Assembly: GCA_017549565.1 (NCBI GenBank)
Contig: JAFYUI010000021.1
Location: 1-56,217 of the forward strand
Direction: 5' to 3'
Length of the DNA: 56,217 nt
Origin: Clostridia bacterium
GTDB taxonomy: Bacteria > Bacillota > Clostridia > Oscillospirales > Acutalibacteraceae
The notes under the pieces are model-generated. The model searched no databases. It was not told the origin of the DNA and saw nothing but the letters and a program-made list of their open reading frames with translations. Below, one piece after another: positions 1-56,217 of this stretch (the first letter of the stretch is position 1; each line of letters begins with the position of its first letter). The position numbers and the translations under genes were made by a program.

Positions 1-3000
1 ACAAACAGCCGTTTTTGAAATAACCATATTGGTACATTCATCAAGCACAATTGCCGATTCGGTCGACTGCATAATCTTGCCATCTTCGTATAAATAATTA
101 TACTCTTTTTGCGCCAAAATGTCAATTGAACGAACAATATTACCCTGTCCGTCGTAGACGTATTTATAGTAGGCGGTTAAAACACCGTCCTTATCAAACC
201 ACTTTTCAGCAATCATTTGACCAATACCGTTATAGGTTGCGGTCATTTTATCACCGTTGGCATAGGTCATTTCTTTAAGACGACCGTTACCGTTTTTGTA
301 GGTGTACTTAATAAGATTAATATCTTCATTATTTTCATCACCCTTTACGGCAATGGCTTCAAGATTATGGAAAGCATTATATTTAAGCGCATATTCAAGA
401 CCGTCACCGCGAACAATTTGGGTAAGGTTATCAAACGAATCGTAGTTGTAAGAAACATTTGCAATTTCTTCATCTAAAGCATTTTTGCTTGTCACCTTGG
501 TTGTTCTGCCCAATTCATCATATTCATAGGCGGTTTTATTGCCACATCGGTCAATTACTTCTTCATTTCTTGAAGTTTCTTCATCAACTGTATATTTTGT
601 TATATTACCTCTTGCATCGGTTTCGCGAATTAAATTGTTACCCGCATCGTTTCCACAAATACAATTAGTGTCGGCATTAAAAGCAAACGCACGGTAAATT
701 GTACCAAACTCACCGTCAGTAAAGGTGGTTTCGGTAAGAGTATTGCCGTATTTATCGATAAGTTCCTTAAAACCGTTATCTTCTTCCGTTGTTGCGGTTT
801 CTGCTGCGGTTTCTGTGTTATCGGTGGTTGTTGTATCGGTATCTGCATCTTCGGTTTCATCTTTGAAATCGGCGTCAGAAAGGCCTGTTTCAATGCTGTT
901 GCGAATTAACTGAATATCATCAAAATAAGCTACACCACTGTTATAGTCATATTCGCAAAATACCTCAATATATTCTACCTTAGCGTACTTATTCTTTGCA
1001 AACTGAACCGATGCCAACTGCCATTCTTCAGTACAGGGTGAAAAGTCAGCAAAATATGGGTCGGTTTCGCCGTTGCTGTACTTAACAACCGCACGAAGTC
1101 TGAAGGTGGGCTTACAGTCACTGTCTTGCGCGTGTGTTGGAAGTCCCCAACCCTTTGCCCAACCTGAAAGGGTAAAGGTTTCTCTTGTGCCGGCATTTGT
1201 TTTTACATATACCTTTTGATAAGCATAGCACTTTTTATCAAGGTTTCCTATAATGCTCATTGCTTTATTCATATTAAAGCGTGTAATCGAATTATAATAA
1301 GCGCCATTTTTATTCCATGCTGTATCAAGTTCGAAGTTGCCGTTTTCAAGCATATTATATGCATTGGCAAACGGATTATTTTCAAGCTGAGGCGCATTGA
1401 AATATACGGTACCCTTGCCGTTTACAAGCAACTGAACAACTACACTTTGTTCGGTTGATAATTCAAAAGGAACAACAAGGCGAATGAATTCGCTATCTTT
1501 TTTACTAATACATTCACTTACACCAATCACTGTGCCATCAGTTGTTGTTACACGGATATAGGCGCCATTTTGTTCGGCATCTGTAATATTTGTTATGGGT
1601 TTCACGTAAGCCGAAAATGTATATTCACCTGCGGGTAAAACATTTGTTACCTGATATACACCATTTTCAACACATGCTGTATTGGTTTTTATGCAAAGCA
1701 CCTTTTTACCAAATTTTGCAGCCGTTTCATCAGTATAATTGTTGATATAAATATCGCCACAGTTACAAGCCATACTTGGCCATGCGCCAAGACTTTCAAA
1801 GCTATGACCCACAAGTAAATTGTTGATATTGCTTACAACACCTGCACCACCATCGCCCGAATGTGGGTTAATGCCACTTTCTTCACCGTTGGCTCCCATA
1901 TTACCCTTATCTTCGGAATATACATATTCACTAATGATATTACCATCATCATCAAAGGTATAAACAGTTTTGATCACATTGTTTTCGGCTTCATCACCAT
2001 CGGCTTGTTCGGTTGTTTCAACAACCGTTCTGCCCGATGCGGCAGAGTATGAATAGCTTGAGGTATTACCCATTACAAACTCACCATTTTGGGCGCCGTA
2101 TTCAGTAACGCTTTCAACACGCTCGCCATTAAAGGTATATTCCACCTTATATACGGGGCTGTTGTTTGAATCTGACAAAATAATTTCCTTGGGTTTATTA
2201 AGCAAATATGTGATGACTGCTTTTGTCCCGTCAGGATAGGTCACCGATGAAAGCAAATCGCCGTTATAAGAATATTCTATGTTACTACCATCCGGCGCAG
2301 TAATTTCAGTTAAAAAGCTACCGCTATAATTAAAGGCAAATTCACGACCTGCACCATCCACAATCGAACTAATTTTACCATCAATATAGTTAATTAACAT
2401 TTTATTATTATCGTCGGCAATACTTATAAGTCGACCGTTTGCATCGAACTGATAAACTTCTTCGCCTTGTTTTAAAATGCGTTTAACATAATCGTATGAC
2501 ATATCGCTATCTTCTTCGGGCTTATAAAGCGGATAACATTGTGTATTGCTGTCACAACGTACAGTTTCTTTGCTTTCTTTAAGATAAGTTGCATCACCGT
2601 TTTCGCTGATATAAACATACTCATCACCTTTTTTAACAATGCTTTGCATAACATTAAGCTTAAAGCCCTTACCAAGCTTCATACTTCCGAAATATGCACT
2701 ATCAAGCTTTATCAAACTATTTGCAGTGTAATTATAATCTGACAACGCACTGTTATAAAGGTGTTTGATAGTTACGGGCATACGGTTGCCGCCCCAAGCA
2801 AAGTCTTCCGACTCAAGCATTAAGTTGCCACACTGCAAATCAATGCTACCTTGACCAAATTTGCCAAGTTCGTGTGTGTGGGTGCGGTATGAAGTATTTA
2901 CACCATAGGTTGATTCATAAGTAACCACAATTTGCGGCGCAAACTTATTATTACATTCACTGCCGTAAAGCACAACATTGCTTTCACACGCTGTACATTC

Positions 3001-4677
3001 GCCAATAGTTTTTAAAACAAGATTATGTGATGTGATTTCGTTCTTGATAAAAGCATCCATTAAGCTTGTAATATCAAAGCTATAGCATATTTCCGCATTG
3101 TTTTCGCTGCTTCCCGGCTTCATCAAAGCAAAATCAATAAGATTTTCGTCAAATTCGTCTGTAAAGTTTTCTGAACCAATTTCTTCGGTGACGTGGTAAA
3201 GCCCCAACTTATTACACGAAGCTTGCAAGTATGAGCTTGAGTGTTGGAAAAATTTAAGCTCTGCTTTTTTAATGCGTGGGTTATTAGGTAAACTTGGCAT
3301 TTCAAGGTTCATATATAATCGGTTGTTTTCATAACGATCCGAAATTGCACCCTCGTAAACAACACCGACATCATAATCACCAGTTTTCGAACTAAACGCC
3401 CTAACTGTAAAATAATAAATTTCGCCGCCCTTTAGTGTTGCAGTCATAGCAAAGTTGGGCTTGCGTTCATCATCGCCTCTTGTGATTATATGACCGAAAG
3501 CATCATACAATGCGCCCACTGTATCCAAAGAACCGTGTGTAGCTATAGTATAATTACCTGTTCCGGCTTTGGTTTCAAATCTATAACAAACGGTTTCACC
3601 CGAACGTGTTATGCTATCCTGCATCCAATCACCAACGCAAATTTCTTTGGCACAACACGCAAACGACTCATTGGGTGCGCCTGTGCCCACATCAGTTTTA
3701 ATGTCACATGCAACTGTACCAACTGTATGTGCTGTGCCGCTTAAAAGGGTGCCATTAGTCCAACCGTATGTTATAATTGGTGTATCTGTCGAAAGTCTGA
3801 TTTGCGGGTCAATAACAATGGGGAAAGCACGTTTTTCATCATTTAACCAGGCACCGTCAGCTTTAACAGTTAAATAAACATCATCCTCGTTCGCAGCCCT
3901 CATTTCATATGAAACCTTCGAAGATGTTGCACCGTTTGCATCCACCATAAACGGCGCCGGGATGTAAAACACTTCGTTACCGTGTTCTTTGCTTAAAAAA
4001 GTGATTCGTTTGTTTTCTTCTTCAAATTTCGCAACAACATTTTCACATTTCAAAATAAATGGATAACGGTATGAAGCTAATTTTTCCTTAATGACGATGT
4101 TTTCTTTAACACCGTCCGACTCAACCGAATATTCATAATCGGTTGCTGCCTCAATGTTAGAAAAGTTAACCACATCAATATCCGAAAAATCGAATTTTCT
4201 GCGAACATTGGGTTTTACACCTTTGTTTTTTTGTTTTTTATTTTTTCTTGCCAAAACCGTAACACGGTGCATACCGTTTTCAATAGAAAACAGCTCATCG
4301 TTAGTTTCTTCTTGGCTGAATTTGGCAATAAATCCATTCTTGCTGTTAATTAAATGCTTGTGTTCGCCATCTTCAACAAGTGTATTATCCACTTCATCGA
4401 ATTCCTTGGTTTCTTCGTTGAACGCATGAACAGCTTTTGAATAAATTACTGCCTGTTCTGTTCCGTCGGCCATACGATAAACCTTACGGTTTCCTTTTCT
4501 AAGATCAACAATTTCTTTTTTATGGATATTTTCTTTAGGTTCAGCTTCACCCTTTAAGGCAATATCCTCGTTTTTAATCACTTCAGAAAGCTCATTATTT
4601 TCCTTTTCGGCTTTTTCTAAAGTGATATTTTCAGGTGCAAGATAAATTTCATGTGCACCAATTTTAATTTCGTCCAT
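1..4677 (-). CDS. Giant Rhs/YD-repeat protein, 3' end beyond window
   Basis: An uninterrupted frame of 1,559 codons starts at the ATG at 4677, behind an AAGGAGG ribosome site, and leaves the window without a stop. The N-terminal ~150 residues are charged and show no signal peptide or membrane segment. A DNRLRE-like region follows (about residues 400-620), then YD repeats (about 740-890), two jelly-roll carbohydrate-binding-like modules (about 940-1270), an acidic Thr-rich linker (about 1275-1310), and YD repeats again to the edge. Rhs proteins form a beta-cocoon around a C-terminal toxin; that tip and its immunity gene would lie to the left. Family assignment is firm. The export route is unclear because no Sec signal is visible. 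Two terminators lie upstream, so it probably has its own promoter near the palindrome at 4773-4803. Confidence 0.88.
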   Translation of the reverse strand, partial: MDEIKIGAHEIYLAPENITLEKAEKENNELSEVIKNEDIALKGEAEPKENIHKKEIVDLRKGNRKVYRMADGTEQAVIYSKAVHAFNEETKEFDEVDNTLVEDGEHKHLINSKNGFIAKFSQEETNDELFSIENGMHRVTVLARKNKKQKNKGVKPNVRRKFDFSDIDVVNFSNIEAATDYEYSVESDGVKENIVIKEKLASYRYPFILKCENVVAKFEEENKRITFLSKEHGNEVFYIPAPFMVDANGATSSKVSYEMRAANEDDVYLTVKADGAWLNDEKRAFPIVIDPQIRLSTDTPIITYGWTNGTLLSGTAHTVGTVACDIKTDVGTGAPNESFACCAKEICVGDWMQDSITRSGETVCYRFETKAGTGNYTIATHGSLDTVGALYDAFGHIITRGDDERKPNFAMTATLKGGEIYYFTVRAFSSKTGDYDVGVVYEGAISDRYENNRLYMNLEMPSLPNNPRIKKAELKFFQHSSSYLQASCNKLGLYHVTEEIGSENFTDEFDENLIDFALMKPGSSENNAEICYSFDITSLMDAFIKNEITSHNLVLKTIGECTACESNVVLYGSECNNKFAPQIVVTYESTYGVNTSYRTHTHELGKFGQGSIDLQCGNLMLESEDFAWGGNRMPVTIKHLYNSALSDYNYTANSLIKLDSAYFGSMKLGKGFKLNVMQSIVKKGDEYVYISENGDATYLKESKETVRCDSNTQCYPLYKPEEDSDMSYDYVKRILKQGEEVYQFDANGRLISIADDNNKMLINYIDGKISSIVDGAGREFAFNYSGSFLTEITAPDGSNIEYSYNGDLLSSVTYPDGTKAVITYLLNKPKEIILSDSNNSPVYKVEYTFNGERVESVTEYGAQNGEFVMGNTSSYSYSAASGRTVVETTEQADGDEAENNVIKTVYTFDDDGNIISEYVYSEDKGNMGANGEESGINPHSGDGGAGVVSNINNLLVGHSFESLGAWPSMACNCGDIYINNYTDETAAKFGKKVLCIKTNTACVENGVYQVTNVLPAGEYTFSAYVKPITNITDAEQNGAYIRVTTTDGTVIGVSECISKKDSEFIRLVVPFELSTEQSVVVQLLVNGKGTVYFNAPQLENNPFANAYNMLENGNFELDTAWNKNGAYYNSITRFNMNKAMSIIGNLDKKCYAYQKVYVKTNAGTRETFTLSGWAKGWGLPTHAQDSDCKPTFRLRAVVKYSNGETDPYFADFSPCTEEWQLASVQFAKNKYAKVEYIEVFCEYDYNSGVAYFDDIQLIRNSIETGLSDADFKDETEDADTDTTTTDNTETAAETATTEEDNGFKELIDKYGNTLTETTFTDGEFGTIYRAFAFNADTNCICGNDAGNNLIRETDARGNITKYTVDEETSRNEEVIDRCGNKTAYEYDELGRTTKVTSKNALDEEIANVSYNYDSFDNLTQIVRGDGLEYALKYNAFHNLEAIAVKGDENNEDINLIKYTYKNGNGRLKEMTYANGDKMTATYNGIGQMIAEKWFDKDGVLTAYYKYVYDGQGNIVRSIDILAQKEYNYLYEDGKIMQSTESAIVLDECTNMVISKTAVC

Positions 4678-4749
4678 ATTTCTGGACCTCCTTTTTTAAT
4701 ATTTTTTTATTTTTTAATGTATTTTTTGAAATCAGCGTCCCGATTTCTC

Positions 4750-4805
4750 ACAGCTGCAAGCACATTTTATAATTTAACCCTGACAGTTTTTGTCAGGGTT
4801 AAAAA
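4750..4805 (-). repeat. Direct repeat copy 1 with palindrome (possible operator)
   Basis: This block contains the perfect 13-bp inverted repeat TTTAACCCTGACA (4773-4785), a 5-nt centre GTTTT, then TGTCAGGGTTAAA (4791-4803). At fixed distance it also contains ACAGCTGCAA (4750-4759). A second copy with the same spacing lies at 8466-8522, and the core recurs at 13790-13824. The block sits about 95 bp upstream of the rhs start. It could be an operator, a recombination site, or both. Confidence 0.6.
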
Positions 4806-4821
4806 TTTCTTATAGAAAAAT

Positions 4822-4851
4822 AAAAAAAGCGGTCAGCTTTTACACTGACCG
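4822..4851 (-). terminator. Rho-independent terminator
   Basis: The stem CGGTCAG/CTGACCG (4830-4836 with 4845-4851) is followed on the minus strand by a run of seven T (complement of 4822-4828). It ends the orphan-rhs/immunity transcript. Together with the next hairpin it insulates the rhs gene downstream. The 4678-5009 interval holds only these hairpins and the palindrome. Confidence 0.8.
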
Positions 4852-4895
4852 TCGCAAACATATTTATAATATGCGGTGAGAGATTTTTTCAATAG

Positions 4896-4923
4896 AAAAG
4901 GCGGTAGACTTTCGCCTACCGCC
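4896..4923 (-). terminator. Second terminator-like hairpin
   Basis: The 8-bp stem GGCGGTAG/CTACCGCC (4900-4907 with 4916-4923) has an 8-nt loop and is followed on the minus strand by TTTTC. It lies about 90 bp after the stop of the immunity gene and makes a tandem terminator with the hairpin at 4830-4851. Confidence 0.6.
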
Positions 4924-5009
4924 CCAATAAATTAAGAAAGAAAAATTAGCATGTAAAGTTTAATTGTTCATCAAGACATAGAACCGTCATCCTTGCGTTC
5001 TTTGTTCAC

Positions 5010-5720
5010 TTATTGCTGTTTCAAATCAATTACAGCAATATCTTGTTCTTTTGTAATTAAAGGAAATGTAGAATATTCGTAAAATTCTAACACCATATCT
5101 CTTTCATTGTAAACACAACAATAATCATGCCAAAACGATAAATTAAAATTCATTTTTTGTTCGGATATTATCGCGTTATTTTTGTAATCTATCCACTGAC
5201 ACGTATTTTCTTCTCCGTTATATATAACGCAATATTCATCAGTTGCATACAAAATTCGCTTGCTTCCTTTCACTTCAAAAACAATGTTAGCTGTCGAAGT
5301 TTCTTTATCCAATTTATATAAGCGGTCGCCAACCATACGATTTAAATGATGGCGGAACATATTTTGACCGTTGTAACAATGCACAACTATATATTTTTCT
5401 GATAAAATTGCTGTGTCACGCCAATCAGACTTCAACTTTGATTCATTTTCCGTTTTGAAAGTCATAACAGTTTCCAAATTTCCGTTATCTGAAATTAAAA
5501 TTTCAAAATTTTCTCCAAAACAAACACTATAATTATCCGATATTTCGCCCTTGGTATGATAATCAAGTTCGGAAGACATTACACCCATGTTTGAGAAATA
5601 TTCAACATATACATTATAGTAAAGAAATTGAATTAAGAAAACTGTAACCGGAATGACAACAATTGCAGCCAAGGTTAATAAAACAAGTTTTTTTATTGAT
5701 AATTTTCTAAGTCTTGACAC
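5010..5720 (-). CDS. Membrane-anchored putative immunity protein of the orphan Rhs tip
   Basis: This is a 236-residue protein starting at GTG 5720, nine bases after AAGGAG. It has a basic N-terminus and one strong hydrophobic helix (about residues 12-33), then a soluble region of about 200 residues predicted to lie outside. I recognise no family. Its place, 24 bp downstream of the orphan Rhs toxin tip in the same transcript, is the usual position of an immunity gene. The single membrane anchor with an external domain would suit a toxin acting at the cell surface or entering from outside. The function is inferred from context only. It could also be an unrelated anchored lipoprotein-like protein. 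Confidence 0.55.
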   Translation of the reverse strand: MSRLRKLSIKKLVLLTLAAIVVIPVTVFLIQFLYYNVYVEYFSNMGVMSSELDYHTKGEISDNYSVCFGENFEILISDNGNLETVMTFKTENESKLKSDWRDTAILSEKYIVVHCYNGQNMFRHHLNRMVGDRLYKLDKETSTANIVFEVKGSKRILYATDEYCVIYNGEENTCQWIDYKNNAIISEQKMNFNLSFWHDYCCVYNERDMVLEFYEYSTFPLITKEQDIAVIDLKQQ

Positions 5721-5744
5721 GGTGAATCACTCCTTATTTAAAAA

Positions 5745-6539
5745 TCATCTAAACCAATATCCAACAATCATTTTTCGATTACTAATAAGTTTTGATAATG
5801 AAGTTGCACTATTGCGCTCCGAATAACCATTTAATGAATAAAAGTTTTTACCATCATATTTAATCATAAACGTGTGCAATTTCCCAATATTGCCAGAATT
5901 CCAACACGAAATTATTCCATACTTATATTCTTTTACTTTGTTTTGCAATTCACTTATTGAAAAAGTTATGCCATATTTTAAACCCGCAAAAGCAAAACAA
6001 GACCATAATTTAGTTGGCGAACTTCCAAGGAAACCACATCCCATCACATATCCAGATAATTCAAACTGTAATGCAAGAGATGAGAGTGTTCGGGTTTTTC
6101 TTTTGCACCGCAATACGTTATATACCGCAATTAGTTCACATCCACATTTGTCAAGTTTTTCCCATCCAAGCATCCATTTCTTATATAAGCCTTGATTATC
6201 TATACACTTAGTGATCGGTGAGTTTTTTTCAAGCTTATTATTGTTTTTGAAATTAGAAATTGCTTTTGCAACCATAGGCAAAACATAAGCACCACCTGTA
6301 CCAGCATACGGGGTGGAAATAATAATATCAAAAACACTTGAAGTAATCATTCCCTTAATTACTTTAATGGCATTTTTTATAAACGTAGGTAATTTCCCAT
6401 TGATATCCATCATAGAAATTGGAGAATCAAAACAATACGAATAAATATTTTGCACCTCAAGAATTACCATTTCCACCATATCCCCATTCACAAACCTACC
6501 AACTTGTGGGTCGTAATAGCGTGATTGGAGATAATACAT
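5745..6539 (-). CDS. Orphan Rhs C-terminal tip with papain-like cysteine peptidase domain
   Basis: The 264-residue frame opens with the end of the Rhs core (YYLQSRYYDPQVGRFVNGD and a downstream SYCFDSPISMMDINGK), the conserved junction before Rhs toxins. The frame reads back a further ~27 codons, encoding CVDEIG directly upstream of the Met, so it is a severed tip and not a full rhs gene. After a hydrophobic stretch (about residues 55-85) comes a ~135-residue domain with Cys in KCGCELIAVYN, a later HTFMIKYDG and an Asn in SLNGY. That is the Cys/His/Asn order of papain-like (C39-type) peptidases. It has its own sigma-A promoter at 6624-6652, so it may be expressed without the cocoon. Toxin activity is inferred. 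Confidence 0.65.
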   Translation of the reverse strand: MYYLQSRYYDPQVGRFVNGDMVEMVILEVQNIYSYCFDSPISMMDINGKLPTFIKNAIKVIKGMITSSVFDIIISTPYAGTGGAYVLPMVAKAISNFKNNNKLEKNSPITKCIDNQGLYKKWMLGWEKLDKCGCELIAVYNVLRCKRKTRTLSSLALQFELSGYVMGCGFLGSSPTKLWSCFAFAGLKYGITFSISELQNKVKEYKYGIISCWNSGNIGKLHTFMIKYDGKNFYSLNGYSERNSATSLSKLISNRKMIVGYWFR

Positions 6540-6623
6540 CCCAATTTCATCGACACAATAGTACCTACATTTTGGGGGATATAATTTAACTTTATAAACA
6601 GTATAAACAGTGTTTGTATTTTT

Positions 6624-6652
6624 ATTATATCCTATTTAAAAGTTTATGTAAA
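6624..6652 (-). promoter_or_regulatory. Sigma-A promoter for orphan Rhs tip
   Basis: On the minus strand TTTACA (6647-6652) and TATAAT (6624-6629) are separated by exactly 17 bp. The predicted start site, near 6617, is about 78 bp before the ATG at 6539. Confidence 0.75.
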
Positions 6653-6700
6653 GTAAAAAATAGGCAGAACGAACAATTTCCGTCTGCCTATTTTAAAATA

Positions 6701-8293
6701 TTATATTTCATCAAATGAATATGTTATTGCAATGTCGCGATATGGGCCATCCTCTGTTACAACAGCTTCGCCAACCTCTATTTTTTTAATTAGCTTTGAA
6801 ACTATTTCATCATCAAGCTTTTCAATGTTTAAAAAATTATTTAACAATTCGTCGATTTCATTTTCATCAACATTATAATCGGTTTCACCACATTCAACCA
6901 TAGCCAAGCGTTGTGCCAATTCGCGTTGCCTTGCTATTAAATCGTTTAGCAAACTTGAATTTGCTGTTGAATTGAAGTTACCCTTATCTGAAGCTTTTCG
7001 AATTTCGGAAATGCTTTTTTTAACAAAAGAAAGCTCTTTAAAAATTTCTTCTTTTTCTTGCTCCGCCATTTCGGCGGTCTTATGTTCGATAAGATTTTGA
7101 CGCAAGCTTTCATAAACTTGTGAATTTTTAACCTCTTCAAAAAGCAACTTAATTCTCGTCAGCACTTCATCATATAAGTCATTATATATTACAACATGGT
7201 AATGCTTACACTTTTCGGGCTCTTCATAATGCTTAAAGCATTTAAACAAGCCCCTTTTTTCTCCCTTTTTTGTTTTTTGCGCAATTAAAGTCATTGCTGT
7301 GCCACATTCGGCGCAATAGACAAGTCCCTTAAACACGTTTTCAAAATTGTGTCGTTTATTATACTTTCGCGCCTGCAAAATTTGTTGAACCTTTTCAAAT
7401 GTTTCGTTATCAATAATTGCTTCGTGCCGGTTTGGAACAATGATATAATCCTCCCTTGGAATTGATACTTTTTGCTTTGTTTTATAGTTGATAATTTCGG
7501 TCTTATGGTTAACCATATCGCCCCTATAAACCGAATCTGAAAGCATAGCGCTAACCGTTACATACGACCAAAGTGTAGACGAATCTTCTTTGTTTAAATT
7601 CTTAATAAACCTTGTGTCACCGTTTTTAACCTTATGTGCCGATGGCGTCAAAATTCCAAGCTCTGTTAATTTTCGGGCAATTGCTAAAAAGCTTTCACCC
7701 TCTTGTGCAAGTTTAAAAATCATTTTAACAACCTCTGCGGCTTCTTCATCAACAATTAGATGATTTCGGTCGTTAGGGTCCTGTTTATAGCCAAATGGCG
7801 CTTGCCCTGACATATAATAACCCTTTAACGCTCTTTGCCGTCTTGCCATTTTTACCTTGCGGGATAAATCTTTGGCATACATATCGTTTAAAATATTTTT
7901 AAACGGTGCTATGTCATTGTCGTTACGCGATGTGTCTATACCGTCATTAACAGCAATATATCTTATTCGTTTTTGTGGGAAATAAACATCGGTAAAATAT
8001 CCTGTTTGAATATAATCCCTGCCTAATCTACTTAGGTCTTTGGTAATTACAAGGTTAACATTTCCCGCATCAATATCATTTAATATTCGCATAAATGCAG
8101 GTCGGTTAAAATTCAAACCCGAAAAGCCGTCATCAACATAAATATCGTAAATTTCAAATCCGTGCTCTATGCAATAGTCAGTCAACAACATTTTTTGTGT
8201 TTCAATACTGACACTGTCGCCTACCTGCTCATCATCCTTACTTAGTCGGCAATATATCGCTGTTTTATAAGTGGTGTTATTTTCGTACTGCAT
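6701..8293 (-). CDS. Large serine recombinase (TndX/TnpX-like)
   Basis: I place the start at ATG 8293, behind AGAAAGGAG; the frame extends to 8320 but lacks a site there. The protein is 530 residues. The N-terminal resolvase domain has the nucleophile Ser18 in YCRLSKDDE and the conserved TKDLSRLGRDY motif. The recombinase domain (about 160-300) contains GYYMSGQAPFGYK, followed by a zinc ribbon (CAECGTAM then two downstream Cys/His pairs, about 335-375) and a long coiled coil (about 400-450). All parts of an active integrase/excisionase of transposons and ICEs are present. Its start overlaps the end of the 54-codon gene upstream. No conjugation genes are in the window, so the element is partial or its remainder lies to the left. 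Confidence 0.9.
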   Translation of the reverse strand: MQYENNTTYKTAIYCRLSKDDEQVGDSVSIETQKMLLTDYCIEHGFEIYDIYVDDGFSGLNFNRPAFMRILNDIDAGNVNLVITKDLSRLGRDYIQTGYFTDVYFPQKRIRYIAVNDGIDTSRNDNDIAPFKNILNDMYAKDLSRKVKMARRQRALKGYYMSGQAPFGYKQDPNDRNHLIVDEEAAEVVKMIFKLAQEGESFLAIARKLTELGILTPSAHKVKNGDTRFIKNLNKEDSSTLWSYVTVSAMLSDSVYRGDMVNHKTEIINYKTKQKVSIPREDYIIVPNRHEAIIDNETFEKVQQILQARKYNKRHNFENVFKGLVYCAECGTAMTLIAQKTKKGEKRGLFKCFKHYEEPEKCKHYHVVIYNDLYDEVLTRIKLLFEEVKNSQVYESLRQNLIEHKTAEMAEQEKEEIFKELSFVKKSISEIRKASDKGNFNSTANSSLLNDLIARQRELAQRLAMVECGETDYNVDENEIDELLNNFLNIEKLDDEIVSKLIKKIEVGEAVVTEDGPYRDIAITYSFDEI

Positions 8294-8441
8294 ATTTTTC
8301 TCCTTTCTGTTGTGGCACAATTAAAAACGGGTGGTTTTCATTGTTTGTTGATGCGTTTGGCAATAAAAACGCTGTTAAAATTTTTTCCAAATTAAAACCA
8401 TCAGAATATTTTTCACTTATCCGCAATTTCGGTTTTCGCAT
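8277..8441 (-). CDS. Small protein (54 aa) upstream of the serine recombinase
   Basis: ATG at 8441 follows a strong AAGGAG site by eight bases. The frame encodes MRKPKLRISEKYSDGF and continues to TAA at 8277-8279, overlapping the recombinase start by 17 bases, so the two are translationally coupled. It is basic at the N-terminus with a short hydrophobic patch (LTAFLLP). I do not recognise a family. A small gene co-translated with a large serine recombinase could be a directionality factor or accessory protein, but nothing in the sequence proves it. Confidence 0.65.
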   Translation of the reverse strand: MRKPKLRISEKYSDGFNLEKILTAFLLPNASTNNENHPFLIVPQQKGEKYAVRK

Positions 8442-8465
8442 ATCGTTTTCTCCTTAATTATATTT

Positions 8466-8522
8466 ACAGCTGCAAACATAATATAAAAATTAACCCTGAC
8501 AACTACTGTCAGGGTTAAAAAA
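8466..8522 (-). repeat. Direct repeat copy 2 with palindrome; also terminator-like
   Basis: TTAACCCTGACA (8490-8501), a 5-nt centre ACTAC, and TGTCAGGGTTAA (8507-8518) form a perfect 12-bp inverted repeat. ACAGCTGCAA lies at 8466-8475, matching the 4750 copy without gaps over 36 bp. It sits between the CYTH stop (8528) and the small gene start (8441). On the minus strand it is followed by TTTTT, so it could also terminate the upstream operon. Confidence 0.65.
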
Positions 8523-8527
8523 CATTT

Positions 8528-9091
8528 TTAATAATTTTTTCTTCGTTCGAAAAAACGCTGGGACTTGCAAGCACCCTTATCAACACGCACCGATAACTCA
8601 TATGCCTCGTTTAAATGTTGCATTGCTACCAAAAATTCGGCAATATCATCTATAAGGGCTTGTGCCTTTTCTTCAGCCCCCTCAACATACTCAACCTCAA
8701 GCTCAAAATCCTCATATCCAAGATATAAATTTCTATCCAGCACCATTTCGCAATTTGAATCTTTATACATTACAATACGTTGTGTTACAAGCTCACCTTT
8801 GTTATGTAGCCCAAATGCGTTGAAAATTTGTGGGTGAAATTTTGTGGTCTCTGCCAAATCCACCTCAATACTAAGGTTAGGATGTCGGGTGTTGTGATTT
8901 TTAACGGTTGACTTATACTTGCCACCCTTTTCACGAATTCGGCAGGTAATGCCTTTTTTATTCATTGAAAAATCATCATCATCAAAATAATAATTGGTTT
9001 GGGTATTCATACGCAAATGTCTACATTTTAAAATTAAAATTGAAAGATATTCATCAACCGTCAGCATAATTTTCTTTTCATATTCAAGCAT
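8528..9091 (-). CDS. CYTH-domain protein
   Basis: This is a 187-residue protein, the last gene of the ACP/ligase operon. It has the features of the CYTH triphosphate tunnel fold: an N-terminal EYEKKIML motif (ExExK-like), CRIREKGGKYKSTVK (Arg/Lys-rich strands) and acidic strands ending in ELEVEYVEG. The family binds triphosphates or nucleotides (class IV adenylate cyclase, thiamine triphosphatase, inorganic triphosphatase). The AAGGAGG ribosome site at its start overlaps the last codons of the ligase gene 5 bp upstream, so the two are coupled. In this operon it might act on a nucleoside triphosphate or polyphosphorylated product. The substrate is unknown. Confidence 0.8.
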   Translation of the reverse strand: MLEYEKKIMLTVDEYLSILILKCRHLRMNTQTNYYFDDDDFSMNKKGITCRIREKGGKYKSTVKNHNTRHPNLSIEVDLAETTKFHPQIFNAFGLHNKGELVTQRIVMYKDSNCEMVLDRNLYLGYEDFELEVEYVEGAEEKAQALIDDIAEFLVAMQHLNEAYELSVRVDKGACKSQRFFERRKNY

Positions 9092-9095
9092 ATTT

Positions 9096-10463
9096 TTACC
9101 TCCTTATAATTTTACCCGAAGCATTTTTTGAAATAGTATCAACCAAATTAATCCTGTTGGGCATTTGATATGCCGAAAGGTTTGTGTGGCACAGTTCTTT
9201 AACCTCTATCACATCAGAAAACTTACCGGTTATATTCAACTCAATTTGTACACCATACTTATCATCCAAATATCCGCGCACAAAGACATCCCCTACGCGA
9301 GAATCAAGCTTTAAAGCGCTTTCAATTTCTTGTGGATAAATATTCATGCCCGCTTTTATAATTAAATCATCACTTCGCCCCTTGATTTTCAGAAATCCAT
9401 CCTCTGTAAACAAAGCCAAATCACCCGTGCAAAGCCAACCATCCTTTATGACTTCGGCTGTCTTTTTTGGGTTGTTGTAGTATCCTGCCATAACATTATC
9501 ACCTTTAACCCATAATGTGCCGATTTCGTTTGTTTTAACAGGTTTGCCATTTGAAGAAACAATTTTTAATAATACCGAGCGAAGTGGAAAACCAACACAA
9601 TCGGGATGGTTTTTAAACATATCGGGTGGCAAATATGAAACTCTTGGACACGCTTCCGTAAGCCCATATATATGATAAATTTCAGCGTTCGGAAATGCCT
9701 CTGCTATTTGTAATCCCGTTTCATTGCCCATACATTCTCCGCTAATACAAATATGTTTTAGTGCGTCATCATCTATTTTTCTTTTAAAACGTGACAACAT
9801 TAAAAGTAAGGTTGGTGTTCCGCAAAAGGTTGTAATATTATAATTTTTAAGCATTTTAAGAATAGCGAACGGATTAAATGTGCCCGAATAAAATCGAATC
9901 TTAACCCCCTTTACCAAAGCAGTTAAAAATTCTCCTGTGAGTACAGCGCAATGGTACAGCGGTCTTGAAATTAAAATGGTATCAGAACGGTCAATATTAA
10001 AATACAAAGCTATATCTGACACATTGGTCATAACATTAGTTTCAGTCAGCATTGCACCCTTTGGCACACCAGTGGTACCTGATGTACACATAATCAGTGC
10101 GGGATGTACTTGCGGATTAATATATGTCGAATCTTTTATGTGAATTATTTGAAAATCGCCGTCTTGGTCGGTAATTACAGCATCTGGGCTAATAGCATCC
10201 AAAATTTTATTGCAATGCAGTTCACCATATCTTTGGGATAATGGCAATGCCGTTACCTCGGCGGCAAAACAACTTAAAAGAACCATACTTGCCGCCATTT
10301 CAGACTGACATAAAATAGCACAGCATTTTATGCCTTTCAACTTTTTGGCAAATTCTTCTGCAAAAACAATCATTTCTTCATACGTCATAGAGGCATTATT
10401 TTCGCAAATTTCCTGTTGCAAATTTAACTGCATTTTATTTTTAAGATAATTCCAAAGTTTCAT
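9096..10463 (-). CDS. Acyl-AMP ligase (AMP-dependent synthetase family)
   Basis: This 455-residue enzyme belongs to the ANL superfamily. Visible signatures are the P-loop CTSGTTGVPKGAML (about residues 128-141), HIYGLTEACPR (A5, about 244), the TGDL Asp (A7, about 347), the hinge GRSDDLIIKAGMNIYP (A8, about 364) and the C-terminal NASGKIIRR with the catalytic Lys. It would activate a carboxylic acid with ATP and load it, most likely on the carrier protein encoded two genes upstream. It starts at ATG 10463, behind AGAGGTG, and overlaps the BtrH-like gene by 23 bp. Its substrate cannot be read from sequence. At 455 residues it is short for a CoA ligase, which favours an acyl-ACP ligase. Confidence 0.85.
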   Translation of the reverse strand: MKLWNYLKNKMQLNLQQEICENNASMTYEEMIVFAEEFAKKLKGIKCCAILCQSEMAASMVLLSCFAAEVTALPLSQRYGELHCNKILDAISPDAVITDQDGDFQIIHIKDSTYINPQVHPALIMCTSGTTGVPKGAMLTETNVMTNVSDIALYFNIDRSDTILISRPLYHCAVLTGEFLTALVKGVKIRFYSGTFNPFAILKMLKNYNITTFCGTPTLLLMLSRFKRKIDDDALKHICISGECMGNETGLQIAEAFPNAEIYHIYGLTEACPRVSYLPPDMFKNHPDCVGFPLRSVLLKIVSSNGKPVKTNEIGTLWVKGDNVMAGYYNNPKKTAEVIKDGWLCTGDLALFTEDGFLKIKGRSDDLIIKAGMNIYPQEIESALKLDSRVGDVFVRGYLDDKYGVQIELNITGKFSDVIEVKELCHTNLSAYQMPNRINLVDTISKNASGKIIRR

Positions 10464-11469
10464 TTTCCATCACCTCTTTTGCTCTTTCCAAAAGCAATTT
10501 CAATAATTCCTTTTCGTGTTGCATAACTCTTAAAAGTTTGTTTTTAATTATCGGAAGTATAGAATCACGCCGTTTCATATGATGAGAGGCGTACAACACT
10601 CTTATCATATCCGCCTCAGAAACCACCGATTTATATTTATCACTAATTTCATTACTAATTTTAAGGTGTTCTTCTATTCTTTCTATTCTTTCAAGCATAA
10701 CCTTTTTGTGTTCCCAAATTAAACGGAAAATTCGTCTATCCATCTTGTTATACGGAATATCGCCATTAATTAATTTATCAACATATTTAGCAATATACTC
10801 ATGCACAACGATTCCCTTAACATTACCTTCGCCGTCTTCCGGATATTTGTTAAGGTCCGAATCTAAATAATTTTCTATTCCTTTCAGAGCCGCATTTGTT
10901 GAAAATTCAATTTTTTCGGCCTTGGGTTTAACTGCACACAAATCCCCATACACACCTTTTTTCAGCATAGCATCTTTTCCTCTATTAAACCCTTTTTGCG
11001 AAGTCCAAAACTTTTTATAAACCCAATTTTTATCATAAGCATATATACAATATTCTTTTTTTTCACGGTCATAACCACAAATCATACCGTTGTGACTAAA
11101 ATGGCGTTCTTTATACCACGTTTTACCATTCACATAGTAATCATCAACTCCGCAAAAGTGAATGTAATAACCAGCATCCAGCAAATTACAAATTAAAAAA
11201 TTGATATGCCCGCCCAAAAAGCGCATTGGATAACGAATAATTTCTAATAAGTCATTTCTTAAATCACCCGCATTAACCACAAAGATTTCCGGAGTTGTAT
11301 ATCCCGATAAAAATTTTCTGTTGCAACTTAAGTTAATCGCATTACTAAGAAACCAATTTCGAATTGTCGGATTTTCATACAATACTGCTGTTGTGAAAGA
11401 ATAATGATGATAGGTTTTATACAAAGGTTCTATTAAAGGCAACTCAACACGCTTTTTCATTTTCATCAC
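10441..11469 (-). CDS. BtrH-like (BtrH_N) protein, possible acyltransferase or peptidase
   Basis: This 342-residue protein has a central segment, HFCGVDDYYVNGKTWYKERH followed by HNGMICGYDREKKEYCIYAYD (about residues 105-150), that resembles the BtrH N-terminal domain, a papain-like fold found with carrier proteins in butirosin and NRPS-like clusters. BtrH moves an acyl group from an ACP to an amine acceptor. Lying directly after an ACP gene (26-bp overlap) and before an acyl ligase fits that role. The C-terminal ~130 residues are helical and charged. The start is uncertain: GTG 11469 and ATGs at codons 2 and 4 are all possible. Confidence 0.6.
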   Translation of the reverse strand: MMKMKKRVELPLIEPLYKTYHHYSFTTAVLYENPTIRNWFLSNAINLSCNRKFLSGYTTPEIFVVNAGDLRNDLLEIIRYPMRFLGGHINFLICNLLDAGYYIHFCGVDDYYVNGKTWYKERHFSHNGMICGYDREKKEYCIYAYDKNWVYKKFWTSQKGFNRGKDAMLKKGVYGDLCAVKPKAEKIEFSTNAALKGIENYLDSDLNKYPEDGEGNVKGIVVHEYIAKYVDKLINGDIPYNKMDRRIFRLIWEHKKVMLERIERIEEHLKISNEISDKYKSVVSEADMIRVLYASHHMKRRDSILPIIKNKLLRVMQHEKELLKLLLERAKEVMENETLELS

Positions 11470-11698
11470 CGCAATATTTCATAACCATATCAATAACATT
11501 TTGTACTGTGCTGAGTTCAAACGGATTCATATCGACTTCATCCAACTGTATGTCAAAAGCTTCTTCTATTTCAATAAGCATTGTCACCATCATAAGACTG
11601 TCAAGTACAAGTTCTTCCTGTAAAAGAGAAGTGTTATCAATAAATTCTTCTCCACAAAGGTTACATAAAATATTTTTTACTTTTTCTTCAATGTTCAT
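11444..11698 (-). CDS. Acyl carrier protein
   Basis: This is an 84-residue four-helix carrier protein. The phosphopantetheine attachment Ser34 lies in EELVLDSLMMV (DSL motif at the start of helix II), and the acidic helix IEIEEAFDIQLDEVDM follows. The start ATG overlaps the kinase stop as ATGA, so translation is coupled. It probably carries the acyl group loaded by the downstream ligase and used by the BtrH-like protein. No fatty-acid synthase gene is nearby and the gene is embedded in a specialised operon, so it is not the housekeeping AcpP. Confidence 0.88.
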   Translation of the reverse strand: MNIEEKVKNILCNLCGEEFIDNTSLLQEELVLDSLMMVTMLIEIEEAFDIQLDEVDMNPFELSTVQNVIDMVMKYCGDENEKAC

Positions 11699-12330
11699 TT
11701 TTTCATCACCCTTTCAACCTCTCTTTTCACTATCGCATAGCATTCTTCTATCGGCAGTTCAGTTGATATAAATATACCGTTATTGGCTTTGCAAATTTTT
11801 ATATATTCATCACGCAGCTTATACTGAAGTTCCATATCAATGTATCGGTCTTTTTCTTCAACTCGGCTGCGAACACGCTTTACAGCGGTTTCAACCGGCA
11901 CATCAAAAAAGAATGCAACATCAGGTTTTATCACAGACTCTGCAATCTCATATATCCACTCATCGTTCTCAAATCCACGAGCGCGCAAATTTGCCAAACA
12001 AGAATAAAAATATCTATCACTAATTACAATTTTACCTTTTATCATCTGTGGTTTGATAACCTTGTTCACATGCTGTAAGCGGTCACTTGCCGCAAGTAAA
12101 GATAGACTTCTATAGTCATAAGCATCGTGATTAGGGTTATCCATATAGGTTCTGAAAATATCTGATTTTCGAACAGCGTTTGTTGGCTGTTTTGTTTTGA
12201 AAATTTCATACTTACCGCCAAGCTCTTCTTCAAGTTTTGTTAGCATGGTGGTTTTTCCGCATCCGTCAAGCCCACAAAAAGTAAATAAAAATCCATCGCT
12301 GTCATTAGGTCTCATATTAAGTTTTTTCAA
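11695..12330 (-). CDS. Thymidylate-kinase-like P-loop kinase
   Basis: This 211-residue protein has the dTMP kinase layout: Walker A GLDGCGKTT (about residues 20-28), the DRYFYS motif (about 107-112) and a lid region with VRSRVEEKDRYIDM (about 153-166). It starts at a TTG (12330) nine bases after GGAGG, overlapping the nucleotidyltransferase gene by 14 bp; an in-frame ATG lies five codons in. Because it is locked into a small-molecule operon next to a nucleotidyltransferase, it probably phosphorylates a pathway intermediate or nucleotide cofactor and is not part of general dTTP synthesis. Enzyme class is secure, substrate unknown. Confidence 0.8.
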   Translation of the reverse strand: MKKLNMRPNDSDGFLFTFCGLDGCGKTTMLTKLEEELGGKYEIFKTKQPTNAVRKSDIFRTYMDNPNHDAYDYRSLSLLAASDRLQHVNKVIKPQMIKGKIVISDRYFYSCLANLRARGFENDEWIYEIAESVIKPDVAFFFDVPVETAVKRVRSRVEEKDRYIDMELQYKLRDEYIKICKANNGIFISTELPIEECYAIVKREVERVMKK

Positions 12331-13402
12331 AATTGTTTACCTCCTTTAACATTTTCTTTCTATCATCAGCAAAAAATCGTTCTAAAACATTTGGCTCTGT
12401 AAAAATTAATTCCTTTTTGTCCTTAGGTGAAATCACCTTGTTAATAAAGGTGTAATCATAACCCAATACCTTTGATGCAATTCGAGTAGCATATAAATTT
12501 TCAAACTCGAACAATTGCGCAGTTTGAATAATTGCAAAAGCACACATCTTTTCCATACCAAGTTTTGTTGCTCGGTCAAATAAAAAATCAACGTAATATT
12601 CATCAGCATTATTAAGAAGCATATAAATATCAGCATATTTATATAATGTCATATCTCGCTTCATTTCAATCCAAGGTAATGTGGTTGCCTCTTTGTAAAG
12701 ATGGCTACACAAATGTATAAAGAAATCATCCAACCTCAAAGTACAAACTTTAAAATCTCCAATTTCAACTAATGAAGCATTGTTGAGCATTTCTTCTATA
12801 AGATTGGCATCTCCATGCTTATAATCTAACGAAAAGTTGATATCAACTTCTAAAAATTTAATCCCCGGAAGATTAACCTCCTTTATATATGGGACCGTCT
12901 CTCCACGCATCATTTTTGATTCAATAATTTCTTTACGAGTAGCCGCTTCAAACTCATCATTGCGCACATTTCCCTGCTTGAAACCTGCAGCACTTAATGC
13001 TTTCCCCACCTCTGTGACATCTTTAGGATGCACGAGCAAATCAATATCATTTGAAGTTCTATAACCCATAGGATACAACCTACATAAATATGCCCCTTTC
13101 AACATTGCATACCTACAGTTACATCCTGCAAGTGCATCTTCAAGTTGTTCAATACAATTAAAAAAACTTTTGTTTTTTTCTAAGTTTTGTTTATAAGCGG
13201 CTTTAAGAGAATTCTTAAACTCACGATTAACTTTGCCCAATAACCCGTGTTTTTCCAAAACTCCATAAGCAACCGATTGCATACGGTTAAAAAACAATTT
13301 TCCTAAAACCGCAGGCGTAGCAAAATCAAGTAATGTTTCATCAAACTTTTCTTGCTTAAAGCTGCATAAACTTTTAAATAAAATTTTTTCTTTTTGTGTC
13401 AT
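12317..13402 (-). CDS. Nucleotidyltransferase (NTP_transf_5 type)
   Basis: This 361-residue protein carries the minimal nucleotidyltransferase signature: MLKGAYLCRLYP (about residues 99-110), then RTSNDIDLLVHP, where the two Asp of DxD bind metal (about 115-126). This matches the uncharacterised NTP_transf_5 family, known from several peptide natural-product clusters, where members modify a small acceptor. It starts at ATG 13402, behind AGGAGG, 10 bp after the regulator gene. It may transfer a nucleotide or phosphate to the operon's product. The acceptor is not predictable. Confidence 0.8.
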   Translation of the reverse strand: MTQKEKILFKSLCSFKQEKFDETLLDFATPAVLGKLFFNRMQSVAYGVLEKHGLLGKVNREFKNSLKAAYKQNLEKNKSFFNCIEQLEDALAGCNCRYAMLKGAYLCRLYPMGYRTSNDIDLLVHPKDVTEVGKALSAAGFKQGNVRNDEFEAATRKEIIESKMMRGETVPYIKEVNLPGIKFLEVDINFSLDYKHGDANLIEEMLNNASLVEIGDFKVCTLRLDDFFIHLCSHLYKEATTLPWIEMKRDMTLYKYADIYMLLNNADEYYVDFLFDRATKLGMEKMCAFAIIQTAQLFEFENLYATRIASKVLGYDYTFINKVISPKDKKELIFTEPNVLERFFADDRKKMLKEVNNFEKT

Positions 13403-13412
13403 ATTTATCCTC

Positions 13413-13760
13413 CTAAGACTTTTTTGTATATTGTGTAATTAAATTTTTAAATATAGCGATTTCGGTCATGTCAAGTTCACAAACTGCCCTTGTTTGTACA
13501 AAACCCATTAATTTATGTAATACTGACAACTCCTGTTCTGTCATATACATTCGTTCCATAATATATTTGTCGCAAACATACACCCCGCCACCATATCTGC
13601 CACACTGTGTGTAAATAGGTTCTTTTATACTCAACTTCTCTATATCGCGTAAAATTGTCCTTTGGGAAACACCGAGTTCATACGCCAAATTGGCTATGGT
13701 TTCATATCTCCTACGGCACAAGATACGCATTATTTCTCTTCTTCTCTCGGCTGTTCCCAT
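13413..13760 (-). CDS. HTH_11/DeoR-like regulator, first gene of the ACP/ligase operon
   Basis: This 115-residue protein is a winged helix: MGTAERRREIMRILCRRRY, then the recognition region LAYELGVSQRTILRDIEKLS (about residues 24-43) and the wing GRYGGGVYV. It lacks a WYL effector domain. It starts at ATG 13760, behind AAGGAGG. The perfect 15-bp palindrome at 13790-13824 lies 30 bp upstream, which suggests autoregulation. The same half-site occurs upstream of the recombinase and rhs genes, so this protein may control all three units. The DNA target is an inference from position. Confidence 0.8.
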   Translation of the reverse strand: MGTAERRREIMRILCRRRYETIANLAYELGVSQRTILRDIEKLSIKEPIYTQCGRYGGGVYVCDKYIMERMYMTEQELSVLHKLMGFVQTRAVCELDMTEIAIFKNLITQYTKKS

Positions 13761-13789
13761 GTTTTTCCTCCTTTCTGTAAATAATTTAA

Positions 13790-13824
13790 ATTTTAACTAT
13801 GACAGTTTTTGTCATAGTTAAAAT
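13790..13824 (-). promoter_or_regulatory. Perfect palindrome, candidate operator of the HTH_11 regulator
   Basis: ATTTTAACTATGACA (13790-13804), the centre GTTTT and TGTCATAGTTAAAAT (13810-13824) form a perfect 15-bp dyad. The core TGACAGTTTTTGTCA is identical to the dyad at 4781-4795. It lies between an upstream terminator and the regulator's ribosome site. Confidence 0.6.
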
Positions 13825-13877
13825 AAAAAAGAACCCAGCAAATTCGTGTACTATGTACAACGATTTGCCAGGTTCTT
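13822..13877 (-). terminator. Long terminator hairpin after the Com-like gene
   Basis: A near-perfect stem-loop runs from 13829 to 13877, with arms AAGAACC...GGTTCTT, GCAAAT/ATTTGC and an inner TGTAC/GTACA. On the minus strand it is followed by TTTTTTATTT. It ends the Com-like transcript just before the palindrome. Confidence 0.7.
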
Positions 13878-13921
13878 CTTGATTATTAAACAAGTCCAAC
13901 TTATCTCTTCAGCAAATATAA

Positions 13922-14098
13922 TTAAGATTTTTCTTTTTTAGAAACGATTATGTTCGATTTTACACCTACATCCGTGAAATGAATCTGTAAATAGTTTTTA
14001 CATTTGGGACAACCTCCCTCAATATATGATTCCGGTTTCCCTTTAAATAATGTATGTCCACAAATAGGACAACTAGCCATATATACCTTATTTTCCAT
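13922..14098 (-). CDS. Com-like zinc-ribbon small protein (58 aa)
   Basis: ATG at 14098 lies behind AGAGGG and the stop is at 13922. The sequence has two Cys pairs, CPICGHTLFKG and CPKCKNYL, spaced 17 residues apart, as in phage Mu Com and related one-ribbon proteins that bind nucleic acid. It is transcribed away from the ImmR/ImmA pair and ends in a strong hairpin. Its size and position beside a phage/ICE-type repressor fit a mobile-element regulatory protein. The function is not established. Confidence 0.7.
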   Translation of the reverse strand: MENKVYMASCPICGHTLFKGKPESYIEGGCPKCKNYLQIHFTDVGVKSNIIVSKKEKS

Positions 14099-14123
14099 TT
14101 CTTACCCTCTTTTCAAATATGTG

Positions 14124-14152
14124 TTGACAGAAATAATATTCCGTGTTATAAT
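14124..14152 (+). promoter_or_regulatory. Sigma-A promoter of the immR-like gene
   Basis: TTGACA (14124-14129) and TATAAT (14147-14152) are separated by 17 bp. The first AATCGGAAGTT repeat begins three bases after the -10, so a bound repressor would block initiation. Confidence 0.85.
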
Positions 14153-14154
14153 TT

Positions 14155-14222
14155 AATCGGAAGTTAATTGCAAATTAAGTATAGCTCATAATCGGAAGTT
14201 TGTCAATACTTAATCGGAAGTT
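14155..14222 (+). repeat. Three direct repeats AATCGGAAGTT, candidate repressor sites
   Basis: Exact 11-bp copies lie at 14155-14165, 14190-14200 and 14212-14222, all in the same orientation with start-to-start spacings of 35 and 22 bp. They lie between the -10 and the start codon of the XRE gene, the expected place for operators of an ImmR-type repressor. Confidence 0.75.
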
Positions 14223-14245
14223 TATTTTAAAAAACGAGGTGCATT

Positions 14246-14698
14246 ATGACATTTGGAGAAAAATTAAAAACCACTAGATTATCATTAAATATTTCCCAAA
14301 GCGAACTTGCTCAAAAAACTGGAATATCCGAACGTTCACTCTACACTTATGAACAATCCGGTATTTTACCCCGAAGCAATAATTTAAGAAAATTAGCAGA
14401 AGCTCTTAATGTTTCAGTTAGTTTTTTACTTGATGAAAACGAGACTGATACACAAAAAAACATTGGTCAGGAAATTTTTATTGCAAATGCACAAAAAGAA
14501 TATGGATATAAAGGAGCACGAGAGGCCTCCGAGCTACTTACACGGGCAAGTGCTCTTTTTGCCGGTGGAGAGCTAAATGACGATGCTAAAGAACTATTTT
14601 TTCAATCTTTAATGGAAGTTTACTTAGAATCAAAACAAGAGGCACGCAAAAAATTTTCACCTCAAAAACGTGCACGCAAGCATAAGTCCTCTTTTTAG
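14246..14698 (+). CDS. ImmR-like XRE-family repressor
   Basis: This 150-residue protein has an N-terminal HTH (about residues 4-60, with SELAQKTGISERSLYTYEQ) and a helical C-terminus. It starts at ATG 14246 behind GAGGTG. An ImmA/IrrE-type metallopeptidase follows 61 bp downstream, as in ICEBs1, where ImmA cleaves ImmR to induce the element. The three repeats and promoter in front of it are probably its own operators, with the minus-strand Com-like gene as divergent target. Family assignment is firm and the induction mechanism is inferred by analogy. Confidence 0.82.
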   Translation: MTFGEKLKTTRLSLNISQSELAQKTGISERSLYTYEQSGILPRSNNLRKLAEALNVSVSFLLDENETDTQKNIGQEIFIANAQKEYGYKGAREASELLTRASALFAGGELNDDAKELFFQSLMEVYLESKQEARKKFSPQKRARKHKSSF

Positions 14699-14759
14699 TA
14701 CATCACAATTCTTATAGTATTAGTAGTTAGTAGTTAAAAATTTTTTAGGAGGGATTTTA

Positions 14760-15299
14760 ATGTCACAAACAAAACTTGTTTTGGAAAATGTAAAAAAGCT
14801 AATTTCAAAATATGATACCAGTGATCCATTTGAAATTTGTAAAAAAATGAACATTAAAATCCACTACAAAGATTTGGGGCCATCACTTAAAGCATATTAC
14901 TTTTGTCAGTCACGTATCAAAAATATTGTTTTAAATTCTAATTCAGATGAAATAATGTGTCGTATTTTGTGTGCACACGAATTAGGACATGCTGTACTAC
15001 ACAATAAATATATGCCCATGTACGGATTTCAAGAATTTAACATTTTTAATACGAAAATAACAACCGAATACGAAGCCAATTTATTCGCTGCAGAATTACT
15101 TATATCTAACGAAAAATTATTTGAACTTTTGCGTAATCCAAATATTACATTTTTTGAAATGGCGCAAATTCTTTGCGTTCCGGCCGAATTACTATCTTTT
15201 AAATTCAAAAACCTGAAGATGCAAGGACTAACTTTTAACACACCTATAAATGTTAACTCCAATTTCCTAAATAAATATAAAAAACACAGCACGAACTAA
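14760..15299 (+). CDS. ImmA/IrrE-type metallopeptidase
   Basis: This 179-residue protein contains the zinc motif AHELGHAVLH (HExxH, about residues 74-83) and the distal Glu in TEYEANLFAAELL (about 100-112), both typical of COG2856. It starts at ATG 14760, behind AGGAGG. Paired with the XRE gene it should act as the anti-repressor protease of a mobile element. The C-terminal ~60 residues are ordinary helical sequence for the family. It ends about 20 bp before a short terminator. Confidence 0.88.
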   Translation: MSQTKLVLENVKKLISKYDTSDPFEICKKMNIKIHYKDLGPSLKAYYFCQSRIKNIVLNSNSDEIMCRILCAHELGHAVLHNKYMPMYGFQEFNIFNTKITTEYEANLFAAELLISNEKLFELLRNPNITFFEMAQILCVPAELLSFKFKNLKMQGLTFNTPINVNSNFLNKYKKHSTN

Positions 15300-15315
15300 C
15301 CATAAGAAAACTTAA

Positions 15316-15342
15316 AAGTTAGCACTGCTGTGCTTCTTTTTT
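15316..15342 (+). terminator. Short terminator after immA-like gene
   Basis: AGCAC/GTGCT (15321-15325 with 15330-15334), with outer AAAAG/CTTTT pairing, is followed by a T-rich run ending at 15342. Confidence 0.5.
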
Positions 15343-15361
15343 GAAATTAAAACATTTTACT

Positions 15362-15511
15362 TTAAATACCATACAAACCGTTCGCATTTGTTACTTCGGT
15401 ATGCACCGTGCTTTTGCTGATTTTAAACACCTTTGCGGTGGCACGCACCGTTGCCCCTGTATCTAATATGTACTCGCCCAAAATCACCGCACGGCCGTCA
15501 GTTTCCCTCAT
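15362..15511 (-). pseudogene. spoIIID: Truncated spoIIID
   Basis: ATG 15511 is behind AGGAG and encodes 49 residues: YILDTGATVRATAKVFKISK then STVHTEVT, then unrelated sequence and a stop. Residues 10-41 match the SpoIIID helix-turn-helix (consensus TVR.AAKxFGxSKSTVHKDVT). The rest, including the C-terminal RHIRGG basic helix needed for DNA binding, is missing. Loss of homology occurs near 15388, next to the mobile-looking region. Either an element inserted into spoIIID, with the remainder beyond the left edge, or this is a decayed copy. I did not find the missing C-terminal part on the minus strand of this window. Confidence 0.7.
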
Positions 15512-15570
15512 ACAATCAACTCCTAAAAAGGACTATTAAATTGTATGATAAAAAAATTGAATATATGTTA

Positions 15571-15600
15571 AAAAGCTTTCGGTTTTCACCGAAAGCTTTT
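15571..15600 (-). terminator. Terminator of the long rex-hdr-frd operon (bidirectional)
   Basis: AAAAGCTTTCGG (15571-15582) and CCGAAAGCTTTT (15589-15600) form a 12-bp stem with A/T tracts on both sides. It lies 10 bp after the transporter stop at 15610. Confidence 0.85.
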
Positions 15601-15609
15601 TTAATTTAA

Positions 15610-16869
15610 TTAAAACAATATTACAAGGAACTGTGAAACTAAAACAACTGCAATAAGAGCAATTGGATAGGTCGCTGCATAAGCTGCTGCAACATCCTCT
15701 GTACCTGCAACACCGATAAGTGTGCCAAGCGCGGGGGTAGAAGTCATACCGCCGGTAAGCGAACCCAAGTTGTTGAGAAGGCTTAATTTTAACACATATT
15801 TTGCAAATAAGAAGCCAAGTATCATAGGTACAACAGTCATTACAACACCGTAAACGAAATACATTGGGTCAAAGTTTGCAATAAATTCAGCACCGCCGGG
15901 GATACCTGCGCCAACCAAGAACAATACAAGACCTAATTCACGGAATAGCTTTAAGGTACTTTGTGCAGGCATAATGCTAATTGGACCAATTTTGCCAAAG
16001 TGACCTAAAATCAAACTCATTAAAAGACAACCGCCTGTTGCAGTTAACGAAAAGCAAGTACCCGAAAGGCCGCTTGAAGACAACGGAATTTTAATATTAC
16101 CGATAATTACGCCCAAAATAGCCGCTAATGCAAAGCCCGCAACACCCATATGGTCGATTTCAAAGAGCTTTTTAGTGGCCTTCTTCTCTTCTTTTTCAGA
16201 CTTAATAACCAATTTTGCGCGTTCTTCTTCCATATTTGCTTTAGAAAGCTTAGGAATAAGCTGAACGAACAATACAACGCCTACAACACCGAAGATGTAA
16301 GAAATACCGTGGCCAACAGACACTAAGCCCTCATATTCAGCAGCAACTGTTGCTTTTGCAGCAGAGAATGCAGGGGTTGATGTAAGTGAGCCCGAAAGAA
16401 GACCAACAATCATAGCAACGAAGCCGTCCTGCTCCTTAATAGTTGCACCGTAACCGAACAATTCGCCCGCATAGATACAGCCAACTGCCGCAAGACCACC
16501 TGCCAGTATTATAATTAAGCCCAACAATACATATGATTTAAAATTCTTTTTAAAATTGCCAAAGAATTTTGGACCCGCAATGTAACCAACCGAAGTAACG
16601 AATAAAACAAGACCTAATCCTTCGATTAATTTCATTGCAGTTTTATAGTCATAAGCTTTTGCAGATAAAGCGAATACCAAACCGTCGCTTGTCATACTGA
16701 AGCATAATGCACCAACAAGTAACGCAATAATAAACACACCTGCATCGCCAAGAGACACACCCTTGACGGTAATTCTACCCAAAGCATAGCCCACAAGTAA
16801 AACACCGAAAACCACAAATAAAAGGGTGTAAATATCGTTAATGGAGATTACTCCGCCAAAAAATTTCAT
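15610..16869 (-). CDS. AspT/YidE-type membrane carrier
   Basis: This is a 419-residue polytopic protein with about 10-11 hydrophobic helices in two halves around a charged central loop (about residues 205-235). Both halves share the signature seen as GSLTSTPAFSAA (about 158) and GGMTSTPALGTL (about 375), the repeated motif of the aspartate:alanine exchanger (AAE) family. The TrkA_C domains of longer YidE/YbjL proteins are absent. It is the last gene of the fumarate-reductase operon, 12 bp after frdA. That makes a C4-dicarboxylate or amino-acid exchange (for example succinate out, aspartate/malate/fumarate in) the obvious guess, untested. It starts at ATG 16869 behind AAGGAGG. Confidence 0.78.
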   Translation of the reverse strand: MKFFGGVISINDIYTLLFVVFGVLLVGYALGRITVKGVSLGDAGVFIIALLVGALCFSMTSDGLVFALSAKAYDYKTAMKLIEGLGLVLFVTSVGYIAGPKFFGNFKKNFKSYVLLGLIIILAGGLAAVGCIYAGELFGYGATIKEQDGFVAMIVGLLSGSLTSTPAFSAAKATVAAEYEGLVSVGHGISYIFGVVGVVLFVQLIPKLSKANMEEERAKLVIKSEKEEKKATKKLFEIDHMGVAGFALAAILGVIIGNIKIPLSSSGLSGTCFSLTATGGCLLMSLILGHFGKIGPISIMPAQSTLKLFRELGLVLFLVGAGIPGGAEFIANFDPMYFVYGVVMTVVPMILGFLFAKYVLKLSLLNNLGSLTGGMTSTPALGTLIGVAGTEDVAAAYAATYPIALIAVVLVSQFLVILF

Positions 16870-16881
16870 GAAGTACCCTCC

Positions 16882-18501
16882 TTAAAAATCCTTCTGCTTT
16901 GTATAGTTAGGAAGAAGCTTAGGAGAAGCCTTATCGGTCTTGATGCCTGCATCAGCCATTTCTTTCTTAAAGCTTTCAACGTGGTCAAGGTTAAGCTTAT
17001 CGCTAACGGTTGTATTCTTAGCAACTGCAGCAGCGTTTATACCAGCGTTACGACCGAATACGATAATATCCAAAAGTGAGTTACCCATAAGGCGATTTTC
17101 ACCGTGGATACCACCAACAGCTTCACCTGCAACAAAAAGGTTTTCAACATCAGACATACCATTGTCGGCAATCTTGATACCGCCGTTTTGATAGTGAAGT
17201 GTGGGATAAATAAGGATTGGTTGCTTACGCATATCAATGCCATATTTAAGGTACATACGCATCATAGCGGGAATTCGCTTTTCAATAGTACCTTCACCGT
17301 GAATTTTATCAATCATTGGTGAGTCAAGCCAAACACCCTGACCGCCGTTAAAGGTGTCAATACCCTTACCCTTGCGACATTCTCTGATAACAGTTGAAGC
17401 GCAAACATCGCGGGTTTCAAGCGGATACATAAATGCTTCACCGTCGCAGTTTATAAGCTGAGCACCGATAGAGCGAACCTTTTCGGTAACAAGTGCACCA
17501 AAGATTTGTGAAGGATAAGCAGCACCTGTTGGGTGATATTGCAAGGTATAAGCATAAAGCAAGGGTGCGCCTGCGCGGTAAGCCAAAACAAGACCGTCAG
17601 CAGTAGCGCCATAGTGGTTAGAGGTTGGGAAGCCCTGATAGTGCATACGACCCGCACCACCTGTTGCTATAATAACAGTTTTAGCGCGTGCGATAAGGAT
17701 TTCCTTAGTTTCCATATTCATTAAAACAGCACCGGCTGCCTTACCGTTTTCATCCTTAATGATTTCAATAGCAGAGGTGAAATCAACAACGGGGATTTGA
17801 CGATTTTGAACCTCGTCACGCAAAACACGCATAATTTCAGCACCCGAATAGTCCTTACAAGCGTGCATACGTTTACGAGAAGTACCACCACCATGGGTGG
17901 TAACCATTGTACCGTCAGCTTCTTTATCGAACATAACGCCCAAATCATTAAGCCATTTAATGCAAATTGGGGCATCGTTAACAAGCTTGTAAACGAGCTC
18001 GGGCACGTTTTTAAAGTGACCGCCACCCATAACGTCAAGATAATGCTGTGCTGGGCTGTCGTTTGGCTTATCAGCTGCTTGAATACCGCCTTCGGCCATC
18101 ATTGTGTTGGCATCACCATGGCGAAGCTTTGTTACTATCATAACATTAGCGCCGTTTTCGTTAGCCATAATAGCAGCCGCAGAACCAGCACCGCCACCAC
18201 CGATAACAAGCACATCTACATCGTAATCAATCTTAGTAAGGTCGATATCAGCAGGGTTAATTCTTGGGTTTGCCTGTAAGGTTTCAGCCAATTCAAGCGG
18301 TACTTTTTCACCCTTGTTAGGACCGATTTTAAGCTCGGCAAACTGCGATTTTATGTGGTCGGGATGGTTCTCAAGTAAAACCTGGTCCTTTTCTTCGGCA
18401 GTCATTCGTCTGGGATGATTACCTGCAAGAACCGCTTTAAGACGTTCTTCACGGGTAGCTTCTACCCTTTTAATTGATTCTAATTGTTCTTTAGTATACA
18501 T
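16882..18501 (-). CDS. frdA: Soluble fumarate reductase flavoprotein subunit
   Basis: This 539-residue protein has an FAD Rossmann motif VIGGGGAGSAAA (about residues 99-110), the HGGGTSRKRMHACKDYSG segment around the flavin and capping domain, EKVRSIGAQLIN and ETRDVCAS with the catalytic Arg region, HYQNGGI with the substrate His (about 437), and NRLMGNSLLDIIVFGR. It is odd in two ways: about 95 residues precede the FAD motif, where FrdA normally has ~10, and the usual C-terminal helical domain is mostly missing. No membrane anchor subunits (FrdC/D) occur, so the enzyme is predicted to be cytosolic, like the thiol:fumarate reductase TfrA of methanogens. It would reduce fumarate to succinate with electrons from FrdB. 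Confidence 0.85.
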   Translation of the reverse strand: MYTKEQLESIKRVEATREERLKAVLAGNHPRRMTAEEKDQVLLENHPDHIKSQFAELKIGPNKGEKVPLELAETLQANPRINPADIDLTKIDYDVDVLVIGGGGAGSAAAIMANENGANVMIVTKLRHGDANTMMAEGGIQAADKPNDSPAQHYLDVMGGGHFKNVPELVYKLVNDAPICIKWLNDLGVMFDKEADGTMVTTHGGGTSRKRMHACKDYSGAEIMRVLRDEVQNRQIPVVDFTSAIEIIKDENGKAAGAVLMNMETKEILIARAKTVIIATGGAGRMHYQGFPTSNHYGATADGLVLAYRAGAPLLYAYTLQYHPTGAAYPSQIFGALVTEKVRSIGAQLINCDGEAFMYPLETRDVCASTVIRECRKGKGIDTFNGGQGVWLDSPMIDKIHGEGTIEKRIPAMMRMYLKYGIDMRKQPILIYPTLHYQNGGIKIADNGMSDVENLFVAGEAVGGIHGENRLMGNSLLDIIVFGRNAGINAAAVAKNTTVSDKLNLDHVESFKKEMADAGIKTDKASPKLLPNYTKQKDF

Positions 18502-18515
18502 ATTATCGCACCTCC

Positions 18516-19190
18516 TTATTTCTCAAAATCACGATTATTATACATAGCTTTAAGTTCTTCGGCAGTTTTCTTCATAATATCCTGAAGGTCTGCCTCACAA
18601 CCGCCGTTTTCGATTTCAGCAACACGCTCTAAAAGGTGTTGTGTTTCGGGAGCAAGATACTTACCGTTTAAGCGTCTTGCCAGTAACCCAACCTGAGGAT
18701 GAGTAATACCTGCGGGGCAACGAGAAGAACAAACACCGCACATTACACAGTCAAAAGATTCTTCAGCGCACTTTTCAAAATCACCGCGTTGTGCATAAGC
18801 AATGTACTGCATAACATTAAGCTCTTGTGTACATGCCTTTGTACAAGCATTACAACCGATACAAGCATAAACCTCGGGGTAAAGCTGCATCATAATTTGC
18901 TCAGAAGGTTTAACCTTTTCAATATCGTATGGTTGTTTAACAAGTGGGAAGAAAGGAAGAGTAGCAATATACATATTGTCCTCTACCTTTGTTTGACAAG
19001 CAAGGCAAGTTTTAAGTTCTTGCTGACCTTTAATGCGGTAAATTGTTGCACAAGCACCGCAGAAACCGCAACGGCAACCAACACCACGAACAAGCTGATA
19101 ACCTGCATATTCCATGGCATTCATAATAGTAAGACTTGCGGGAACTTCGTATTTTTTACCATAAAGGTAAATATTTACCATATTTTCCAT
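18516..19190 (-). CDS. frdB: Fumarate reductase iron-sulfur subunit
   Basis: I start it at ATG 19190, eight bases after AAAGGAG; the frame extends upstream to 19307 inside the previous gene. The 224-residue protein has a plant-type [2Fe-2S] site (CRCGFCGAC, then CLAC, about residues 40-72) and two [4Fe-4S]/[3Fe-4S]-type motifs CIGCNACTKACT (about 114) and CVMCGVCSSRCP (about 150). This is the FrdB/TfrB N-terminal architecture. The C-terminal CCG domains of methanogen TfrB are absent but occur as the separate HdrB encoded upstream. It should pass electrons to FrdA. Confidence 0.85.
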   Translation of the reverse strand: MENMVNIYLYGKKYEVPASLTIMNAMEYAGYQLVRGVGCRCGFCGACATIYRIKGQQELKTCLACQTKVEDNMYIATLPFFPLVKQPYDIEKVKPSEQIMMQLYPEVYACIGCNACTKACTQELNVMQYIAYAQRGDFEKCAEESFDCVMCGVCSSRCPAGITHPQVGLLARRLNGKYLAPETQHLLERVAEIENGGCEADLQDIMKKTAEELKAMYNNRDFEK

Positions 19191-19203
19191 TATTTTTTCT
19201 CCT

Positions 19204-20037
19204 TTAATACTCGCTTGGAAGTTCTTCCAATTCATCACAGCGGAAAACCGGACCGTCTTTGCAAACATATTTTGCGCCAACATTACATCTGCCGCATTTG
19301 CCGACACCGCACTTCATACGAAGTTCAAGTGTGGTGTAAACATTGGTTTTATCAAAGCCAATTTCACAAAGACCGTCAAGCGTAAACTTAATCATAATGG
19401 GTGGGCCACATAAAACAGCCACCTTGTTGGTGTCAAAGCCAAGCTCCTTAACAAAGGTAGGAACAAAGCCAACATGACCGTCCCAACCTTCTTGCGGGTT
19501 GTCAATGGTTAAATGAACATTAACACCGTCGTCGGTTGCCCATTCTTCAATGATTTCCTTATAGTCAAGAAGGTCATCCTTACTGCGTGAGCCGTAAACG
19601 ATATCAATTTTACCGTAACGGTCACGGTAGTGACGACAGTAGTTGATTACCGAGCGAAGAGGTGCTAAACCAACACCGCCCGCAATAAACAAAAGGTCTT
19701 TTCCTGCAAATACATCATCTACAGGGAACGGTTTTCCATAAGGTCCGCGAATAGTAATTTGCTGACCGGGTTCTGCTTGATGAAGCCAATCGGTCACACA
19801 ACCGCATTTTTTAATGGAAAATTCCATAAATTCTTCGTTTGTTGGTGAAGAAGTAATAGAAAACATTGCTTCACCCACACCCGGAACTGAAAGCATAGCG
19901 CATTGACCTGGTTTGTGGTCAAATGCCTTTTTACCATCGGGTGTTACCACACGAAAGGTTTTAATATCGGGTGTATCGATGCGAACATCTGTAATGACAC
20001 CAATTTTAGGAATTAAAGTATCGTTAATATTATTCAC
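19204..20037 (-). CDS. FAD/NAD(P)-binding oxidoreductase, FloxA-like
   Basis: The true start is GTG 20037, seven bases after GGAGG, overlapping the stop of the previous gene as GTGA; the longer frame to 20115 is overlap with that gene. The ~277-residue protein is a ferredoxin-NADP reductase-type flavoprotein: FAD binding around GQCAMLSVPGVGEAMFS (about residues 55-71), IRGPYGKPFP, NAD binding FIAGGVGLAPLR (about 115-126), and a C-terminal [2Fe-2S] CGVGKCGRC...C. This matches AsrB/PyrK and FloxA. It is the predicted NAD(P)H entry site of the HdrABC-Flox complex. Confidence 0.83.
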   Translation of the reverse strand: MNNINDTLIPKIGVITDVRIDTPDIKTFRVVTPDGKKAFDHKPGQCAMLSVPGVGEAMFSITSSPTNEEFMEFSIKKCGCVTDWLHQAEPGQQITIRGPYGKPFPVDDVFAGKDLLFIAGGVGLAPLRSVINYCRHYRDRYGKIDIVYGSRSKDDLLDYKEIIEEWATDDGVNVHLTIDNPQEGWDGHVGFVPTFVKELGFDTNKVAVLCGPPIMIKFTLDGLCEIGFDKTNVYTTLELRMKCGVGKCGRCNVGAKYVCKDGPVFRCDELEELPSEY

Positions 20038-21059
20038 CTTTTTTTTCCTCCAATCTTTTTCATTACTTTTACGATATTCATTGATATCGGACATTTTACA
20101 AGACAGCGACCGCAACCAACACAGCTAAACAAACCGTCGTTATTTTCGGGATAGTACACAAGCTTGTGCATAAAGCGTTGACGGAAGCGTTCCTTTTGTG
20201 TTAAACGGTTGTTACCGTGTGCCATTTTTGTAAAGTCGGAATACATACAAGAATCCCAACATCTGAAACGAATAACACCGTTGCCTGTATTAAAATCTTT
20301 AATATCATAACACTGACAGGTTGGGCACACAAAGGTACAAGTACCGCAACCAAGACAAGCCCCGGATAATTCATCCCATTCGGGTGCATTGAAAAGTTCA
20401 GCCGTTTTACCGCCACCGAAAGCATCGGTTTTAAGGTCTTTAAGCGGAAGCTTATTCATAATGGCATCAATTTTTGCTTTTTGTTCAACTACAGCGGTAT
20501 CATCACACTCTTCAGTTAAATCGATAAGCTTTTCTAAAAGGTCCTTACCCTTTTGGGTGTTTGCCTCAAAGAAGATGTCAGTATCATTTTTCCAAGCTGA
20601 AATATCGCCTGTGGGCTCAGCAGGGTTTATGCCAAAGGTTTTACAAAAACAAGTTTCAGACGGCTTACCGCACGCCAAAGAAATAATAACACCGTGGCTG
20701 CGTCTTAAAGCATAAAAGCTGTCAACCGGCTCGCTTAAAAATACGCGGTCAAGGATATCAAAGCTTTTAACATCACAAGCTCTTACACCAAAGATTACAA
20801 AATCATCAAGTGCTTTTCTTGTATCAATAACTTCAATATTTTTGCCTTCGGTCTTAAATGCCATTAAATCTTCAGTTTGGGGGAAGAAGAAATCCTTAGG
20901 GCTTCTAACAGTATTCAGAACATTGCTCCAAACACTTCCCTCTTCCCACTTTTTATAAGTGGCACTGCCGTCGGTTTGGTCTTGGGGAAGATAAAGCTCG
21001 GCATTTTTGGCAATTTCTTTAAACAAAAGGTTTATTTTATCAAGAGAACATTTACGCAT
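20034..21059 (-). CDS. 4Fe-4S protein, FloxB/AsrA-like
   Basis: It starts at ATG 21059, inside the last codons of the preceding gene and behind a GGGGGG run. It has about 341 residues. The N-terminal two thirds match the AsrA-like fold, with VIFGVRACDVKSFDILDRVF (about residues 77-96). Two [4Fe-4S] motifs follow: CLGCGTCTFVCPTCQCYD (about 235-252) and CVGCGRCLVKCP near the C-terminus. In Desulfovibrio floxABCD such proteins carry electrons from FloxA to the Hdr part. The gene is a paralogue of the next gene upstream, which points to an old duplication. Confidence 0.78.
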   Translation of the reverse strand: MRKCSLDKINLLFKEIAKNAELYLPQDQTDGSATYKKWEEGSVWSNVLNTVRSPKDFFFPQTEDLMAFKTEGKNIEVIDTRKALDDFVIFGVRACDVKSFDILDRVFLSEPVDSFYALRRSHGVIISLACGKPSETCFCKTFGINPAEPTGDISAWKNDTDIFFEANTQKGKDLLEKLIDLTEECDDTAVVEQKAKIDAIMNKLPLKDLKTDAFGGGKTAELFNAPEWDELSGACLGCGTCTFVCPTCQCYDIKDFNTGNGVIRFRCWDSCMYSDFTKMAHGNNRLTQKERFRQRFMHKLVYYPENNDGLFSCVGCGRCLVKCPISMNIVKVMKKIGGKKR

Positions 21060-22050
21060 TGTTATCCCCCCTATCAAAAACTTCACCTGGTTCTAAATCT
21101 TCGGTGGTATAGTCAACAAGCGGTGCGCGACCGCCAACCTCAGCACCTGCTTGATATTCACCATAAAAATCGTTCATATCCTTAATGAACTTGCGGTTAA
21201 GGAGGTGTAAAGGAATATTTTGTGGGCACACGCGTGAGCATTCGCCGCAGTCAGTACAACGGCCTGCAACATGGTATGCACGAATAATGTGGAATAATTT
21301 TTCTTCAAACTCGTTTGCGGGTGATTTATTTTCAACACCCGAATTTGGGTTATCAAAAACGCACTTTTCGCAGGTACAAGCGGGGCAAGCGTCACGACAA
21401 GCGTTGCAACGAATACAACGAGAAAGTTCGTTTTGCCAGAAAGCAAATCTTTCATCGGCTGTCATTGCTTCAAGGCGGGCAACCTCGTCAAAGCGGTTTG
21501 ACTCAATAACTTCGCCCTCTTCACCCATAAGCTCATCGTAAGCCACATGCTTTTTGCTCTTGCAGTTAATGCAGCGTTCGGCCAAAACATCCTTTGCAGC
21601 AATAACAACGGGCTCATCAGCATACAATGTGGTAACAACTAACTTGTCACCGTCCGAGCCGATTGCAGCAATACCGTCGCCGCTGATTGCCTTAACCTTT
21701 GCAATGTCAGCCATACCCTCGCAAGGAATACCAACAGCATAAACCTTTTCACGGTCAAAGCGATGCTCGGTTAAAAGCTGGTTAAAGCTGTATGTATCAC
21801 AGGGCTTTAAGAAAACAAGAATTTTACCTTCAATTTTATCAGTTTTCTTAACAAGATATTTTGAAAAGTTTGCACCGCAGAAATCGTTAAAAACAAAGCC
21901 GTTTTTAAGCTCTTCCACTGTGCTGAAAACGGTGGGAGTTACATCATAGTCAAATTCACCTATGCCCCAACCTAAAACAGCACTGACAGTACCATTTTCG
22001 AGGAGTTCTGATGCTTTTTGTATAAGCTGTTCACGGGTTATTTTTTGCAT
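21052..22050 (-). CDS. 4Fe-4S protein, FloxC/AsrA-like
   Basis: This 332-residue protein starts at ATG 22050 behind GGAGG. It shares a layout with the next gene: an N-terminal domain with KILVFLKPCDTYSFNQLL, then Cys-rich motifs CINCKSK, CIRCNACRDACPACTCEKC (about residues 213-231) and CTDCGECSRVCP (about 262). The middle motif has two extra Cys compared with a simple ferredoxin, so it may carry an additional cluster. It is the predicted electron relay of the Flox module. It overlaps mvhD/floxD by 13 bp and floxB by 8 bp, typical of stoichiometric complex subunits. Confidence 0.78.
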   Translation of the reverse strand: MQKITREQLIQKASELLENGTVSAVLGWGIGEFDYDVTPTVFSTVEELKNGFVFNDFCGANFSKYLVKKTDKIEGKILVFLKPCDTYSFNQLLTEHRFDREKVYAVGIPCEGMADIAKVKAISGDGIAAIGSDGDKLVVTTLYADEPVVIAAKDVLAERCINCKSKKHVAYDELMGEEGEVIESNRFDEVARLEAMTADERFAFWQNELSRCIRCNACRDACPACTCEKCVFDNPNSGVENKSPANEFEEKLFHIIRAYHVAGRCTDCGECSRVCPQNIPLHLLNRKFIKDMNDFYGEYQAGAEVGGRAPLVDYTTEDLEPGEVFDRGDNNA

Positions 22051-22472
22051 CTTAAATCCTCCAATCTCTTGTTTTGACCAAGTGCAGTTACAGTCTGAAC
22101 AAAGTCGTTCATTGTTGCGGCAAATTTTGCGCCTTCAGCAGCCGACACCCATTCAACACGGGTGCGTTCCTTTTCAATGCCCAAAAAATCGAGCATTGAG
22201 AAAAGGGCAGCCATACGGCGACGGGTAAAGTAGTTACCCGAAGTATAGTGACAGTCACCAGGGTGGCAACCGCAAATAATTACACCATCAGCGCCACGCT
22301 GAAATGCGCGTAAAATAAACATTGGGTTTACACGGCAAGAGCAAGGCACACGGATAATTTTAACATCAGCAGGATAAGCCAAGCGGTTATTACCCGCAAG
22401 GTCAGCACCCGCATAAGAACACCAGTTGCAGCAAAATGCAACAATTAAGGGCTTATATTCATTTACTTGCAT
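22038..22472 (-). CDS. MvhD/FloxD-type iron-sulfur subunit
   Basis: This 144-residue protein is recognisable by FCCNWCSYAGADLAG (about residues 13-27), RVPCSCRVNP (about 41-50) and CGCHPGDCHY (about 67-76), the conserved Cys set of MvhD, which holds a [2Fe-2S] cluster and docks the electron donor on HdrA. Here the donor would be the Flox flavoprotein, since no MvhAG [NiFe] hydrogenase is present. It overlaps hdrA by 10 bp. Confidence 0.9.
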   Translation of the reverse strand: MQVNEYKPLIVAFCCNWCSYAGADLAGNNRLAYPADVKIIRVPCSCRVNPMFILRAFQRGADGVIICGCHPGDCHYTSGNYFTRRRMAALFSMLDFLGIEKERTRVEWVSAAEGAKFAATMNDFVQTVTALGQNKRLEDLRCKK

Positions 22473-24457
22473 ATTGCGTCAACCTCCGCCATAATTTGTA
22501 GATTTGCAAAGCCCTTAAGGTCCATAGCACCAGAAGGACAAGCAACGGTACAAGCGCCACAACCCTGACAAACTGCGGGGTTAACCGACGCTACTCTTCT
22601 AATCTTAGTGGTTCTGTCAGGCATACGGAATTCCTTATCCTCGTAAGTGATAGCACCATAAGGACAAACGTTTGCACAAGACGAGCAACCGTTACACATA
22701 AGCTCGTTTGAATTTGCAACACAGGGGTTACCTGTAAGTTTATCTTTTGCAAGAAGACCGATAACCTTTGAAGCCGCAGCACCTGCTTGAGAAACGGTTT
22801 CGGGGATATCCTTAGGTCCTTGACAAGCACCTGAAAGGAACACACCCGCAGTGGGACTTTCAACAGGGCGAAGCTTGGGATGGGCTTCGGTAAAGAAGTC
22901 GTTAGTGTCCATACTAGCAGTAAGCATAGTAGCAAGTGGACGAGCTGATTTATCGGGTTCGATAGCGGCTGCCAAAACAACCAAGTCGGCATCAATATGT
23001 AATTGCTTGTTTGCAATAAGGTCAGATGCTTGAACCTTTAACTTATCACCCTCGGGCACAACCTTACCAACCATACCCTTAATGTACTTAACGCCATATT
23101 CTTCTACCGCACGGCGATAGAATTCGTCGAAGTTTTTACCGGGTGTACGAACGTCAATATAGAATACGTAAACTTCGGTATCGGGGTATTTATCACGTGT
23201 AAGCATTGCGTGCTTTGCGGTATACATACAGCAAATTTTTGAGCAATATTCCTTACCCTTTTCAGCGCAAGATTCACAACGCGAGCCAACACACTGAACA
23301 AATACGATAGTGTGGGGATGCTTACCATCAGACGGGCGTAAAAGCTTGCCCGCAGAAGGACCTGCTGCATTTGTTAAACGCTCAAATTCAAGGGATGTGA
23401 TAACATCCTTTGACTGATTGTAAGCAAACTCATCAAACTTATCCATACTAATTGGATTAAAGCCGGTTGCCACAACAATAGCACCGTATTTTTCGTTGAT
23501 ATATTCGTCTTTTTGTGTATAGTCAATAGCACCTGCGGCACATACCTTTGAACAAACACCGCACTTGCCGTTTTTAAGCATATTACAAGCATTTGGGTCA
23601 ATGGTTGCAACCTTCGGAACTGCCTGTGCAAAAGGAATATAAATTGCGGGGCGGTTGTCCATACCCAAGTTAAATTCGTTAGGGATGCGCTTCATGGGGC
23701 ACTTTTCTACACAAGCGCCGCAGCCCGTACAAATATCTTCCTTAACATATCTTGCATTTTTCTTAATGGTAACCTCAAAATTACCAACAAAGCCACTTAC
23801 TTCGGTAACTTCGCTGTAAGAGAAGATGCGGATTTTTTCATTTTGTGCAACATCCACCATTTTAGGTGTCAAAATACAAGCCGCACAGTCAAGTGTTGGG
23901 AAGGTTTTATCAAGCTGAGCCATTTTACCGCCGATGGTGGGCTTCTTTTCAACGATATCTACGGGGAAACCCGCATCTGCAATGTCAAGAGCGGTTTGAA
24001 TACCTGCAATACCGCCACCGATAACCAAAGCGCGTTTGGTAACAGGCGATTCACCTGGAATAAGGGGTGCATTAAGATTAACCTTAGCAATAGCCGCTTT
24101 ACCCAAAATAATTGCCTTTTCGGTACCTGTAAGCATATCCTTATGTACCCAAGAGCATTGCTCACGAATGTTTGCAATTTCAACCATATAAGGGTTAAGC
24201 CCCGCTGCTGCCGCAGTTTTGCGGAAGGTTGCTTCGTGCATACGGGGTGAGCAAGAACATACCACAATACCTGTGAGATTATGCTCCTTAACGGCCTGCT
24301 TAATCATATCCTGACCGGCCTGTGAACACATATATTGATAATTGGTGGAAAAGACCACGCCGGGCTCACTTTTAAGTGCCTCGGACACTGCCTCAACATC
24401 TACTGTACCTGCGATGTTACTACCACACCAACATACAAAAACGCCAACTCTTTGCAT
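22463..24457 (-). CDS. hdrA: Heterodisulfide reductase subunit A
   Basis: This 664-residue flavoprotein shows the full HdrA domain order: an N-terminal Cys domain (FVCWCGSNIAG, then CSCSPRMHE), the FAD site VIGGGIAGIQTALDIADAGF (about residues 147-166), an inserted [4Fe-4S] CTGCGACVEKCP (about 243), CVGSRCESC (about 393), and two C-terminal ferredoxin motifs CNGCSSCANVCP and CQGCGACTVACP. HdrA holds the bifurcating FAD that splits an electron pair between a high-potential acceptor (via HdrB/C) and ferredoxin. It starts at ATG 24457 behind AAAGGAGG. The protein looks intact. Confidence 0.93.
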   Translation of the reverse strand: MQRVGVFVCWCGSNIAGTVDVEAVSEALKSEPGVVFSTNYQYMCSQAGQDMIKQAVKEHNLTGIVVCSCSPRMHEATFRKTAAAAGLNPYMVEIANIREQCSWVHKDMLTGTEKAIILGKAAIAKVNLNAPLIPGESPVTKRALVIGGGIAGIQTALDIADAGFPVDIVEKKPTIGGKMAQLDKTFPTLDCAACILTPKMVDVAQNEKIRIFSYSEVTEVSGFVGNFEVTIKKNARYVKEDICTGCGACVEKCPMKRIPNEFNLGMDNRPAIYIPFAQAVPKVATIDPNACNMLKNGKCGVCSKVCAAGAIDYTQKDEYINEKYGAIVVATGFNPISMDKFDEFAYNQSKDVITSLEFERLTNAAGPSAGKLLRPSDGKHPHTIVFVQCVGSRCESCAEKGKEYCSKICCMYTAKHAMLTRDKYPDTEVYVFYIDVRTPGKNFDEFYRRAVEEYGVKYIKGMVGKVVPEGDKLKVQASDLIANKQLHIDADLVVLAAAIEPDKSARPLATMLTASMDTNDFFTEAHPKLRPVESPTAGVFLSGACQGPKDIPETVSQAGAAASKVIGLLAKDKLTGNPCVANSNELMCNGCSSCANVCPYGAITYEDKEFRMPDRTTKIRRVASVNPAVCQGCGACTVACPSGAMDLKGFANLQIMAEVDAICK

Positions 24458-24472
24458 TTGTCTTTTCCTCCT

Positions 24473-24862
24473 TTACTTTGTATATTTTCTGAAAGCGCTG
24501 ACAAGCAACTGTTGTGGTGTGTCTTCATCAACGATTTCGGGGACCATATCTGCTGTTAAATGATTTGCGCCTTGTTTTCTTATAGCGGTTAAGCGAACGG
24601 CCTCAACCACCTTTGCGGGCTGAACGCCACGTGGGCAGCGGTCGATACAAGCAAAGCAAGACAAACATTTATATAATGATTTGGAATTTAAAAGTGGTTC
24701 AATGTCACCACATTCCACCATATTTACAAATTGGTGGGGATGATATTCCATCTCGTCGTATGCGGGACAAGTGGCTGAACACTTACCGCAGCGCATACAC
24801 TTGCTGGGGTTAACACCACTTATGCGAATGATTTCTTCTTGAAGATACTTGTTGTTATGCAT
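24473..24862 (-). CDS. hdrC: Heterodisulfide reductase subunit C
   Basis: This 129-residue protein has two [4Fe-4S] motifs, CMRCGKCSATCP (about residues 22-33) and CLSCFACIDRCP (about 67-78), in the usual HdrC spacing. It relays electrons from HdrA to HdrB. It starts at ATG 24862, behind AAGGAGG, and overlaps hdrB by 8 bp. The order is hdrB-hdrC-hdrA in the direction of transcription. Confidence 0.9.
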   Translation of the reverse strand: MHNNKYLQEEIIRISGVNPSKCMRCGKCSATCPAYDEMEYHPHQFVNMVECGDIEPLLNSKSLYKCLSCFACIDRCPRGVQPAKVVEAVRLTAIRKQGANHLTADMVPEIVDEDTPQQLLVSAFRKYTK

Positions 24863-25646
24863 TTGTATCCTCCTTTACGCCAAGGGCTTCTGCCAAAAGC
24901 TCGGTGAAATATACAACAGGAATATCTGCACCGTTTTTAACAAGATTATACTTACAAAGCGGACAAGCAGTTATAATCATTTCGGCACCTGCTGCCTTTG
25001 CGTTTTCTATAATAGAATTACTGTTTCTTTTAGCGGATTCGGGACTTTCAACCGAAATATAACCGCCGCAGCATTCGTTTCTTTTTGCGTACACTACTGC
25101 ATCTGCGCCAAGAGCCCTGATGAAATCCTCCATAATAGTGGGGTTTTCGGGGTCATCCATACGCATTACACTGTTTGGACGCAACAAAAGGCAACCATAA
25201 TATGCCGCAATTTTCTTGCCCTTTAAGGTATTTACAACCTTTTCTTTAAGGGTGTCATAACCAACCAAATCACGAAGCATTTCAAGGTAATGGTAAACCT
25301 GTGTTTCACCGTTATATGTACCGTCAGCCGCCATATATCTGTTAACCTTGTCAGCAAACTGTGAATTGGTTTGCATTGCATAATTAGTTTGTTTTATAAC
25401 ATTGTGACAAGCGGAGCAAACAGTTACTAAGGGCTGTTCCTTCTCGCCTGCATACTTCAATGCGCGAACAGACGAAAGCTTTGTTGCAACCTCGTCATTT
25501 GCGGTTGTAAAAACACCGCCGCAGCATTGCCAGTTTTCAATTTCTTCCAAAGTAACACCCAAAGCTTCGGCAGATTTATACGCATATAAATCCAAATCTT
25601 TTGCCTTGTTTTTTAAGGTGCAACCGGGGAAATAACTAACCTTCAT
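24855..25646 (-). CDS. hdrB: Heterodisulfide reductase subunit B
   Basis: I start it at ATG 25646, seven bases after GGAGG; the frame also allows a TTG at 25649. The ~263-residue protein carries both CCG-domain motifs: YFPGC...CCGG...CSAC in the first half and YGCLL...CCGG...CPLC in the second. The Cys set for the two noncubane [4Fe-4S] clusters appears complete, so it should be catalytically competent or serve as electron outlet. No DsrC-type or CoM/CoB partner is nearby. The fumarate reductase at the end of the operon is the likely acceptor. Confidence 0.9.
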   Translation of the reverse strand: MKVSYFPGCTLKNKAKDLDLYAYKSAEALGVTLEEIENWQCCGGVFTTANDEVATKLSSVRALKYAGEKEQPLVTVCSACHNVIKQTNYAMQTNSQFADKVNRYMAADGTYNGETQVYHYLEMLRDLVGYDTLKEKVVNTLKGKKIAAYYGCLLLRPNSVMRMDDPENPTIMEDFIRALGADAVVYAKRNECCGGYISVESPESAKRNSNSIIENAKAAGAEMIITACPLCKYNLVKNGADIPVVYFTELLAEALGVKEDTNA

Positions 25647-25661
25647 CAAATTACCTCCGAC

Positions 25662-27038
25662 TTATGCCATCTCTTCAGGATGGAAAACCTCATCAAATTT
25701 TTCAGCGGTCAAGAAGCCAAGCTCTACACAGGCCTCTTTAAGTGAAATATTATCTTTAAATGCTTTTTTAGCAGTCTTTGCTGCATTTTCATAACCGATA
25801 TATGGGTTAAGTGCAGTAACAAGCATTAAAGAATTGTGCAAATTGTGATGCATTTTTTCTTTGTTTGCCTTAATACCAACAGCACAGTTTTTGTTAAATG
25901 ACACAATAGCTTCTGCCAAAAGTCGAGCCGACTGCAAGAAATTATAAATGCAAACAGGCATAAATACATTAAGCTCGAAATTGCCTTGAGATGCTGCCAT
26001 TGTAACAGCTACATCATTACCCATTACTTGAACAGCAACCATTGTTACTGCTTCGCATTGGGTGGGGTTAACCTTGCCTGGCATAATTGACGAGCCGGGC
26101 TCGTTTTCGGGGATAAAGATTTCACCAAGACCGTCGCGTGGGCCGGATGCCAACCAACGAACATCGTTTGCAATCTTCATCATATCGCAAGCAAGTGCCT
26201 TAATCGCACCGTGTGCAAACACAAGCTCATCCTTAGATGTTAAAGCGTGGAACTTGTTACTTGCGGTAACAAACTGTTTACCCGTAATTTTTGTAACTTC
26301 TTCAGCAACGCCTGTATCAAAGCCCTTGGGAGCGTTAAGACCGGTACCAACTGCAGTACCGCCAAGTGCTAATTCACGAAGCGGGTCGATAGAACGCTTA
26401 ATGAGTTCAACATCTTTTTCAAGACTTGAACGCCAACCGCTGATTTCTTGGCTAAACTTAATTGGTGTAGCATCTTGAAGGTGTGTTCTACCGCTCTTTA
26501 CAATGCCTTCGTTTTCTTCTTCAAGGCGCTTAAAGGTGGCAATTAACTCTTCAACTGCGGGAATAAGCTTATCTTCCAAAATCAAAACAGCCGAAATGTG
26601 CATAGCTGTTGGGAAGGTGTCATTAGAAGACTGGCTCATATTAGAGTCATCATTTGGGTGGAGTAAGGTTTTGCCAAGAATTTGGTTGCCACGGTTAGCA
26701 ATAACCTCATTAGAGTTCATATTCGACTGTGTGCCCGAACCGGTCTGCCATACAACAAGCGGGAAATGGTCGTTAAGCTTGCCTGCCATAACCTCGTCAC
26801 AAGCTGCCATAATAGCTGTGAGCTTTTCATCGGTCATTTTTTCGGGGCGCAATTTGTTATTAGTAATAGCCGCAGCTTTTTTAAGCACACCGAAAGCGTG
26901 AATAATTTCTTTAGGCATTGTTTCAATACCAACACCAATTTCAAAATTTTCGTGACTTCTTTGGGTTTGTGCTGCCCAAAGACGGTCAGCAGGAACCTTC
27001 ATCTCACCCATCGAGTCATGTTCAATACGATATTCCAT
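25662..27038 (-). CDS. fumC: Class II fumarate hydratase
   Basis: It starts at ATG 27038 (MEYRIEHDSMGE), behind AAAGG; the frame extends six codons upstream into mdh. It has about 458 residues, normal for FumC. Signatures are SGTQSNMNSNEVIANR (about residues 97-112), THLQDATP with the active-site His (about 186), and the superfamily signature GSSIMPGKVNP (about 316-326). It interconverts malate and fumarate. Located between malate dehydrogenase and fumarate reductase in one operon, it supplies the electron acceptor for the reductive branch. Confidence 0.95.
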   Translation of the reverse strand: MEYRIEHDSMGEMKVPADRLWAAQTQRSHENFEIGVGIETMPKEIIHAFGVLKKAAAITNNKLRPEKMTDEKLTAIMAACDEVMAGKLNDHFPLVVWQTGSGTQSNMNSNEVIANRGNQILGKTLLHPNDDSNMSQSSNDTFPTAMHISAVLILEDKLIPAVEELIATFKRLEEENEGIVKSGRTHLQDATPIKFSQEISGWRSSLEKDVELIKRSIDPLRELALGGTAVGTGLNAPKGFDTGVAEEVTKITGKQFVTASNKFHALTSKDELVFAHGAIKALACDMMKIANDVRWLASGPRDGLGEIFIPENEPGSSIMPGKVNPTQCEAVTMVAVQVMGNDVAVTMAASQGNFELNVFMPVCIYNFLQSARLLAEAIVSFNKNCAVGIKANKEKMHHNLHNSLMLVTALNPYIGYENAAKTAKKAFKDNISLKEACVELGFLTAEKFDEVFHPEEMA

Positions 27039-27055
27039 TATGTAACAACCTTTCA

Positions 27056-27997
27056 TTAGATTTCGATACTGTTGATAATTTCTTTAAGGCAATCAGCACT
27101 GTGGTGTAATGCCTTGATTTCTTCTTCGTTAAGGGGTAAAAGCACCTTACTGTGAGCGCCCTTGTTACCAACAACATTAAGTAAGCTAAGGCAAACATCA
27201 TTGATACCGTATTCACCGTGAAGCATGGTAGAAACGGTCATTGTGGTGTCGATACCACTAAGTAAGCACTTACAAATGTGGCAAACCGACATTGAAACCG
27301 CATAGAAGGTTGCACCCTTACGCTGAATAACGCGTGCACCCGACTTACGAACATAATTTTCAACCTCTTCGCAATCAAGTTCGGGGTAATCATTTGAATT
27401 TTGTAAAGCGTTTCTGTAATCTTCAATCGGAACATTGGAGATATTAGCAATAGACCACGGAACAAAAGCCGAGTCGCCATGCTCACCCAAAACATAAGCG
27501 TGTACATTCTTTTGGTTTACACCATAATATTCAGAAACGCGGGCGCGTAAGCGAGCGGTATCCAAAATAGTACCCGAACCGATAATTCTTTCTTCAGGAA
27601 TGCCTGAAATTTTGTGGAAAACATAGGTAAGTACATCAACAGGATTACTTACAATTATATATGTAGCGTTAGGTGCGTGCGGAACAACCTCTTTTGCAAC
27701 CTGCTTTAACACATTTACATTTGTTTGAGCTAAATCAAGTCTTGACTGACCTGCTTTTCTTGGTAAACCGCAGGTGATAATAACAATATCAGAATCCTTT
27801 GCATCAACATAAGAGCCGGCATAGATATTGGCAGGATTACAGAAAGGAACACCTTGTCTGATATCTAATGCTTCGCCTAAAGATTTTTCTTGATTAACGT
27901 CAATCATAACAATTTCAGATGCGATACCCATAACAGTTAATGTGTAAGAGATTGTAGAGCCAACACTACCCGAGCCGATTACAGTAATTTTATTCAT
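27056..27997 (-). CDS. mdh: Malate dehydrogenase of the LDH/MDH superfamily
   Basis: This 313-residue NAD-dependent 2-hydroxyacid dehydrogenase has GSGSVGSTISYTL (NAD site), ITCGLPRKAGQSRLDLAQTN (substrate loop, about residues 75-94), IIVSNPVDVLTYV and GEHGDSAFVPWS with the catalytic His. General similarity points to lactate dehydrogenase, but the loop residue that decides specificity is Arg (PRK, where LDH has Gln in NQK). Arg here is the classic malate/oxaloacetate determinant (the Q102R switch). With fumarase and fumarate reductase next to it, malate dehydrogenase is the better call, though side activity on lactate is not excluded. Confidence 0.8.
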   Translation of the reverse strand: MNKITVIGSGSVGSTISYTLTVMGIASEIVMIDVNQEKSLGEALDIRQGVPFCNPANIYAGSYVDAKDSDIVIITCGLPRKAGQSRLDLAQTNVNVLKQVAKEVVPHAPNATYIIVSNPVDVLTYVFHKISGIPEERIIGSGTILDTARLRARVSEYYGVNQKNVHAYVLGEHGDSAFVPWSIANISNVPIEDYRNALQNSNDYPELDCEEVENYVRKSGARVIQRKGATFYAVSMSVCHICKCLLSGIDTTMTVSTMLHGEYGINDVCLSLLNVVGNKGAHSKVLLPLNEEEIKALHHSADCLKEIINSIEI

Positions 27998-28036
27998 AAT
28001 AATTCCCCTTTTAAAAAGTTTTTAAATTTTTGTTTT

Positions 28037-29464
28037 TTATTTTAAAACAGCAACTGCGTTGCTGATTGTTTTTTCTAATGCTTCTCTGCCGTATTTGTCA
28101 ACTTCGGCTTTGTTCTTTTCGCCGTGTGTAAGGCACCCTGCACCGCCGATGCAACCGCCCACACAAGCCATACCTTCAATAAAGTTGGCATCAAGCACAT
28201 TTTTGCTCTTTTTAAGAAGCGCCACACGGCACTCCTCAATTCCGTCACAAGAAACCGCCTTTAATTCAAAGTCGATATTTTGTTCTTCAAGACCTTGTTT
28301 AACGGCATCTGTAAGACCGCCGCTGCGAGCAAAAATTCTGCCATAATATGATGCATTTTCAAGAACATCTTCCGAAAGAGTTGTAATATCCATATCCTTG
28401 CTGTCAAAAAGCGCTTGAAGTTCTTCAAAAGTCATAACCGCATCAATATAAGGTTTAACACTTTCAAGCTTTGCTTCCGCCTTTTTAGCAGTGCAAGGGC
28501 CAATGAATACAACCTTTGCATTTTTGTCAGTGCTCTTAATATATTTTGCAAGCATTGCCATTGGTGAAAGGTTGTGCGACACAAACGGCTTCATATCAGG
28601 AAATGCCGAATCAATATACTGCACAAATGCAGGACAACAGGAGCTTGTTAAAAAGCCCTTTTCGGCAAGTTCTTTCGATTCTGCCTGTGCCACCATATCA
28701 GCACCGAGAGCAGCTTCAATTACAGTATAAAAGCCAAGCTCTTTAAGACCGGTAATAACCTGACCTAATTTTGCATAAACAAACTGACTTGAAATTGAAG
28801 GCGCCACCATAGCGTAAACCCTATATTTTTGATTGTTTTCACTTTTTTTGATGATATCAATAACATCCAAAATATATGATTTATCGGTTATAGCGCCAAA
28901 CGGACATTGATATACACAAGCACCACATTGAATACATTTGTTATTATCAATAGCCGCAGCATTGTTATCTTTTATAGAAATTGCCTTTACTTTGCAAGCA
29001 ATTTGACAAGGTCGTTTGCGATTGATAATAGCGGCATAGGGACAAACCTTTGCACAAAGACCACATTCAACACATTTTGATTTATCAATATGTGCTACAT
29101 GGTTGTGGTCAAAGGAGATTGCTCCCCTTTTACAAACATCTTCACAACGGTGTGCCAAACAGCCGCGGCAAGAAGTGGTAACCTCATAACCTGCTGCAGG
29201 ACATTCATCACAAGCAATGTCGATAACCTCGATAACATTTGGGTTTTCCTTATTGCCGCCCATAGCGATTTTAACACGCTTACCTAAAATTGCACGTTCT
29301 TTGTAAACACAACATCGCATTGTTGGTGTTTTACCGGGTACAATCATTTCAGGAATGTTCATCACATTATCAAGCAATGTGTCATTCCAGGCATGTCGTG
29401 CAACTTCACGAAGCACTTTATACTTTAAGTGCTGTACCTTTGTATCGAATTTTCTTATTCCCAT
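28037..29464 (-). CDS. Monomeric [FeFe] hydrogenase (group B-like)
   Basis: This 475-residue protein has an N-terminal Cys-rich region and three ferredoxin-like motifs (CRGCLAHRCEDVC, CVECGLCAKVCP about 133, CIQCGACVYQCP about 178), then the H-cluster domain: L1 SSCCPAF (about residue 275), L2 IGPCTAKKAE (about 324) and L3 EGMACVGGCIGG (about 434). All H-cluster Cys are present. SSCCPAF in place of TSCCPGW, with no NuoG-type extension, resembles group B enzymes. It would evolve H2 from reduced ferredoxin or oxidise H2. The maturases HydE/F/G are not in the window. Confidence 0.85.
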   Translation of the reverse strand: MGIRKFDTKVQHLKYKVLREVARHAWNDTLLDNVMNIPEMIVPGKTPTMRCCVYKERAILGKRVKIAMGGNKENPNVIEVIDIACDECPAAGYEVTTSCRGCLAHRCEDVCKRGAISFDHNHVAHIDKSKCVECGLCAKVCPYAAIINRKRPCQIACKVKAISIKDNNAAAIDNNKCIQCGACVYQCPFGAITDKSYILDVIDIIKKSENNQKYRVYAMVAPSISSQFVYAKLGQVITGLKELGFYTVIEAALGADMVAQAESKELAEKGFLTSSCCPAFVQYIDSAFPDMKPFVSHNLSPMAMLAKYIKSTDKNAKVVFIGPCTAKKAEAKLESVKPYIDAVMTFEELQALFDSKDMDITTLSEDVLENASYYGRIFARSGGLTDAVKQGLEEQNIDFELKAVSCDGIEECRVALLKKSKNVLDANFIEGMACVGGCIGGAGCLTHGEKNKAEVDKYGREALEKTISNAVAVLK

Positions 29465-29475
29465 AAATTTTCTCC

Positions 29476-30648
29476 TTAGAAATAACTAACCTTTATCTTT
29501 TTGCCCATTTTCCTAAGGCATTTAGACAGTTCATCAACCAAATTCATTTTTATATTAAAATTGATGGGCAAATCAGGATTTTGATGGGCGGGGTTAACCG
29601 CTCTGCCCACATAAAAGTTAATATCAGTTGCTTCTTCAAACAACAAACGACAAATTAAAGATGCACCGTCGCGATTAAAGCTCCAATGCTCATAATGCTT
29701 GTTGTCGCCGAGATAATCTTTAGCATATTCAAGCACACGGTTTACAGTAATAACACCTTCGGTTACAAGGTCAACACCATCAATAGTAGCAATTGGCGGA
29801 ATATCGCTTTTTTCAAAATTAAGACTTGCTTTAAGCGGCCGTCTCAAAAACTTTGCCGCAATAGATGAGGTTGTTCCACCGCAAATGATGTGTTTACCTT
29901 CTTTTGAAAAGAAAAGTGACATCATACGGTCGGCATCATCACGGTTAGAGGGCGGGCCGAAAAGCATATTCATAGGTTCGCGTTTTCTGATACGAACAAC
30001 ACATGCAGTTGCATCATCCCCCGGCTCGTGACCGTAAAGCTTATCGCATTCATCTACAAGCATTGTGGACAAGGTTTTTGCAGTGTAACCTGCGTGAGAA
30101 AGCGATTCCATAAAGCTTGCAATTTCTTCACGCTTCCACCCAAAGTTATAGGCAGTACCGATACCCGCGTGTGGACAGCCATCGCTCATAGCAACGAAAA
30201 TATCATTTTCCTGAAGCTTGATAACCGATTTATAAATCTTTTTGCCACCAATATTCATTTCTGTTTTTGGATAATCCCAAACCTGTTCATCACGAATAAT
30301 AATGGCGTGAGGGTTATCGTACTGTATAAGCTCAGCCACTTGGTTATTCTTTAAATGAATAATGGTAAATGTCGAGTATGCTACACCTCGTACCGAACAT
30401 ACAGGCAGGGTTGCAGCAATAGTTTCAACACATTCCTCCAAGCTTAACCCTTCGGCTAACATTGTTGAAATAATTTTAGAAGTAAGGGTTGAAAGAATAC
30501 TTGCTTTTACGCCGCTTCCAAGACCGTCCGACAGCACGATAACGGTGGAATCATCACTTGGCTCGACCACATCAACATGGTCGCCGCAAAGCTGCTCGCC
30601 GTAATGATTTATACTTTTATACCCAATATCAGCACATAAATCATTCAT
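29476..30648 (-). CDS. SpoIIE/PP2C-type phosphatase with extra C-terminal domain
   Basis: This 390-residue protein has a PP2C/SpoIIE catalytic domain in the first ~220 residues: VIVLSDGLGSGVKA (metal Asp/Gly, about 37-50), DIFVAMSDGCPHAG (about 149-162) and GDDATACVV (about 209-217). The C-terminal ~170 residues are of unknown type. It overlaps the sensory hydrogenase gene by 8 bp and precedes the catalytic hydrogenase by 11 bp. This association of a group C hydrogenase with a Ser/Thr phosphatase is known from clostridia and is thought to transmit an H2 or redox signal. Its target protein is unknown. Confidence 0.82.
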   Translation of the reverse strand: MNDLCADIGYKSINHYGEQLCGDHVDVVEPSDDSTVIVLSDGLGSGVKASILSTLTSKIISTMLAEGLSLEECVETIAATLPVCSVRGVAYSTFTIIHLKNNQVAELIQYDNPHAIIIRDEQVWDYPKTEMNIGGKKIYKSVIKLQENDIFVAMSDGCPHAGIGTAYNFGWKREEIASFMESLSHAGYTAKTLSTMLVDECDKLYGHEPGDDATACVVRIRKREPMNMLFGPPSNRDDADRMMSLFFSKEGKHIICGGTTSSIAAKFLRRPLKASLNFEKSDIPPIATIDGVDLVTEGVITVNRVLEYAKDYLGDNKHYEHWSFNRDGASLICRLLFEEATDINFYVGRAVNPAHQNPDLPINFNIKMNLVDELSKCLRKMGKKIKVSYF

Positions 30649-32320
30649 CTTGGATAGACTCCTTTAATTTGGCAAGAGCAATTTTAGTTTCAGCCGCAGT
30701 TTCACCTAAAAGTGATGCAATTTCCTGTACGATACGCATTTGCTTGTCAACAACCTTATCGGCAACCTCAATAGTTTGACGGCTGATGTTTTCTTTCTTT
30801 TCGCGTTCGTTCTGTTCATCAGTAACATCACGCATAATAGAAATAAGTAGATGTGAATCCTTATCGTAAACCACCGATTGTTCAACAAAACGCTTGTATT
30901 CTGCTAAATACACACGCTCGTCACGGACATTTCTGCCTGTTCGCAAAACATTTAAAAATACAGTTGGGTCAAGAATACGAATAACCTGGTCGCCAAGTAC
31001 ATCACTTGCCGAGCGAATGTTCATCATTCTTCTTGCCGCATTATTTATTTGCTGTACCTCAAGGTTTTCGTTTAAAACGATAAGTCCGTTTGGTGAATTA
31101 TTAACAATAGTATCAGAAAAGCTTTCTGCCTTGTCTTTAAGGAAAGGAAGACACATTGAAATTTCCGCCTTACCGTGAATAATAGCCACCGCTTTTTCAC
31201 GGCAGGTATTATATCCGCAAGAGCCACAGTTAAGCTCCTGCGAGGGCTTAAATTTACCCATTTGGCGAAGAATATTTTGTACTTCCATATCTGACGGCAT
31301 TTGATAACGCTGTTCGATATATTCAAAATTCTTTTGAAGCTCAGAAGTTTTGGGTTGTGAAACCACGAAATCTTTTTTGCCGGCATAACCCGAAATGGTA
31401 ATATAATCTCTTACAGTTTCAGTATGATGATATTTTTCCATTACAGGACCGCCGACACAGCTGCCAACACAGGCCGACATTTCAATAAAACATTTGTGAA
31501 TGTTGCCGCTTATAATATCTTTAAGTGCTGCAATGCAGTTTTCCACACCATCAAGTGCAAGATATGTGTATCCGGGCATATCCTGTGCCATTGTTTTAAG
31601 CACACCGCCTGTTGTGGGGAAAAATCTTGCGCGTGAACATTCGTTATTATCACTTTCAGCTTCAAGTTTAATTCCCGCTTCTTCCAACCATTTGGTCAAT
31701 TCTTCAAATGTAAGTACAGCGTCAACAATACCTTTGTAATGTTCTGCCTCGTCTTTTTTAGCAACACAAGGGCCAATAAAAACAGTCTTTACATTTGGAA
31801 TTCTTTTTTTAATATCCATACAGTGCGCCTGCATTGGCGACACAACATCAGCCAAAAATTCAAGCGCTTGGGGATAATGCTTTTGAATAAGCAAATTAAT
31901 AGAATGGCAACAAGAAGAAATTACAACATCTCGTTCATCCTCTTTAAGCATTCTTTCATATTCGTTTTTAACAATAGTTGCGCCAATTGCAGTTTCTTCT
32001 ACATCGTAAAAGCCAAGCTGCTTTAACGCATTTCTCATAGAATTGATACCTGCACCGCCATAGTTTGCAACAAAAGACGGAGCAAGACTTACAACAACAG
32101 GGTCACCGCTTTGCAAAAGCACCTTTACTTTTTCGGTTTCATCAACTATTTGTTTTGCATCCTGCGGACATACAACAAAACACTGACCGCACAAAATACA
32201 CTCGTTACCAATAATGTGCGCCTGATTTCCCGAAAAGCGAATAGCTTTTACAGGGCAGTTTCGAATGCATTTATAACAGTTCTTACAATTTGATTTTTTA
32301 AGTGTTAAACAATTCGGCAT
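30641..32320 (-). CDS. Sensory [FeFe]-hydrogenase homologue with PAS domain (group C-like)
   Basis: This 559-residue protein has two N-terminal ferredoxin motifs (CYKCIRNCP, CILCGQCFVVCP), then an H-cluster domain with altered loops: L1 ISSCCHSI (canonical TSCCPxW), L2 IGPCVAKKDE, L3 EMSACVGSCVGG. A further Fe-S module follows (NCGSCGYNTCREKA, about residue 365), then a PAS domain (about 405-505) and a C-terminal coiled coil. The order H-domain, Fe-S, PAS is that of HydS-type sensors. Signal output is probably through the overlapping SpoIIE-type phosphatase. The His in L1 replaces the conserved Pro, so catalytic turnover may be low. Confidence 0.85.
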   Translation of the reverse strand: MPNCLTLKKSNCKNCYKCIRNCPVKAIRFSGNQAHIIGNECILCGQCFVVCPQDAKQIVDETEKVKVLLQSGDPVVVSLAPSFVANYGGAGINSMRNALKQLGFYDVEETAIGATIVKNEYERMLKEDERDVVISSCCHSINLLIQKHYPQALEFLADVVSPMQAHCMDIKKRIPNVKTVFIGPCVAKKDEAEHYKGIVDAVLTFEELTKWLEEAGIKLEAESDNNECSRARFFPTTGGVLKTMAQDMPGYTYLALDGVENCIAALKDIISGNIHKCFIEMSACVGSCVGGPVMEKYHHTETVRDYITISGYAGKKDFVVSQPKTSELQKNFEYIEQRYQMPSDMEVQNILRQMGKFKPSQELNCGSCGYNTCREKAVAIIHGKAEISMCLPFLKDKAESFSDTIVNNSPNGLIVLNENLEVQQINNAARRMMNIRSASDVLGDQVIRILDPTVFLNVLRTGRNVRDERVYLAEYKRFVEQSVVYDKDSHLLISIMRDVTDEQNEREKKENISRQTIEVADKVVDKQMRIVQEIASLLGETAAETKIALAKLKESIQDE

Positions 32321-32326
32321 AATTTT

Positions 32327-32581
32327 TTACACCTTTCCCAATTTAGAAAGCACATGCTGGCTGAAAAATTCTTTAAAATTTTCTTTCGTAACGCCAACAT
32401 GAATATCATCATCTACCTGAACCGTAACACCAAGACGGTTACACTTTCCAATACAAAAGCTACCTGTAAGGGTGATATCATTTTCAAGATGATGTTCTTC
32501 AACGGCTTTTTGTAAAAGCTCAACAATTTCAGGTGAGCCCTTTAAATGACAAGAGCTTCCCACACAAATTTGAATAATCAT
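32327..32581 (-). CDS. Thioredoxin-like [2Fe-2S] ferredoxin (second copy)
   Basis: This 84-residue protein has CVGSSCHLKGS at the N-terminus and GSFCIGKCNRLGV in the middle, which are the four cluster Cys (CX4C and CX3C) of the NuoE/HydC-type thioredoxin-like ferredoxin. It lies 4 bp downstream of a paralogue and 6 bp upstream of the sensory hydrogenase gene. It probably exchanges electrons with one of the hydrogenase-type proteins. Confidence 0.85.
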   Translation of the reverse strand: MIIQICVGSSCHLKGSPEIVELLQKAVEEHHLENDITLTGSFCIGKCNRLGVTVQVDDDIHVGVTKENFKEFFSQHVLSKLGKV

Positions 32582-32585
32582 TTAA

Positions 32586-32825
32586 TTATACCTTTGCCTT
32601 TACATTTTCTTGGAAGAAATCAAAAGCATTGTCAGGTGTTACTGAATAAAACTCATCATCAACAGTTACACAAACCCCCTGCTGACATTTTCCCATACAA
32701 AAAGTACCGCCAAGCTCAACCTTATCGCCAAGATTATTTTCAGCAATAAGATTTTGAAGTTGCTCAACCACTTGACGCGAACCTTTTACATGACAAGAAC
32801 TACCGATACATACTGTGATTTTCAT
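32586..32825 (-). CDS. Thioredoxin-like [2Fe-2S] ferredoxin (first copy)
   Basis: This 79-residue paralogue of the following gene has CIGSSCHVKGS and GGTFCMGKCQQGV with the same four Cys. It starts at ATG 32825 behind TTGGAGG, 35 bp after rex. Tandem copies suggest two partners or a heterodimer. Confidence 0.85.
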   Translation of the reverse strand: MKITVCIGSSCHVKGSRQVVEQLQNLIAENNLGDKVELGGTFCMGKCQQGVCVTVDDEFYSVTPDNAFDFFQENVKAKV

Positions 32826-32860
32826 TGTTATTCCTCCAAAGTTTATGTATGTTTTGTTAT

Positions 32861-33493
32861 TTAAAATGCTTGATGCCGAGATAATTGATTTCTTAAATGT
32901 GCCAAGGATAGTGCTAAATTTTCGTTTTGAAGCAGAACACCGTCAGGCACCTGCAATTTACAGGGAGCAAAGTTCCAAATAGCAGTTATTCCGCTTTTCA
33001 CCATTTGGTCACATACCTGCTGGGCCGAGCCCTCACCAACCGTTATAATGCCAAGTCGAATTTCGTGTTGCTGGCAAAAACTTTCAAAGTGGTTCATTGG
33101 TAAAATAACAGTTTCGGCATCGGGATTTAATACTTTGTGGTTTGAATCAAAGGCCGCGGTGATTTTAACACCAAAATGCTGAAAACCGTCATACTGTAAA
33201 AGCGCCCTGCCAAGTCGGCCGGCACCTACCAACACTGCATTGGTTAATTTATTATAGCCAAGGCAGTCCTCAAGCTGCTGTATAAGCACTTCGGTTTCAT
33301 ACCCAAGGCGCGGTCTTCCTGCACCGCTTATCATTGCTAAATCTTTTCTTACCTGAACTTCGCCAAGCTTTAATTCCTTTGAAATGGTTGTGGCCGATAT
33401 AAAGGGAACATTTTCGAGGGACAATTCTTTAAGATAATTCAGATATCTTGGTACCCTGCCCAAGGTAGCTTTGGATATTGAACTTTTTTCCAT
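32861..33493 (-). CDS. rex: Redox-sensing transcriptional repressor Rex
   Basis: This 210-residue protein has a winged-helix N-terminus (about residues 1-80, with ISKELKLGEVQVRKDLAMIS) and a Rossmann domain with VGAGRLGRALLQY (about 88-100) for NAD(H). Rex leaves its operators when NADH/NAD+ rises. Being the first gene of the operon, it probably regulates itself and everything downstream, so the fermentative redox genes would be induced by NADH. I could not find a clear TTGTTAA-type Rex box in its leader. The usual C-terminal domain-swap helix is present. Confidence 0.93.
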   Translation of the reverse strand: MEKSSISKATLGRVPRYLNYLKELSLENVPFISATTISKELKLGEVQVRKDLAMISGAGRPRLGYETEVLIQQLEDCLGYNKLTNAVLVGAGRLGRALLQYDGFQHFGVKITAAFDSNHKVLNPDAETVILPMNHFESFCQQHEIRLGIITVGEGSAQQVCDQMVKSGITAIWNFAPCKLQVPDGVLLQNENLALSLAHLRNQLSRHQAF

Positions 33494-33539
33494 CCGTATC
33501 CCCTCCTCAAAATATGTCTCAAACCGCTTGGCTATTAGG

Positions 33540-33590
33540 TTTGTAAAATCCGTATCGATATTATCGATATAAATCTTATCGATTTACAAA
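33540..33590 (-). promoter_or_regulatory. Dyad with three ATCGAT boxes in the rex leader
   Basis: Outer arms TTTGTAAA (33540-33547) and TTTACAAA (33583-33590) enclose ATCGAT at 33554-33559, 33563-33568 and 33578-33583. It lies about 27-77 bp after the predicted start site, a roadblock position for a repressor. Confidence 0.5.
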
Positions 33591-33623
33591 ATCATAAAAA
33601 CCCATAATATTTTCATTTTACTT

Positions 33624-33652
33624 ATTATAGCATTTTGCCCCCTTAAAATCAA
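33624..33652 (-). promoter_or_regulatory. Sigma-A promoter of the rex operon
   Basis: On the minus strand TTGATT (33647-33652) and TATAAT (33624-33629) are 17 bp apart. The start site is predicted near 33617, leaving a ~125-nt leader. Confidence 0.75.
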
Positions 33653-33720
33653 CAGTTTGAAGCGATATTTTTACAAATTTCGATTATTTTATTAAAATAC
33701 ACAAAACCTTGTGAAAATAA

Positions 33721-33754
33721 AAAAATAATTGCCACAAAAGTGACAATTATTTTT
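33721..33754 (-). terminator. Terminator of the radical-SAM/M50 operon
   Basis: The arms AAAAATAATTG.CAC and GTG.CAATTATTTTT (33721-33735 with 33740-33754) have one mismatch and a 4-nt loop, followed by T-rich sequence on the minus strand. It lies 8 bp after the stop at 33762. Confidence 0.7.
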
Positions 33755-33761
33755 AAAATTT

Positions 33762-34397
33762 TTAGCAAAACGCTTCTAAATTTTTATTATAAATCATTGT
33801 TCGGGTAACTTCGTAATAAATCGGCTCTATACCGCAAAAGTCGAAAAATGCGGTCATTACAAGTGATGGGTTAAGATTATTCTCATTTCCCGCTGACAAA
33901 ATTAAAGTTAATTTGTTATCCTTAATTTCCGCCTTTTTAATAAGTGGTGCGATATCTATATCCTTTACCCCACCCTTTTTAGTCTTTTTAGCGCAAATTA
34001 TTGACTCTTGTGCTAAAAACTCATTCAACTTTTCGGTGTTAATTTCATCGAAAAGCAATTTAAATTCAGCAAAGGCAATTTCCTTTGTATGCATTACCGA
34101 TTCAGTCGCCTTTAAAAAGTGAATGTCGGGGGTTGAAACCGCATTCAAATCATCTATAAGCTGTGAAAGTGAATAATTATCATCAGTAATTTTTACATCC
34201 ACAATCTCGTAAAGCCCAACATAGCCGAGAGATAACGGCACCGCAAAATTCATATAAGCGTGTTGGTTAAAGCCCTCGGTAAACCAAACGGGAATTTTGG
34301 CTTTTGCAATAAGGCGGGACATAAAGCGGTTCATATCAAGGTGAGAAACGAACTTCATTCTGCCCTTTTTTTCGTAAAAAATTCTAACGTTTCTCAT
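33762..34397 (-). CDS. TIGR03936-type (DUF2344) radical-SAM-linked protein
   Basis: I start it at ATG 34397, eight bases after GGAGGG; the frame extends to 34448 inside the previous gene. The ~211-residue protein has the family hallmark MKFVSHLDMNRFMSRLIAKA near the N-terminus and FTEGFNQHAYMNFAVPLSLG. It is always found beside, or fused to, the radical-SAM protein encoded upstream. In many Clostridia this pair precedes ribonuclease G. Here rex and the redox operon follow. Confidence 0.88.
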   Translation of the reverse strand: MRNVRIFYEKKGRMKFVSHLDMNRFMSRLIAKAKIPVWFTEGFNQHAYMNFAVPLSLGYVGLYEIVDVKITDDNYSLSQLIDDLNAVSTPDIHFLKATESVMHTKEIAFAEFKLLFDEINTEKLNEFLAQESIICAKKTKKGGVKDIDIAPLIKKAEIKDNKLTLILSAGNENNLNPSLVMTAFFDFCGIEPIYYEVTRTMIYNKNLEAFC

Positions 34398-36228
34398 AGC
34401 AGACACCCTCCCCATAGCAATTCGCCCCACAAGCCGAGCACTTTTCACGGCAGTTGGGTGTGGTTTTGCCTAATACGGCAGTTTTATGCTCGCGCACCAA
34501 AAAGTCCTTTGAAACTGCATAATCAAGATGGTCCCAAGGGTTAATTTCATCATAGCTGCGAAGTCTGCCTGAATAAAAATCGGGGTTTATACCACATTCC
34601 GCAAATGCTTCGTTCCACTTATCCAAATCAAAGCATTCGTTCCAGCTGTCAAACTTGCAACCCTTTTTAAATGCAGTATAAAGCACATCGCAAAGTCGGC
34701 GGTCACCCTTGGCAAAGGCGCCCTCTAAAAAGCTTGTTGACGAATCGTGCATACTTAAATCAATCTTGCGGGTGGTGATGCAACTTTTCAAAAATGCTTG
34801 TTTTCTTTCCATTTCGGCTTTGCTGATTTGTGGCTCAAACTGGAAAGGTGTAAAGGGCTTTGGCACGAAAACTGCAACGCTCATTGAAACTGAAACCGAC
34901 TTACCTTTTGGTCTGTTCGGCATATTGTAATACATATCAACAATCTTTTGACCCAAATCGGCGATACCCTTTAAATCCTCATCCGTTTCGGTAGGAAGCC
35001 CCATCATAAAGTAAAGCTTTACTGCGGTATGGCCACCCTCGAAAGCGATTTTACAGGTGGATAAAATCTCCTCTTCGGTGACATTTTTGTTGATAACATC
35101 ACGAAGTCGCTGTGTTCCCGCTTCGGGGGCAAAGGTAAGACCGCTTTTTCTTATATGACTGATTTTTTGCAAAAGCTCTTCTGAAAAATTGTCAATTCGA
35201 AGTGACGGCAAAGCTAAGCTTATGTGGTTTTGCTGTGTCCAGTCAAGCATTTCGTTTAAAAGTGGCTCTAATTCGGTATAGTCACTACTACTGAGTGACG
35301 AAATCGAAATTTCATCATAGCCGGTATTTTCGCAAAGGCATTTTGCCTGACGGTTTATAACCTCAGCCGATTTTTCACGAACAGGGCGGTAAATAAAGCC
35401 CGCCTGACAAAAACGGCAACCACGAATACAGCCGCGGAAAATTTCTTGAACTGCTCTGTCGTGCACAATTTGAATGAAAGGCACAACAAAATTTTCGGGG
35501 TAAAATGCAGTATTTAAATCTTTAATAATACGTTTTTTAACGGTTTTGGGCGCACCGTTTTGGGCGGAAATTTCCTTAATTGTGCCATCTTCATTATAAG
35601 AAATATCATAAAGCGACGGTACATAAACACCCTCAATTTTAGCGGCCTCGCGCAAAAATTCCGGCTTACTGCTGCCCATTTTCTTGTGTTTTTTATAAAG
35701 GTCGATAACCTCTAAATCAACCTCTTCACCCTCGCCCAAAAAGAAAATATCAACAAAGTCAGCAAGTGGTTCTGGGTTGCAGGCACAGGGTCCGCCCGCA
35801 ACAACCAAGGGGGACAACTCCTTGCGGTCGGCACTCTTTAAAGGCACACCTGCAAGGTCTAACATATTAAGCACATTTGTATATGACATTTCGTACTGTA
35901 AAGTAAAACCGATAAAGTCAAAATCTTTAATAGGGTCACGGCTTTCAAGTGCGAAAAGGGGTATGTTATTTTGGCGCATTACCTCTTCAAAATCAAGCCA
36001 AGGGGCAAAAACACGCTCGCACCAAATGTCTTCTCTTGCATTAAACTGCGAATAAAGTATTTTCATACCCAAATGCGACATACCAATTTCGTAAGTATCG
36101 GGAAAGCAAAAGGCGAAACGCACATCAACACTATGCTTGTCCTTTATGACGCTGTTAATTTCGCCGCCCGAATAACGACCGGGTTTTTGCACCGAAAGTA
36201 ACAGTCTTTCAAATTCCTTATTATTCAT
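34384..36228 (-). CDS. TIGR03960-family radical-SAM protein with B12-binding-like domain
   Basis: I start it at ATG 36228, behind GGAGAAG. It has about 614 residues. An N-terminal cobalamin-binding-like domain (DVRFAFCFPDTYEIGMSHLG) is followed by the radical-SAM CxxxCxxC motif as CIRGCRFCQ (about residues 275-283), YDEISISSLSSSDY and FAPEAGTQRLRDVI. A C-terminal Cys cluster (CREKCSACGANC) may bind a further Fe-S cluster. The family is widespread in Firmicutes and its reaction is not firmly known. It overlaps the DUF2344 gene by 14 bp. Confidence 0.9.
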   Translation of the reverse strand: MNNKEFERLLLSVQKPGRYSGGEINSVIKDKHSVDVRFAFCFPDTYEIGMSHLGMKILYSQFNAREDIWCERVFAPWLDFEEVMRQNNIPLFALESRDPIKDFDFIGFTLQYEMSYTNVLNMLDLAGVPLKSADRKELSPLVVAGGPCACNPEPLADFVDIFFLGEGEEVDLEVIDLYKKHKKMGSSKPEFLREAAKIEGVYVPSLYDISYNEDGTIKEISAQNGAPKTVKKRIIKDLNTAFYPENFVVPFIQIVHDRAVQEIFRGCIRGCRFCQAGFIYRPVREKSAEVINRQAKCLCENTGYDEISISSLSSSDYTELEPLLNEMLDWTQQNHISLALPSLRIDNFSEELLQKISHIRKSGLTFAPEAGTQRLRDVINKNVTEEEILSTCKIAFEGGHTAVKLYFMMGLPTETDEDLKGIADLGQKIVDMYYNMPNRPKGKSVSVSMSVAVFVPKPFTPFQFEPQISKAEMERKQAFLKSCITTRKIDLSMHDSSTSFLEGAFAKGDRRLCDVLYTAFKKGCKFDSWNECFDLDKWNEAFAECGINPDFYSGRLRSYDEINPWDHLDYAVSKDFLVREHKTAVLGKTTPNCREKCSACGANCYGEGVCYEKR

Positions 36229-36294
36229 TAAATCTTCTCCAAAAAAATTATACATATATAATACTATATATTAGCTGTTCTTTCAACCTTAATT

Positions 36295-36888
36295 TCAAGT
36301 TTTCATTAAACCCATTATTAAAAGATAAATGCCCACAATATAAATTGAAATATTTAATTTATAACGAAAAGTTAAAGTCACCGCAACAAAAATTACCGCT
36401 ACCGCTAATGAAAGGGTGATGATTTTCATAATAACCGCAGCTTTGTTGGGCCCTTTAAATTTGCAAAGCACTGCGTATAAAACAGTGCCCCCGTCAAGCC
36501 CCTTTACAGGCAGCAAGTTAAACACACCATATATTAAATTTAACACCGCATAATAAAGCACCGCCATATTGCCGAAAGCCGCATAATTAAAGTAAAGGCA
36601 AAGACACAATATAAGGTTTGCCACAGGGCCAGAAATCGCTATTAAAATGTCGTTTTTATACTGAAATGAAAAGCGCGAATTTATCTGAATTGATGCGGGT
36701 ATAAGCCGTACCGATTTTGGCGCACAGTCAAGCACCCACATTGTAAAAAGATGGGCAAGCTCGTGCAGCATAACTGCAAAAAGAGATGGTAACATAAGGC
36801 CTGTACGGTCGGTGGCAAGCATTAAGGTAATGGCTGCCATAAAGAAAAAAGATATATAAATTTGTGTGCCCAAAACCTTAAATTTCAC
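36295..36888 (-). CDS. Minimal M50 site-2 protease (SpoIVFB-like)
   Basis: It starts at GTG 36888, overlapping the upstream small gene by 11 bp and 8 bp after GAGGTG. The 197-residue membrane protein has HELAHLF (zinc HExxH, about residues 43-49) and LPVKGLDGGTVLY (third ligand Asp, about 120-132), with about six membrane helices. B. subtilis SpoIVFB is ~290 residues with a CBS domain; this lacks it. It could process pro-sigma-K or be a general intramembrane protease. Confidence 0.8.
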   Translation of the reverse strand: MKFKVLGTQIYISFFFMAAITLMLATDRTGLMLPSLFAVMLHELAHLFTMWVLDCAPKSVRLIPASIQINSRFSFQYKNDILIAISGPVANLILCLCLYFNYAAFGNMAVLYYAVLNLIYGVFNLLPVKGLDGGTVLYAVLCKFKGPNKAAVIMKIITLSLAVAVIFVAVTLTFRYKLNISIYIVGIYLLIMGLMKT

Positions 36889-37063
36889 CCTTTAACACCT
36901 CGTTTATATTAGTATCTGAAAGAACGCTTTGTATGTAAAAATTATGCAACTTTTTATAGGTTTTCTTAAAACAAAACTTAACCGTTATTACAGTTAAAAT
37001 TATAAGCAAAACCGCTATACCCTCGGTAATTATTGTTTTTGTGTACATATCCCAAAACTTCAT
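36878..37063 (-). CDS. Small single-pass membrane protein (61 aa)
   Basis: Residues about 12-33 form one hydrophobic helix, followed by a basic, Lys-rich tail. I recognise no family. It is translationally coupled to the M50 protease gene, which suggests a partner or regulator of the protease, in the way SpoIVFA is for SpoIVFB, but there is no sequence similarity I can see. It starts at ATG 37063 behind AAGGAG. Confidence 0.6.
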   Translation of the reverse strand: MKFWDMYTKTIITEGIAVLLIILTVITVKFCFKKTYKKLHNFYIQSVLSDTNINEVLKGEI

Positions 37064-37075
37064 TTTTAAATCTCC

Positions 37076-37104
37076 TTGTGAATTTTAAAATTTTATGTTA
37101 TACT
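37076..37104 (+). promoter_or_regulatory. Promoter of the ygiQ-like gene
   Basis: TTGTGA (37076-37081) and TATACT (37099-37104) are separated by 17 bp. The start codon is 33 bp further. Confidence 0.6.
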
Positions 37105-37136
37105 ATTACAAGTATAGAATTTTTGGGGGTGAAATT

Positions 37137-39005
37137 ATGCCTTTTTTACCAATAACTAAAAAAGAAATGAACGATTACGGCTGGCAACAGCCCGATTTTA
37201 TTATTGTAACGGGTGACGCTTATGTTGACCATCCATCCTTTGGTACAGCTATAATTTCACGCGTGCTCGAGCATAATGGTTATAAGGTGTGTATTATTCC
37301 CCAACCAAGAAGCGACAGCGATTACACCCGTTTTGGTGCGCCCCGCCTTGCCTTTTTGGTTAACGGCGGCAATATTGATTCTATGGTGGCGCATTACACC
37401 GCCGCAAAAAAGCGCCGCAGTGATGACAGCTATACCCCCGGCGGAAAAGCAGGGGCACGACCCGACCGTGCAACCATTGTTTACTGCAAAAAAATTCGTG
37501 AAATTTATGGCGATGTTGCCATTGCTATTGGCGGTGTTGAAGCATCACTTCGCCGTTTTGCCCATTATGATTATTGGGACGACTGTGTGCGCCCCTCAAT
37601 TTTAATTGATTCAACCGCTGACCTTTTAATGTATGGTATGGGTGAAAAGCATATTGTCGAAATTGCAGACCGCCTAAACAGCGGTGAAAAAATTGGCGAC
37701 CTTAAAGACATTTTAGGCACCTGCTATAAGGTTAAAACTACCGACTTTTCGCACATCCCATCCAGCCGTGAATGTCCCTCATTTGAAATGGTAAGAGAAA
37801 ACACCGAAAACAGCAAAAAGCAATATGCCATTTCCTGCAAAATTCAGCAGGACGAAATGGATGCCGTAAGGGGTAAAACCCTTATTCAAAAACACGGGGA
37901 TTATATTTTGGTGCAAAACCCACCAATGCCACCCCTAAACGAAGCGGAGATGGACGAGGTTTACTCCCTCCCCTTTATGCGTACCTACCACCCGTCTTAT
38001 GAAAAGCAGGGCGGTGTGCCCGCTATAAGCGAGGTTAAATTTTCCATAATACACAACCGCGGCTGCTTTGGTAACTGCAACTTTTGTGCACTTGCCTTTC
38101 ACCAAGGCAGAGTGGTAACCTCTCGAAGCCACGCTTCCGTCATAAATGAAGCAAAAAAAATCACCCAAATGGATGATTTTAAGGGATATATTCATGATGT
38201 TGGCGGTCCAACCGCAAACTTTAGAAAGCCCGCTTGTAAAGGTCAGCTAAAAAAGGGCGCTTGTGCCGATAAAAAGTGCTTGGCCCCCACAATGTGCCCC
38301 GCAGTCGAGGTCGACCACAGCGATTATTTACAGCTTTTGCGTGACCTTCGCCGTTTGCCCAAGGTTAAAAAGGTGTTTATTCGTTCGGGCATTAGGTTTG
38401 ATTATCTTATTGCCGACAAGGATGATGAATTTTTTAAGGAACTTATAAACCACCATGTGAGCGGTCAACTTAAGGTTGCGCCCGAGCATTGCTCGAACAA
38501 TGTTTTAAAATATATGGGCAAACCACCGATAGAGGTTTATAACCGCTTTGAAAAGCGTTTTTACGAGCTGACAAAATCAGTCGGAAAACAGCAGTATTTA
38601 GTACCTTATTTAATGTCGTCACACCCGGGTAGTACAATGAAGGATGCTATTGAGCTTGCGGTGTTTTTAAAGAAAAACAACCTGCACCCCGAACAAGTGC
38701 AGGACTTTTACCCCACCCCCGGCACAGTTTCAACCTGTATGTTTTACACCTTGCTTGACCCTAACACCTTAAAGCCCGTTTATGTGCCCAAAACTTCAAA
38801 AGAAAAGGCCGAACAACGAGCACTTTTACAATATTTCAAGCCCGAAAACCGACAGTTAGTGTTATCGGCTTTAAAGAAAAATGGCAGGTTTGACCTTATA
38901 GGTACAGGTAAAAATTGCCTTGTTGCACCCGATAAAAACGAAAAAGCTGTGAATGTTAAAAAGAAAAAAACTATAAGAAATATTCACAAAAAGAAAAAGA
39001 AATAA
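37137..39005 (+). CDS. YgiQ-family (UPF0313) radical-SAM protein
   Basis: I start it at ATG 37137, behind GGGGGTG. It has about 622 residues, typical for the family. Landmarks are [20 protein letters not shown] at the N-terminus, [20 protein letters not shown], the radical-SAM site [19 protein letters not shown] (about residues 307-325) and a Lys/Arg-rich C-terminal tail. The biochemical role of YgiQ is not known. It is divergently transcribed from the M50 operon and ends at a strong bidirectional terminator. Confidence 0.92.
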
Positions 39006-39009
39006 AAAA

Positions 39010-39040
39010 ATCTCATTCCGCTTGCGGAATGAGATTTTTA
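39010..39040. terminator. Bidirectional terminator
   Basis: ATCTCATTCCGC (39010-39021) and GCGGAATGAGAT (39024-39035) are flanked by A and T tracts. It serves both the ygiQ-like gene and the convergent lipoprotein gene. Confidence 0.88.
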
Positions 39041-39053
39041 ATTTGTAAATTTT

Positions 39054-39488
39054 TTAGAACCAACCTAAATCATCTTTAAAACCGTTGTTTTCTTCTTTTT
39101 CGGAAACCACATCATTTTTGTTTGAAGATGAATTGCCCGAAGAAGTGTTAGAAGAATTTTCTTCATTGGTATTTGAATTTTCGGTGTCGTTCTTGTCGGA
39201 AGAGGTTTCGTTTTTGCTTGACTCGTCCTTATTTGTTGAAGAATTGTTGGAGGTATTGTTTTTATCACTTTCATCTTTGGAGGTGGTGTCGGTTTTATCA
39301 CTTTCAATACCAAGCAAATCATCAACGGTGATTTCGTCTTCGACAACCTCGCCGTCGCTGTTAATTATGCTGTCGGAAGGCAAGCCAACCGGACCTTGAT
39401 AATCAACCTTTTTCTTTTTGCAACCAACTGTAAGCAAAATGCAAGCAATTACTAAAACAACAGTTGATATTTTAAATATCATTTTCAT
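39054..39488 (-). CDS. Small lipoprotein with Ser/Asn/Asp-rich low-complexity tail
   Basis: This 144-residue protein has a lipobox ILLTVGC (Cys about residue 23) followed by KKKK. From about residue 60 to 130 it consists of Ser, Asn, Thr, Lys, Glu and Asp with no predicted fold, ending in NGFKDDLGWF. It is the last gene of the small secreted-protein operon, 13 bp after the previous gene. It may be a flexible surface tether or spacer. I recognise no family. Confidence 0.75.
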   Translation of the reverse strand: MKMIFKISTVVLVIACILLTVGCKKKKVDYQGPVGLPSDSIINSDGEVVEDEITVDDLLGIESDKTDTTSKDESDKNNTSNNSSTNKDESSKNETSSDKNDTENSNTNEENSSNTSSGNSSSNKNDVVSEKEENNGFKDDLGWF

Positions 39489-39501
39489 AAAGTTTTATCC
39501 T

Positions 39502-40506
39502 TTATTGTTTTGCAGGTTTAACGAAATTGTAAATTTCATTAACTGTGGTGTATGATTGAGCGATTGCATTGCCATAAACTACATCATAACCGCTATTTGT
39601 TTCATAAATAGTATAAGGTACGAAAACAATGGCTTCATTTTGAAGATTGCCGTATGTTTCATGATTATCTTTAATACCGGTGATAGCAAAGGTGTAAGCT
39701 AAATAATTGTCTTTGCTTTCATAATATTTACTTGAAAGATATGCCTTTGCACCAGAAATCTTACTTTTATTAGGCACAAGTTTTGCACCTTCAAGGTCGA
39801 AATAGTTTTTCCATGTTACACTAGCAGGATCGGTAAGTTCGGCACCATCTACTTTAATATTGAACTGATAACCAAGGATTGCACCGCAAGCAACAGCTTT
39901 ATATTGGGTGCCACCTACTGTAACCTTGCTGTCATTTTTTGTTCTGTCAAGCTTAGCACCAAAACGCAAAGCTGCGGTGCCGTTTGCATATTTATCGGAT
40001 TCATCACGATACTGCGCGCCCAAAGAACCAACGGTTGAAATTGTCTTAACTGATGCAACTTTATATGCAGGGTCAATTGCCTTAGTAGCATCAAAATCAG
40101 CAACCTGTGCATCAACATCAAAACTTATAGCGCCGCCCGCAACATTGAACTTAAAGCTTGCCCAATATTGGTCGCCGTATTTGTCATTAGCGCCAAAATT
40201 GTCAGTAACAAGTGCAAATTTCACTTGATTGTTGCTAACTTTTTCAAATTTAACATCCTCTGTTTTTTCGGCAAAAATATGACCTGCATCTTCGAGAGTT
40301 ACACCTGCATATGTAATTGTGCCGGCAATTGCAGCATACGCTTTGCTTGTTTTGATTGTTAATCTAACCTGAGATGCGTCATTCTTTGCATAAGATGTGT
40401 AAACCAAAACTGTGGGGTCCTCAGCCGCAGAAGCAATTACGCCGCAAACTGCAAAGCAAAGAACAAATACGAGTAAAACCGAGAGTAATTTCTTGAATTT
40501 AGTCAT
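39502..40506 (-). CDS. Secreted protein, beta-rich, unknown function
   Basis: I choose ATG 40506 (MTKFKK), nine bases after AGGAG; the frame offers another ATG at 40515 too close to the site. The 334-residue protein has a Sec signal peptide (basic start, long hydrophobic core to about residue 27, then SAAE). The first ~110 residues of the mature protein look like an alternating beta-sandwich that could be cohesin-like (VRLTIKTSKAYAAIAGTITY), and the rest is Lys/Asp/Tyr-rich. There is no cell-wall anchor motif. Identity is uncertain. Confidence 0.7.
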   Translation of the reverse strand: MTKFKKLLSVLLVFVLCFAVCGVIASAAEDPTVLVYTSYAKNDASQVRLTIKTSKAYAAIAGTITYAGVTLEDAGHIFAEKTEDVKFEKVSNNQVKFALVTDNFGANDKYGDQYWASFKFNVAGGAISFDVDAQVADFDATKAIDPAYKVASVKTISTVGSLGAQYRDESDKYANGTAALRFGAKLDRTKNDSKVTVGGTQYKAVACGAILGYQFNIKVDGAELTDPASVTWKNYFDLEGAKLVPNKSKISGAKAYLSSKYYESKDNYLAYTFAITGIKDNHETYGNLQNEAIVFVPYTIYETNSGYDVVYGNAIAQSYTTVNEIYNFVKPAKQ

Positions 40507-40534
40507 GTGTGTCATCTCCTAACAAAATATTTAA

Positions 40535-40666
40535 TTATCCGAGGAAATCGTCGCCGGGTATTTCGGTATCACCTTCGTTATTGTAAGATTCACCACTAAG
40601 GCAAATGCTTTCATCAGCAACGAGTTCTAACACCTCAAGCCAAGGTGCCTTATACTGTTTTTTCAT
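40535..40666 (-). CDS. 43-residue peptide with strong ribosome site
   Basis: ATG 40666 follows GGAGGG by nine bases and the frame ends at TAA 40535. The peptide starts MKKQYKAPWLEVLELVADE and continues with a single Cys, then a Gly/Asp/Asn-rich acidic tail ending in DDFLG. A leader-like N-terminal half and small-residue C-terminal half recall precursor peptides, but no modification enzymes are beside it. A sigma-A promoter at 40721-40748 drives it. Similar short YKxPxLEVLEL peptides are familiar from Clostridia without a known function. Confidence 0.65.
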   Translation of the reverse strand: MKKQYKAPWLEVLELVADESICLSGESYNNEGDTEIPGDDFLG

Positions 40667-40720
40667 AAAGTTTCCCTCCAAAATGAAACAAAATGGCATT
40701 TTTTATTTTTATTCAAATAA

Positions 40721-40748
40721 TATTATAACACAAACCGCCGATAAGTCA
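40721..40748 (-). promoter_or_regulatory. Promoter of the peptide/secreted-protein operon
   Basis: On the minus strand TTGACT (40743-40748) and TATAAT (40721-40726) are 16 bp apart, about 60 bp before the peptide start. Confidence 0.75.
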
Positions 40749-40842
40749 ATACAAAAATTAAAACTTTTTTATACTATTATATATATACATTTGACAAATA
40801 TTTTTTCTTAAATTTTCCAATTAAATCGCATATTTTATCGTC

Positions 40843-40871
40843 TTGACATTTTGTGACAAAAAATGTATAAT
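40843..40871 (+). promoter_or_regulatory. Strong plus-strand promoter pointing into the tRNA locus
   Basis: TTGACA (40843-40848) and TATAAT (40866-40871) are 17 bp apart. Its transcript would meet the hairpin at 40890 at once, then run antisense to tRNA-Thr toward the XRE gene. Confidence 0.6.
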
Positions 40872-40889
40872 TTTGATAAGAAAAATGAA

Positions 40890-40918
40890 AAAATCCGCCC
40901 AACGCGTGAACGGATTTT
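40890..40918 (-). terminator. Terminator after tRNA-Thr
   Basis: AAAATCCG/CGGATTTT (40890-40897 with 40911-40918) is followed on the minus strand by a T-run. The stem is A/T-flanked on both sides, so it may act in both directions. Confidence 0.75.
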
Positions 40919-40921
40919 ATT

Positions 40922-40997
40922 TGGAGCTGAAGATGGGACTTGAACCCACGACCTGCTGATTACGAATCAGCTGCTCTACCAACTGAGCCACTCCAGC
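40922..40997 (-). tRNA. tRNA-Thr (CGU anticodon)
   Basis: The 76-nt cloverleaf is on the minus strand. The acceptor GCTGGAG pairs with CTTCAGC, the anticodon loop is TTCGTAA inside a GCTGA/TCAGC stem, and the T loop is GTTCAAGTC. The 3' CCA is encoded (complement of 40922-40924). It has its own promoter and terminator. Confidence 0.93.
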
Positions 40998-41006
40998 GTA
41001 TACAGT

Positions 41007-41036
41007 ATTATACCAAACAAACCCCTTTGCAGTCAA
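41007..41036 (-). promoter_or_regulatory. Promoter of tRNA-Thr
   Basis: On the minus strand TTGACT (41031-41036) and TATAAT (41007-41012) are 18 bp apart, about 10 bp before the tRNA 5' end. Confidence 0.8.
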
Positions 41037-41063
41037 GTTATTTTAATAAAGGATGTAAACAAA

Positions 41064-41486
41064 ATGTATGATTCTATAAACGAAAGAATTAAATACTATC
41101 GTAATCAAAAAAAGCTTAGCCAAACCGAGCTTGGCGCTAAATTAGGTCTTAAATGCAGCACCTATTCACAAATGGAACGTCAAGGCAATATAACTGTTGA
41201 TATGGCCATTGAAATTGCAAAAGTTTTGGGTGTTGACCCCGACCTTATAATTTACGGGTACGAAAAAAGTCAACCAATTGAAATTACTGTGACAAAACCG
41301 CAAACCATTATTGCGGGTGAAAAAACACCTTTTATTGAAAATTACGGAAAACCCGCTGTGGAAATTAAAGAAGAAAAGGTTGGGGATACCCTTTCAGCAA
41401 CAGAAGAAGGTATCATTGAAATTTACCGCAGTTTGCCAAAAGACAAGCAAAAAGAATTATTTAATTTCATCAATTCGATGCTATGA
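41064..41486 (+). CDS. XRE-family transcriptional regulator
   Basis: This 140-residue protein has an HTH (about residues 5-62, with LSQTELGAKLGLKCSTYSQMER) and a C-terminal region of about 75 residues including a final helical segment (EIYRSLPKDKQKELFNFINSM). It starts at ATG 41064 behind AAAGGATG. No target operator is obvious. The hairpin-rich element begins eight bases after its stop, so the gene may be linked to that element. Confidence 0.82.
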   Translation: MYDSINERIKYYRNQKKLSQTELGAKLGLKCSTYSQMERQGNITVDMAIEIAKVLGVDPDLIIYGYEKSQPIEITVTKPQTIIAGEKTPFIENYGKPAVEIKEEKVGDTLSATEEGIIEIYRSLPKDKQKELFNFINSML

Positions 41487-41506
41487 AAAAATTAAAAGCC
41501 GACTGA

Positions 41507-41544
41507 AACGGAGACACTTCGTAAAGAAGTAGTCTCCGTTTTTT
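41507..41544 (+). terminator. Terminator of the XRE gene
   Basis: AACGGAGAC-ACTTC pairs with GAAGT-a-GTCTCCGTT (41507-41520 with 41526-41540), followed by TTTT. It forms the outer left arm of the hairpin-array element. Confidence 0.75.
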
Positions 41545-41830
41545 CTATATAAAGAAAAAATGACACTTTCGATGTTGAAAGTGTCATAGTAGGTTACATG
41601 CTTTGAGAAAGGTAACTTCACTCACCGAAAAAACGAATTGTTTTCGGCTTGTAGAAAATGATATATCTCTAACGAGATATGATATACGGCGATGCCGTAT
41701 GATATATTTCCACTTCGTGAAAATATGATATAATATCCGTTTCTTCATATGCTGAAAGCATATATCGTCGCTCGCAGAGCGATATCATACCGCAGGTATA
41801 TCACCCGTTCTATAAAGGAACGGATATCAT

Positions 41831-41860
41831 TGGGGCACCTTCCTTTCGGAGGGTGCCCCA
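41831..41860. terminator. GC-rich bidirectional terminator
   Basis: TGGGGCACCTTCC (41831-41843) pairs with GGAGGGTGCCCCA (41848-41860) with one G-T wobble. It lies 14 bp past the tdk stop on the minus strand and before a T-run on the plus strand. Confidence 0.75.
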
Positions 41861-41873
41861 AAGTCGGCTTTTT

Positions 41874-42455
41874 TTATTTGTTTTTTTGGTTTTTAATGGC
41901 TTGTTGCCAACAGCTGTGGCACATAGCCACATAAGAATCGTTACCGCCGATTAAAATTTGGTCGCCCTCGGTCACGACATTGCCGTTTTCATCAATTCTT
42001 GCATTTATAATTGCCTTTTTACCGCAAGCACAAATTGTTTTAATTTCGCTTATAGAATCGGCCACCTCGAAAAGTCGGCGACTGCCTGGGAAAAGCTTAG
42101 TTAAAAAGTCGGTACGAAGCCCGAAACACAAAACGGGAATGTCATATAAATCAACAATTTTTCTTAAATCATCAATCTGATTTGGGGTTAAAAATTGACA
42201 TTCATCAGCGATTATAACATCAATATCTCTATGATTTTTATATTCGGTCATTAAATCTTTATCGGGAGTTACAACATACGCTTCGGCATAAAGGCCAATG
42301 CGAGATTTAACAGCGTTTGCGCCATCGCGGTCATCCACCGACGGTTTAATAAGCCAAACCTTCATACCGCGTTCTTCATAATTGAATTTTGTTATAAGGG
42401 CATTTGCCGTTTTTGACGAGCCCATTGCACCATATTTAAAATATAATTTAGCCAT
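41874..42455 (-). CDS. tdk: Thymidine kinase
   Basis: This 193-residue protein is a type II thymidine kinase: P-loop GAMGSSKTANA (about residues 9-19), DVIIADECQFL (Walker B, about 79-89), CFGLRTDF (about 110) and the structural zinc Cys in CACGKKA and CHSCW. It phosphorylates thymidine/deoxyuridine with ATP. It is the last gene of the nucleoside operon, two bases after the phosphorylase stop. Confidence 0.95.
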   Translation of the reverse strand: MAKLYFKYGAMGSSKTANALITKFNYEERGMKVWLIKPSVDDRDGANAVKSRIGLYAEAYVVTPDKDLMTEYKNHRDIDVIIADECQFLTPNQIDDLRKIVDLYDIPVLCFGLRTDFLTKLFPGSRRLFEVADSISEIKTICACGKKAIINARIDENGNVVTEGDQILIGGNDSYVAMCHSCWQQAIKNQKNK

Positions 42456-42457
42456 TG

Positions 42458-43762
42458 TTATCCCCCCACAACATCTAAAATAAGCGGCATTTCACAGGGC
42501 TTTTGGTCACCGATTACAGTAGCATTAACAAAGCACTTTTCTGCAGCGGCAAATTTGCTTTCATCCTCGGCATAAAGTACTGCGATTTTTTCGCCTTTTT
42601 CAACATAGTCGCCTGTTTTTTTGCAAAGGTGAATACCTGCGGCAAAGTCAATTTTGTCTGCCATTGTATTTCGGCCCGCACCCAAAAGCAAGCTTGCAAC
42701 ACCGTATCCTTCGGTGTTAACGCTTGTAATATAGCCCGATTTTTCACTTAAAACTTCACTTTGATATTTGGCTTTTGGGAAGTTTTCGGGGTTATAAATC
42801 CATTCCTTGTTGCCGCCCTGTGCCTCAACCATATTTGCAAAGGTGTTAAGTGCTGTACCATCATTTATAACGCGCAAAACATTTTGTTTGCATTCGTCAT
42901 AACTGCCCTTTTCTGCCAAAGACAACATATACGAAGCCAAAGCCACACAAAGTTCGGTCAAATCTTCGGGACCATTGCCGTTAAGGGTTTCGATTGCCTC
43001 AATAACCTCCAACGAATTGCCTATTGCAAAGCCAAGAGGTCTATCCATATCAGTAATAAGTGCACACATTTTTTTGCCTGCACGCTTGCCGATATCAACC
43101 ATAGTTTCAGCAAGGTTTTTGCTGTCCTCAACCGTTTTCATAAACGAGCCGCTACCTGTTTTAACATCCAAAACAATGCAGTCATCATCGGCTGCTAATT
43201 TTTTGCCCATAATGCTTGAAACAATTAAGGGTAAGCTGTCAACCGTTGCGGTGACATCCCTTAAAGCGTACAAAAGCTTGTCAGCGGGAGCAAGTGTGGC
43301 GTTTTGACCAACAATAGCAATGCCGGTTTCATTGACAATTTTAACAAAATCAGAAACCGAAATATCGGTGCAAAAGCCCTCAATCGACTCTAATTTGTCA
43401 ATTGTGCCACCTGTGTGACCAAGACCGCGGCCGCTCATTTTAGCAACCTTTACACCAAGCGACGCAACTATCGGTGCAACAATAAGACTTGTTTTATCAC
43501 CCACGCCACCTGTTGAGTGCTTGTCAACACGAAGTCCGTCAATATTTGAAAAATCTAACCTTTCACCCGAATCACGAATGGCAAAGGTAAGTGCGGTGGT
43601 TTCATCAATGGTCATGCCTTTATAATATATAGCCATACAAAGTGCGGCGGCCTGATAATCGGGTATTTCACCCTTTACATAACCGTCGATAAACCAAGCA
43701 ATTTCCTTATCTGAAAGCTGACCGCCGTCGCGTTTTTTCTTTATAATGTCAAACATTCGCAT
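42458..43762 (-). CDS. pdp: Pyrimidine-nucleoside phosphorylase
   Basis: This 434-residue protein carries the family signature SGRGLGHTGGTIDKLE and KHSTGGVGDKTSLIVAP (about residues 81-97), with a C-terminal barrel-sandwich-like lobe. It splits thymidine, deoxyuridine or uridine with phosphate, giving the base and (deoxy)ribose-1-phosphate, which feeds DeoB and DeoC in the same operon. Pdp versus the thymidine-specific DeoA cannot be decided surely by eye; Firmicutes usually have Pdp. Confidence 0.92.
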   Translation of the reverse strand: MRMFDIIKKKRDGGQLSDKEIAWFIDGYVKGEIPDYQAAALCMAIYYKGMTIDETTALTFAIRDSGERLDFSNIDGLRVDKHSTGGVGDKTSLIVAPIVASLGVKVAKMSGRGLGHTGGTIDKLESIEGFCTDISVSDFVKIVNETGIAIVGQNATLAPADKLLYALRDVTATVDSLPLIVSSIMGKKLAADDDCIVLDVKTGSGSFMKTVEDSKNLAETMVDIGKRAGKKMCALITDMDRPLGFAIGNSLEVIEAIETLNGNGPEDLTELCVALASYMLSLAEKGSYDECKQNVLRVINDGTALNTFANMVEAQGGNKEWIYNPENFPKAKYQSEVLSEKSGYITSVNTEGYGVASLLLGAGRNTMADKIDFAAGIHLCKKTGDYVEKGEKIAVLYAEDESKFAAAEKCFVNATVIGDQKPCEMPLILDVVGG

Positions 43763-43778
43763 AACTTAATACCTACGC

Positions 43779-44183
43779 TTATTCTAAATCGTTTTTACCA
43801 AAGGAATAGGGCAAAATCTCGCTTAAAGTAACAACCTTTATACTGTTGGGTGTGCCCATAATGACTCTAAAATCACCGTCGCAAAATTCACTAAGCACCT
43901 GTCGACAAACACCACAGGGAGCGCATAAATCATTAAGGGTATCACCCTTGCCCGCAACAATTGCAATGGCGGAAAATTCCCTTTCACCCTCACTTACTGC
44001 TTTAAAAACCGCTGTTCTTTCGGCACAGTTTGTGGGGGTAAAGCCCGCATTTTCAACATTACATCCGGTGAAAACCTTACCGCTTTTTGTAAGCAAAGCG
44101 GCACCAACCTTAAAGTTTGAATAAGGTGAATATGACATTTCGCGTGCCGAAACCGCAAGTTTTATAAGTTCAATATCAGTCAT
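43779..44183 (-). CDS. cdd: Cytidine deaminase
   Basis: This 134-residue tetrameric-type enzyme has CNVENAGFTPTNCAERTAVF with the catalytic Glu and first zinc Cys (about residues 39-58) and PCGVCRQVL with the other two zinc Cys (about 90-98). It converts (deoxy)cytidine to (deoxy)uridine for the phosphorylase downstream. It overlaps deoB by 8 bp. Confidence 0.95.
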   Translation of the reverse strand: MTDIELIKLAVSAREMSYSPYSNFKVGAALLTKSGKVFTGCNVENAGFTPTNCAERTAVFKAVSEGEREFSAIAIVAGKGDTLNDLCAPCGVCRQVLSEFCDGDFRVIMGTPNSIKVVTLSEILPYSFGKNDLE

Positions 44184-45339
44184 TTGAAATCTCCTTTAAA
44201 AAGCTGTTGCCAAAAAGCTCATCATCAGCTTCGCCGAGCCATTCCAGAGCGGTTTTACCAATATCGGCAAAACATTTGCGAGTACCCAAATTAACGGGGT
44301 TTACACCCTTAAAATAAGCAAGCATTGGGGTGTATTCGCGTGAATGGTCGGTAGATGGAGTTTTAGGGTCGCAACCATGGTCGGCAGTAATAATTAACAA
44401 ATCATCATCGGTTAATTTCTCTAAAAGCTCACCTAACGAACTGTCAAATTTTGACATTGCGGTTGCATAGCCATCAATATCGTTTCTATGGCCGTAAACC
44501 ATATCAAAATCAACCAAATTAACAAAGCAAAGGCCGTTAAAATCGCGTTCAATTATAGAAAGTGTTTTTTCCATTCCGTCGTCATTGCTGACGGTTGGGT
44601 TACTTTCAGTAAAGCCCTGACCTGCAAAAATATCAAAAATCTTACCAACCGAAATAACCGAATAGCCCCTGTTTTTCAAAACTGCGGGCACAGTTTTTTC
44701 GGGCGGTAAAAGTGAATAATCGTGTCTGCGAGGTGTGCGCTTGAAGGGGTAAACATCGTTAAACGGTCTTGCGATTACCCTGCCTACACCGTGCTCACCC
44801 TGTAAAATTTCGCGAGCGATTTCACAGTATTTATAAAGCGTTTCAACCGGCACCAAATCTTCGTGTGCGGCAATTTGAAAAACGCTATCAGCCGAGGTGT
44901 ATACAATAAGCTTGCCAGTTTTAAGATGCTCTTCACCATAGTCACGGATAACATCCGTACCCGAATATGGCATATTGCAAATAACCTCGCACCCTGTGCG
45001 TTTTGTAAATTCATCCAACACTTCCTTTGGGAAGCCGTTTGGGTATGTTGGGAATGCTTTTGGCGAATAAACACCCGCAATTTCCCAATGTCCTATTGTG
45101 GTATCCTTACCCTTTGACGCTTCAAACATACGGGCATAAGCACCAATAGGTGCTTTTGTGTTGCCACCCACACCGTCAATTGCAAAAAGTCCCAATTTTT
45201 CTAAATTAGGGCAGTTGAAATTTTTATTATCGCGAATTGATTTCAGTGTGTTGCTGCCCTCATCCGACCAATCGGCTGCATCGGGCATTTCACCGATACC
45301 AACACTGTCAAGCACTATTAAAAAAACTCGTTTTGACAT
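44176..45339 (-). CDS. deoB: Phosphopentomutase
   Basis: This 387-residue protein has the alkaline-phosphatase-superfamily metal motifs: VLDSVGIGEMPDA (about residues 9-21), GKDTTIGHWEIAG around the catalytic Thr (about 82-94), ITADHGCDPKTPSTDHSREY (about 318-337) and YTPML. It converts (deoxy)ribose-1-phosphate to the 5-phosphate, linking the phosphorylases to DeoC. Confidence 0.96.
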   Translation of the reverse strand: MSKRVFLIVLDSVGIGEMPDAADWSDEGSNTLKSIRDNKNFNCPNLEKLGLFAIDGVGGNTKAPIGAYARMFEASKGKDTTIGHWEIAGVYSPKAFPTYPNGFPKEVLDEFTKRTGCEVICNMPYSGTDVIRDYGEEHLKTGKLIVYTSADSVFQIAAHEDLVPVETLYKYCEIAREILQGEHGVGRVIARPFNDVYPFKRTPRRHDYSLLPPEKTVPAVLKNRGYSVISVGKIFDIFAGQGFTESNPTVSNDDGMEKTLSIIERDFNGLCFVNLVDFDMVYGHRNDIDGYATAMSKFDSSLGELLEKLTDDDLLIITADHGCDPKTPSTDHSREYTPMLAYFKGVNPVNLGTRKCFADIGKTALEWLGEADDELFGNSFLKEISND

Positions 45340-45366
45340 AATTTTTGTTCCTTCGAATTACATTTT

Positions 45367-46074
45367 TTACGCTAAATTTAAGGCAATTTCCATCATTTTT
45401 GTAAAGGAATTTTGGCGTTCTTCAGCAGTTGTATTTTCTTCGGGATAGATAAAAGAGTCACTTACAGTGCAAATGCAAAGTGCTTTTTTACCTGCACGAG
45501 CAGCATTGCAATAAAGGGCTGCAGATTCCATCTCAACGCCCAAAACACCCATTTTTGCCCACTGCATACCCGATGCGGCATCATCATAAAACATATCTGA
45601 TGAGAAGATATTGCCAACGCGGTAATTTACACCGGCTTTTTCGCATTCTTCGGCAGCGCGTTTAACCAAATCAAAGTCAGCAATAGGGCAAAATGTACCC
45701 GGAAGATTATATTGAGAAGCATAATTTCCGTTGGTACAAGCACCCATTGCAACAATAATGTCACGGGCGTGTAAATCGGGCGAGAAAGAACCGCAAGAGC
45801 CAACACGAATTATTGCCTCAACATCGTAAAAATTATAAAGCTCGTAAGAATAAATACCGATTGAGGGCTGTCCCATACCCGATGCCATTACAGACACCTT
45901 TTTGCCTTTGTAATAACCTGTATAACCTTGAACACCGCGCACATTATTAACTAAAACTGCGTTTTCAAGGTAGTTTTCGGCAATAAATTTAGCGCGGAGT
46001 GGGTCGCCCGGCATTAAAACTGTTTTTGCAAAATCGCCCTTCTTGGCTGATATATGAGGAGTTGGTGTAGACAT
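45367..46074 (-). CDS. deoD: Purine-nucleoside phosphorylase, hexameric DeoD type
   Basis: This 235-residue protein has MPGDPLRAKFIAENYL (phosphate site, about residues 21-36), IRVGSCGSFSPDLHARD (about 88-104), EMESAALY and CTVSDSF with the catalytic Asp (about 204). It cleaves purine (deoxy)nucleosides. The short length and these motifs separate it from the trimeric PunA type. Confidence 0.95.
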   Translation of the reverse strand: MSTPTPHISAKKGDFAKTVLMPGDPLRAKFIAENYLENAVLVNNVRGVQGYTGYYKGKKVSVMASGMGQPSIGIYSYELYNFYDVEAIIRVGSCGSFSPDLHARDIIVAMGACTNGNYASQYNLPGTFCPIADFDLVKRAAEECEKAGVNYRVGNIFSSDMFYDDAASGMQWAKMGVLGVEMESAALYCNAARAGKKALCICTVSDSFIYPEENTTAEERQNSFTKMMEIALNLA

Positions 46075-46096
46075 AATTTTTTCTTCCTTTCAAATA

Positions 46097-46762
46097 TTAG
46101 TAACCGCTGCCTTCAAGACCTTGTACTGCCTTTACAACACGGCTTGTACCAAGGCGGTCAGCACCTAAATTTATAAAATCTTCGGCATCCTTAATGCCTG
46201 AAATGCCGCCTGCGGCCTTAACTAAAACGCCTTCGCCGACATTGGCCTTCATTAAGGCAACATCCTCGCGTGTGGCGCCCGCAGTTGAAAAACCGGTTGA
46301 GGTTTTAATAAAATCAGCACCTGCGGCAGTAACATTTTTGCACATGCGAATTTTTTCATCTTCATTTAAAAGGCAGGTTTCAATAATAACCTTTAAGATT
46401 TTTTCACCGCATGCGGCTTTAATTTCTTTAATTTCGTTTATGATATAATCATCCATACCCGCTTTTAAAGCGCCGATGTTTATAACCATATCAATTTCAT
46501 CAGCACCATCTTTTATTGCATCCTTTGTTTCGAAAACCTTAACGGCGGTGGTGTTATATCCGTTAGGGAAGCCGATAACGGTGCAAATTGCCAATTTTTC
46601 ACCGACATATTCCTTTGCCTGTTTTACAAAATATGGCGGAATGCAAACACTTGCGGTGTTATATTTCATACCGTCATCACAAATCTTTTTAATATCCTCC
46701 CAAGTGGCAGTTTGGGTTAAAAGTGTGTGGTCACACTTTGATAAAATTTGAGTAATTTCCAT
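46097..46762 (-). CDS. deoC: Deoxyribose-phosphate aldolase
   Basis: This 221-residue class I aldolase has KVIIETCLL with the catalytic-site Lys/Glu (about residues 119-127), [15 protein letters not shown] with the Schiff-base Lys (about 148-162) and VKAAGGISG with the second Lys (about 176-184). It splits deoxyribose-5-phosphate into glyceraldehyde-3-phosphate and acetaldehyde. As first gene after the promoter at 46800-46829 it defines a catabolic deo operon for DNA-derived nucleosides. Confidence 0.95.
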
Positions 46763-46799
46763 AAAAAGCTTCCTCCTGAATTTAGGTTATACATATTCT

Positions 46800-46829
46800 A
46801 TTGTACATAATCATTGCACTATATGTCAA
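46800..46829 (-). promoter_or_regulatory. Promoter of the deo operon
   Basis: On the minus strand TTGACA (46824-46829) and TACAAT (46800-46805) are 18 bp apart. Back-to-back with the promoter at 46888-46916, it leaves about 60 A/T-rich bases between the two units. Confidence 0.75.
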
Positions 46830-46887
46830 GAAAAATTATTAAAATATATATAATATATATAAATTTAATTTTTATACATTAAAAAGG

Positions 46888-46916
46888 TTGTTTTTTGGCG
46901 AAAAATGTGTTATGAT
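46888..46916 (+). promoter_or_regulatory. Promoter of the ABC/nuclease operon
   Basis: TTGTTT (46888-46893) and TATGAT (46911-46916) are separated by 17 bp, about 60 bp before the RDD start codon. Confidence 0.6.
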
Positions 46917-46975
46917 ACTTTGTGTTATTGTTATAAATGTTTATATTTGATTTTTTATACGAGGTATCATTCTTT

Positions 46976-47740
46976 ATGATTTACGATTTGCAAAAACCAA
47001 CCGTTTGGAAACGCCTTTCGGCATACCTTTTTGACATAGTTCTTATTATTACATTAGCAATTGGTTTTGCATGGACAATTTCAGGTATTACGCGGTTTGA
47101 CGCCCACACCGAAAAGCTTCAAAAATTAGAAGCTAAATATTATGAAGAGTATGACATTCCCAAATTGGAAAAGGTCGAAGATATTCAAAAACTTTCTGAA
47201 GAAGAGCTTGAACGTTATAATAAAGCGAACGAAGCTTTTCAAAAAGACCCCGAAGTTTTGAAAACTCATTCATTTGTTTATAACTCCATTCTCTTGATGA
47301 CTTCATTAGGTGTTTTCCTGGCGGTATTTATTTGGGAATTTATTATTCCGTTATTTTTTAAAAACGGGCAAACGCTTGGGAAAAAGATTTTTGGCATTGC
47401 AGTTATGCGTACTAACGGCGTTAAAATTTCAACCCTTCAGTTATTCGTCCGTTCAATTTTAGGTAAATACACCTTCGAAATTATGCTTCCCGTATTTGCA
47501 GTAATTCTTGTTATATTTGCTAATATGGCGCTTTTCGGCGTTGTGGTGCTTGCCGCTATTTTTATTGCACAGGTCGTTGTGCTTACAGTAAACCGCAAAA
47601 CCCGCTCAGCACTTCACGATTTGTTGTCTGATACAGTGACTGTTGACCTTGCAAGTCAGTTGATTTTTGACAGTGAAGAAGAGCTTATAAAATACAAAGA
47701 AGAACAGCACGCCATAATGGCGGAGCGTTCACCCTATTAG
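46976..47740 (+). CDS. RDD-family membrane protein
   Basis: I start it at ATG 46976, ten bases after GAGGT; an earlier ATG (46937) has no site. The ~254-residue protein begins with the RDD hallmark KPTVWKRLSAYLFDIVLI (Arg near the start, Asp in the first helix). It has a charged insertion (about residues 45-95), then GQTLGKKIFGIAVMRTNG and further helices. The role of the family is unclear. It heads the transporter operon. Confidence 0.8.
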   Translation: MIYDLQKPTVWKRLSAYLFDIVLIITLAIGFAWTISGITRFDAHTEKLQKLEAKYYEEYDIPKLEKVEDIQKLSEEELERYNKANEAFQKDPEVLKTHSFVYNSILLMTSLGVFLAVFIWEFIIPLFFKNGQTLGKKIFGIAVMRTNGVKISTLQLFVRSILGKYTFEIMLPVFAVILVIFANMALFGVVVLAAIFIAQVVVLTVNRKTRSALHDLLSDTVTVDLASQLIFDSEEELIKYKEEQHAIMAERSPY

Positions 47741-47802
47741 TTTTGGATTTAATTTATTAAAAATTTAATCATATATAAACAATTTTAAGGAGGTTCGGTT
47801 TA

Positions 47803-48900
47803 ATGAAAGTTGAATTGCAAAATCTTACTAAAATCTTTCCCAGCCGAAACAAAAAATCCAATGAAGAGGTAATCGCCGTAAACGATTTCACTCTCACCAT
47901 TCCTGATGGTAAGCTTGTTGGCCTTTTAGGTCCTTCGGGCTGCGGTAAAAGTACAACCCTTTATATGATAAGCGGTTTACAAAAATCTACATCGGGTAAA
48001 ATTTTCTTTGGTGAAGAAGACGTTACCAACGTTTCCCCTGAAAACAGAGGTGTTGGTCTTGTTTTCCAAAACTATGCACTTTATCCGCATATGACTGTTA
48101 AACAAAACATTCTCTTCCCACTTCAAAACCTTACAGGTAAGGACAAGCTTCCCAAAAACGAAATGCTCCAGCGCGCTTATGAGGTTGCAAAGCTTGTTCA
48201 AATTGATGACCTTATGGAAAGAAAGCCAAACGAGCTTTCAGGTGGTCAGCAGCAGCGTGTTGCTATTGCCCGTGCGCTTGTTAAAATGCCCAGAATTTTA
48301 CTTTTGGACGAACCTCTTTCAAACCTTGATGCTCGTCTTCGTCTTCAAACCCGCGAAGAAATCAGACGCATTCAAAAAGAAACCGGCATTACCACCATTT
48401 TCGTAACCCACGACCAAGAAGAAGCAATGAGCATTTCTGATATGATTATTGTTATGAAGCTTGGTATTGTTCAACAGGTTGGTAAACCGCAAGATATTTA
48501 TGATGACCCAACAAACCTTTTCGTTGCAAAATTCTTAGGTACTCCACCTATCAATGTATTTGACGGTAAGGTACAGGGCGGAAAGCTTTACATAGGTGAA
48601 GATGCTGTGTTGGATGTAAACATTGAAGACCGTGATGTTTTCGTTGGTATCCGTCCCGAAGGCTTTGTTCCAAACGACAAGGGCGAGCTTAACTGCAAAC
48701 TCAACAATGTTGAAGTTATGGGCCGTGATGTTAGCATTGTTTCAACAAATGCCGCTTCAATTAACCCCGTTATCCGTTCTATTGTAAGCTCTGACTGCGT
48801 TAAAAAGTTAGCTGACGGTCAAGAAACAATTTCATATTCACTTGTTCCTCATAAAACATTTATCTTCGACAAAGAAACCGAAGAAAGAATTTATTTTTAA
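47803..48900 (+). CDS. ABC transporter ATP-binding protein, CUT1/MsmX-UgpC type
   Basis: This 365-residue protein has Walker A GPSGCGKST (about residues 46-54), the signature LSGGQQQRVAIARAL (about 145-159), Walker B ILLLDEPLSNLD (about 166-177), a switch His in VTHDQEEAM, and a C-terminal OB/TOBE domain (about 245-365) as in MalK/UgpC. It starts at ATG 47803 behind AAGGAGG. Here the ATPase is encoded with its own permeases. Confidence 0.93.
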   Translation: MKVELQNLTKIFPSRNKKSNEEVIAVNDFTLTIPDGKLVGLLGPSGCGKSTTLYMISGLQKSTSGKIFFGEEDVTNVSPENRGVGLVFQNYALYPHMTVKQNILFPLQNLTGKDKLPKNEMLQRAYEVAKLVQIDDLMERKPNELSGGQQQRVAIARALVKMPRILLLDEPLSNLDARLRLQTREEIRRIQKETGITTIFVTHDQEEAMSISDMIIVMKLGIVQQVGKPQDIYDDPTNLFVAKFLGTPPINVFDGKVQGGKLYIGEDAVLDVNIEDRDVFVGIRPEGFVPNDKGELNCKLNNVEVMGRDVSIVSTNAASINPVIRSIVSSDCVKKLADGQETISYSLVPHKTFIFDKETEERIYF

Positions 48901-48914
48901 GGAGCGTGTGAACT

Positions 48915-49853
48915 ATGGTTGAAAATAAACATCAATGGAAAGCGTGGCTTTATCTTTCACCCGCTATCGTGTTGTTGTTGGTTTTCACCGTTTGGCCCAT
49001 TATCAACACTCTTATAATGGCTTTCAGTGAAAATTACAGCTCACTTGCAGGGCTTGGCGGTCAAACCTTTAAATTTGGTCTTGGCAACTTTAAGCATGTT
49101 GTTGGCTATAAAGGTTTTGTTACCTGCCTTAAAAACACAATGATTCTTTGCGTACTAACAGTTCCGCTTTCAACAATTTTAGCACTTTTAATTTCGGTTT
49201 GTCTTAATGCAATTAAGCCATTCCAAAAATTGCTTCAAACCATTTACTTTTTACCGTATGTTACAAACTCCATCGCAATCGGTATGGTGTTCGCTGCAAT
49301 GTTTAATATTGTTGGTAACATCTCATCCCAAGACCAAATCATCACCACCGCAGGTATTATAAACAACTTCCTTGGTGTCTTTGGTGTTGAACCGATTAAC
49401 TGGATAAATGCGGGCTCGAGCTATTGGGCAAATATAACCGTTATGGTTATCTACATTGTTTGGAACGCATTACCCTTTAAGATTTTAATTCTTCTTGGCG
49501 GTCTTCAAAGCGTTAACAAGCAATATTACGATGCTGCTAAAATCGACAGCACACCAAAATGGCGCGTTTTAACCAAAATTACCGTTCCGCTTTTGTCACC
49601 GATGATTGCTTATGTTGTTATTACCGGCTTTATCGGCGGCTTTAAGGAATATTCAAGCATTGTTGGTATATTCGACGTTGGTATGGGCCCCGCGGGTGAC
49701 CACGGCCGCCTTAACACAATGGTTGGTTATATTTACGATTCTATCAAAAATCAGCAAGGTCGTGCATCGGCCGCGGCTCTTATCTTGTTTGGCATTATCT
49801 TTGTGGTTACAATGATTAACCTTTATGTCAGCAAGAAGAAGACCCACTATTAA
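48915..49853 (+). CDS. ABC transporter permease, MalF/UgpA type
   Basis: This 312-residue protein has six membrane helices and the EAA loop YYDAAKIDSTPKWRVLTKIT (about residues 209-228), which contacts the ATPase. It starts at ATG 48915 behind AAGGAG, 14 bp after the ATPase gene. Its best general match by layout is to sugar or glycerol-phosphate importers of the CUT1 group. Confidence 0.9.
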   Translation: MVENKHQWKAWLYLSPAIVLLLVFTVWPIINTLIMAFSENYSSLAGLGGQTFKFGLGNFKHVVGYKGFVTCLKNTMILCVLTVPLSTILALLISVCLNAIKPFQKLLQTIYFLPYVTNSIAIGMVFAAMFNIVGNISSQDQIITTAGIINNFLGVFGVEPINWINAGSSYWANITVMVIYIVWNALPFKILILLGGLQSVNKQYYDAAKIDSTPKWRVLTKITVPLLSPMIAYVVITGFIGGFKEYSSIVGIFDVGMGPAGDHGRLNTMVGYIYDSIKNQQGRASAAALILFGIIFVVTMINLYVSKKKTHY

Positions 49854-49868
49854 GGAGGTGCCTTTTGA

Positions 49869-50777
49869 ATGTCTAAAAACTCTTCTTTACAAGTAATGCA
49901 GGAAAGGGACATGCATAAGGTAGTCGTTGGCCAAAGAATAATGCGCATTGTTAGCCAATTTTTCCTTTATTTGTTCCTTTTTGCTATCGCATTTATAATT
50001 CTTTTCCCCTTTTATTGGATGATTATTTCATCTGTTAAAAACTTGGATGAATATCTTTTAACAATTCCAACCCTTTTCCCGCGTGAGTTTGACTTTTTAA
50101 ACTATGCGGAAGCATTTAACACCGCAAACCTTGGCCGACTTTTCGGTAACACTGTTTTTGTTGGTGTTGTTTCCACCCTTTTATCACTTGTTATTACCAT
50201 TCTTTCGGCCTTTGCCTTTGCAAGACTTGAATTTAAGGGCAAAAATGCAATGTTTGCAGCCCTTTTGGCAACAATGATGATTCCGGGTGAATTGTTTACC
50301 ATCACAAACTATCAAACCGTTAACGATTTTGGTTGGTTAAACCTTAATGAATACGGCTTCACAGTTTTGATTGTTCCCTTCCTTGTAAGTGTATTTTACA
50401 TTTACCTTTTAAAGCAAAACTTTATGCAAATACCTAATGAGCTTTACCTTGCCGCAAAGGTTGACGGTACAAGCGACCTTAAGTATTTATGGAAGGTTAT
50501 GATTCCGTTAGCACTTCCCACCCTTATTTCAATCACCATCTTAAAGATGATGGGCTCTTGGAATACTTATGTGTGGCCAAACCTTGTTGCCGACAATGAA
50601 AAGTATTGGCTTGTTACCAACGGTTTGAGAAAATTCAATGTTACGGTTGATAACCGCCCCGACACTCCCGTTCAGATGGCAGCCGTTGCTATCGTATCCG
50701 CACCGTTATTTATGGTATTCCTCTTCTTACGCAAGTACATTATGAAGGGCGTATCACGAAGCGGTATTAAGGGATAA
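49869..50777 (+). CDS. ABC transporter permease, MalG/UgpE type
   Basis: This 302-residue second permease has six helices and the EAA loop LYLAAKVDGTSDLKYLWKVM (about residues 194-213). It starts at ATG 49869, behind AAGGAGG. It forms the transmembrane heterodimer with the preceding protein. It ends in basic residues (GVSRSGIKG), normal for the family. Confidence 0.9.
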   Translation: MSKNSSLQVMQERDMHKVVVGQRIMRIVSQFFLYLFLFAIAFIILFPFYWMIISSVKNLDEYLLTIPTLFPREFDFLNYAEAFNTANLGRLFGNTVFVGVVSTLLSLVITILSAFAFARLEFKGKNAMFAALLATMMIPGELFTITNYQTVNDFGWLNLNEYGFTVLIVPFLVSVFYIYLLKQNFMQIPNELYLAAKVDGTSDLKYLWKVMIPLALPTLISITILKMMGSWNTYVWPNLVADNEKYWLVTNGLRKFNVTVDNRPDTPVQMAAVAIVSAPLFMVFLFLRKYIMKGVSRSGIKG

Positions 50778-50781
50778 TTTA

Positions 50782-50822
50782 CGGATTTTAAGCAGGATTT
50801 AATAATTGGGTAAAAAAATCCG
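50782..50822 (+). terminator. Intra-operon hairpin between permease and binding-protein genes
   Basis: CGGATTTT (50782-50789) and AAAATCCG (50815-50822) enclose a 25-nt loop and are followed by CTTTTAA. It may be a partial terminator or an mRNA-stabilising stem that sets the ratio of binding protein to permease. Confidence 0.45.
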
Positions 50823-50869
50823 CTTTTAATTATAAAACAAAAAATATTTTTCGAAAGGACAGAAACCAA

Positions 50870-52294
50870 ATGAAAAAGATTCTTGTAGCACTTCTCCTCA
50901 TTCTTACTATCTGTCTCGGCATGGTATCAATGGCCGGCTGTGGCGGAAAGAAAGAAGAACCCAAGTTTGAACTTGAGCAAGGTATCACCTATGACGGTAG
51001 CGAAGTAGAAATTACTTTCTATCACACAATGGGTGCTAACCTCCGCGGCGTACTTGATAAGTACATTGCAAAGTTCAACGAGCTTTACCCCAAAATCAAA
51101 ATCACCCACTCACAAGTAGGTAGCTACGACGATGTACGCGATAAAATCGCTACCGAGCTTACCGTAGGCAATCAACCCAATATTGCTTACTGCTACCCCG
51201 ACCACGTTGCCCTTTACAACCTTGCAGGCGCTGTTGTAACTCTTGATGAGCTTATCGCAAGCAAAGCAGAAGTAAAGCGTGCTGACGGCACAACCGAAAC
51301 TCTTGGTCTTACCGATGAGCAAATCGATGACTTCATCGATGCTTATTACAAAGAAGGTACCGAATTTGAAGGCGGCAAAATGCACACATTACCTCTTTCA
51401 AAATCTACCGAAGTTCTTTACTACAACAAGACCTTCTTCGACAAGCATGGCTTAAAGGTTCCAACTACTTGGGACGAAATGGAAGACGTTTGCGCTAAAA
51501 TCTTAAAGATTGACCCCAAGTGCATTCCTCTCGGCTACGACTCAGAAGCTAACTGGTTCATCACAATGACCGAACAGTTAAAGACACCTTACACTTCTGC
51601 TACAGGCGACCACTTCCTCTTTAACACAAAAGAAAACCAAGCTTTTGTTAAGAGATTTGCTGAATGGCACAAGAAGGGTTATGTAACCACTGAAGAAATC
51701 TATGGTTCTTACACATCAGGTCTTTTCACCAACCTTAAGGAAACCGAAGCTCGTTCATATATGTGTATCGGTTCATCAGCTGGTGCTTCTTACCAACGTC
51801 CTACTAAGGATGCTAACGGTAAATATCCTTTTGATGTAGGCATCACCACCATTCCTCAGGCAGATGCATCTAACAAGAAGGTTATCTCTCAAGGTCCTTC
51901 ACTTTGCATCTTCAACGGTACCGAACAAGAAGTTTTGGCTTCTTGGCTCTTTGCTAAGTACCTCACCACAACTGTTGAATTCCAAGCTGAATTCTCAATG
52001 ATTTCAGGTTATGTTCCTGTAATCGAATCTGTTTCTGAACACCCCGTATATTCTAACTTCATTAAGACCGCTAACGGCGGCGACAACATTACAGCTCTTT
52101 CTGCTAAGGTTTGTCTTGACCAAAAGGATGCTTACTATGTATCACCTGCATTCAACGGCTCATCTGAAGCTCGTGACCAGGTTGGTCAGCTTTTACAGTA
52201 CTGCATGGTACAATGCAAGACCGCAAAAGACGTTGACGCTATGATTGACAAGGCATTTAAAGATGCTGTTGCCGAATGTGAATATATGTCATAA
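50870..52294 (+). CDS. Extracellular solute-binding lipoprotein, UgpB-like
   Basis: This 474-residue protein has a lipobox SMAGC (Cys about residue 24), then the SBP_bac_1/8 fold: ITFYHTMGANLRGVLDKYIA near the start of the mature domain, and STEVLYYNKTFFDKHGLKVP with the typical VPTTWDE. The FYHTMG motif is shared with UgpB-like proteins, which bind glycerol-phosphate or related phosphorylated ligands. The ligand is unknown; context suggests a nucleoside, nucleotide or (deoxy)ribose compound. It starts at ATG 50870, behind AAAGGA. Confidence 0.88.
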   Translation: MKKILVALLLILTICLGMVSMAGCGGKKEEPKFELEQGITYDGSEVEITFYHTMGANLRGVLDKYIAKFNELYPKIKITHSQVGSYDDVRDKIATELTVGNQPNIAYCYPDHVALYNLAGAVVTLDELIASKAEVKRADGTTETLGLTDEQIDDFIDAYYKEGTEFEGGKMHTLPLSKSTEVLYYNKTFFDKHGLKVPTTWDEMEDVCAKILKIDPKCIPLGYDSEANWFITMTEQLKTPYTSATGDHFLFNTKENQAFVKRFAEWHKKGYVTTEEIYGSYTSGLFTNLKETEARSYMCIGSSAGASYQRPTKDANGKYPFDVGITTIPQADASNKKVISQGPSLCIFNGTEQEVLASWLFAKYLTTTVEFQAEFSMISGYVPVIESVSEHPVYSNFIKTANGGDNITALSAKVCLDQKDAYYVSPAFNGSSEARDQVGQLLQYCMVQCKTAKDVDAMIDKAFKDAVAECEYMS

Positions 52295-52317
52295 TTTTTC
52301 TTTGAGGAAATAAACTT

Positions 52318-53658
52318 ATGAACAACTTCAGAAAAATCAGTGCGATAGTGCTGCTTATATGTGTTGTTTTAACTTCTCTTGTTGCCTGCGGTGAAAAACC
52401 CGCAGGTAACGAGGGTGGCAATGGCAAGTTTATTGACTATGCCGGCGAAGTTAAGCTTGATTTAAAGGGCGCTAACAACACCGTTGAGGTTAAAGTTAAA
52501 CAACTCATTGACGGCGACACTACACACTTCTACATTGATGACGCCTCTTTTGAGGGCGATGTCATCAAGGCCCGTTATCTTGCGGTTAACACACCCGAAT
52601 CAACAGGCCAAATTGAAGAATGGGGCAAAACCGCTTCAAACTTCACAAAAGAAAAGCTTTCAAATGCTAAAAGCATTGTAATTGAAAGTGAGGACAGCGG
52701 CTGGAACGCTGACTCTACCGGCGAAAGATATCTTCTTTGGATTTGGTATCAAACCGAAGAAGGCGGCGAATACCGCAACTTAAATATTGAACTTTTGCAG
52801 GAAGGTCTTGCAATCGCATCGGCTACCTCTTCCACTAAATACGGTGAAATTGGTATAAAAGCGATTGACCAAGCCAAAGAACATAAAAAGCATATTTATT
52901 CGGGCGAGAAGGACCCTAACTTCTACTATGGCGGTTGCATTGAGTTAACACTTAAAGAGCTTCGCGCTAACCCCGAAAAATATACAAATAAAACCGTTGC
53001 CTTTACAGGTGTTATCACCAAAAATAAAGGTCAGCAGGTTTATATTGAGGAATTTGACGAAGAAACCAATATGTACCACGGTATTGCGGTTTACTACGGC
53101 TTTAACCTCAAATACGGTCTCGGCGATATATTGCAGCCCGGCAACAAGGTAAGAATGGTTGGCTCGATGCAATATTACGAGGCAGGCGATTCATATCAAA
53201 TAGCCGACCTTGACTATGATATGATGAACCCGACCGACCCAAGCAAAGTAATGCTTATCGAATCAGGTCATAAACCCGCGTGGGTTGCAACAACCCCCGA
53301 AAAATTTGCCAAAGGCAAGGTAGATGTTACTATCATTGAAAATGATGAAGAAACCATTAAGGAATTTGATTATTCAAAGCTTGCGATTGGTTCTTCAATT
53401 TCGATGAAAAACTTAACTGTCAAGAACGTTTACACCACCAATAATGGTGGCGACAGCGACGGTGCTATGACACTTACCTGTACAGCAGGCGGTACACAAA
53501 TTTCCGTTCGTACAGTTGTGTTAACCGACAAAAACGGCAAAACAGTTAAGGCAGACTATTTTGAAGGCAAAACGATTGATGTCAAAGGCATAGTTGATAC
53601 CTTTGACGGTAAATCACAAATCCAACTGCTCTCAATTGACGATGTGACTGTTCGTTAA
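52318..53658 (+). CDS. Lipoprotein with staphylococcal-nuclease-like domain and OB folds
   Basis: This 446-residue protein has a lipobox SLVAC (Cys about residue 24). Residues about 55-200 form an SNase domain: DGDTTHFYI, KARYLAVNTPE (Arg and Glu matching SNase R35 and E43), then GERYLLWIWY (Arg matching R87), NIELLQEGLA. All three catalytic residues appear to be present. Two OB-fold-like regions follow (about 215-315 and 340-446, with KTVAFTGVITKNKGQQVYIEE and KTIDVKGIVDTFDGKSQIQL), which may bind nucleic acid. It is predicted to be a surface-anchored nuclease encoded with an importer and opposite a deo operon. Confidence 0.8.
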   Translation: MNNFRKISAIVLLICVVLTSLVACGEKPAGNEGGNGKFIDYAGEVKLDLKGANNTVEVKVKQLIDGDTTHFYIDDASFEGDVIKARYLAVNTPESTGQIEEWGKTASNFTKEKLSNAKSIVIESEDSGWNADSTGERYLLWIWYQTEEGGEYRNLNIELLQEGLAIASATSSTKYGEIGIKAIDQAKEHKKHIYSGEKDPNFYYGGCIELTLKELRANPEKYTNKTVAFTGVITKNKGQQVYIEEFDEETNMYHGIAVYYGFNLKYGLGDILQPGNKVRMVGSMQYYEAGDSYQIADLDYDMMNPTDPSKVMLIESGHKPAWVATTPEKFAKGKVDVTIIENDEETIKEFDYSKLAIGSSISMKNLTVKNVYTTNNGGDSDGAMTLTCTAGGTQISVRTVVLTDKNGKTVKADYFEGKTIDVKGIVDTFDGKSQIQLLSIDDVTVR

Positions 53659-53686
53659 TAAAGATAAATTAGGAGGAGTAAAAACC

Positions 53687-56217
53687 ATGAAAAAACTTTT
53701 AGCGTTACTTCTCGTTCTCGTGCTCTGCGTATCATGCTTTGCAGCATGTAAGGGCAAGGTAGAAGAGAAGCCTGTCGAGAATTCAAAACCGACAGCTGTT
53801 GTATATGACGTTGAAGATGCTGCGGCATACCTCAAGAACATGTACAAAAAATACCTTGTAGAAACCGAAACTGCGGCTGACTACACTTTGGTTTCACAGG
53901 TAATGAAGGGTGGCGTTGTTTACAAGGTAACTTGGACAACCGACCGCAATGACATTAAGGTTATTGAAGATGCAGAAAACAAGCAGGTTAAAATCGACCT
54001 TAACGAAAAAACCAAGGTTGACATTAAATACACCTTGACTGCAACTATTACCGACCCCGATGGCAAAACCGCAACCCTTACCTTTGAACTTAAAGTTCCA
54101 AAATATGTTCTTTCAAGCTGGAAAGAATATATGGCTATGGAAGCCGGCAAGGCAGTTGTAGTTGAAGGTTATGTTGCTGCTGTTCACGCTCCGTCTGAAG
54201 GCAACAAATATAACACACTTTATCTCCACGATGTAAACAACGAAGGTGGCTATTATGTATATTCAATGGCTGATAGCAAAGACCTCGTTAAAGACTTAGG
54301 CATTAAGAAGGGTATGTTAGTATCTGTTACAGGTACTAAGGATATCTATAGCGGCACACACGAAATCAAAGATGCTTCTGTAAACATTCTTGACACCAAG
54401 GTTGTTGACTTAGCTCCACTTGATATTACCGCTGCTTATAAGAATGCTACCTCTCTTAAAGACACTGCATTAACCGACAAGCTCGGTATGCTTGTTACCA
54501 TTAAGGGCGTTGAAATTACTGACCAAGACCTTTCAGAAAAATCAATGTACTTAAACTTCAAGCTTGCAGGTCTTACCACCTATGTTCGTGTATATGCTAC
54601 CGACTGCCCTGTAAGCGTTACTGATGCAGGTCAAAAGAGCATTATTGCTGAACACGGCAAGAAGAAGGGCTATGAAGCTGATGTTACCGGTGTTGTTGTA
54701 ATGTACAGCGGCGCTATCTATCTTAACCCTGTTTCTGACACACCTTTCGATTATGGTAAGAAGATTGAAAGAACACCCGCACAAATGGTTGATGTTGAAA
54801 TCGAAGATACTAAATTCGACAAAGACATTACCGTTAACAAGACCATTACCCTCCCCTTAAAGGGTAAATCTTATGAAGATGTTGTAATCACTTGGAAATC
54901 TAACAGCGATGCTATCGAAATCGTTGACGGCAAAGCAAAGATTACACTTCAAGCTGAAGCTACAACCGCTTCTATTACAGGTACCTACACATTAGGCACC
55001 ATCAGCAAGGAAGCAACCTTTACATTCAACCTTGCTAAGAAGTCTACTGTTGTTCCAATGGAAGTTACTGCTCCCGTTGTTGGCACAGCATATAAACTCT
55101 TCACATTGCAAGAAAACCTTGGTGGTTATTACTACTTTGCAGGCGACTATTCTGATGATAGAAAACAATATGGTAAATCAACAAACGATGTAAACGGCGC
55201 TGTTGATGTTGTACTTGAAGCTGCTGCAGGCGGTAAATATTACCTCACCACAGGCGAAGGCAAGGACAAGAAGTACATTACTATCGTTGCTACTACCGGT
55301 ACAGATAAGGATGGCAATGCAAAGTCTTACACTAACTTCCACCTTACTGCAACCAAACCCGCAGATGCATTTGCATTTAACACAACCTATAACACACTCA
55401 CAATGTCTATCGTTGACCCGCTCAGCAAGAAGACAAACGAGTACTACATGGGTACCTACGGCACCTATGACACATTTAGTGCAAGTATTATTTCTTACGC
55501 TGCAACCTCATTCCCATCACACCTTGGCACTATCGTAGATACCACCAAGATTTCTGATGCTGATAAGATTGCAAAAGAAAAAGAATCACTTGAAATTTCT
55601 AAGAATGCATTCACATCTAACGAAACTATCGACCTTAAGGTTGTAGGCACAATCTACGACGATGTTACAATCGCTTGGGCATCTGACAACGCTTGTGCAA
55701 CAGTTTCAGGTGGTAAATTAACCGTTAAACTTCAAGATGAAGCACAAACTGTTAAGCTTACTGCTACCCTTACCTGCGGCACAACTACCGCTACTAAGGA
55801 ATTCGAAATCACAGTTGATGCTAAACCTTCTGACCTTTATGCTCCAATCTTCACAAGCGCACCTGTTGAAGGCAAAGCTTATAAGTTCGCTCTTACACAA
55901 GCTAAGCTTGGCAAGGTTCTTTATGTTAACGGCGGTGTAAACGGCAGATACCTCACCACCACCGAAAAGATTACTGACGCTGCTGATGTTTATGTTGAAG
56001 CTGCAACAGGCGGTTACAAGTTCTACATCTTAGTAGAAGATGCTAAACAATACATCACTGTTTACAACAACGACGAAGGCAAGCTTTCTGTTAAGTATGA
56101 TGCAGCAGGCACTTCAGTTTACACCTATGTTAAGGAAACTAACTGCTGGAAGACCACCATGGACGGTACTGACTATTACATTGGTACTTACAATGACTTT
56201 AACACCATGAGTGCTTC
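53687..56217 (+). CDS. Large surface lipoprotein with OB-like and Ig-like repeats, 3' end beyond window
   Basis: The ATG at 53687 follows AGGAGGAG. The open frame runs 843 codons to the edge. It has a signal peptide with lipobox SCFAAC (Cys about residue 21), two N-terminal Ig/OB-like parts (including MVTIKGVEITDQDL and ADVTGVVVMYSGAIYLNPV), atrophied bacterial Ig-like modules (around residues 365-450 and 625-700, with VTIAWASDNACATVSGG), and a repeated module of about 170 residues whose copies end YYMGTYGTYDTFSAS and YYIGTYNDFNTMSAS. It is probably a surface adhesin or substrate-binding partner of the nuclease. No catalytic motif is seen. Confidence 0.75.
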   Translation, partial: MKKLLALLLVLVLCVSCFAACKGKVEEKPVENSKPTAVVYDVEDAAAYLKNMYKKYLVETETAADYTLVSQVMKGGVVYKVTWTTDRNDIKVIEDAENKQVKIDLNEKTKVDIKYTLTATITDPDGKTATLTFELKVPKYVLSSWKEYMAMEAGKAVVVEGYVAAVHAPSEGNKYNTLYLHDVNNEGGYYVYSMADSKDLVKDLGIKKGMLVSVTGTKDIYSGTHEIKDASVNILDTKVVDLAPLDITAAYKNATSLKDTALTDKLGMLVTIKGVEITDQDLSEKSMYLNFKLAGLTTYVRVYATDCPVSVTDAGQKSIIAEHGKKKGYEADVTGVVVMYSGAIYLNPVSDTPFDYGKKIERTPAQMVDVEIEDTKFDKDITVNKTITLPLKGKSYEDVVITWKSNSDAIEIVDGKAKITLQAEATTASITGTYTLGTISKEATFTFNLAKKSTVVPMEVTAPVVGTAYKLFTLQENLGGYYYFAGDYSDDRKQYGKSTNDVNGAVDVVLEAAAGGKYYLTTGEGKDKKYITIVATTGTDKDGNAKSYTNFHLTATKPADAFAFNTTYNTLTMSIVDPLSKKTNEYYMGTYGTYDTFSASIISYAATSFPSHLGTIVDTTKISDADKIAKEKESLEISKNAFTSNETIDLKVVGTIYDDVTIAWASDNACATVSGGKLTVKLQDEAQTVKLTATLTCGTTTATKEFEITVDAKPSDLYAPIFTSAPVEGKAYKFALTQAKLGKVLYVNGGVNGRYLTTTEKITDAADVYVEAATGGYKFYILVEDAKQYITVYNNDEGKLSVKYDAAGTSVYTYVKETNCWKTTMDGTDYYIGTYNDFNTMSA

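Follow-up and report, generated by a model that had tools for sequence, protein, structure and literature searches.

In anaerobes, reduction of fumarate is generally presented as a membrane-bound process linked to quinones. The window studied here, a 56,217-nucleotide stretch of a Clostridia genome, carries an operon in which fumarate reductase genes adjoin an HdrABC-FloxABCD module, raising the question of which high-potential acceptor this module serves. In Desulfovibrio, the acceptor of the seven-subunit HdrABC-FloxABCD complex (also FlxABCD-HdrABC), which has the same domains as the proteins encoded here, is DsrC. Here, we present comparative evidence that gives good support to fumarate as the predicted acceptor, and we put at roughly 70% the probability that the operon is a Rex-headed succinate route in which FrdAB forms the high-potential head of an HdrABC-FloxABCD bifurcating system, with ferredoxin reoxidized by Rnf and/or hydrogenases. 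Its features are:

32861..33493, minus strand: rex, NADH/NAD+-sensing repressor (NCBIfam PRK05472 models over cut-off)
32586..32825, minus strand: thioredoxin-like [2Fe-2S] ferredoxin a, NuoE C-terminal half type (PF01257, 35.6 bits)
32327..32581, minus strand: thioredoxin-like [2Fe-2S] ferredoxin b (NuoE-family models, below cut-off)
30641..32320, minus strand: [FeFe]-hydrogenase-domain protein with FeS domain (PF02906, 171 bits; PF04060)
29476..30648, minus strand: SpoIIE/PP2C-type phosphatase (TIGR02865, below cut-off)
28037..29464, minus strand: monomeric group-B [FeFe] hydrogenase (TIGR04105, 565.9 bits, cut-off 450)
27056..27997, minus strand: LDH-fold dehydrogenase, likely malate dehydrogenase (LDH models over cut-off; Arg at specificity position)
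25662..27056, minus strand: fumC, class II fumarase (TIGR00979, 714.9 bits, cut-off 664.75)
24855..25649, minus strand: hdrB, two CCG domains (PF02754)
24473..24862, minus strand: hdrC (TIGR03290, below cut-off)
22463..24457, minus strand: hdrA, bifurcating-type flavin/Fe-S subunit (HdrA2, 776 bits, cut-off 1100; PDB 5odc HdrA, E 3.4e-203)
22038..22472, minus strand: mvhD/floxD (PF02662, 184 bits)
21052..22050, minus strand: floxC, Fe-S protein (Fer4 dicluster domains; place in cluster)
20034..21059, minus strand: floxB, Fe-S protein, sulfhydrogenase beta/AsrA-like (PF17179, 103 bits; ShyB/HydB models below cut-off)
19204..20043 (start codon provisional), minus strand: floxA, FAD/NAD(P)-binding, [2Fe-2S] (PF00175, PF10418, PF00970)
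18516..19190, minus strand: frdB, [2Fe-2S] domain and two ferredoxin-type [4Fe-4S] motifs (domain models)
16882..18501, minus strand: frdA, fumarate reductase flavoprotein, non-covalent FAD type (PF00890, 224 bits; active-site residues conserved)
15610..16869, minus strand: AspT/YidE-type transporter (PF06826, 174.8 bits)
15570..15601, minus strand: terminator-like hairpin (perfect 14-pair stem, directly 3' of the last stop codon)

On the ORF map, 18 genes run uninterrupted from rex (33493) to the transporter (15610), in the order rex, hydrogenase-type genes, mdh-like gene, fumC, hdrBCA, floxDCBA, frdBA and AspT-type transporter, with intergenic distances of -13 to +39 bp. The original prediction of 17 consecutive minus-strand genes with gaps under 40 bp holds for continuity and spacing (maximum 39 bp), but the count is 18 with rex included. 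The strong terminator that it placed at the operon end is borne out by the hairpin. Its single front promoter fares less well: the candidate at 33652-33624 matches 10 of 12 consensus positions plus TG, but is no evidence by itself, because our scan found 51 sites of this quality against 44.6 +/- 6.1 expected. No Rex-operator match above background was found upstream of rex with the consensi applied. Pfam and NCBIfam agree with the earlier calls for HdrA, HdrB, HdrC, MvhD/FloxD, FloxA-C, FrdA-like, FrdB-like, FumC and Rex, as well as for the group-B hydrogenase, the second Fe-hydrogenase-domain protein, the phosphatase and the two ferredoxins, yet the NCBIfam matches of HdrA, HdrB, HdrC, FrdA, FrdB and Flox lie under the curated cut-offs.

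The module is complete and contiguous, comprising HdrA, HdrB with two CCG domains, HdrC, MvhD/FloxD, the FAD/NAD-binding FloxA, FloxB and FloxC, and it holds the sole CCG and MvhD proteins found genome-wide. From its sequence, it is predicted to bifurcate, reducing ferredoxin at the expense of NADH. As the original prediction had stated for this locus, no DsrC was found (PF04358 in 0 of 8 genomes, the window's included), which, like the adjoining fumarate reductase genes, distinguishes this locus from the Desulfovibrio system, and no other Hdr acceptor or carrier gene was recognized in the operon. All 10 cluster Cys of HdrB are invariant in 49/49 aligned rows and both noncubane-cluster Cys sets are kept, so that HdrB may still act on a disulfide substrate.

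Does FrdAB have the features of a soluble fumarate reductase? FrdA, with an N-terminal extension of ~92 residues, keeps the residues aligned to the SdhA/FrdA catalytic residues in 77/77 rows (one Thr is Ser in a single row), and Asn replaces the flavin-linking His in 77/77. In FrdB, 12 cluster Cys are invariant in 74/74 rows, and the second motif keeps its fourth Cys in all 74, the [4Fe-4S] type being read from this motif. The FrdB of quinol:fumarate reductase and SDH, by contrast, has a distal [3Fe-4S] cluster. We rejected that class, since no such cluster is indicated, Asn occupies the covalent-FAD His position, no membrane anchor gene adjoins frdB or was recognized in the operon, and UbiA was found in 0 of 8 genomes, the window's included (positive controls 14/14). 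Methanogen TfrAB likewise couples an HdrB-type protein to a soluble enzyme of FrdA/FrdB type; however, TfrB is one chain including the HdrB part, whereas here frdB is without it, frdB and hdrB are separate genes matching separate halves of the TfrB profile (positions 18-92 and 262-487), and FrdA carries its additional N-terminal residues. TfrAB was rejected on scores (FrdA 342.8 bits against a TfrA cut-off of 718; FrdB 37.0 against 385 for TfrB), as were 8-methylmenaquinol:fumarate reductase, SdhABE (FrdA 220.9 against 1100 for SdhA; HdrB 159.7 against 500 for SdhE), and L-aspartate oxidase, NadB, for FrdA (TIGR00551, 270.6 bits against 452.75). No Frd-Hdr/Flox fusion occurs in 2096 stop-to-stop frames of at least 300 codons.

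The conserved hdrBCA-flox-frdAB synteny sought on the original prediction's suggestion was found: the single order hdrBCA-floxDCBA-frdBA on one strand is present in 52/52 testable named loci (those where the sequence ahead of frdA spans 7.2 kb or more, out of 80 fetched) and in 16/20 loci of the family. Among 295 genomes of the order, taken as one common sample, 52 encode FrdA and HdrA, 3 FrdA only, 2 HdrA only and 238 neither (Fisher p 1.3e-51, genomes being counted as independent and kinship ignored). In four more distant genomes of two other families the nine genes are permuted to frdBA-hdrBCA-floxDCBA. Before frdB in two of these (G428, G475) lies a gene that best matches aspartate ammonia-lyase, and the G428 locus continues with an asparaginase-like gene and a Dcu C4-dicarboxylate transporter; these neighbors point to fumarate. 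The consistent separation of frdAB from hdr-flox that would have spoken against the original prediction is not seen within the order, but FrdAB does also occur on its own. Two genomes that are each 99% complete, G319 (of the same genus) and G047, have FrdAB but lack MvhD and do not appear in the HdrA matches at E 1e-100, so FrdAB can be kept without the bifurcating module; G062 (81% complete), searched for MvhD only, likewise has FrdAB without it. In a quick tree, G319 FrdA nests with support in the hdr-flox clade, which suggests later loss of hdr-flox, and FrdA of G047 and G062 falls within this clade on long branches of unsure placement. Of the 39 distant loci sampled, 19 gave no hdr or flox gene near FrdAB (4 of the 19 with 0.1-3.2 kb upstream), and in four distant loci hdrCB alone adjoins frdBA. 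At some Hdr-less loci of other families, the neighbors of FrdAB look by eye like pyruvate carboxylase, or like malic enzyme together with fumarase.

How could these proteins work together? Oxaloacetate would be converted to malate by the mdh-like enzyme, malate to fumarate by the fumC product and fumarate to succinate by FrdAB, and succinate would leave the cell by the AspT-type carrier, a candidate succinate exporter. NADH would donate at FloxA, and FloxB, FloxC and FloxD would relay electrons to the HdrA flavin, where each pair would be split: one electron would go to ferredoxin and its partner, by way of HdrC/HdrB, to FrdB and on to the FAD of FrdA. The net reaction would be 2 NADH + fumarate + Fd(ox) -> 2 NAD+ + succinate + Fd(red), and with the Fd potential set at -500 to -400 mV its computed driving force is -33 to -53 kJ for each fumarate. 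Rnf, building an ion gradient, and/or hydrogenases would reoxidize ferredoxin. The hydrogenase had been named as ferredoxin sink; the window's genome, however, encodes an rnf cluster and a further [FeFe] hydrogenase with a NuoF-like partner, so ferredoxin need not end as H2, and hydB1 was seen in only 4/80 related loci (a lower bound, flanks being at most 10 kb). Rnf was found in 6 of 8 genomes searched, and RnfD was not found in G007 and G371, both of which carry the hdr-flox-frd block.

The complex had been thought undescribed, but the same gene set and hypothesis are in print (PMC7282089 and its ref. 15; PMC6315080), and the operon is a well-supported further example of an idea already proposed for other bacteria. 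The 'succinate operon' of Pseudoclostridium thermosuccinogenes holds a fumarase, seven Flx-Hdr genes, two Frd genes and a putative succinate transporter, and bifurcation coupling NADH oxidation to ferredoxin and fumarate reduction was proposed for it (Koendjbiharie 2020, PMC7282089; preprint by Koendjbiharie and van Kranenburg 2019, its ref. 15). The present operon has this make-up, as judged by described gene content and locus-tag order (Flx-Hdr genes by locus-tag range), but rex, two thioredoxin-like ferredoxins, two [FeFe]-hydrogenase-type proteins, the phosphatase and the mdh-like gene are joined in front. Its expression is reported to rise ~4-fold under CO2 limitation, with significance not reached by every subunit, and succinate formation nearly ceased under H2, both of which favor the proposal; added Na2S had the effect opposite to that of H2, which counts against it (PMC7282089). 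In 2019, flxABCD-hdrABC interspersed with tfrAB and korABCD was reported in tubeworm symbionts and Thioflavicoccus (PMC6315080; for Endoriftia, PMC11636981), with the same idea of Hdr-Flx delivering electrons directly to a soluble fumarate reductase, but in an autotrophic reductive TCA cycle instead of fermentation, with KorABCD within the hdr genes (PMC6315080). Also counting against the bifurcating reading, the Endoriftia hdr-flx/rTCA cluster is co-expressed with the exception of tfrAB (PMC11636981), the related Moorella HdrABC-MvhD-MetFV complex did not reduce ferredoxin in purified form (PMC8578096), and an HdrABC-FlxABCD has been assigned to sulfite reduction (PMC12887300).

Could the genes be read otherwise? 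With bifurcation unchanged, HdrB might reduce a small disulfide, the resulting dithiol being reoxidized by FrdAB; the two would then act as a split thiol:fumarate reductase linked through a carrier, with no direct Hdr-Frd contact. The invariant HdrB cysteines, the correspondence of frdB and hdrB to the two TfrB halves and the loci with hdrCB alone would suit such a carrier, but with DsrC not found, no other carrier gene recognized in the operon and FrdB without the HdrB-like half of TfrB, we consider it unlikely. Slightly less probable still, FrdAB might be a soluble fumarate reductase in its own right, drawing electrons from ferredoxin, flavodoxin or NADH, and do no more than share the operon with a module whose acceptor is something else. 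G319 and G047, the Hdr-less loci beside carboxylase or malic enzyme genes and the out-of-step tfrAB of Endoriftia (PMC11636981) agree with this, yet it has to contend with linkage in 52/52 loci, near-perfect co-occurrence, permuted linkage in other families, no alternative Hdr acceptor gene recognized in the operon and the later loss to which the G319 FrdA points in the quick tree.

Confurcation, in which succinate and reduced ferredoxin are oxidized together to yield NADH, is very improbable: at standard potentials it would cost 33-53 kJ for each succinate, fumC, the mdh-like gene and the exporter suit reduction, and P. thermosuccinogenes makes succinate as a product (PMC7282089), set against which are the KorAB-like and sucCD-like genes at some Hdr-linked loci.

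With fumarate as acceptor of the bifurcating module, a wider picture may be drawn tentatively, at somewhat less than even odds: a quinone-free, soluble 'fumarate respiration' widespread in gut Clostridia, with HdrABC-FloxABCD-FrdAB as one nine-subunit complex, Rnf (where present) turning ferredoxin into an ion gradient, and FrdAB as an interchangeable head joined by separate lineages to HdrABC-Flox (in two orders), HdrABC-MvhD with a giant HdrA, or HdrCB alone, and sometimes lost again. Should the complex behave as its genes imply, succinate is made in the cytosol of many uncultured Clostridia of gut and rumen, and the energy is kept as reduced ferredoxin for Rnf-driven ATP or H2; the energy and hydrogen balance of fermentation in the gut would then have to be redrawn. 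Because the gene block is conserved so broadly and cleanly, the proposal of 2019, as yet unproven, can be put to a direct test in several lineages.

The predicted malate dehydrogenase is upheld in part. The dehydrogenase passes a cut-off only as L-lactate dehydrogenase (PRK06223 malate dehydrogenase, 277.5 bits against 283 needed), but has Arg at a position that is Gln in chain 4m1q and Arg in chain 1y6j, presumably the site setting malate versus lactate specificity, which makes malate dehydrogenase likely, not proven. By eye, KorAB-like genes were seen at L242 and sucCD-like genes at L256, both Hdr-linked loci of the phylum. The 30641..32320 [FeFe]-hydrogenase-domain protein is probably sensory; no Pfam PAS match was found in it at E 1e-6, and its C-terminal stretch, with a weak PhoR-model match at residues 403-504 (23.8 bits), may be PAS-like.

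The probable succinate operon of the window lies on the minus strand and consists of 18 genes running from 33493 down to 15610, with intergenic gaps of −13 to +39 bp and a 14-pair hairpin at its end. Its genome measures 1.49 Mb in 37 contigs, of which the window is C17, and is rated 96% complete. The genes are, in operon order:

Operon start, minus strand: rex, two thioredoxin-like [2Fe-2S] ferredoxins, hydrogenase-domain protein (possibly sensory), SpoIIE-type phosphatase
Operon middle, minus strand: monomeric group-B [FeFe] hydrogenase, LDH-fold dehydrogenase, fumC, hdrB, hdrC, hdrA, mvhD/floxD
Operon end, minus strand: floxC, floxB, floxA, frdB, frdA, AspT-type transporter

The original prediction of a single operon holds, but it counted 17 genes, and its statement on the promoter needs correction: a scan of the window confirmed no significant promoter for the operon, nor was a Rex operator confirmed upstream of rex, where the best site scored 11/14 versus 12/14 elsewhere in the window, against Rex consensus sequences. 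Frd-Hdr/Flox fusions were not found among 2096 stop-to-stop frames of at least 300 codons. The LDH-fold dehydrogenase carries Arg at its specificity position, which we take to be the site separating malate from lactate enzymes. The same residue is present in PDB 1y6j, and NCBIfam files the protein as a lactate dehydrogenase.

How strictly is frdBA linked to hdr-flox? FrdA of the operon type occurs in 21 of 150 family genomes (E 1e-60; own genome counted), one of which, G032, is a distant match at 37% identity. At order level, FrdA was found in 55 of 295 genomes (E 1e-100; own genome counted) and operon-type HdrA in 54; taking both searches as one and the same sample, 52 genomes hold both. Three have FrdA only: G319, G047 and G340, a genome that is 77% complete and has its frdA at the edge of a contig. 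Two have HdrA only: G241, whose HdrA is at 50% identity, and G285, where the contig breaks off right behind floxD. The full order hdrB-C-A-floxD-C-B-A-frdB-A is present in 16 of the 20 family loci with long flanks; L043 is cut by its contig, L039 and L040 (the latter on a 5.2-kb contig) have no Hdr beside frdBA, and L042, at 37% identity and with a neighbour gene that looks nadC-like by eye, is probably an L-aspartate oxidase and was left aside. In a second batch of 20 loci, 13 show the full order (counting L111, in which frdA is cut) and genome G233 has it split between L103 and L104, each at a contig end. The five that remain are L102 of G319 (without Hdr), L105, which holds the unrelated HdrA of G241, and L106, L107 and L110, all cut by their contigs. 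Among the 80 named loci nearest to the window by identity, the best of at least 564 relatives, the full order is seen in every one of the 52 that have 7.2 kb or more in front of frdA, and also in L149 among the 28 with shorter flanks, the others being cut; the locus sets share source genomes, and the counts are hence not independent. These 80 records are named as Clostridia, Clostridiales, Oscillospiraceae, Ruminococcus, Ruminococcaceae, Lachnospiraceae, Tyzzerella or Firmicutes, plus two Spirochaetales, and many come from ruminant gut, judging by their titles. The expected synteny of frdAB with hdr-flox is thereby borne out in every testable named locus, although G319 and G047 keep FrdAB without HdrA and MvhD.

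All 77 rows keep the FrdA residues that align with the catalytic ones of SdhA/FrdA, save for a Thr replaced by Ser in a single row, and Asn occupies the position of the His of covalent enzymes. Approximately 92 N-terminal residues of FrdA fall outside the SdhA, FrdA and NadB alignments and are common to linked and unlinked members, as the listed alignments start at residues 1–8. Twelve Cys of FrdB are invariant in 74 of 74 rows, arranged as for one [2Fe-2S] and two [4Fe-4S] clusters. Quinone enzymes carry a [3Fe-4S] cluster, against which the fourth Cys of the second FrdB motif argues. UbiA was found in none of eight genomes searched (G000, which is the window's, G319, G047, G062, G007, G371, G135 and G003; controls positive 14/14), making a quinone route unlikely, and DsrC was likewise found in none of the eight (one control, E. 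coli, positive). On these two results we hold a quinol- or DsrC-linked function unlikely. The 10 Cys of HdrB are kept in 49 of 49 rows, so that both noncubane sites look intact, and HdrA aligns over its full length with the solved HdrA of PDB 5odc (E 3.4e-203).

Beyond the observed gene content, order, residues and absences, we infer complex formation by HdrABC-Flox-FrdAB, its bifurcation and its direction: two NADH would reduce one fumarate and one ferredoxin via bifurcation at the HdrA flavin. Ferredoxin potentials lie at −400 to −500 mV, for which the computed driving force is −53 to −33 kJ per fumarate. The potentials of NAD and fumarate are given as −320 mV and +33 mV in an excerpt of PMC5861303. 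Two precedents urge caution, as far as the available passages go: the purified Moorella HdrABC-MvhD-MetFV complex showed no ferredoxin reduction (PMC8578096), and in Endoriftia the hdr-flx cluster is co-expressed, tfrAB being the exception (PMC11636981).

That such a system is undescribed, as the original prediction had it, has to be rejected. The "succinate operon" of P. thermosuccinogenes (PMC7282089) combines genes for fumarase, Flx-Hdr, fumarate reductase and a putative transporter, all of which have counterparts in the operon of the window. Its authors refer to a preprint of theirs from 2019 in which NADH/ferredoxin/fumarate coupling is proposed. They report approximately 4-fold higher expression of that operon when CO2 was limiting, a rise not significant for every subunit, and refer back to an almost complete loss of succinate formation with H2, Na2S having the opposite effect. 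A thiol:fumarate reductase fed directly by Hdr-Flx was proposed in 2019 (PMC6315080), and this kind of model is discussed in PMC11636981. Biochemical proof of Hdr-Flox-coupled fumarate reduction was not found in the literature covered, which includes PMC12887300 and PMC10579422 besides the papers named here and leaves out most subscription papers and all preprints, and the operon of the window is a further example of a proposed system. PMC5861303 cites a 2014 title on Desulfovibrio alaskensis that links fumarate reduction, Hdr-Flox and Rnf. Our analysis adds the scale and strictness of hdrBCA-floxDCBA-frdBA conservation and its permuted counterpart next to Dcu and aspartase-like genes. It further shows that UbiA was not found while most of the genomes searched have Rnf, that FrdAB has modular partners and is kept in some genomes without Hdr, and that the operon of the window is extended by Rex and hydrogenase genes.

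Across the phylum sample, FrdA occurs in 39 of 398 genomes (own included), the others at 50–65% identity; 39 loci were fetched from 38 genomes, G513 being represented twice. A complete Hdr-Flox set is present in five of them, L258 and four with the permuted order frdBA-hdrBCA-floxDCBA, which was read in one stretch in L277 and in two overlapping stretches in the other three; four tree rows labelled "hdrABC_mvhD" in fact hold all Flox genes. The occurrence of both modules in two gene orders argues for a functional bond between them. HdrA and MvhD without FloxA are seen in 11/39 loci and hdrCB alone in 4/39, and no hdr gene was found near FrdA in 19/39, some of which have, by eye, pyruvate carboxylase, malic enzyme plus fumarase, or sucCD beside frdBA. 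In L234 and L238, the gene preceding frdB best matches aspartate ammonia-lyase, with PRK12273 scores of 697.6 and 706.7 bits (cut-off 510, which FumC of the window also just passes at 512.2), TIGR00839 scores just below the cut-off of 681.2 (660.5 and 677.0) and fumC_II scores of 485.4 and 488.4 (cut-off 664.75). Downstream of the cluster, L275, the continuation of L234, holds a gene for a Dcu C4-dicarboxylate transporter, scoring 609.6 bits against a cut-off of 369, and one that is asparaginase-like, at 277.7 bits against a cut-off of 314.3. As aspartase produces fumarate, this separate neighbourhood points to fumarate as the substrate.

Other partners of frdBA were also observed. L249, L252, L267 and L269 carry hdrC-hdrB-frdB-frdA in stretches where neither hdrA nor flox was matched, possibly encoding a split thiol- or membrane-linked fumarate reductase; in L249 the genes adjoin, by eye, TRAP/TAXI-transporter-like genes. 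Giant HdrA-like proteins are encoded near frdBA in L242 (8284-11562, 1092 aa) and L256 (8122-12591, 1489 aa, including a GltD-like NAD(P)-binding part), and may serve as alternative input modules to this fumarate reductase.

A quick FrdA tree of 77 rows, leaving out the short rows L041, L107 and L111, contains one supported group of 39 rows that unites the taxonomic order of the window with the loci from Lachnospiraceae and Spirochaetales and with L259, a further row from the phylum sample. Hdr-flox is present in 31 of these; four of the eight remaining rows are contig cuts (L110, L103, L180, L201) and the others are L102 (G319), L039 (G047), L040 (G062) and L259. The FrdA of G319, a genome of the same genus as the window's, is placed with support beside the linked row L031, while L039, L040 and L259 have long branches and an unsure placement. 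MvhD was not found in G319, G047 or G062, and our reading is that these genomes lost Hdr-Flox and kept FrdAB. In G319 (99% complete), frdBA stands alone at L102 3367-5660, with no MvhD and no HdrA match.

Where might reduced ferredoxin go? RnfD is present in six of the eight genomes; G007 and G371, which have the hdr-flox-frdBA block, gave no match. In the window's genome, CCG and MvhD proteins were found only in the operon, and ATP-PEP carboxykinase (TIGR00224) was not found. Candidate ferredoxin sinks are several: contig C34 holds an rnfCDGEAB-like cluster, whose RnfC and RnfD were assigned from family matches and whose other genes were read from gene order and by eye; C1 encodes an [FeFe] hydrogenase together with a NuoF-like partner; and the operon contributes its group-B hydrogenase. 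A second, stand-alone RnfD-like gene lies on C16 (L280 9881-10999), away from the rnf cluster.

Within the operon, the group-B [FeFe] hydrogenase, hydrogenase-domain protein, SpoIIE-type phosphatase and two thioredoxin-like ferredoxins are grouped at 28037-32825, an arrangement that looks like an H2- or redox-sensing unit; hydB1 occurs in at least four of the 80 best among at least 564 related loci. Beside the operon end, on the plus strand at 14246-15299, two adjoining genes give weak, sub-cut-off matches to the N-terminal and a central part of an spr1629-type repressor/antitoxin model.
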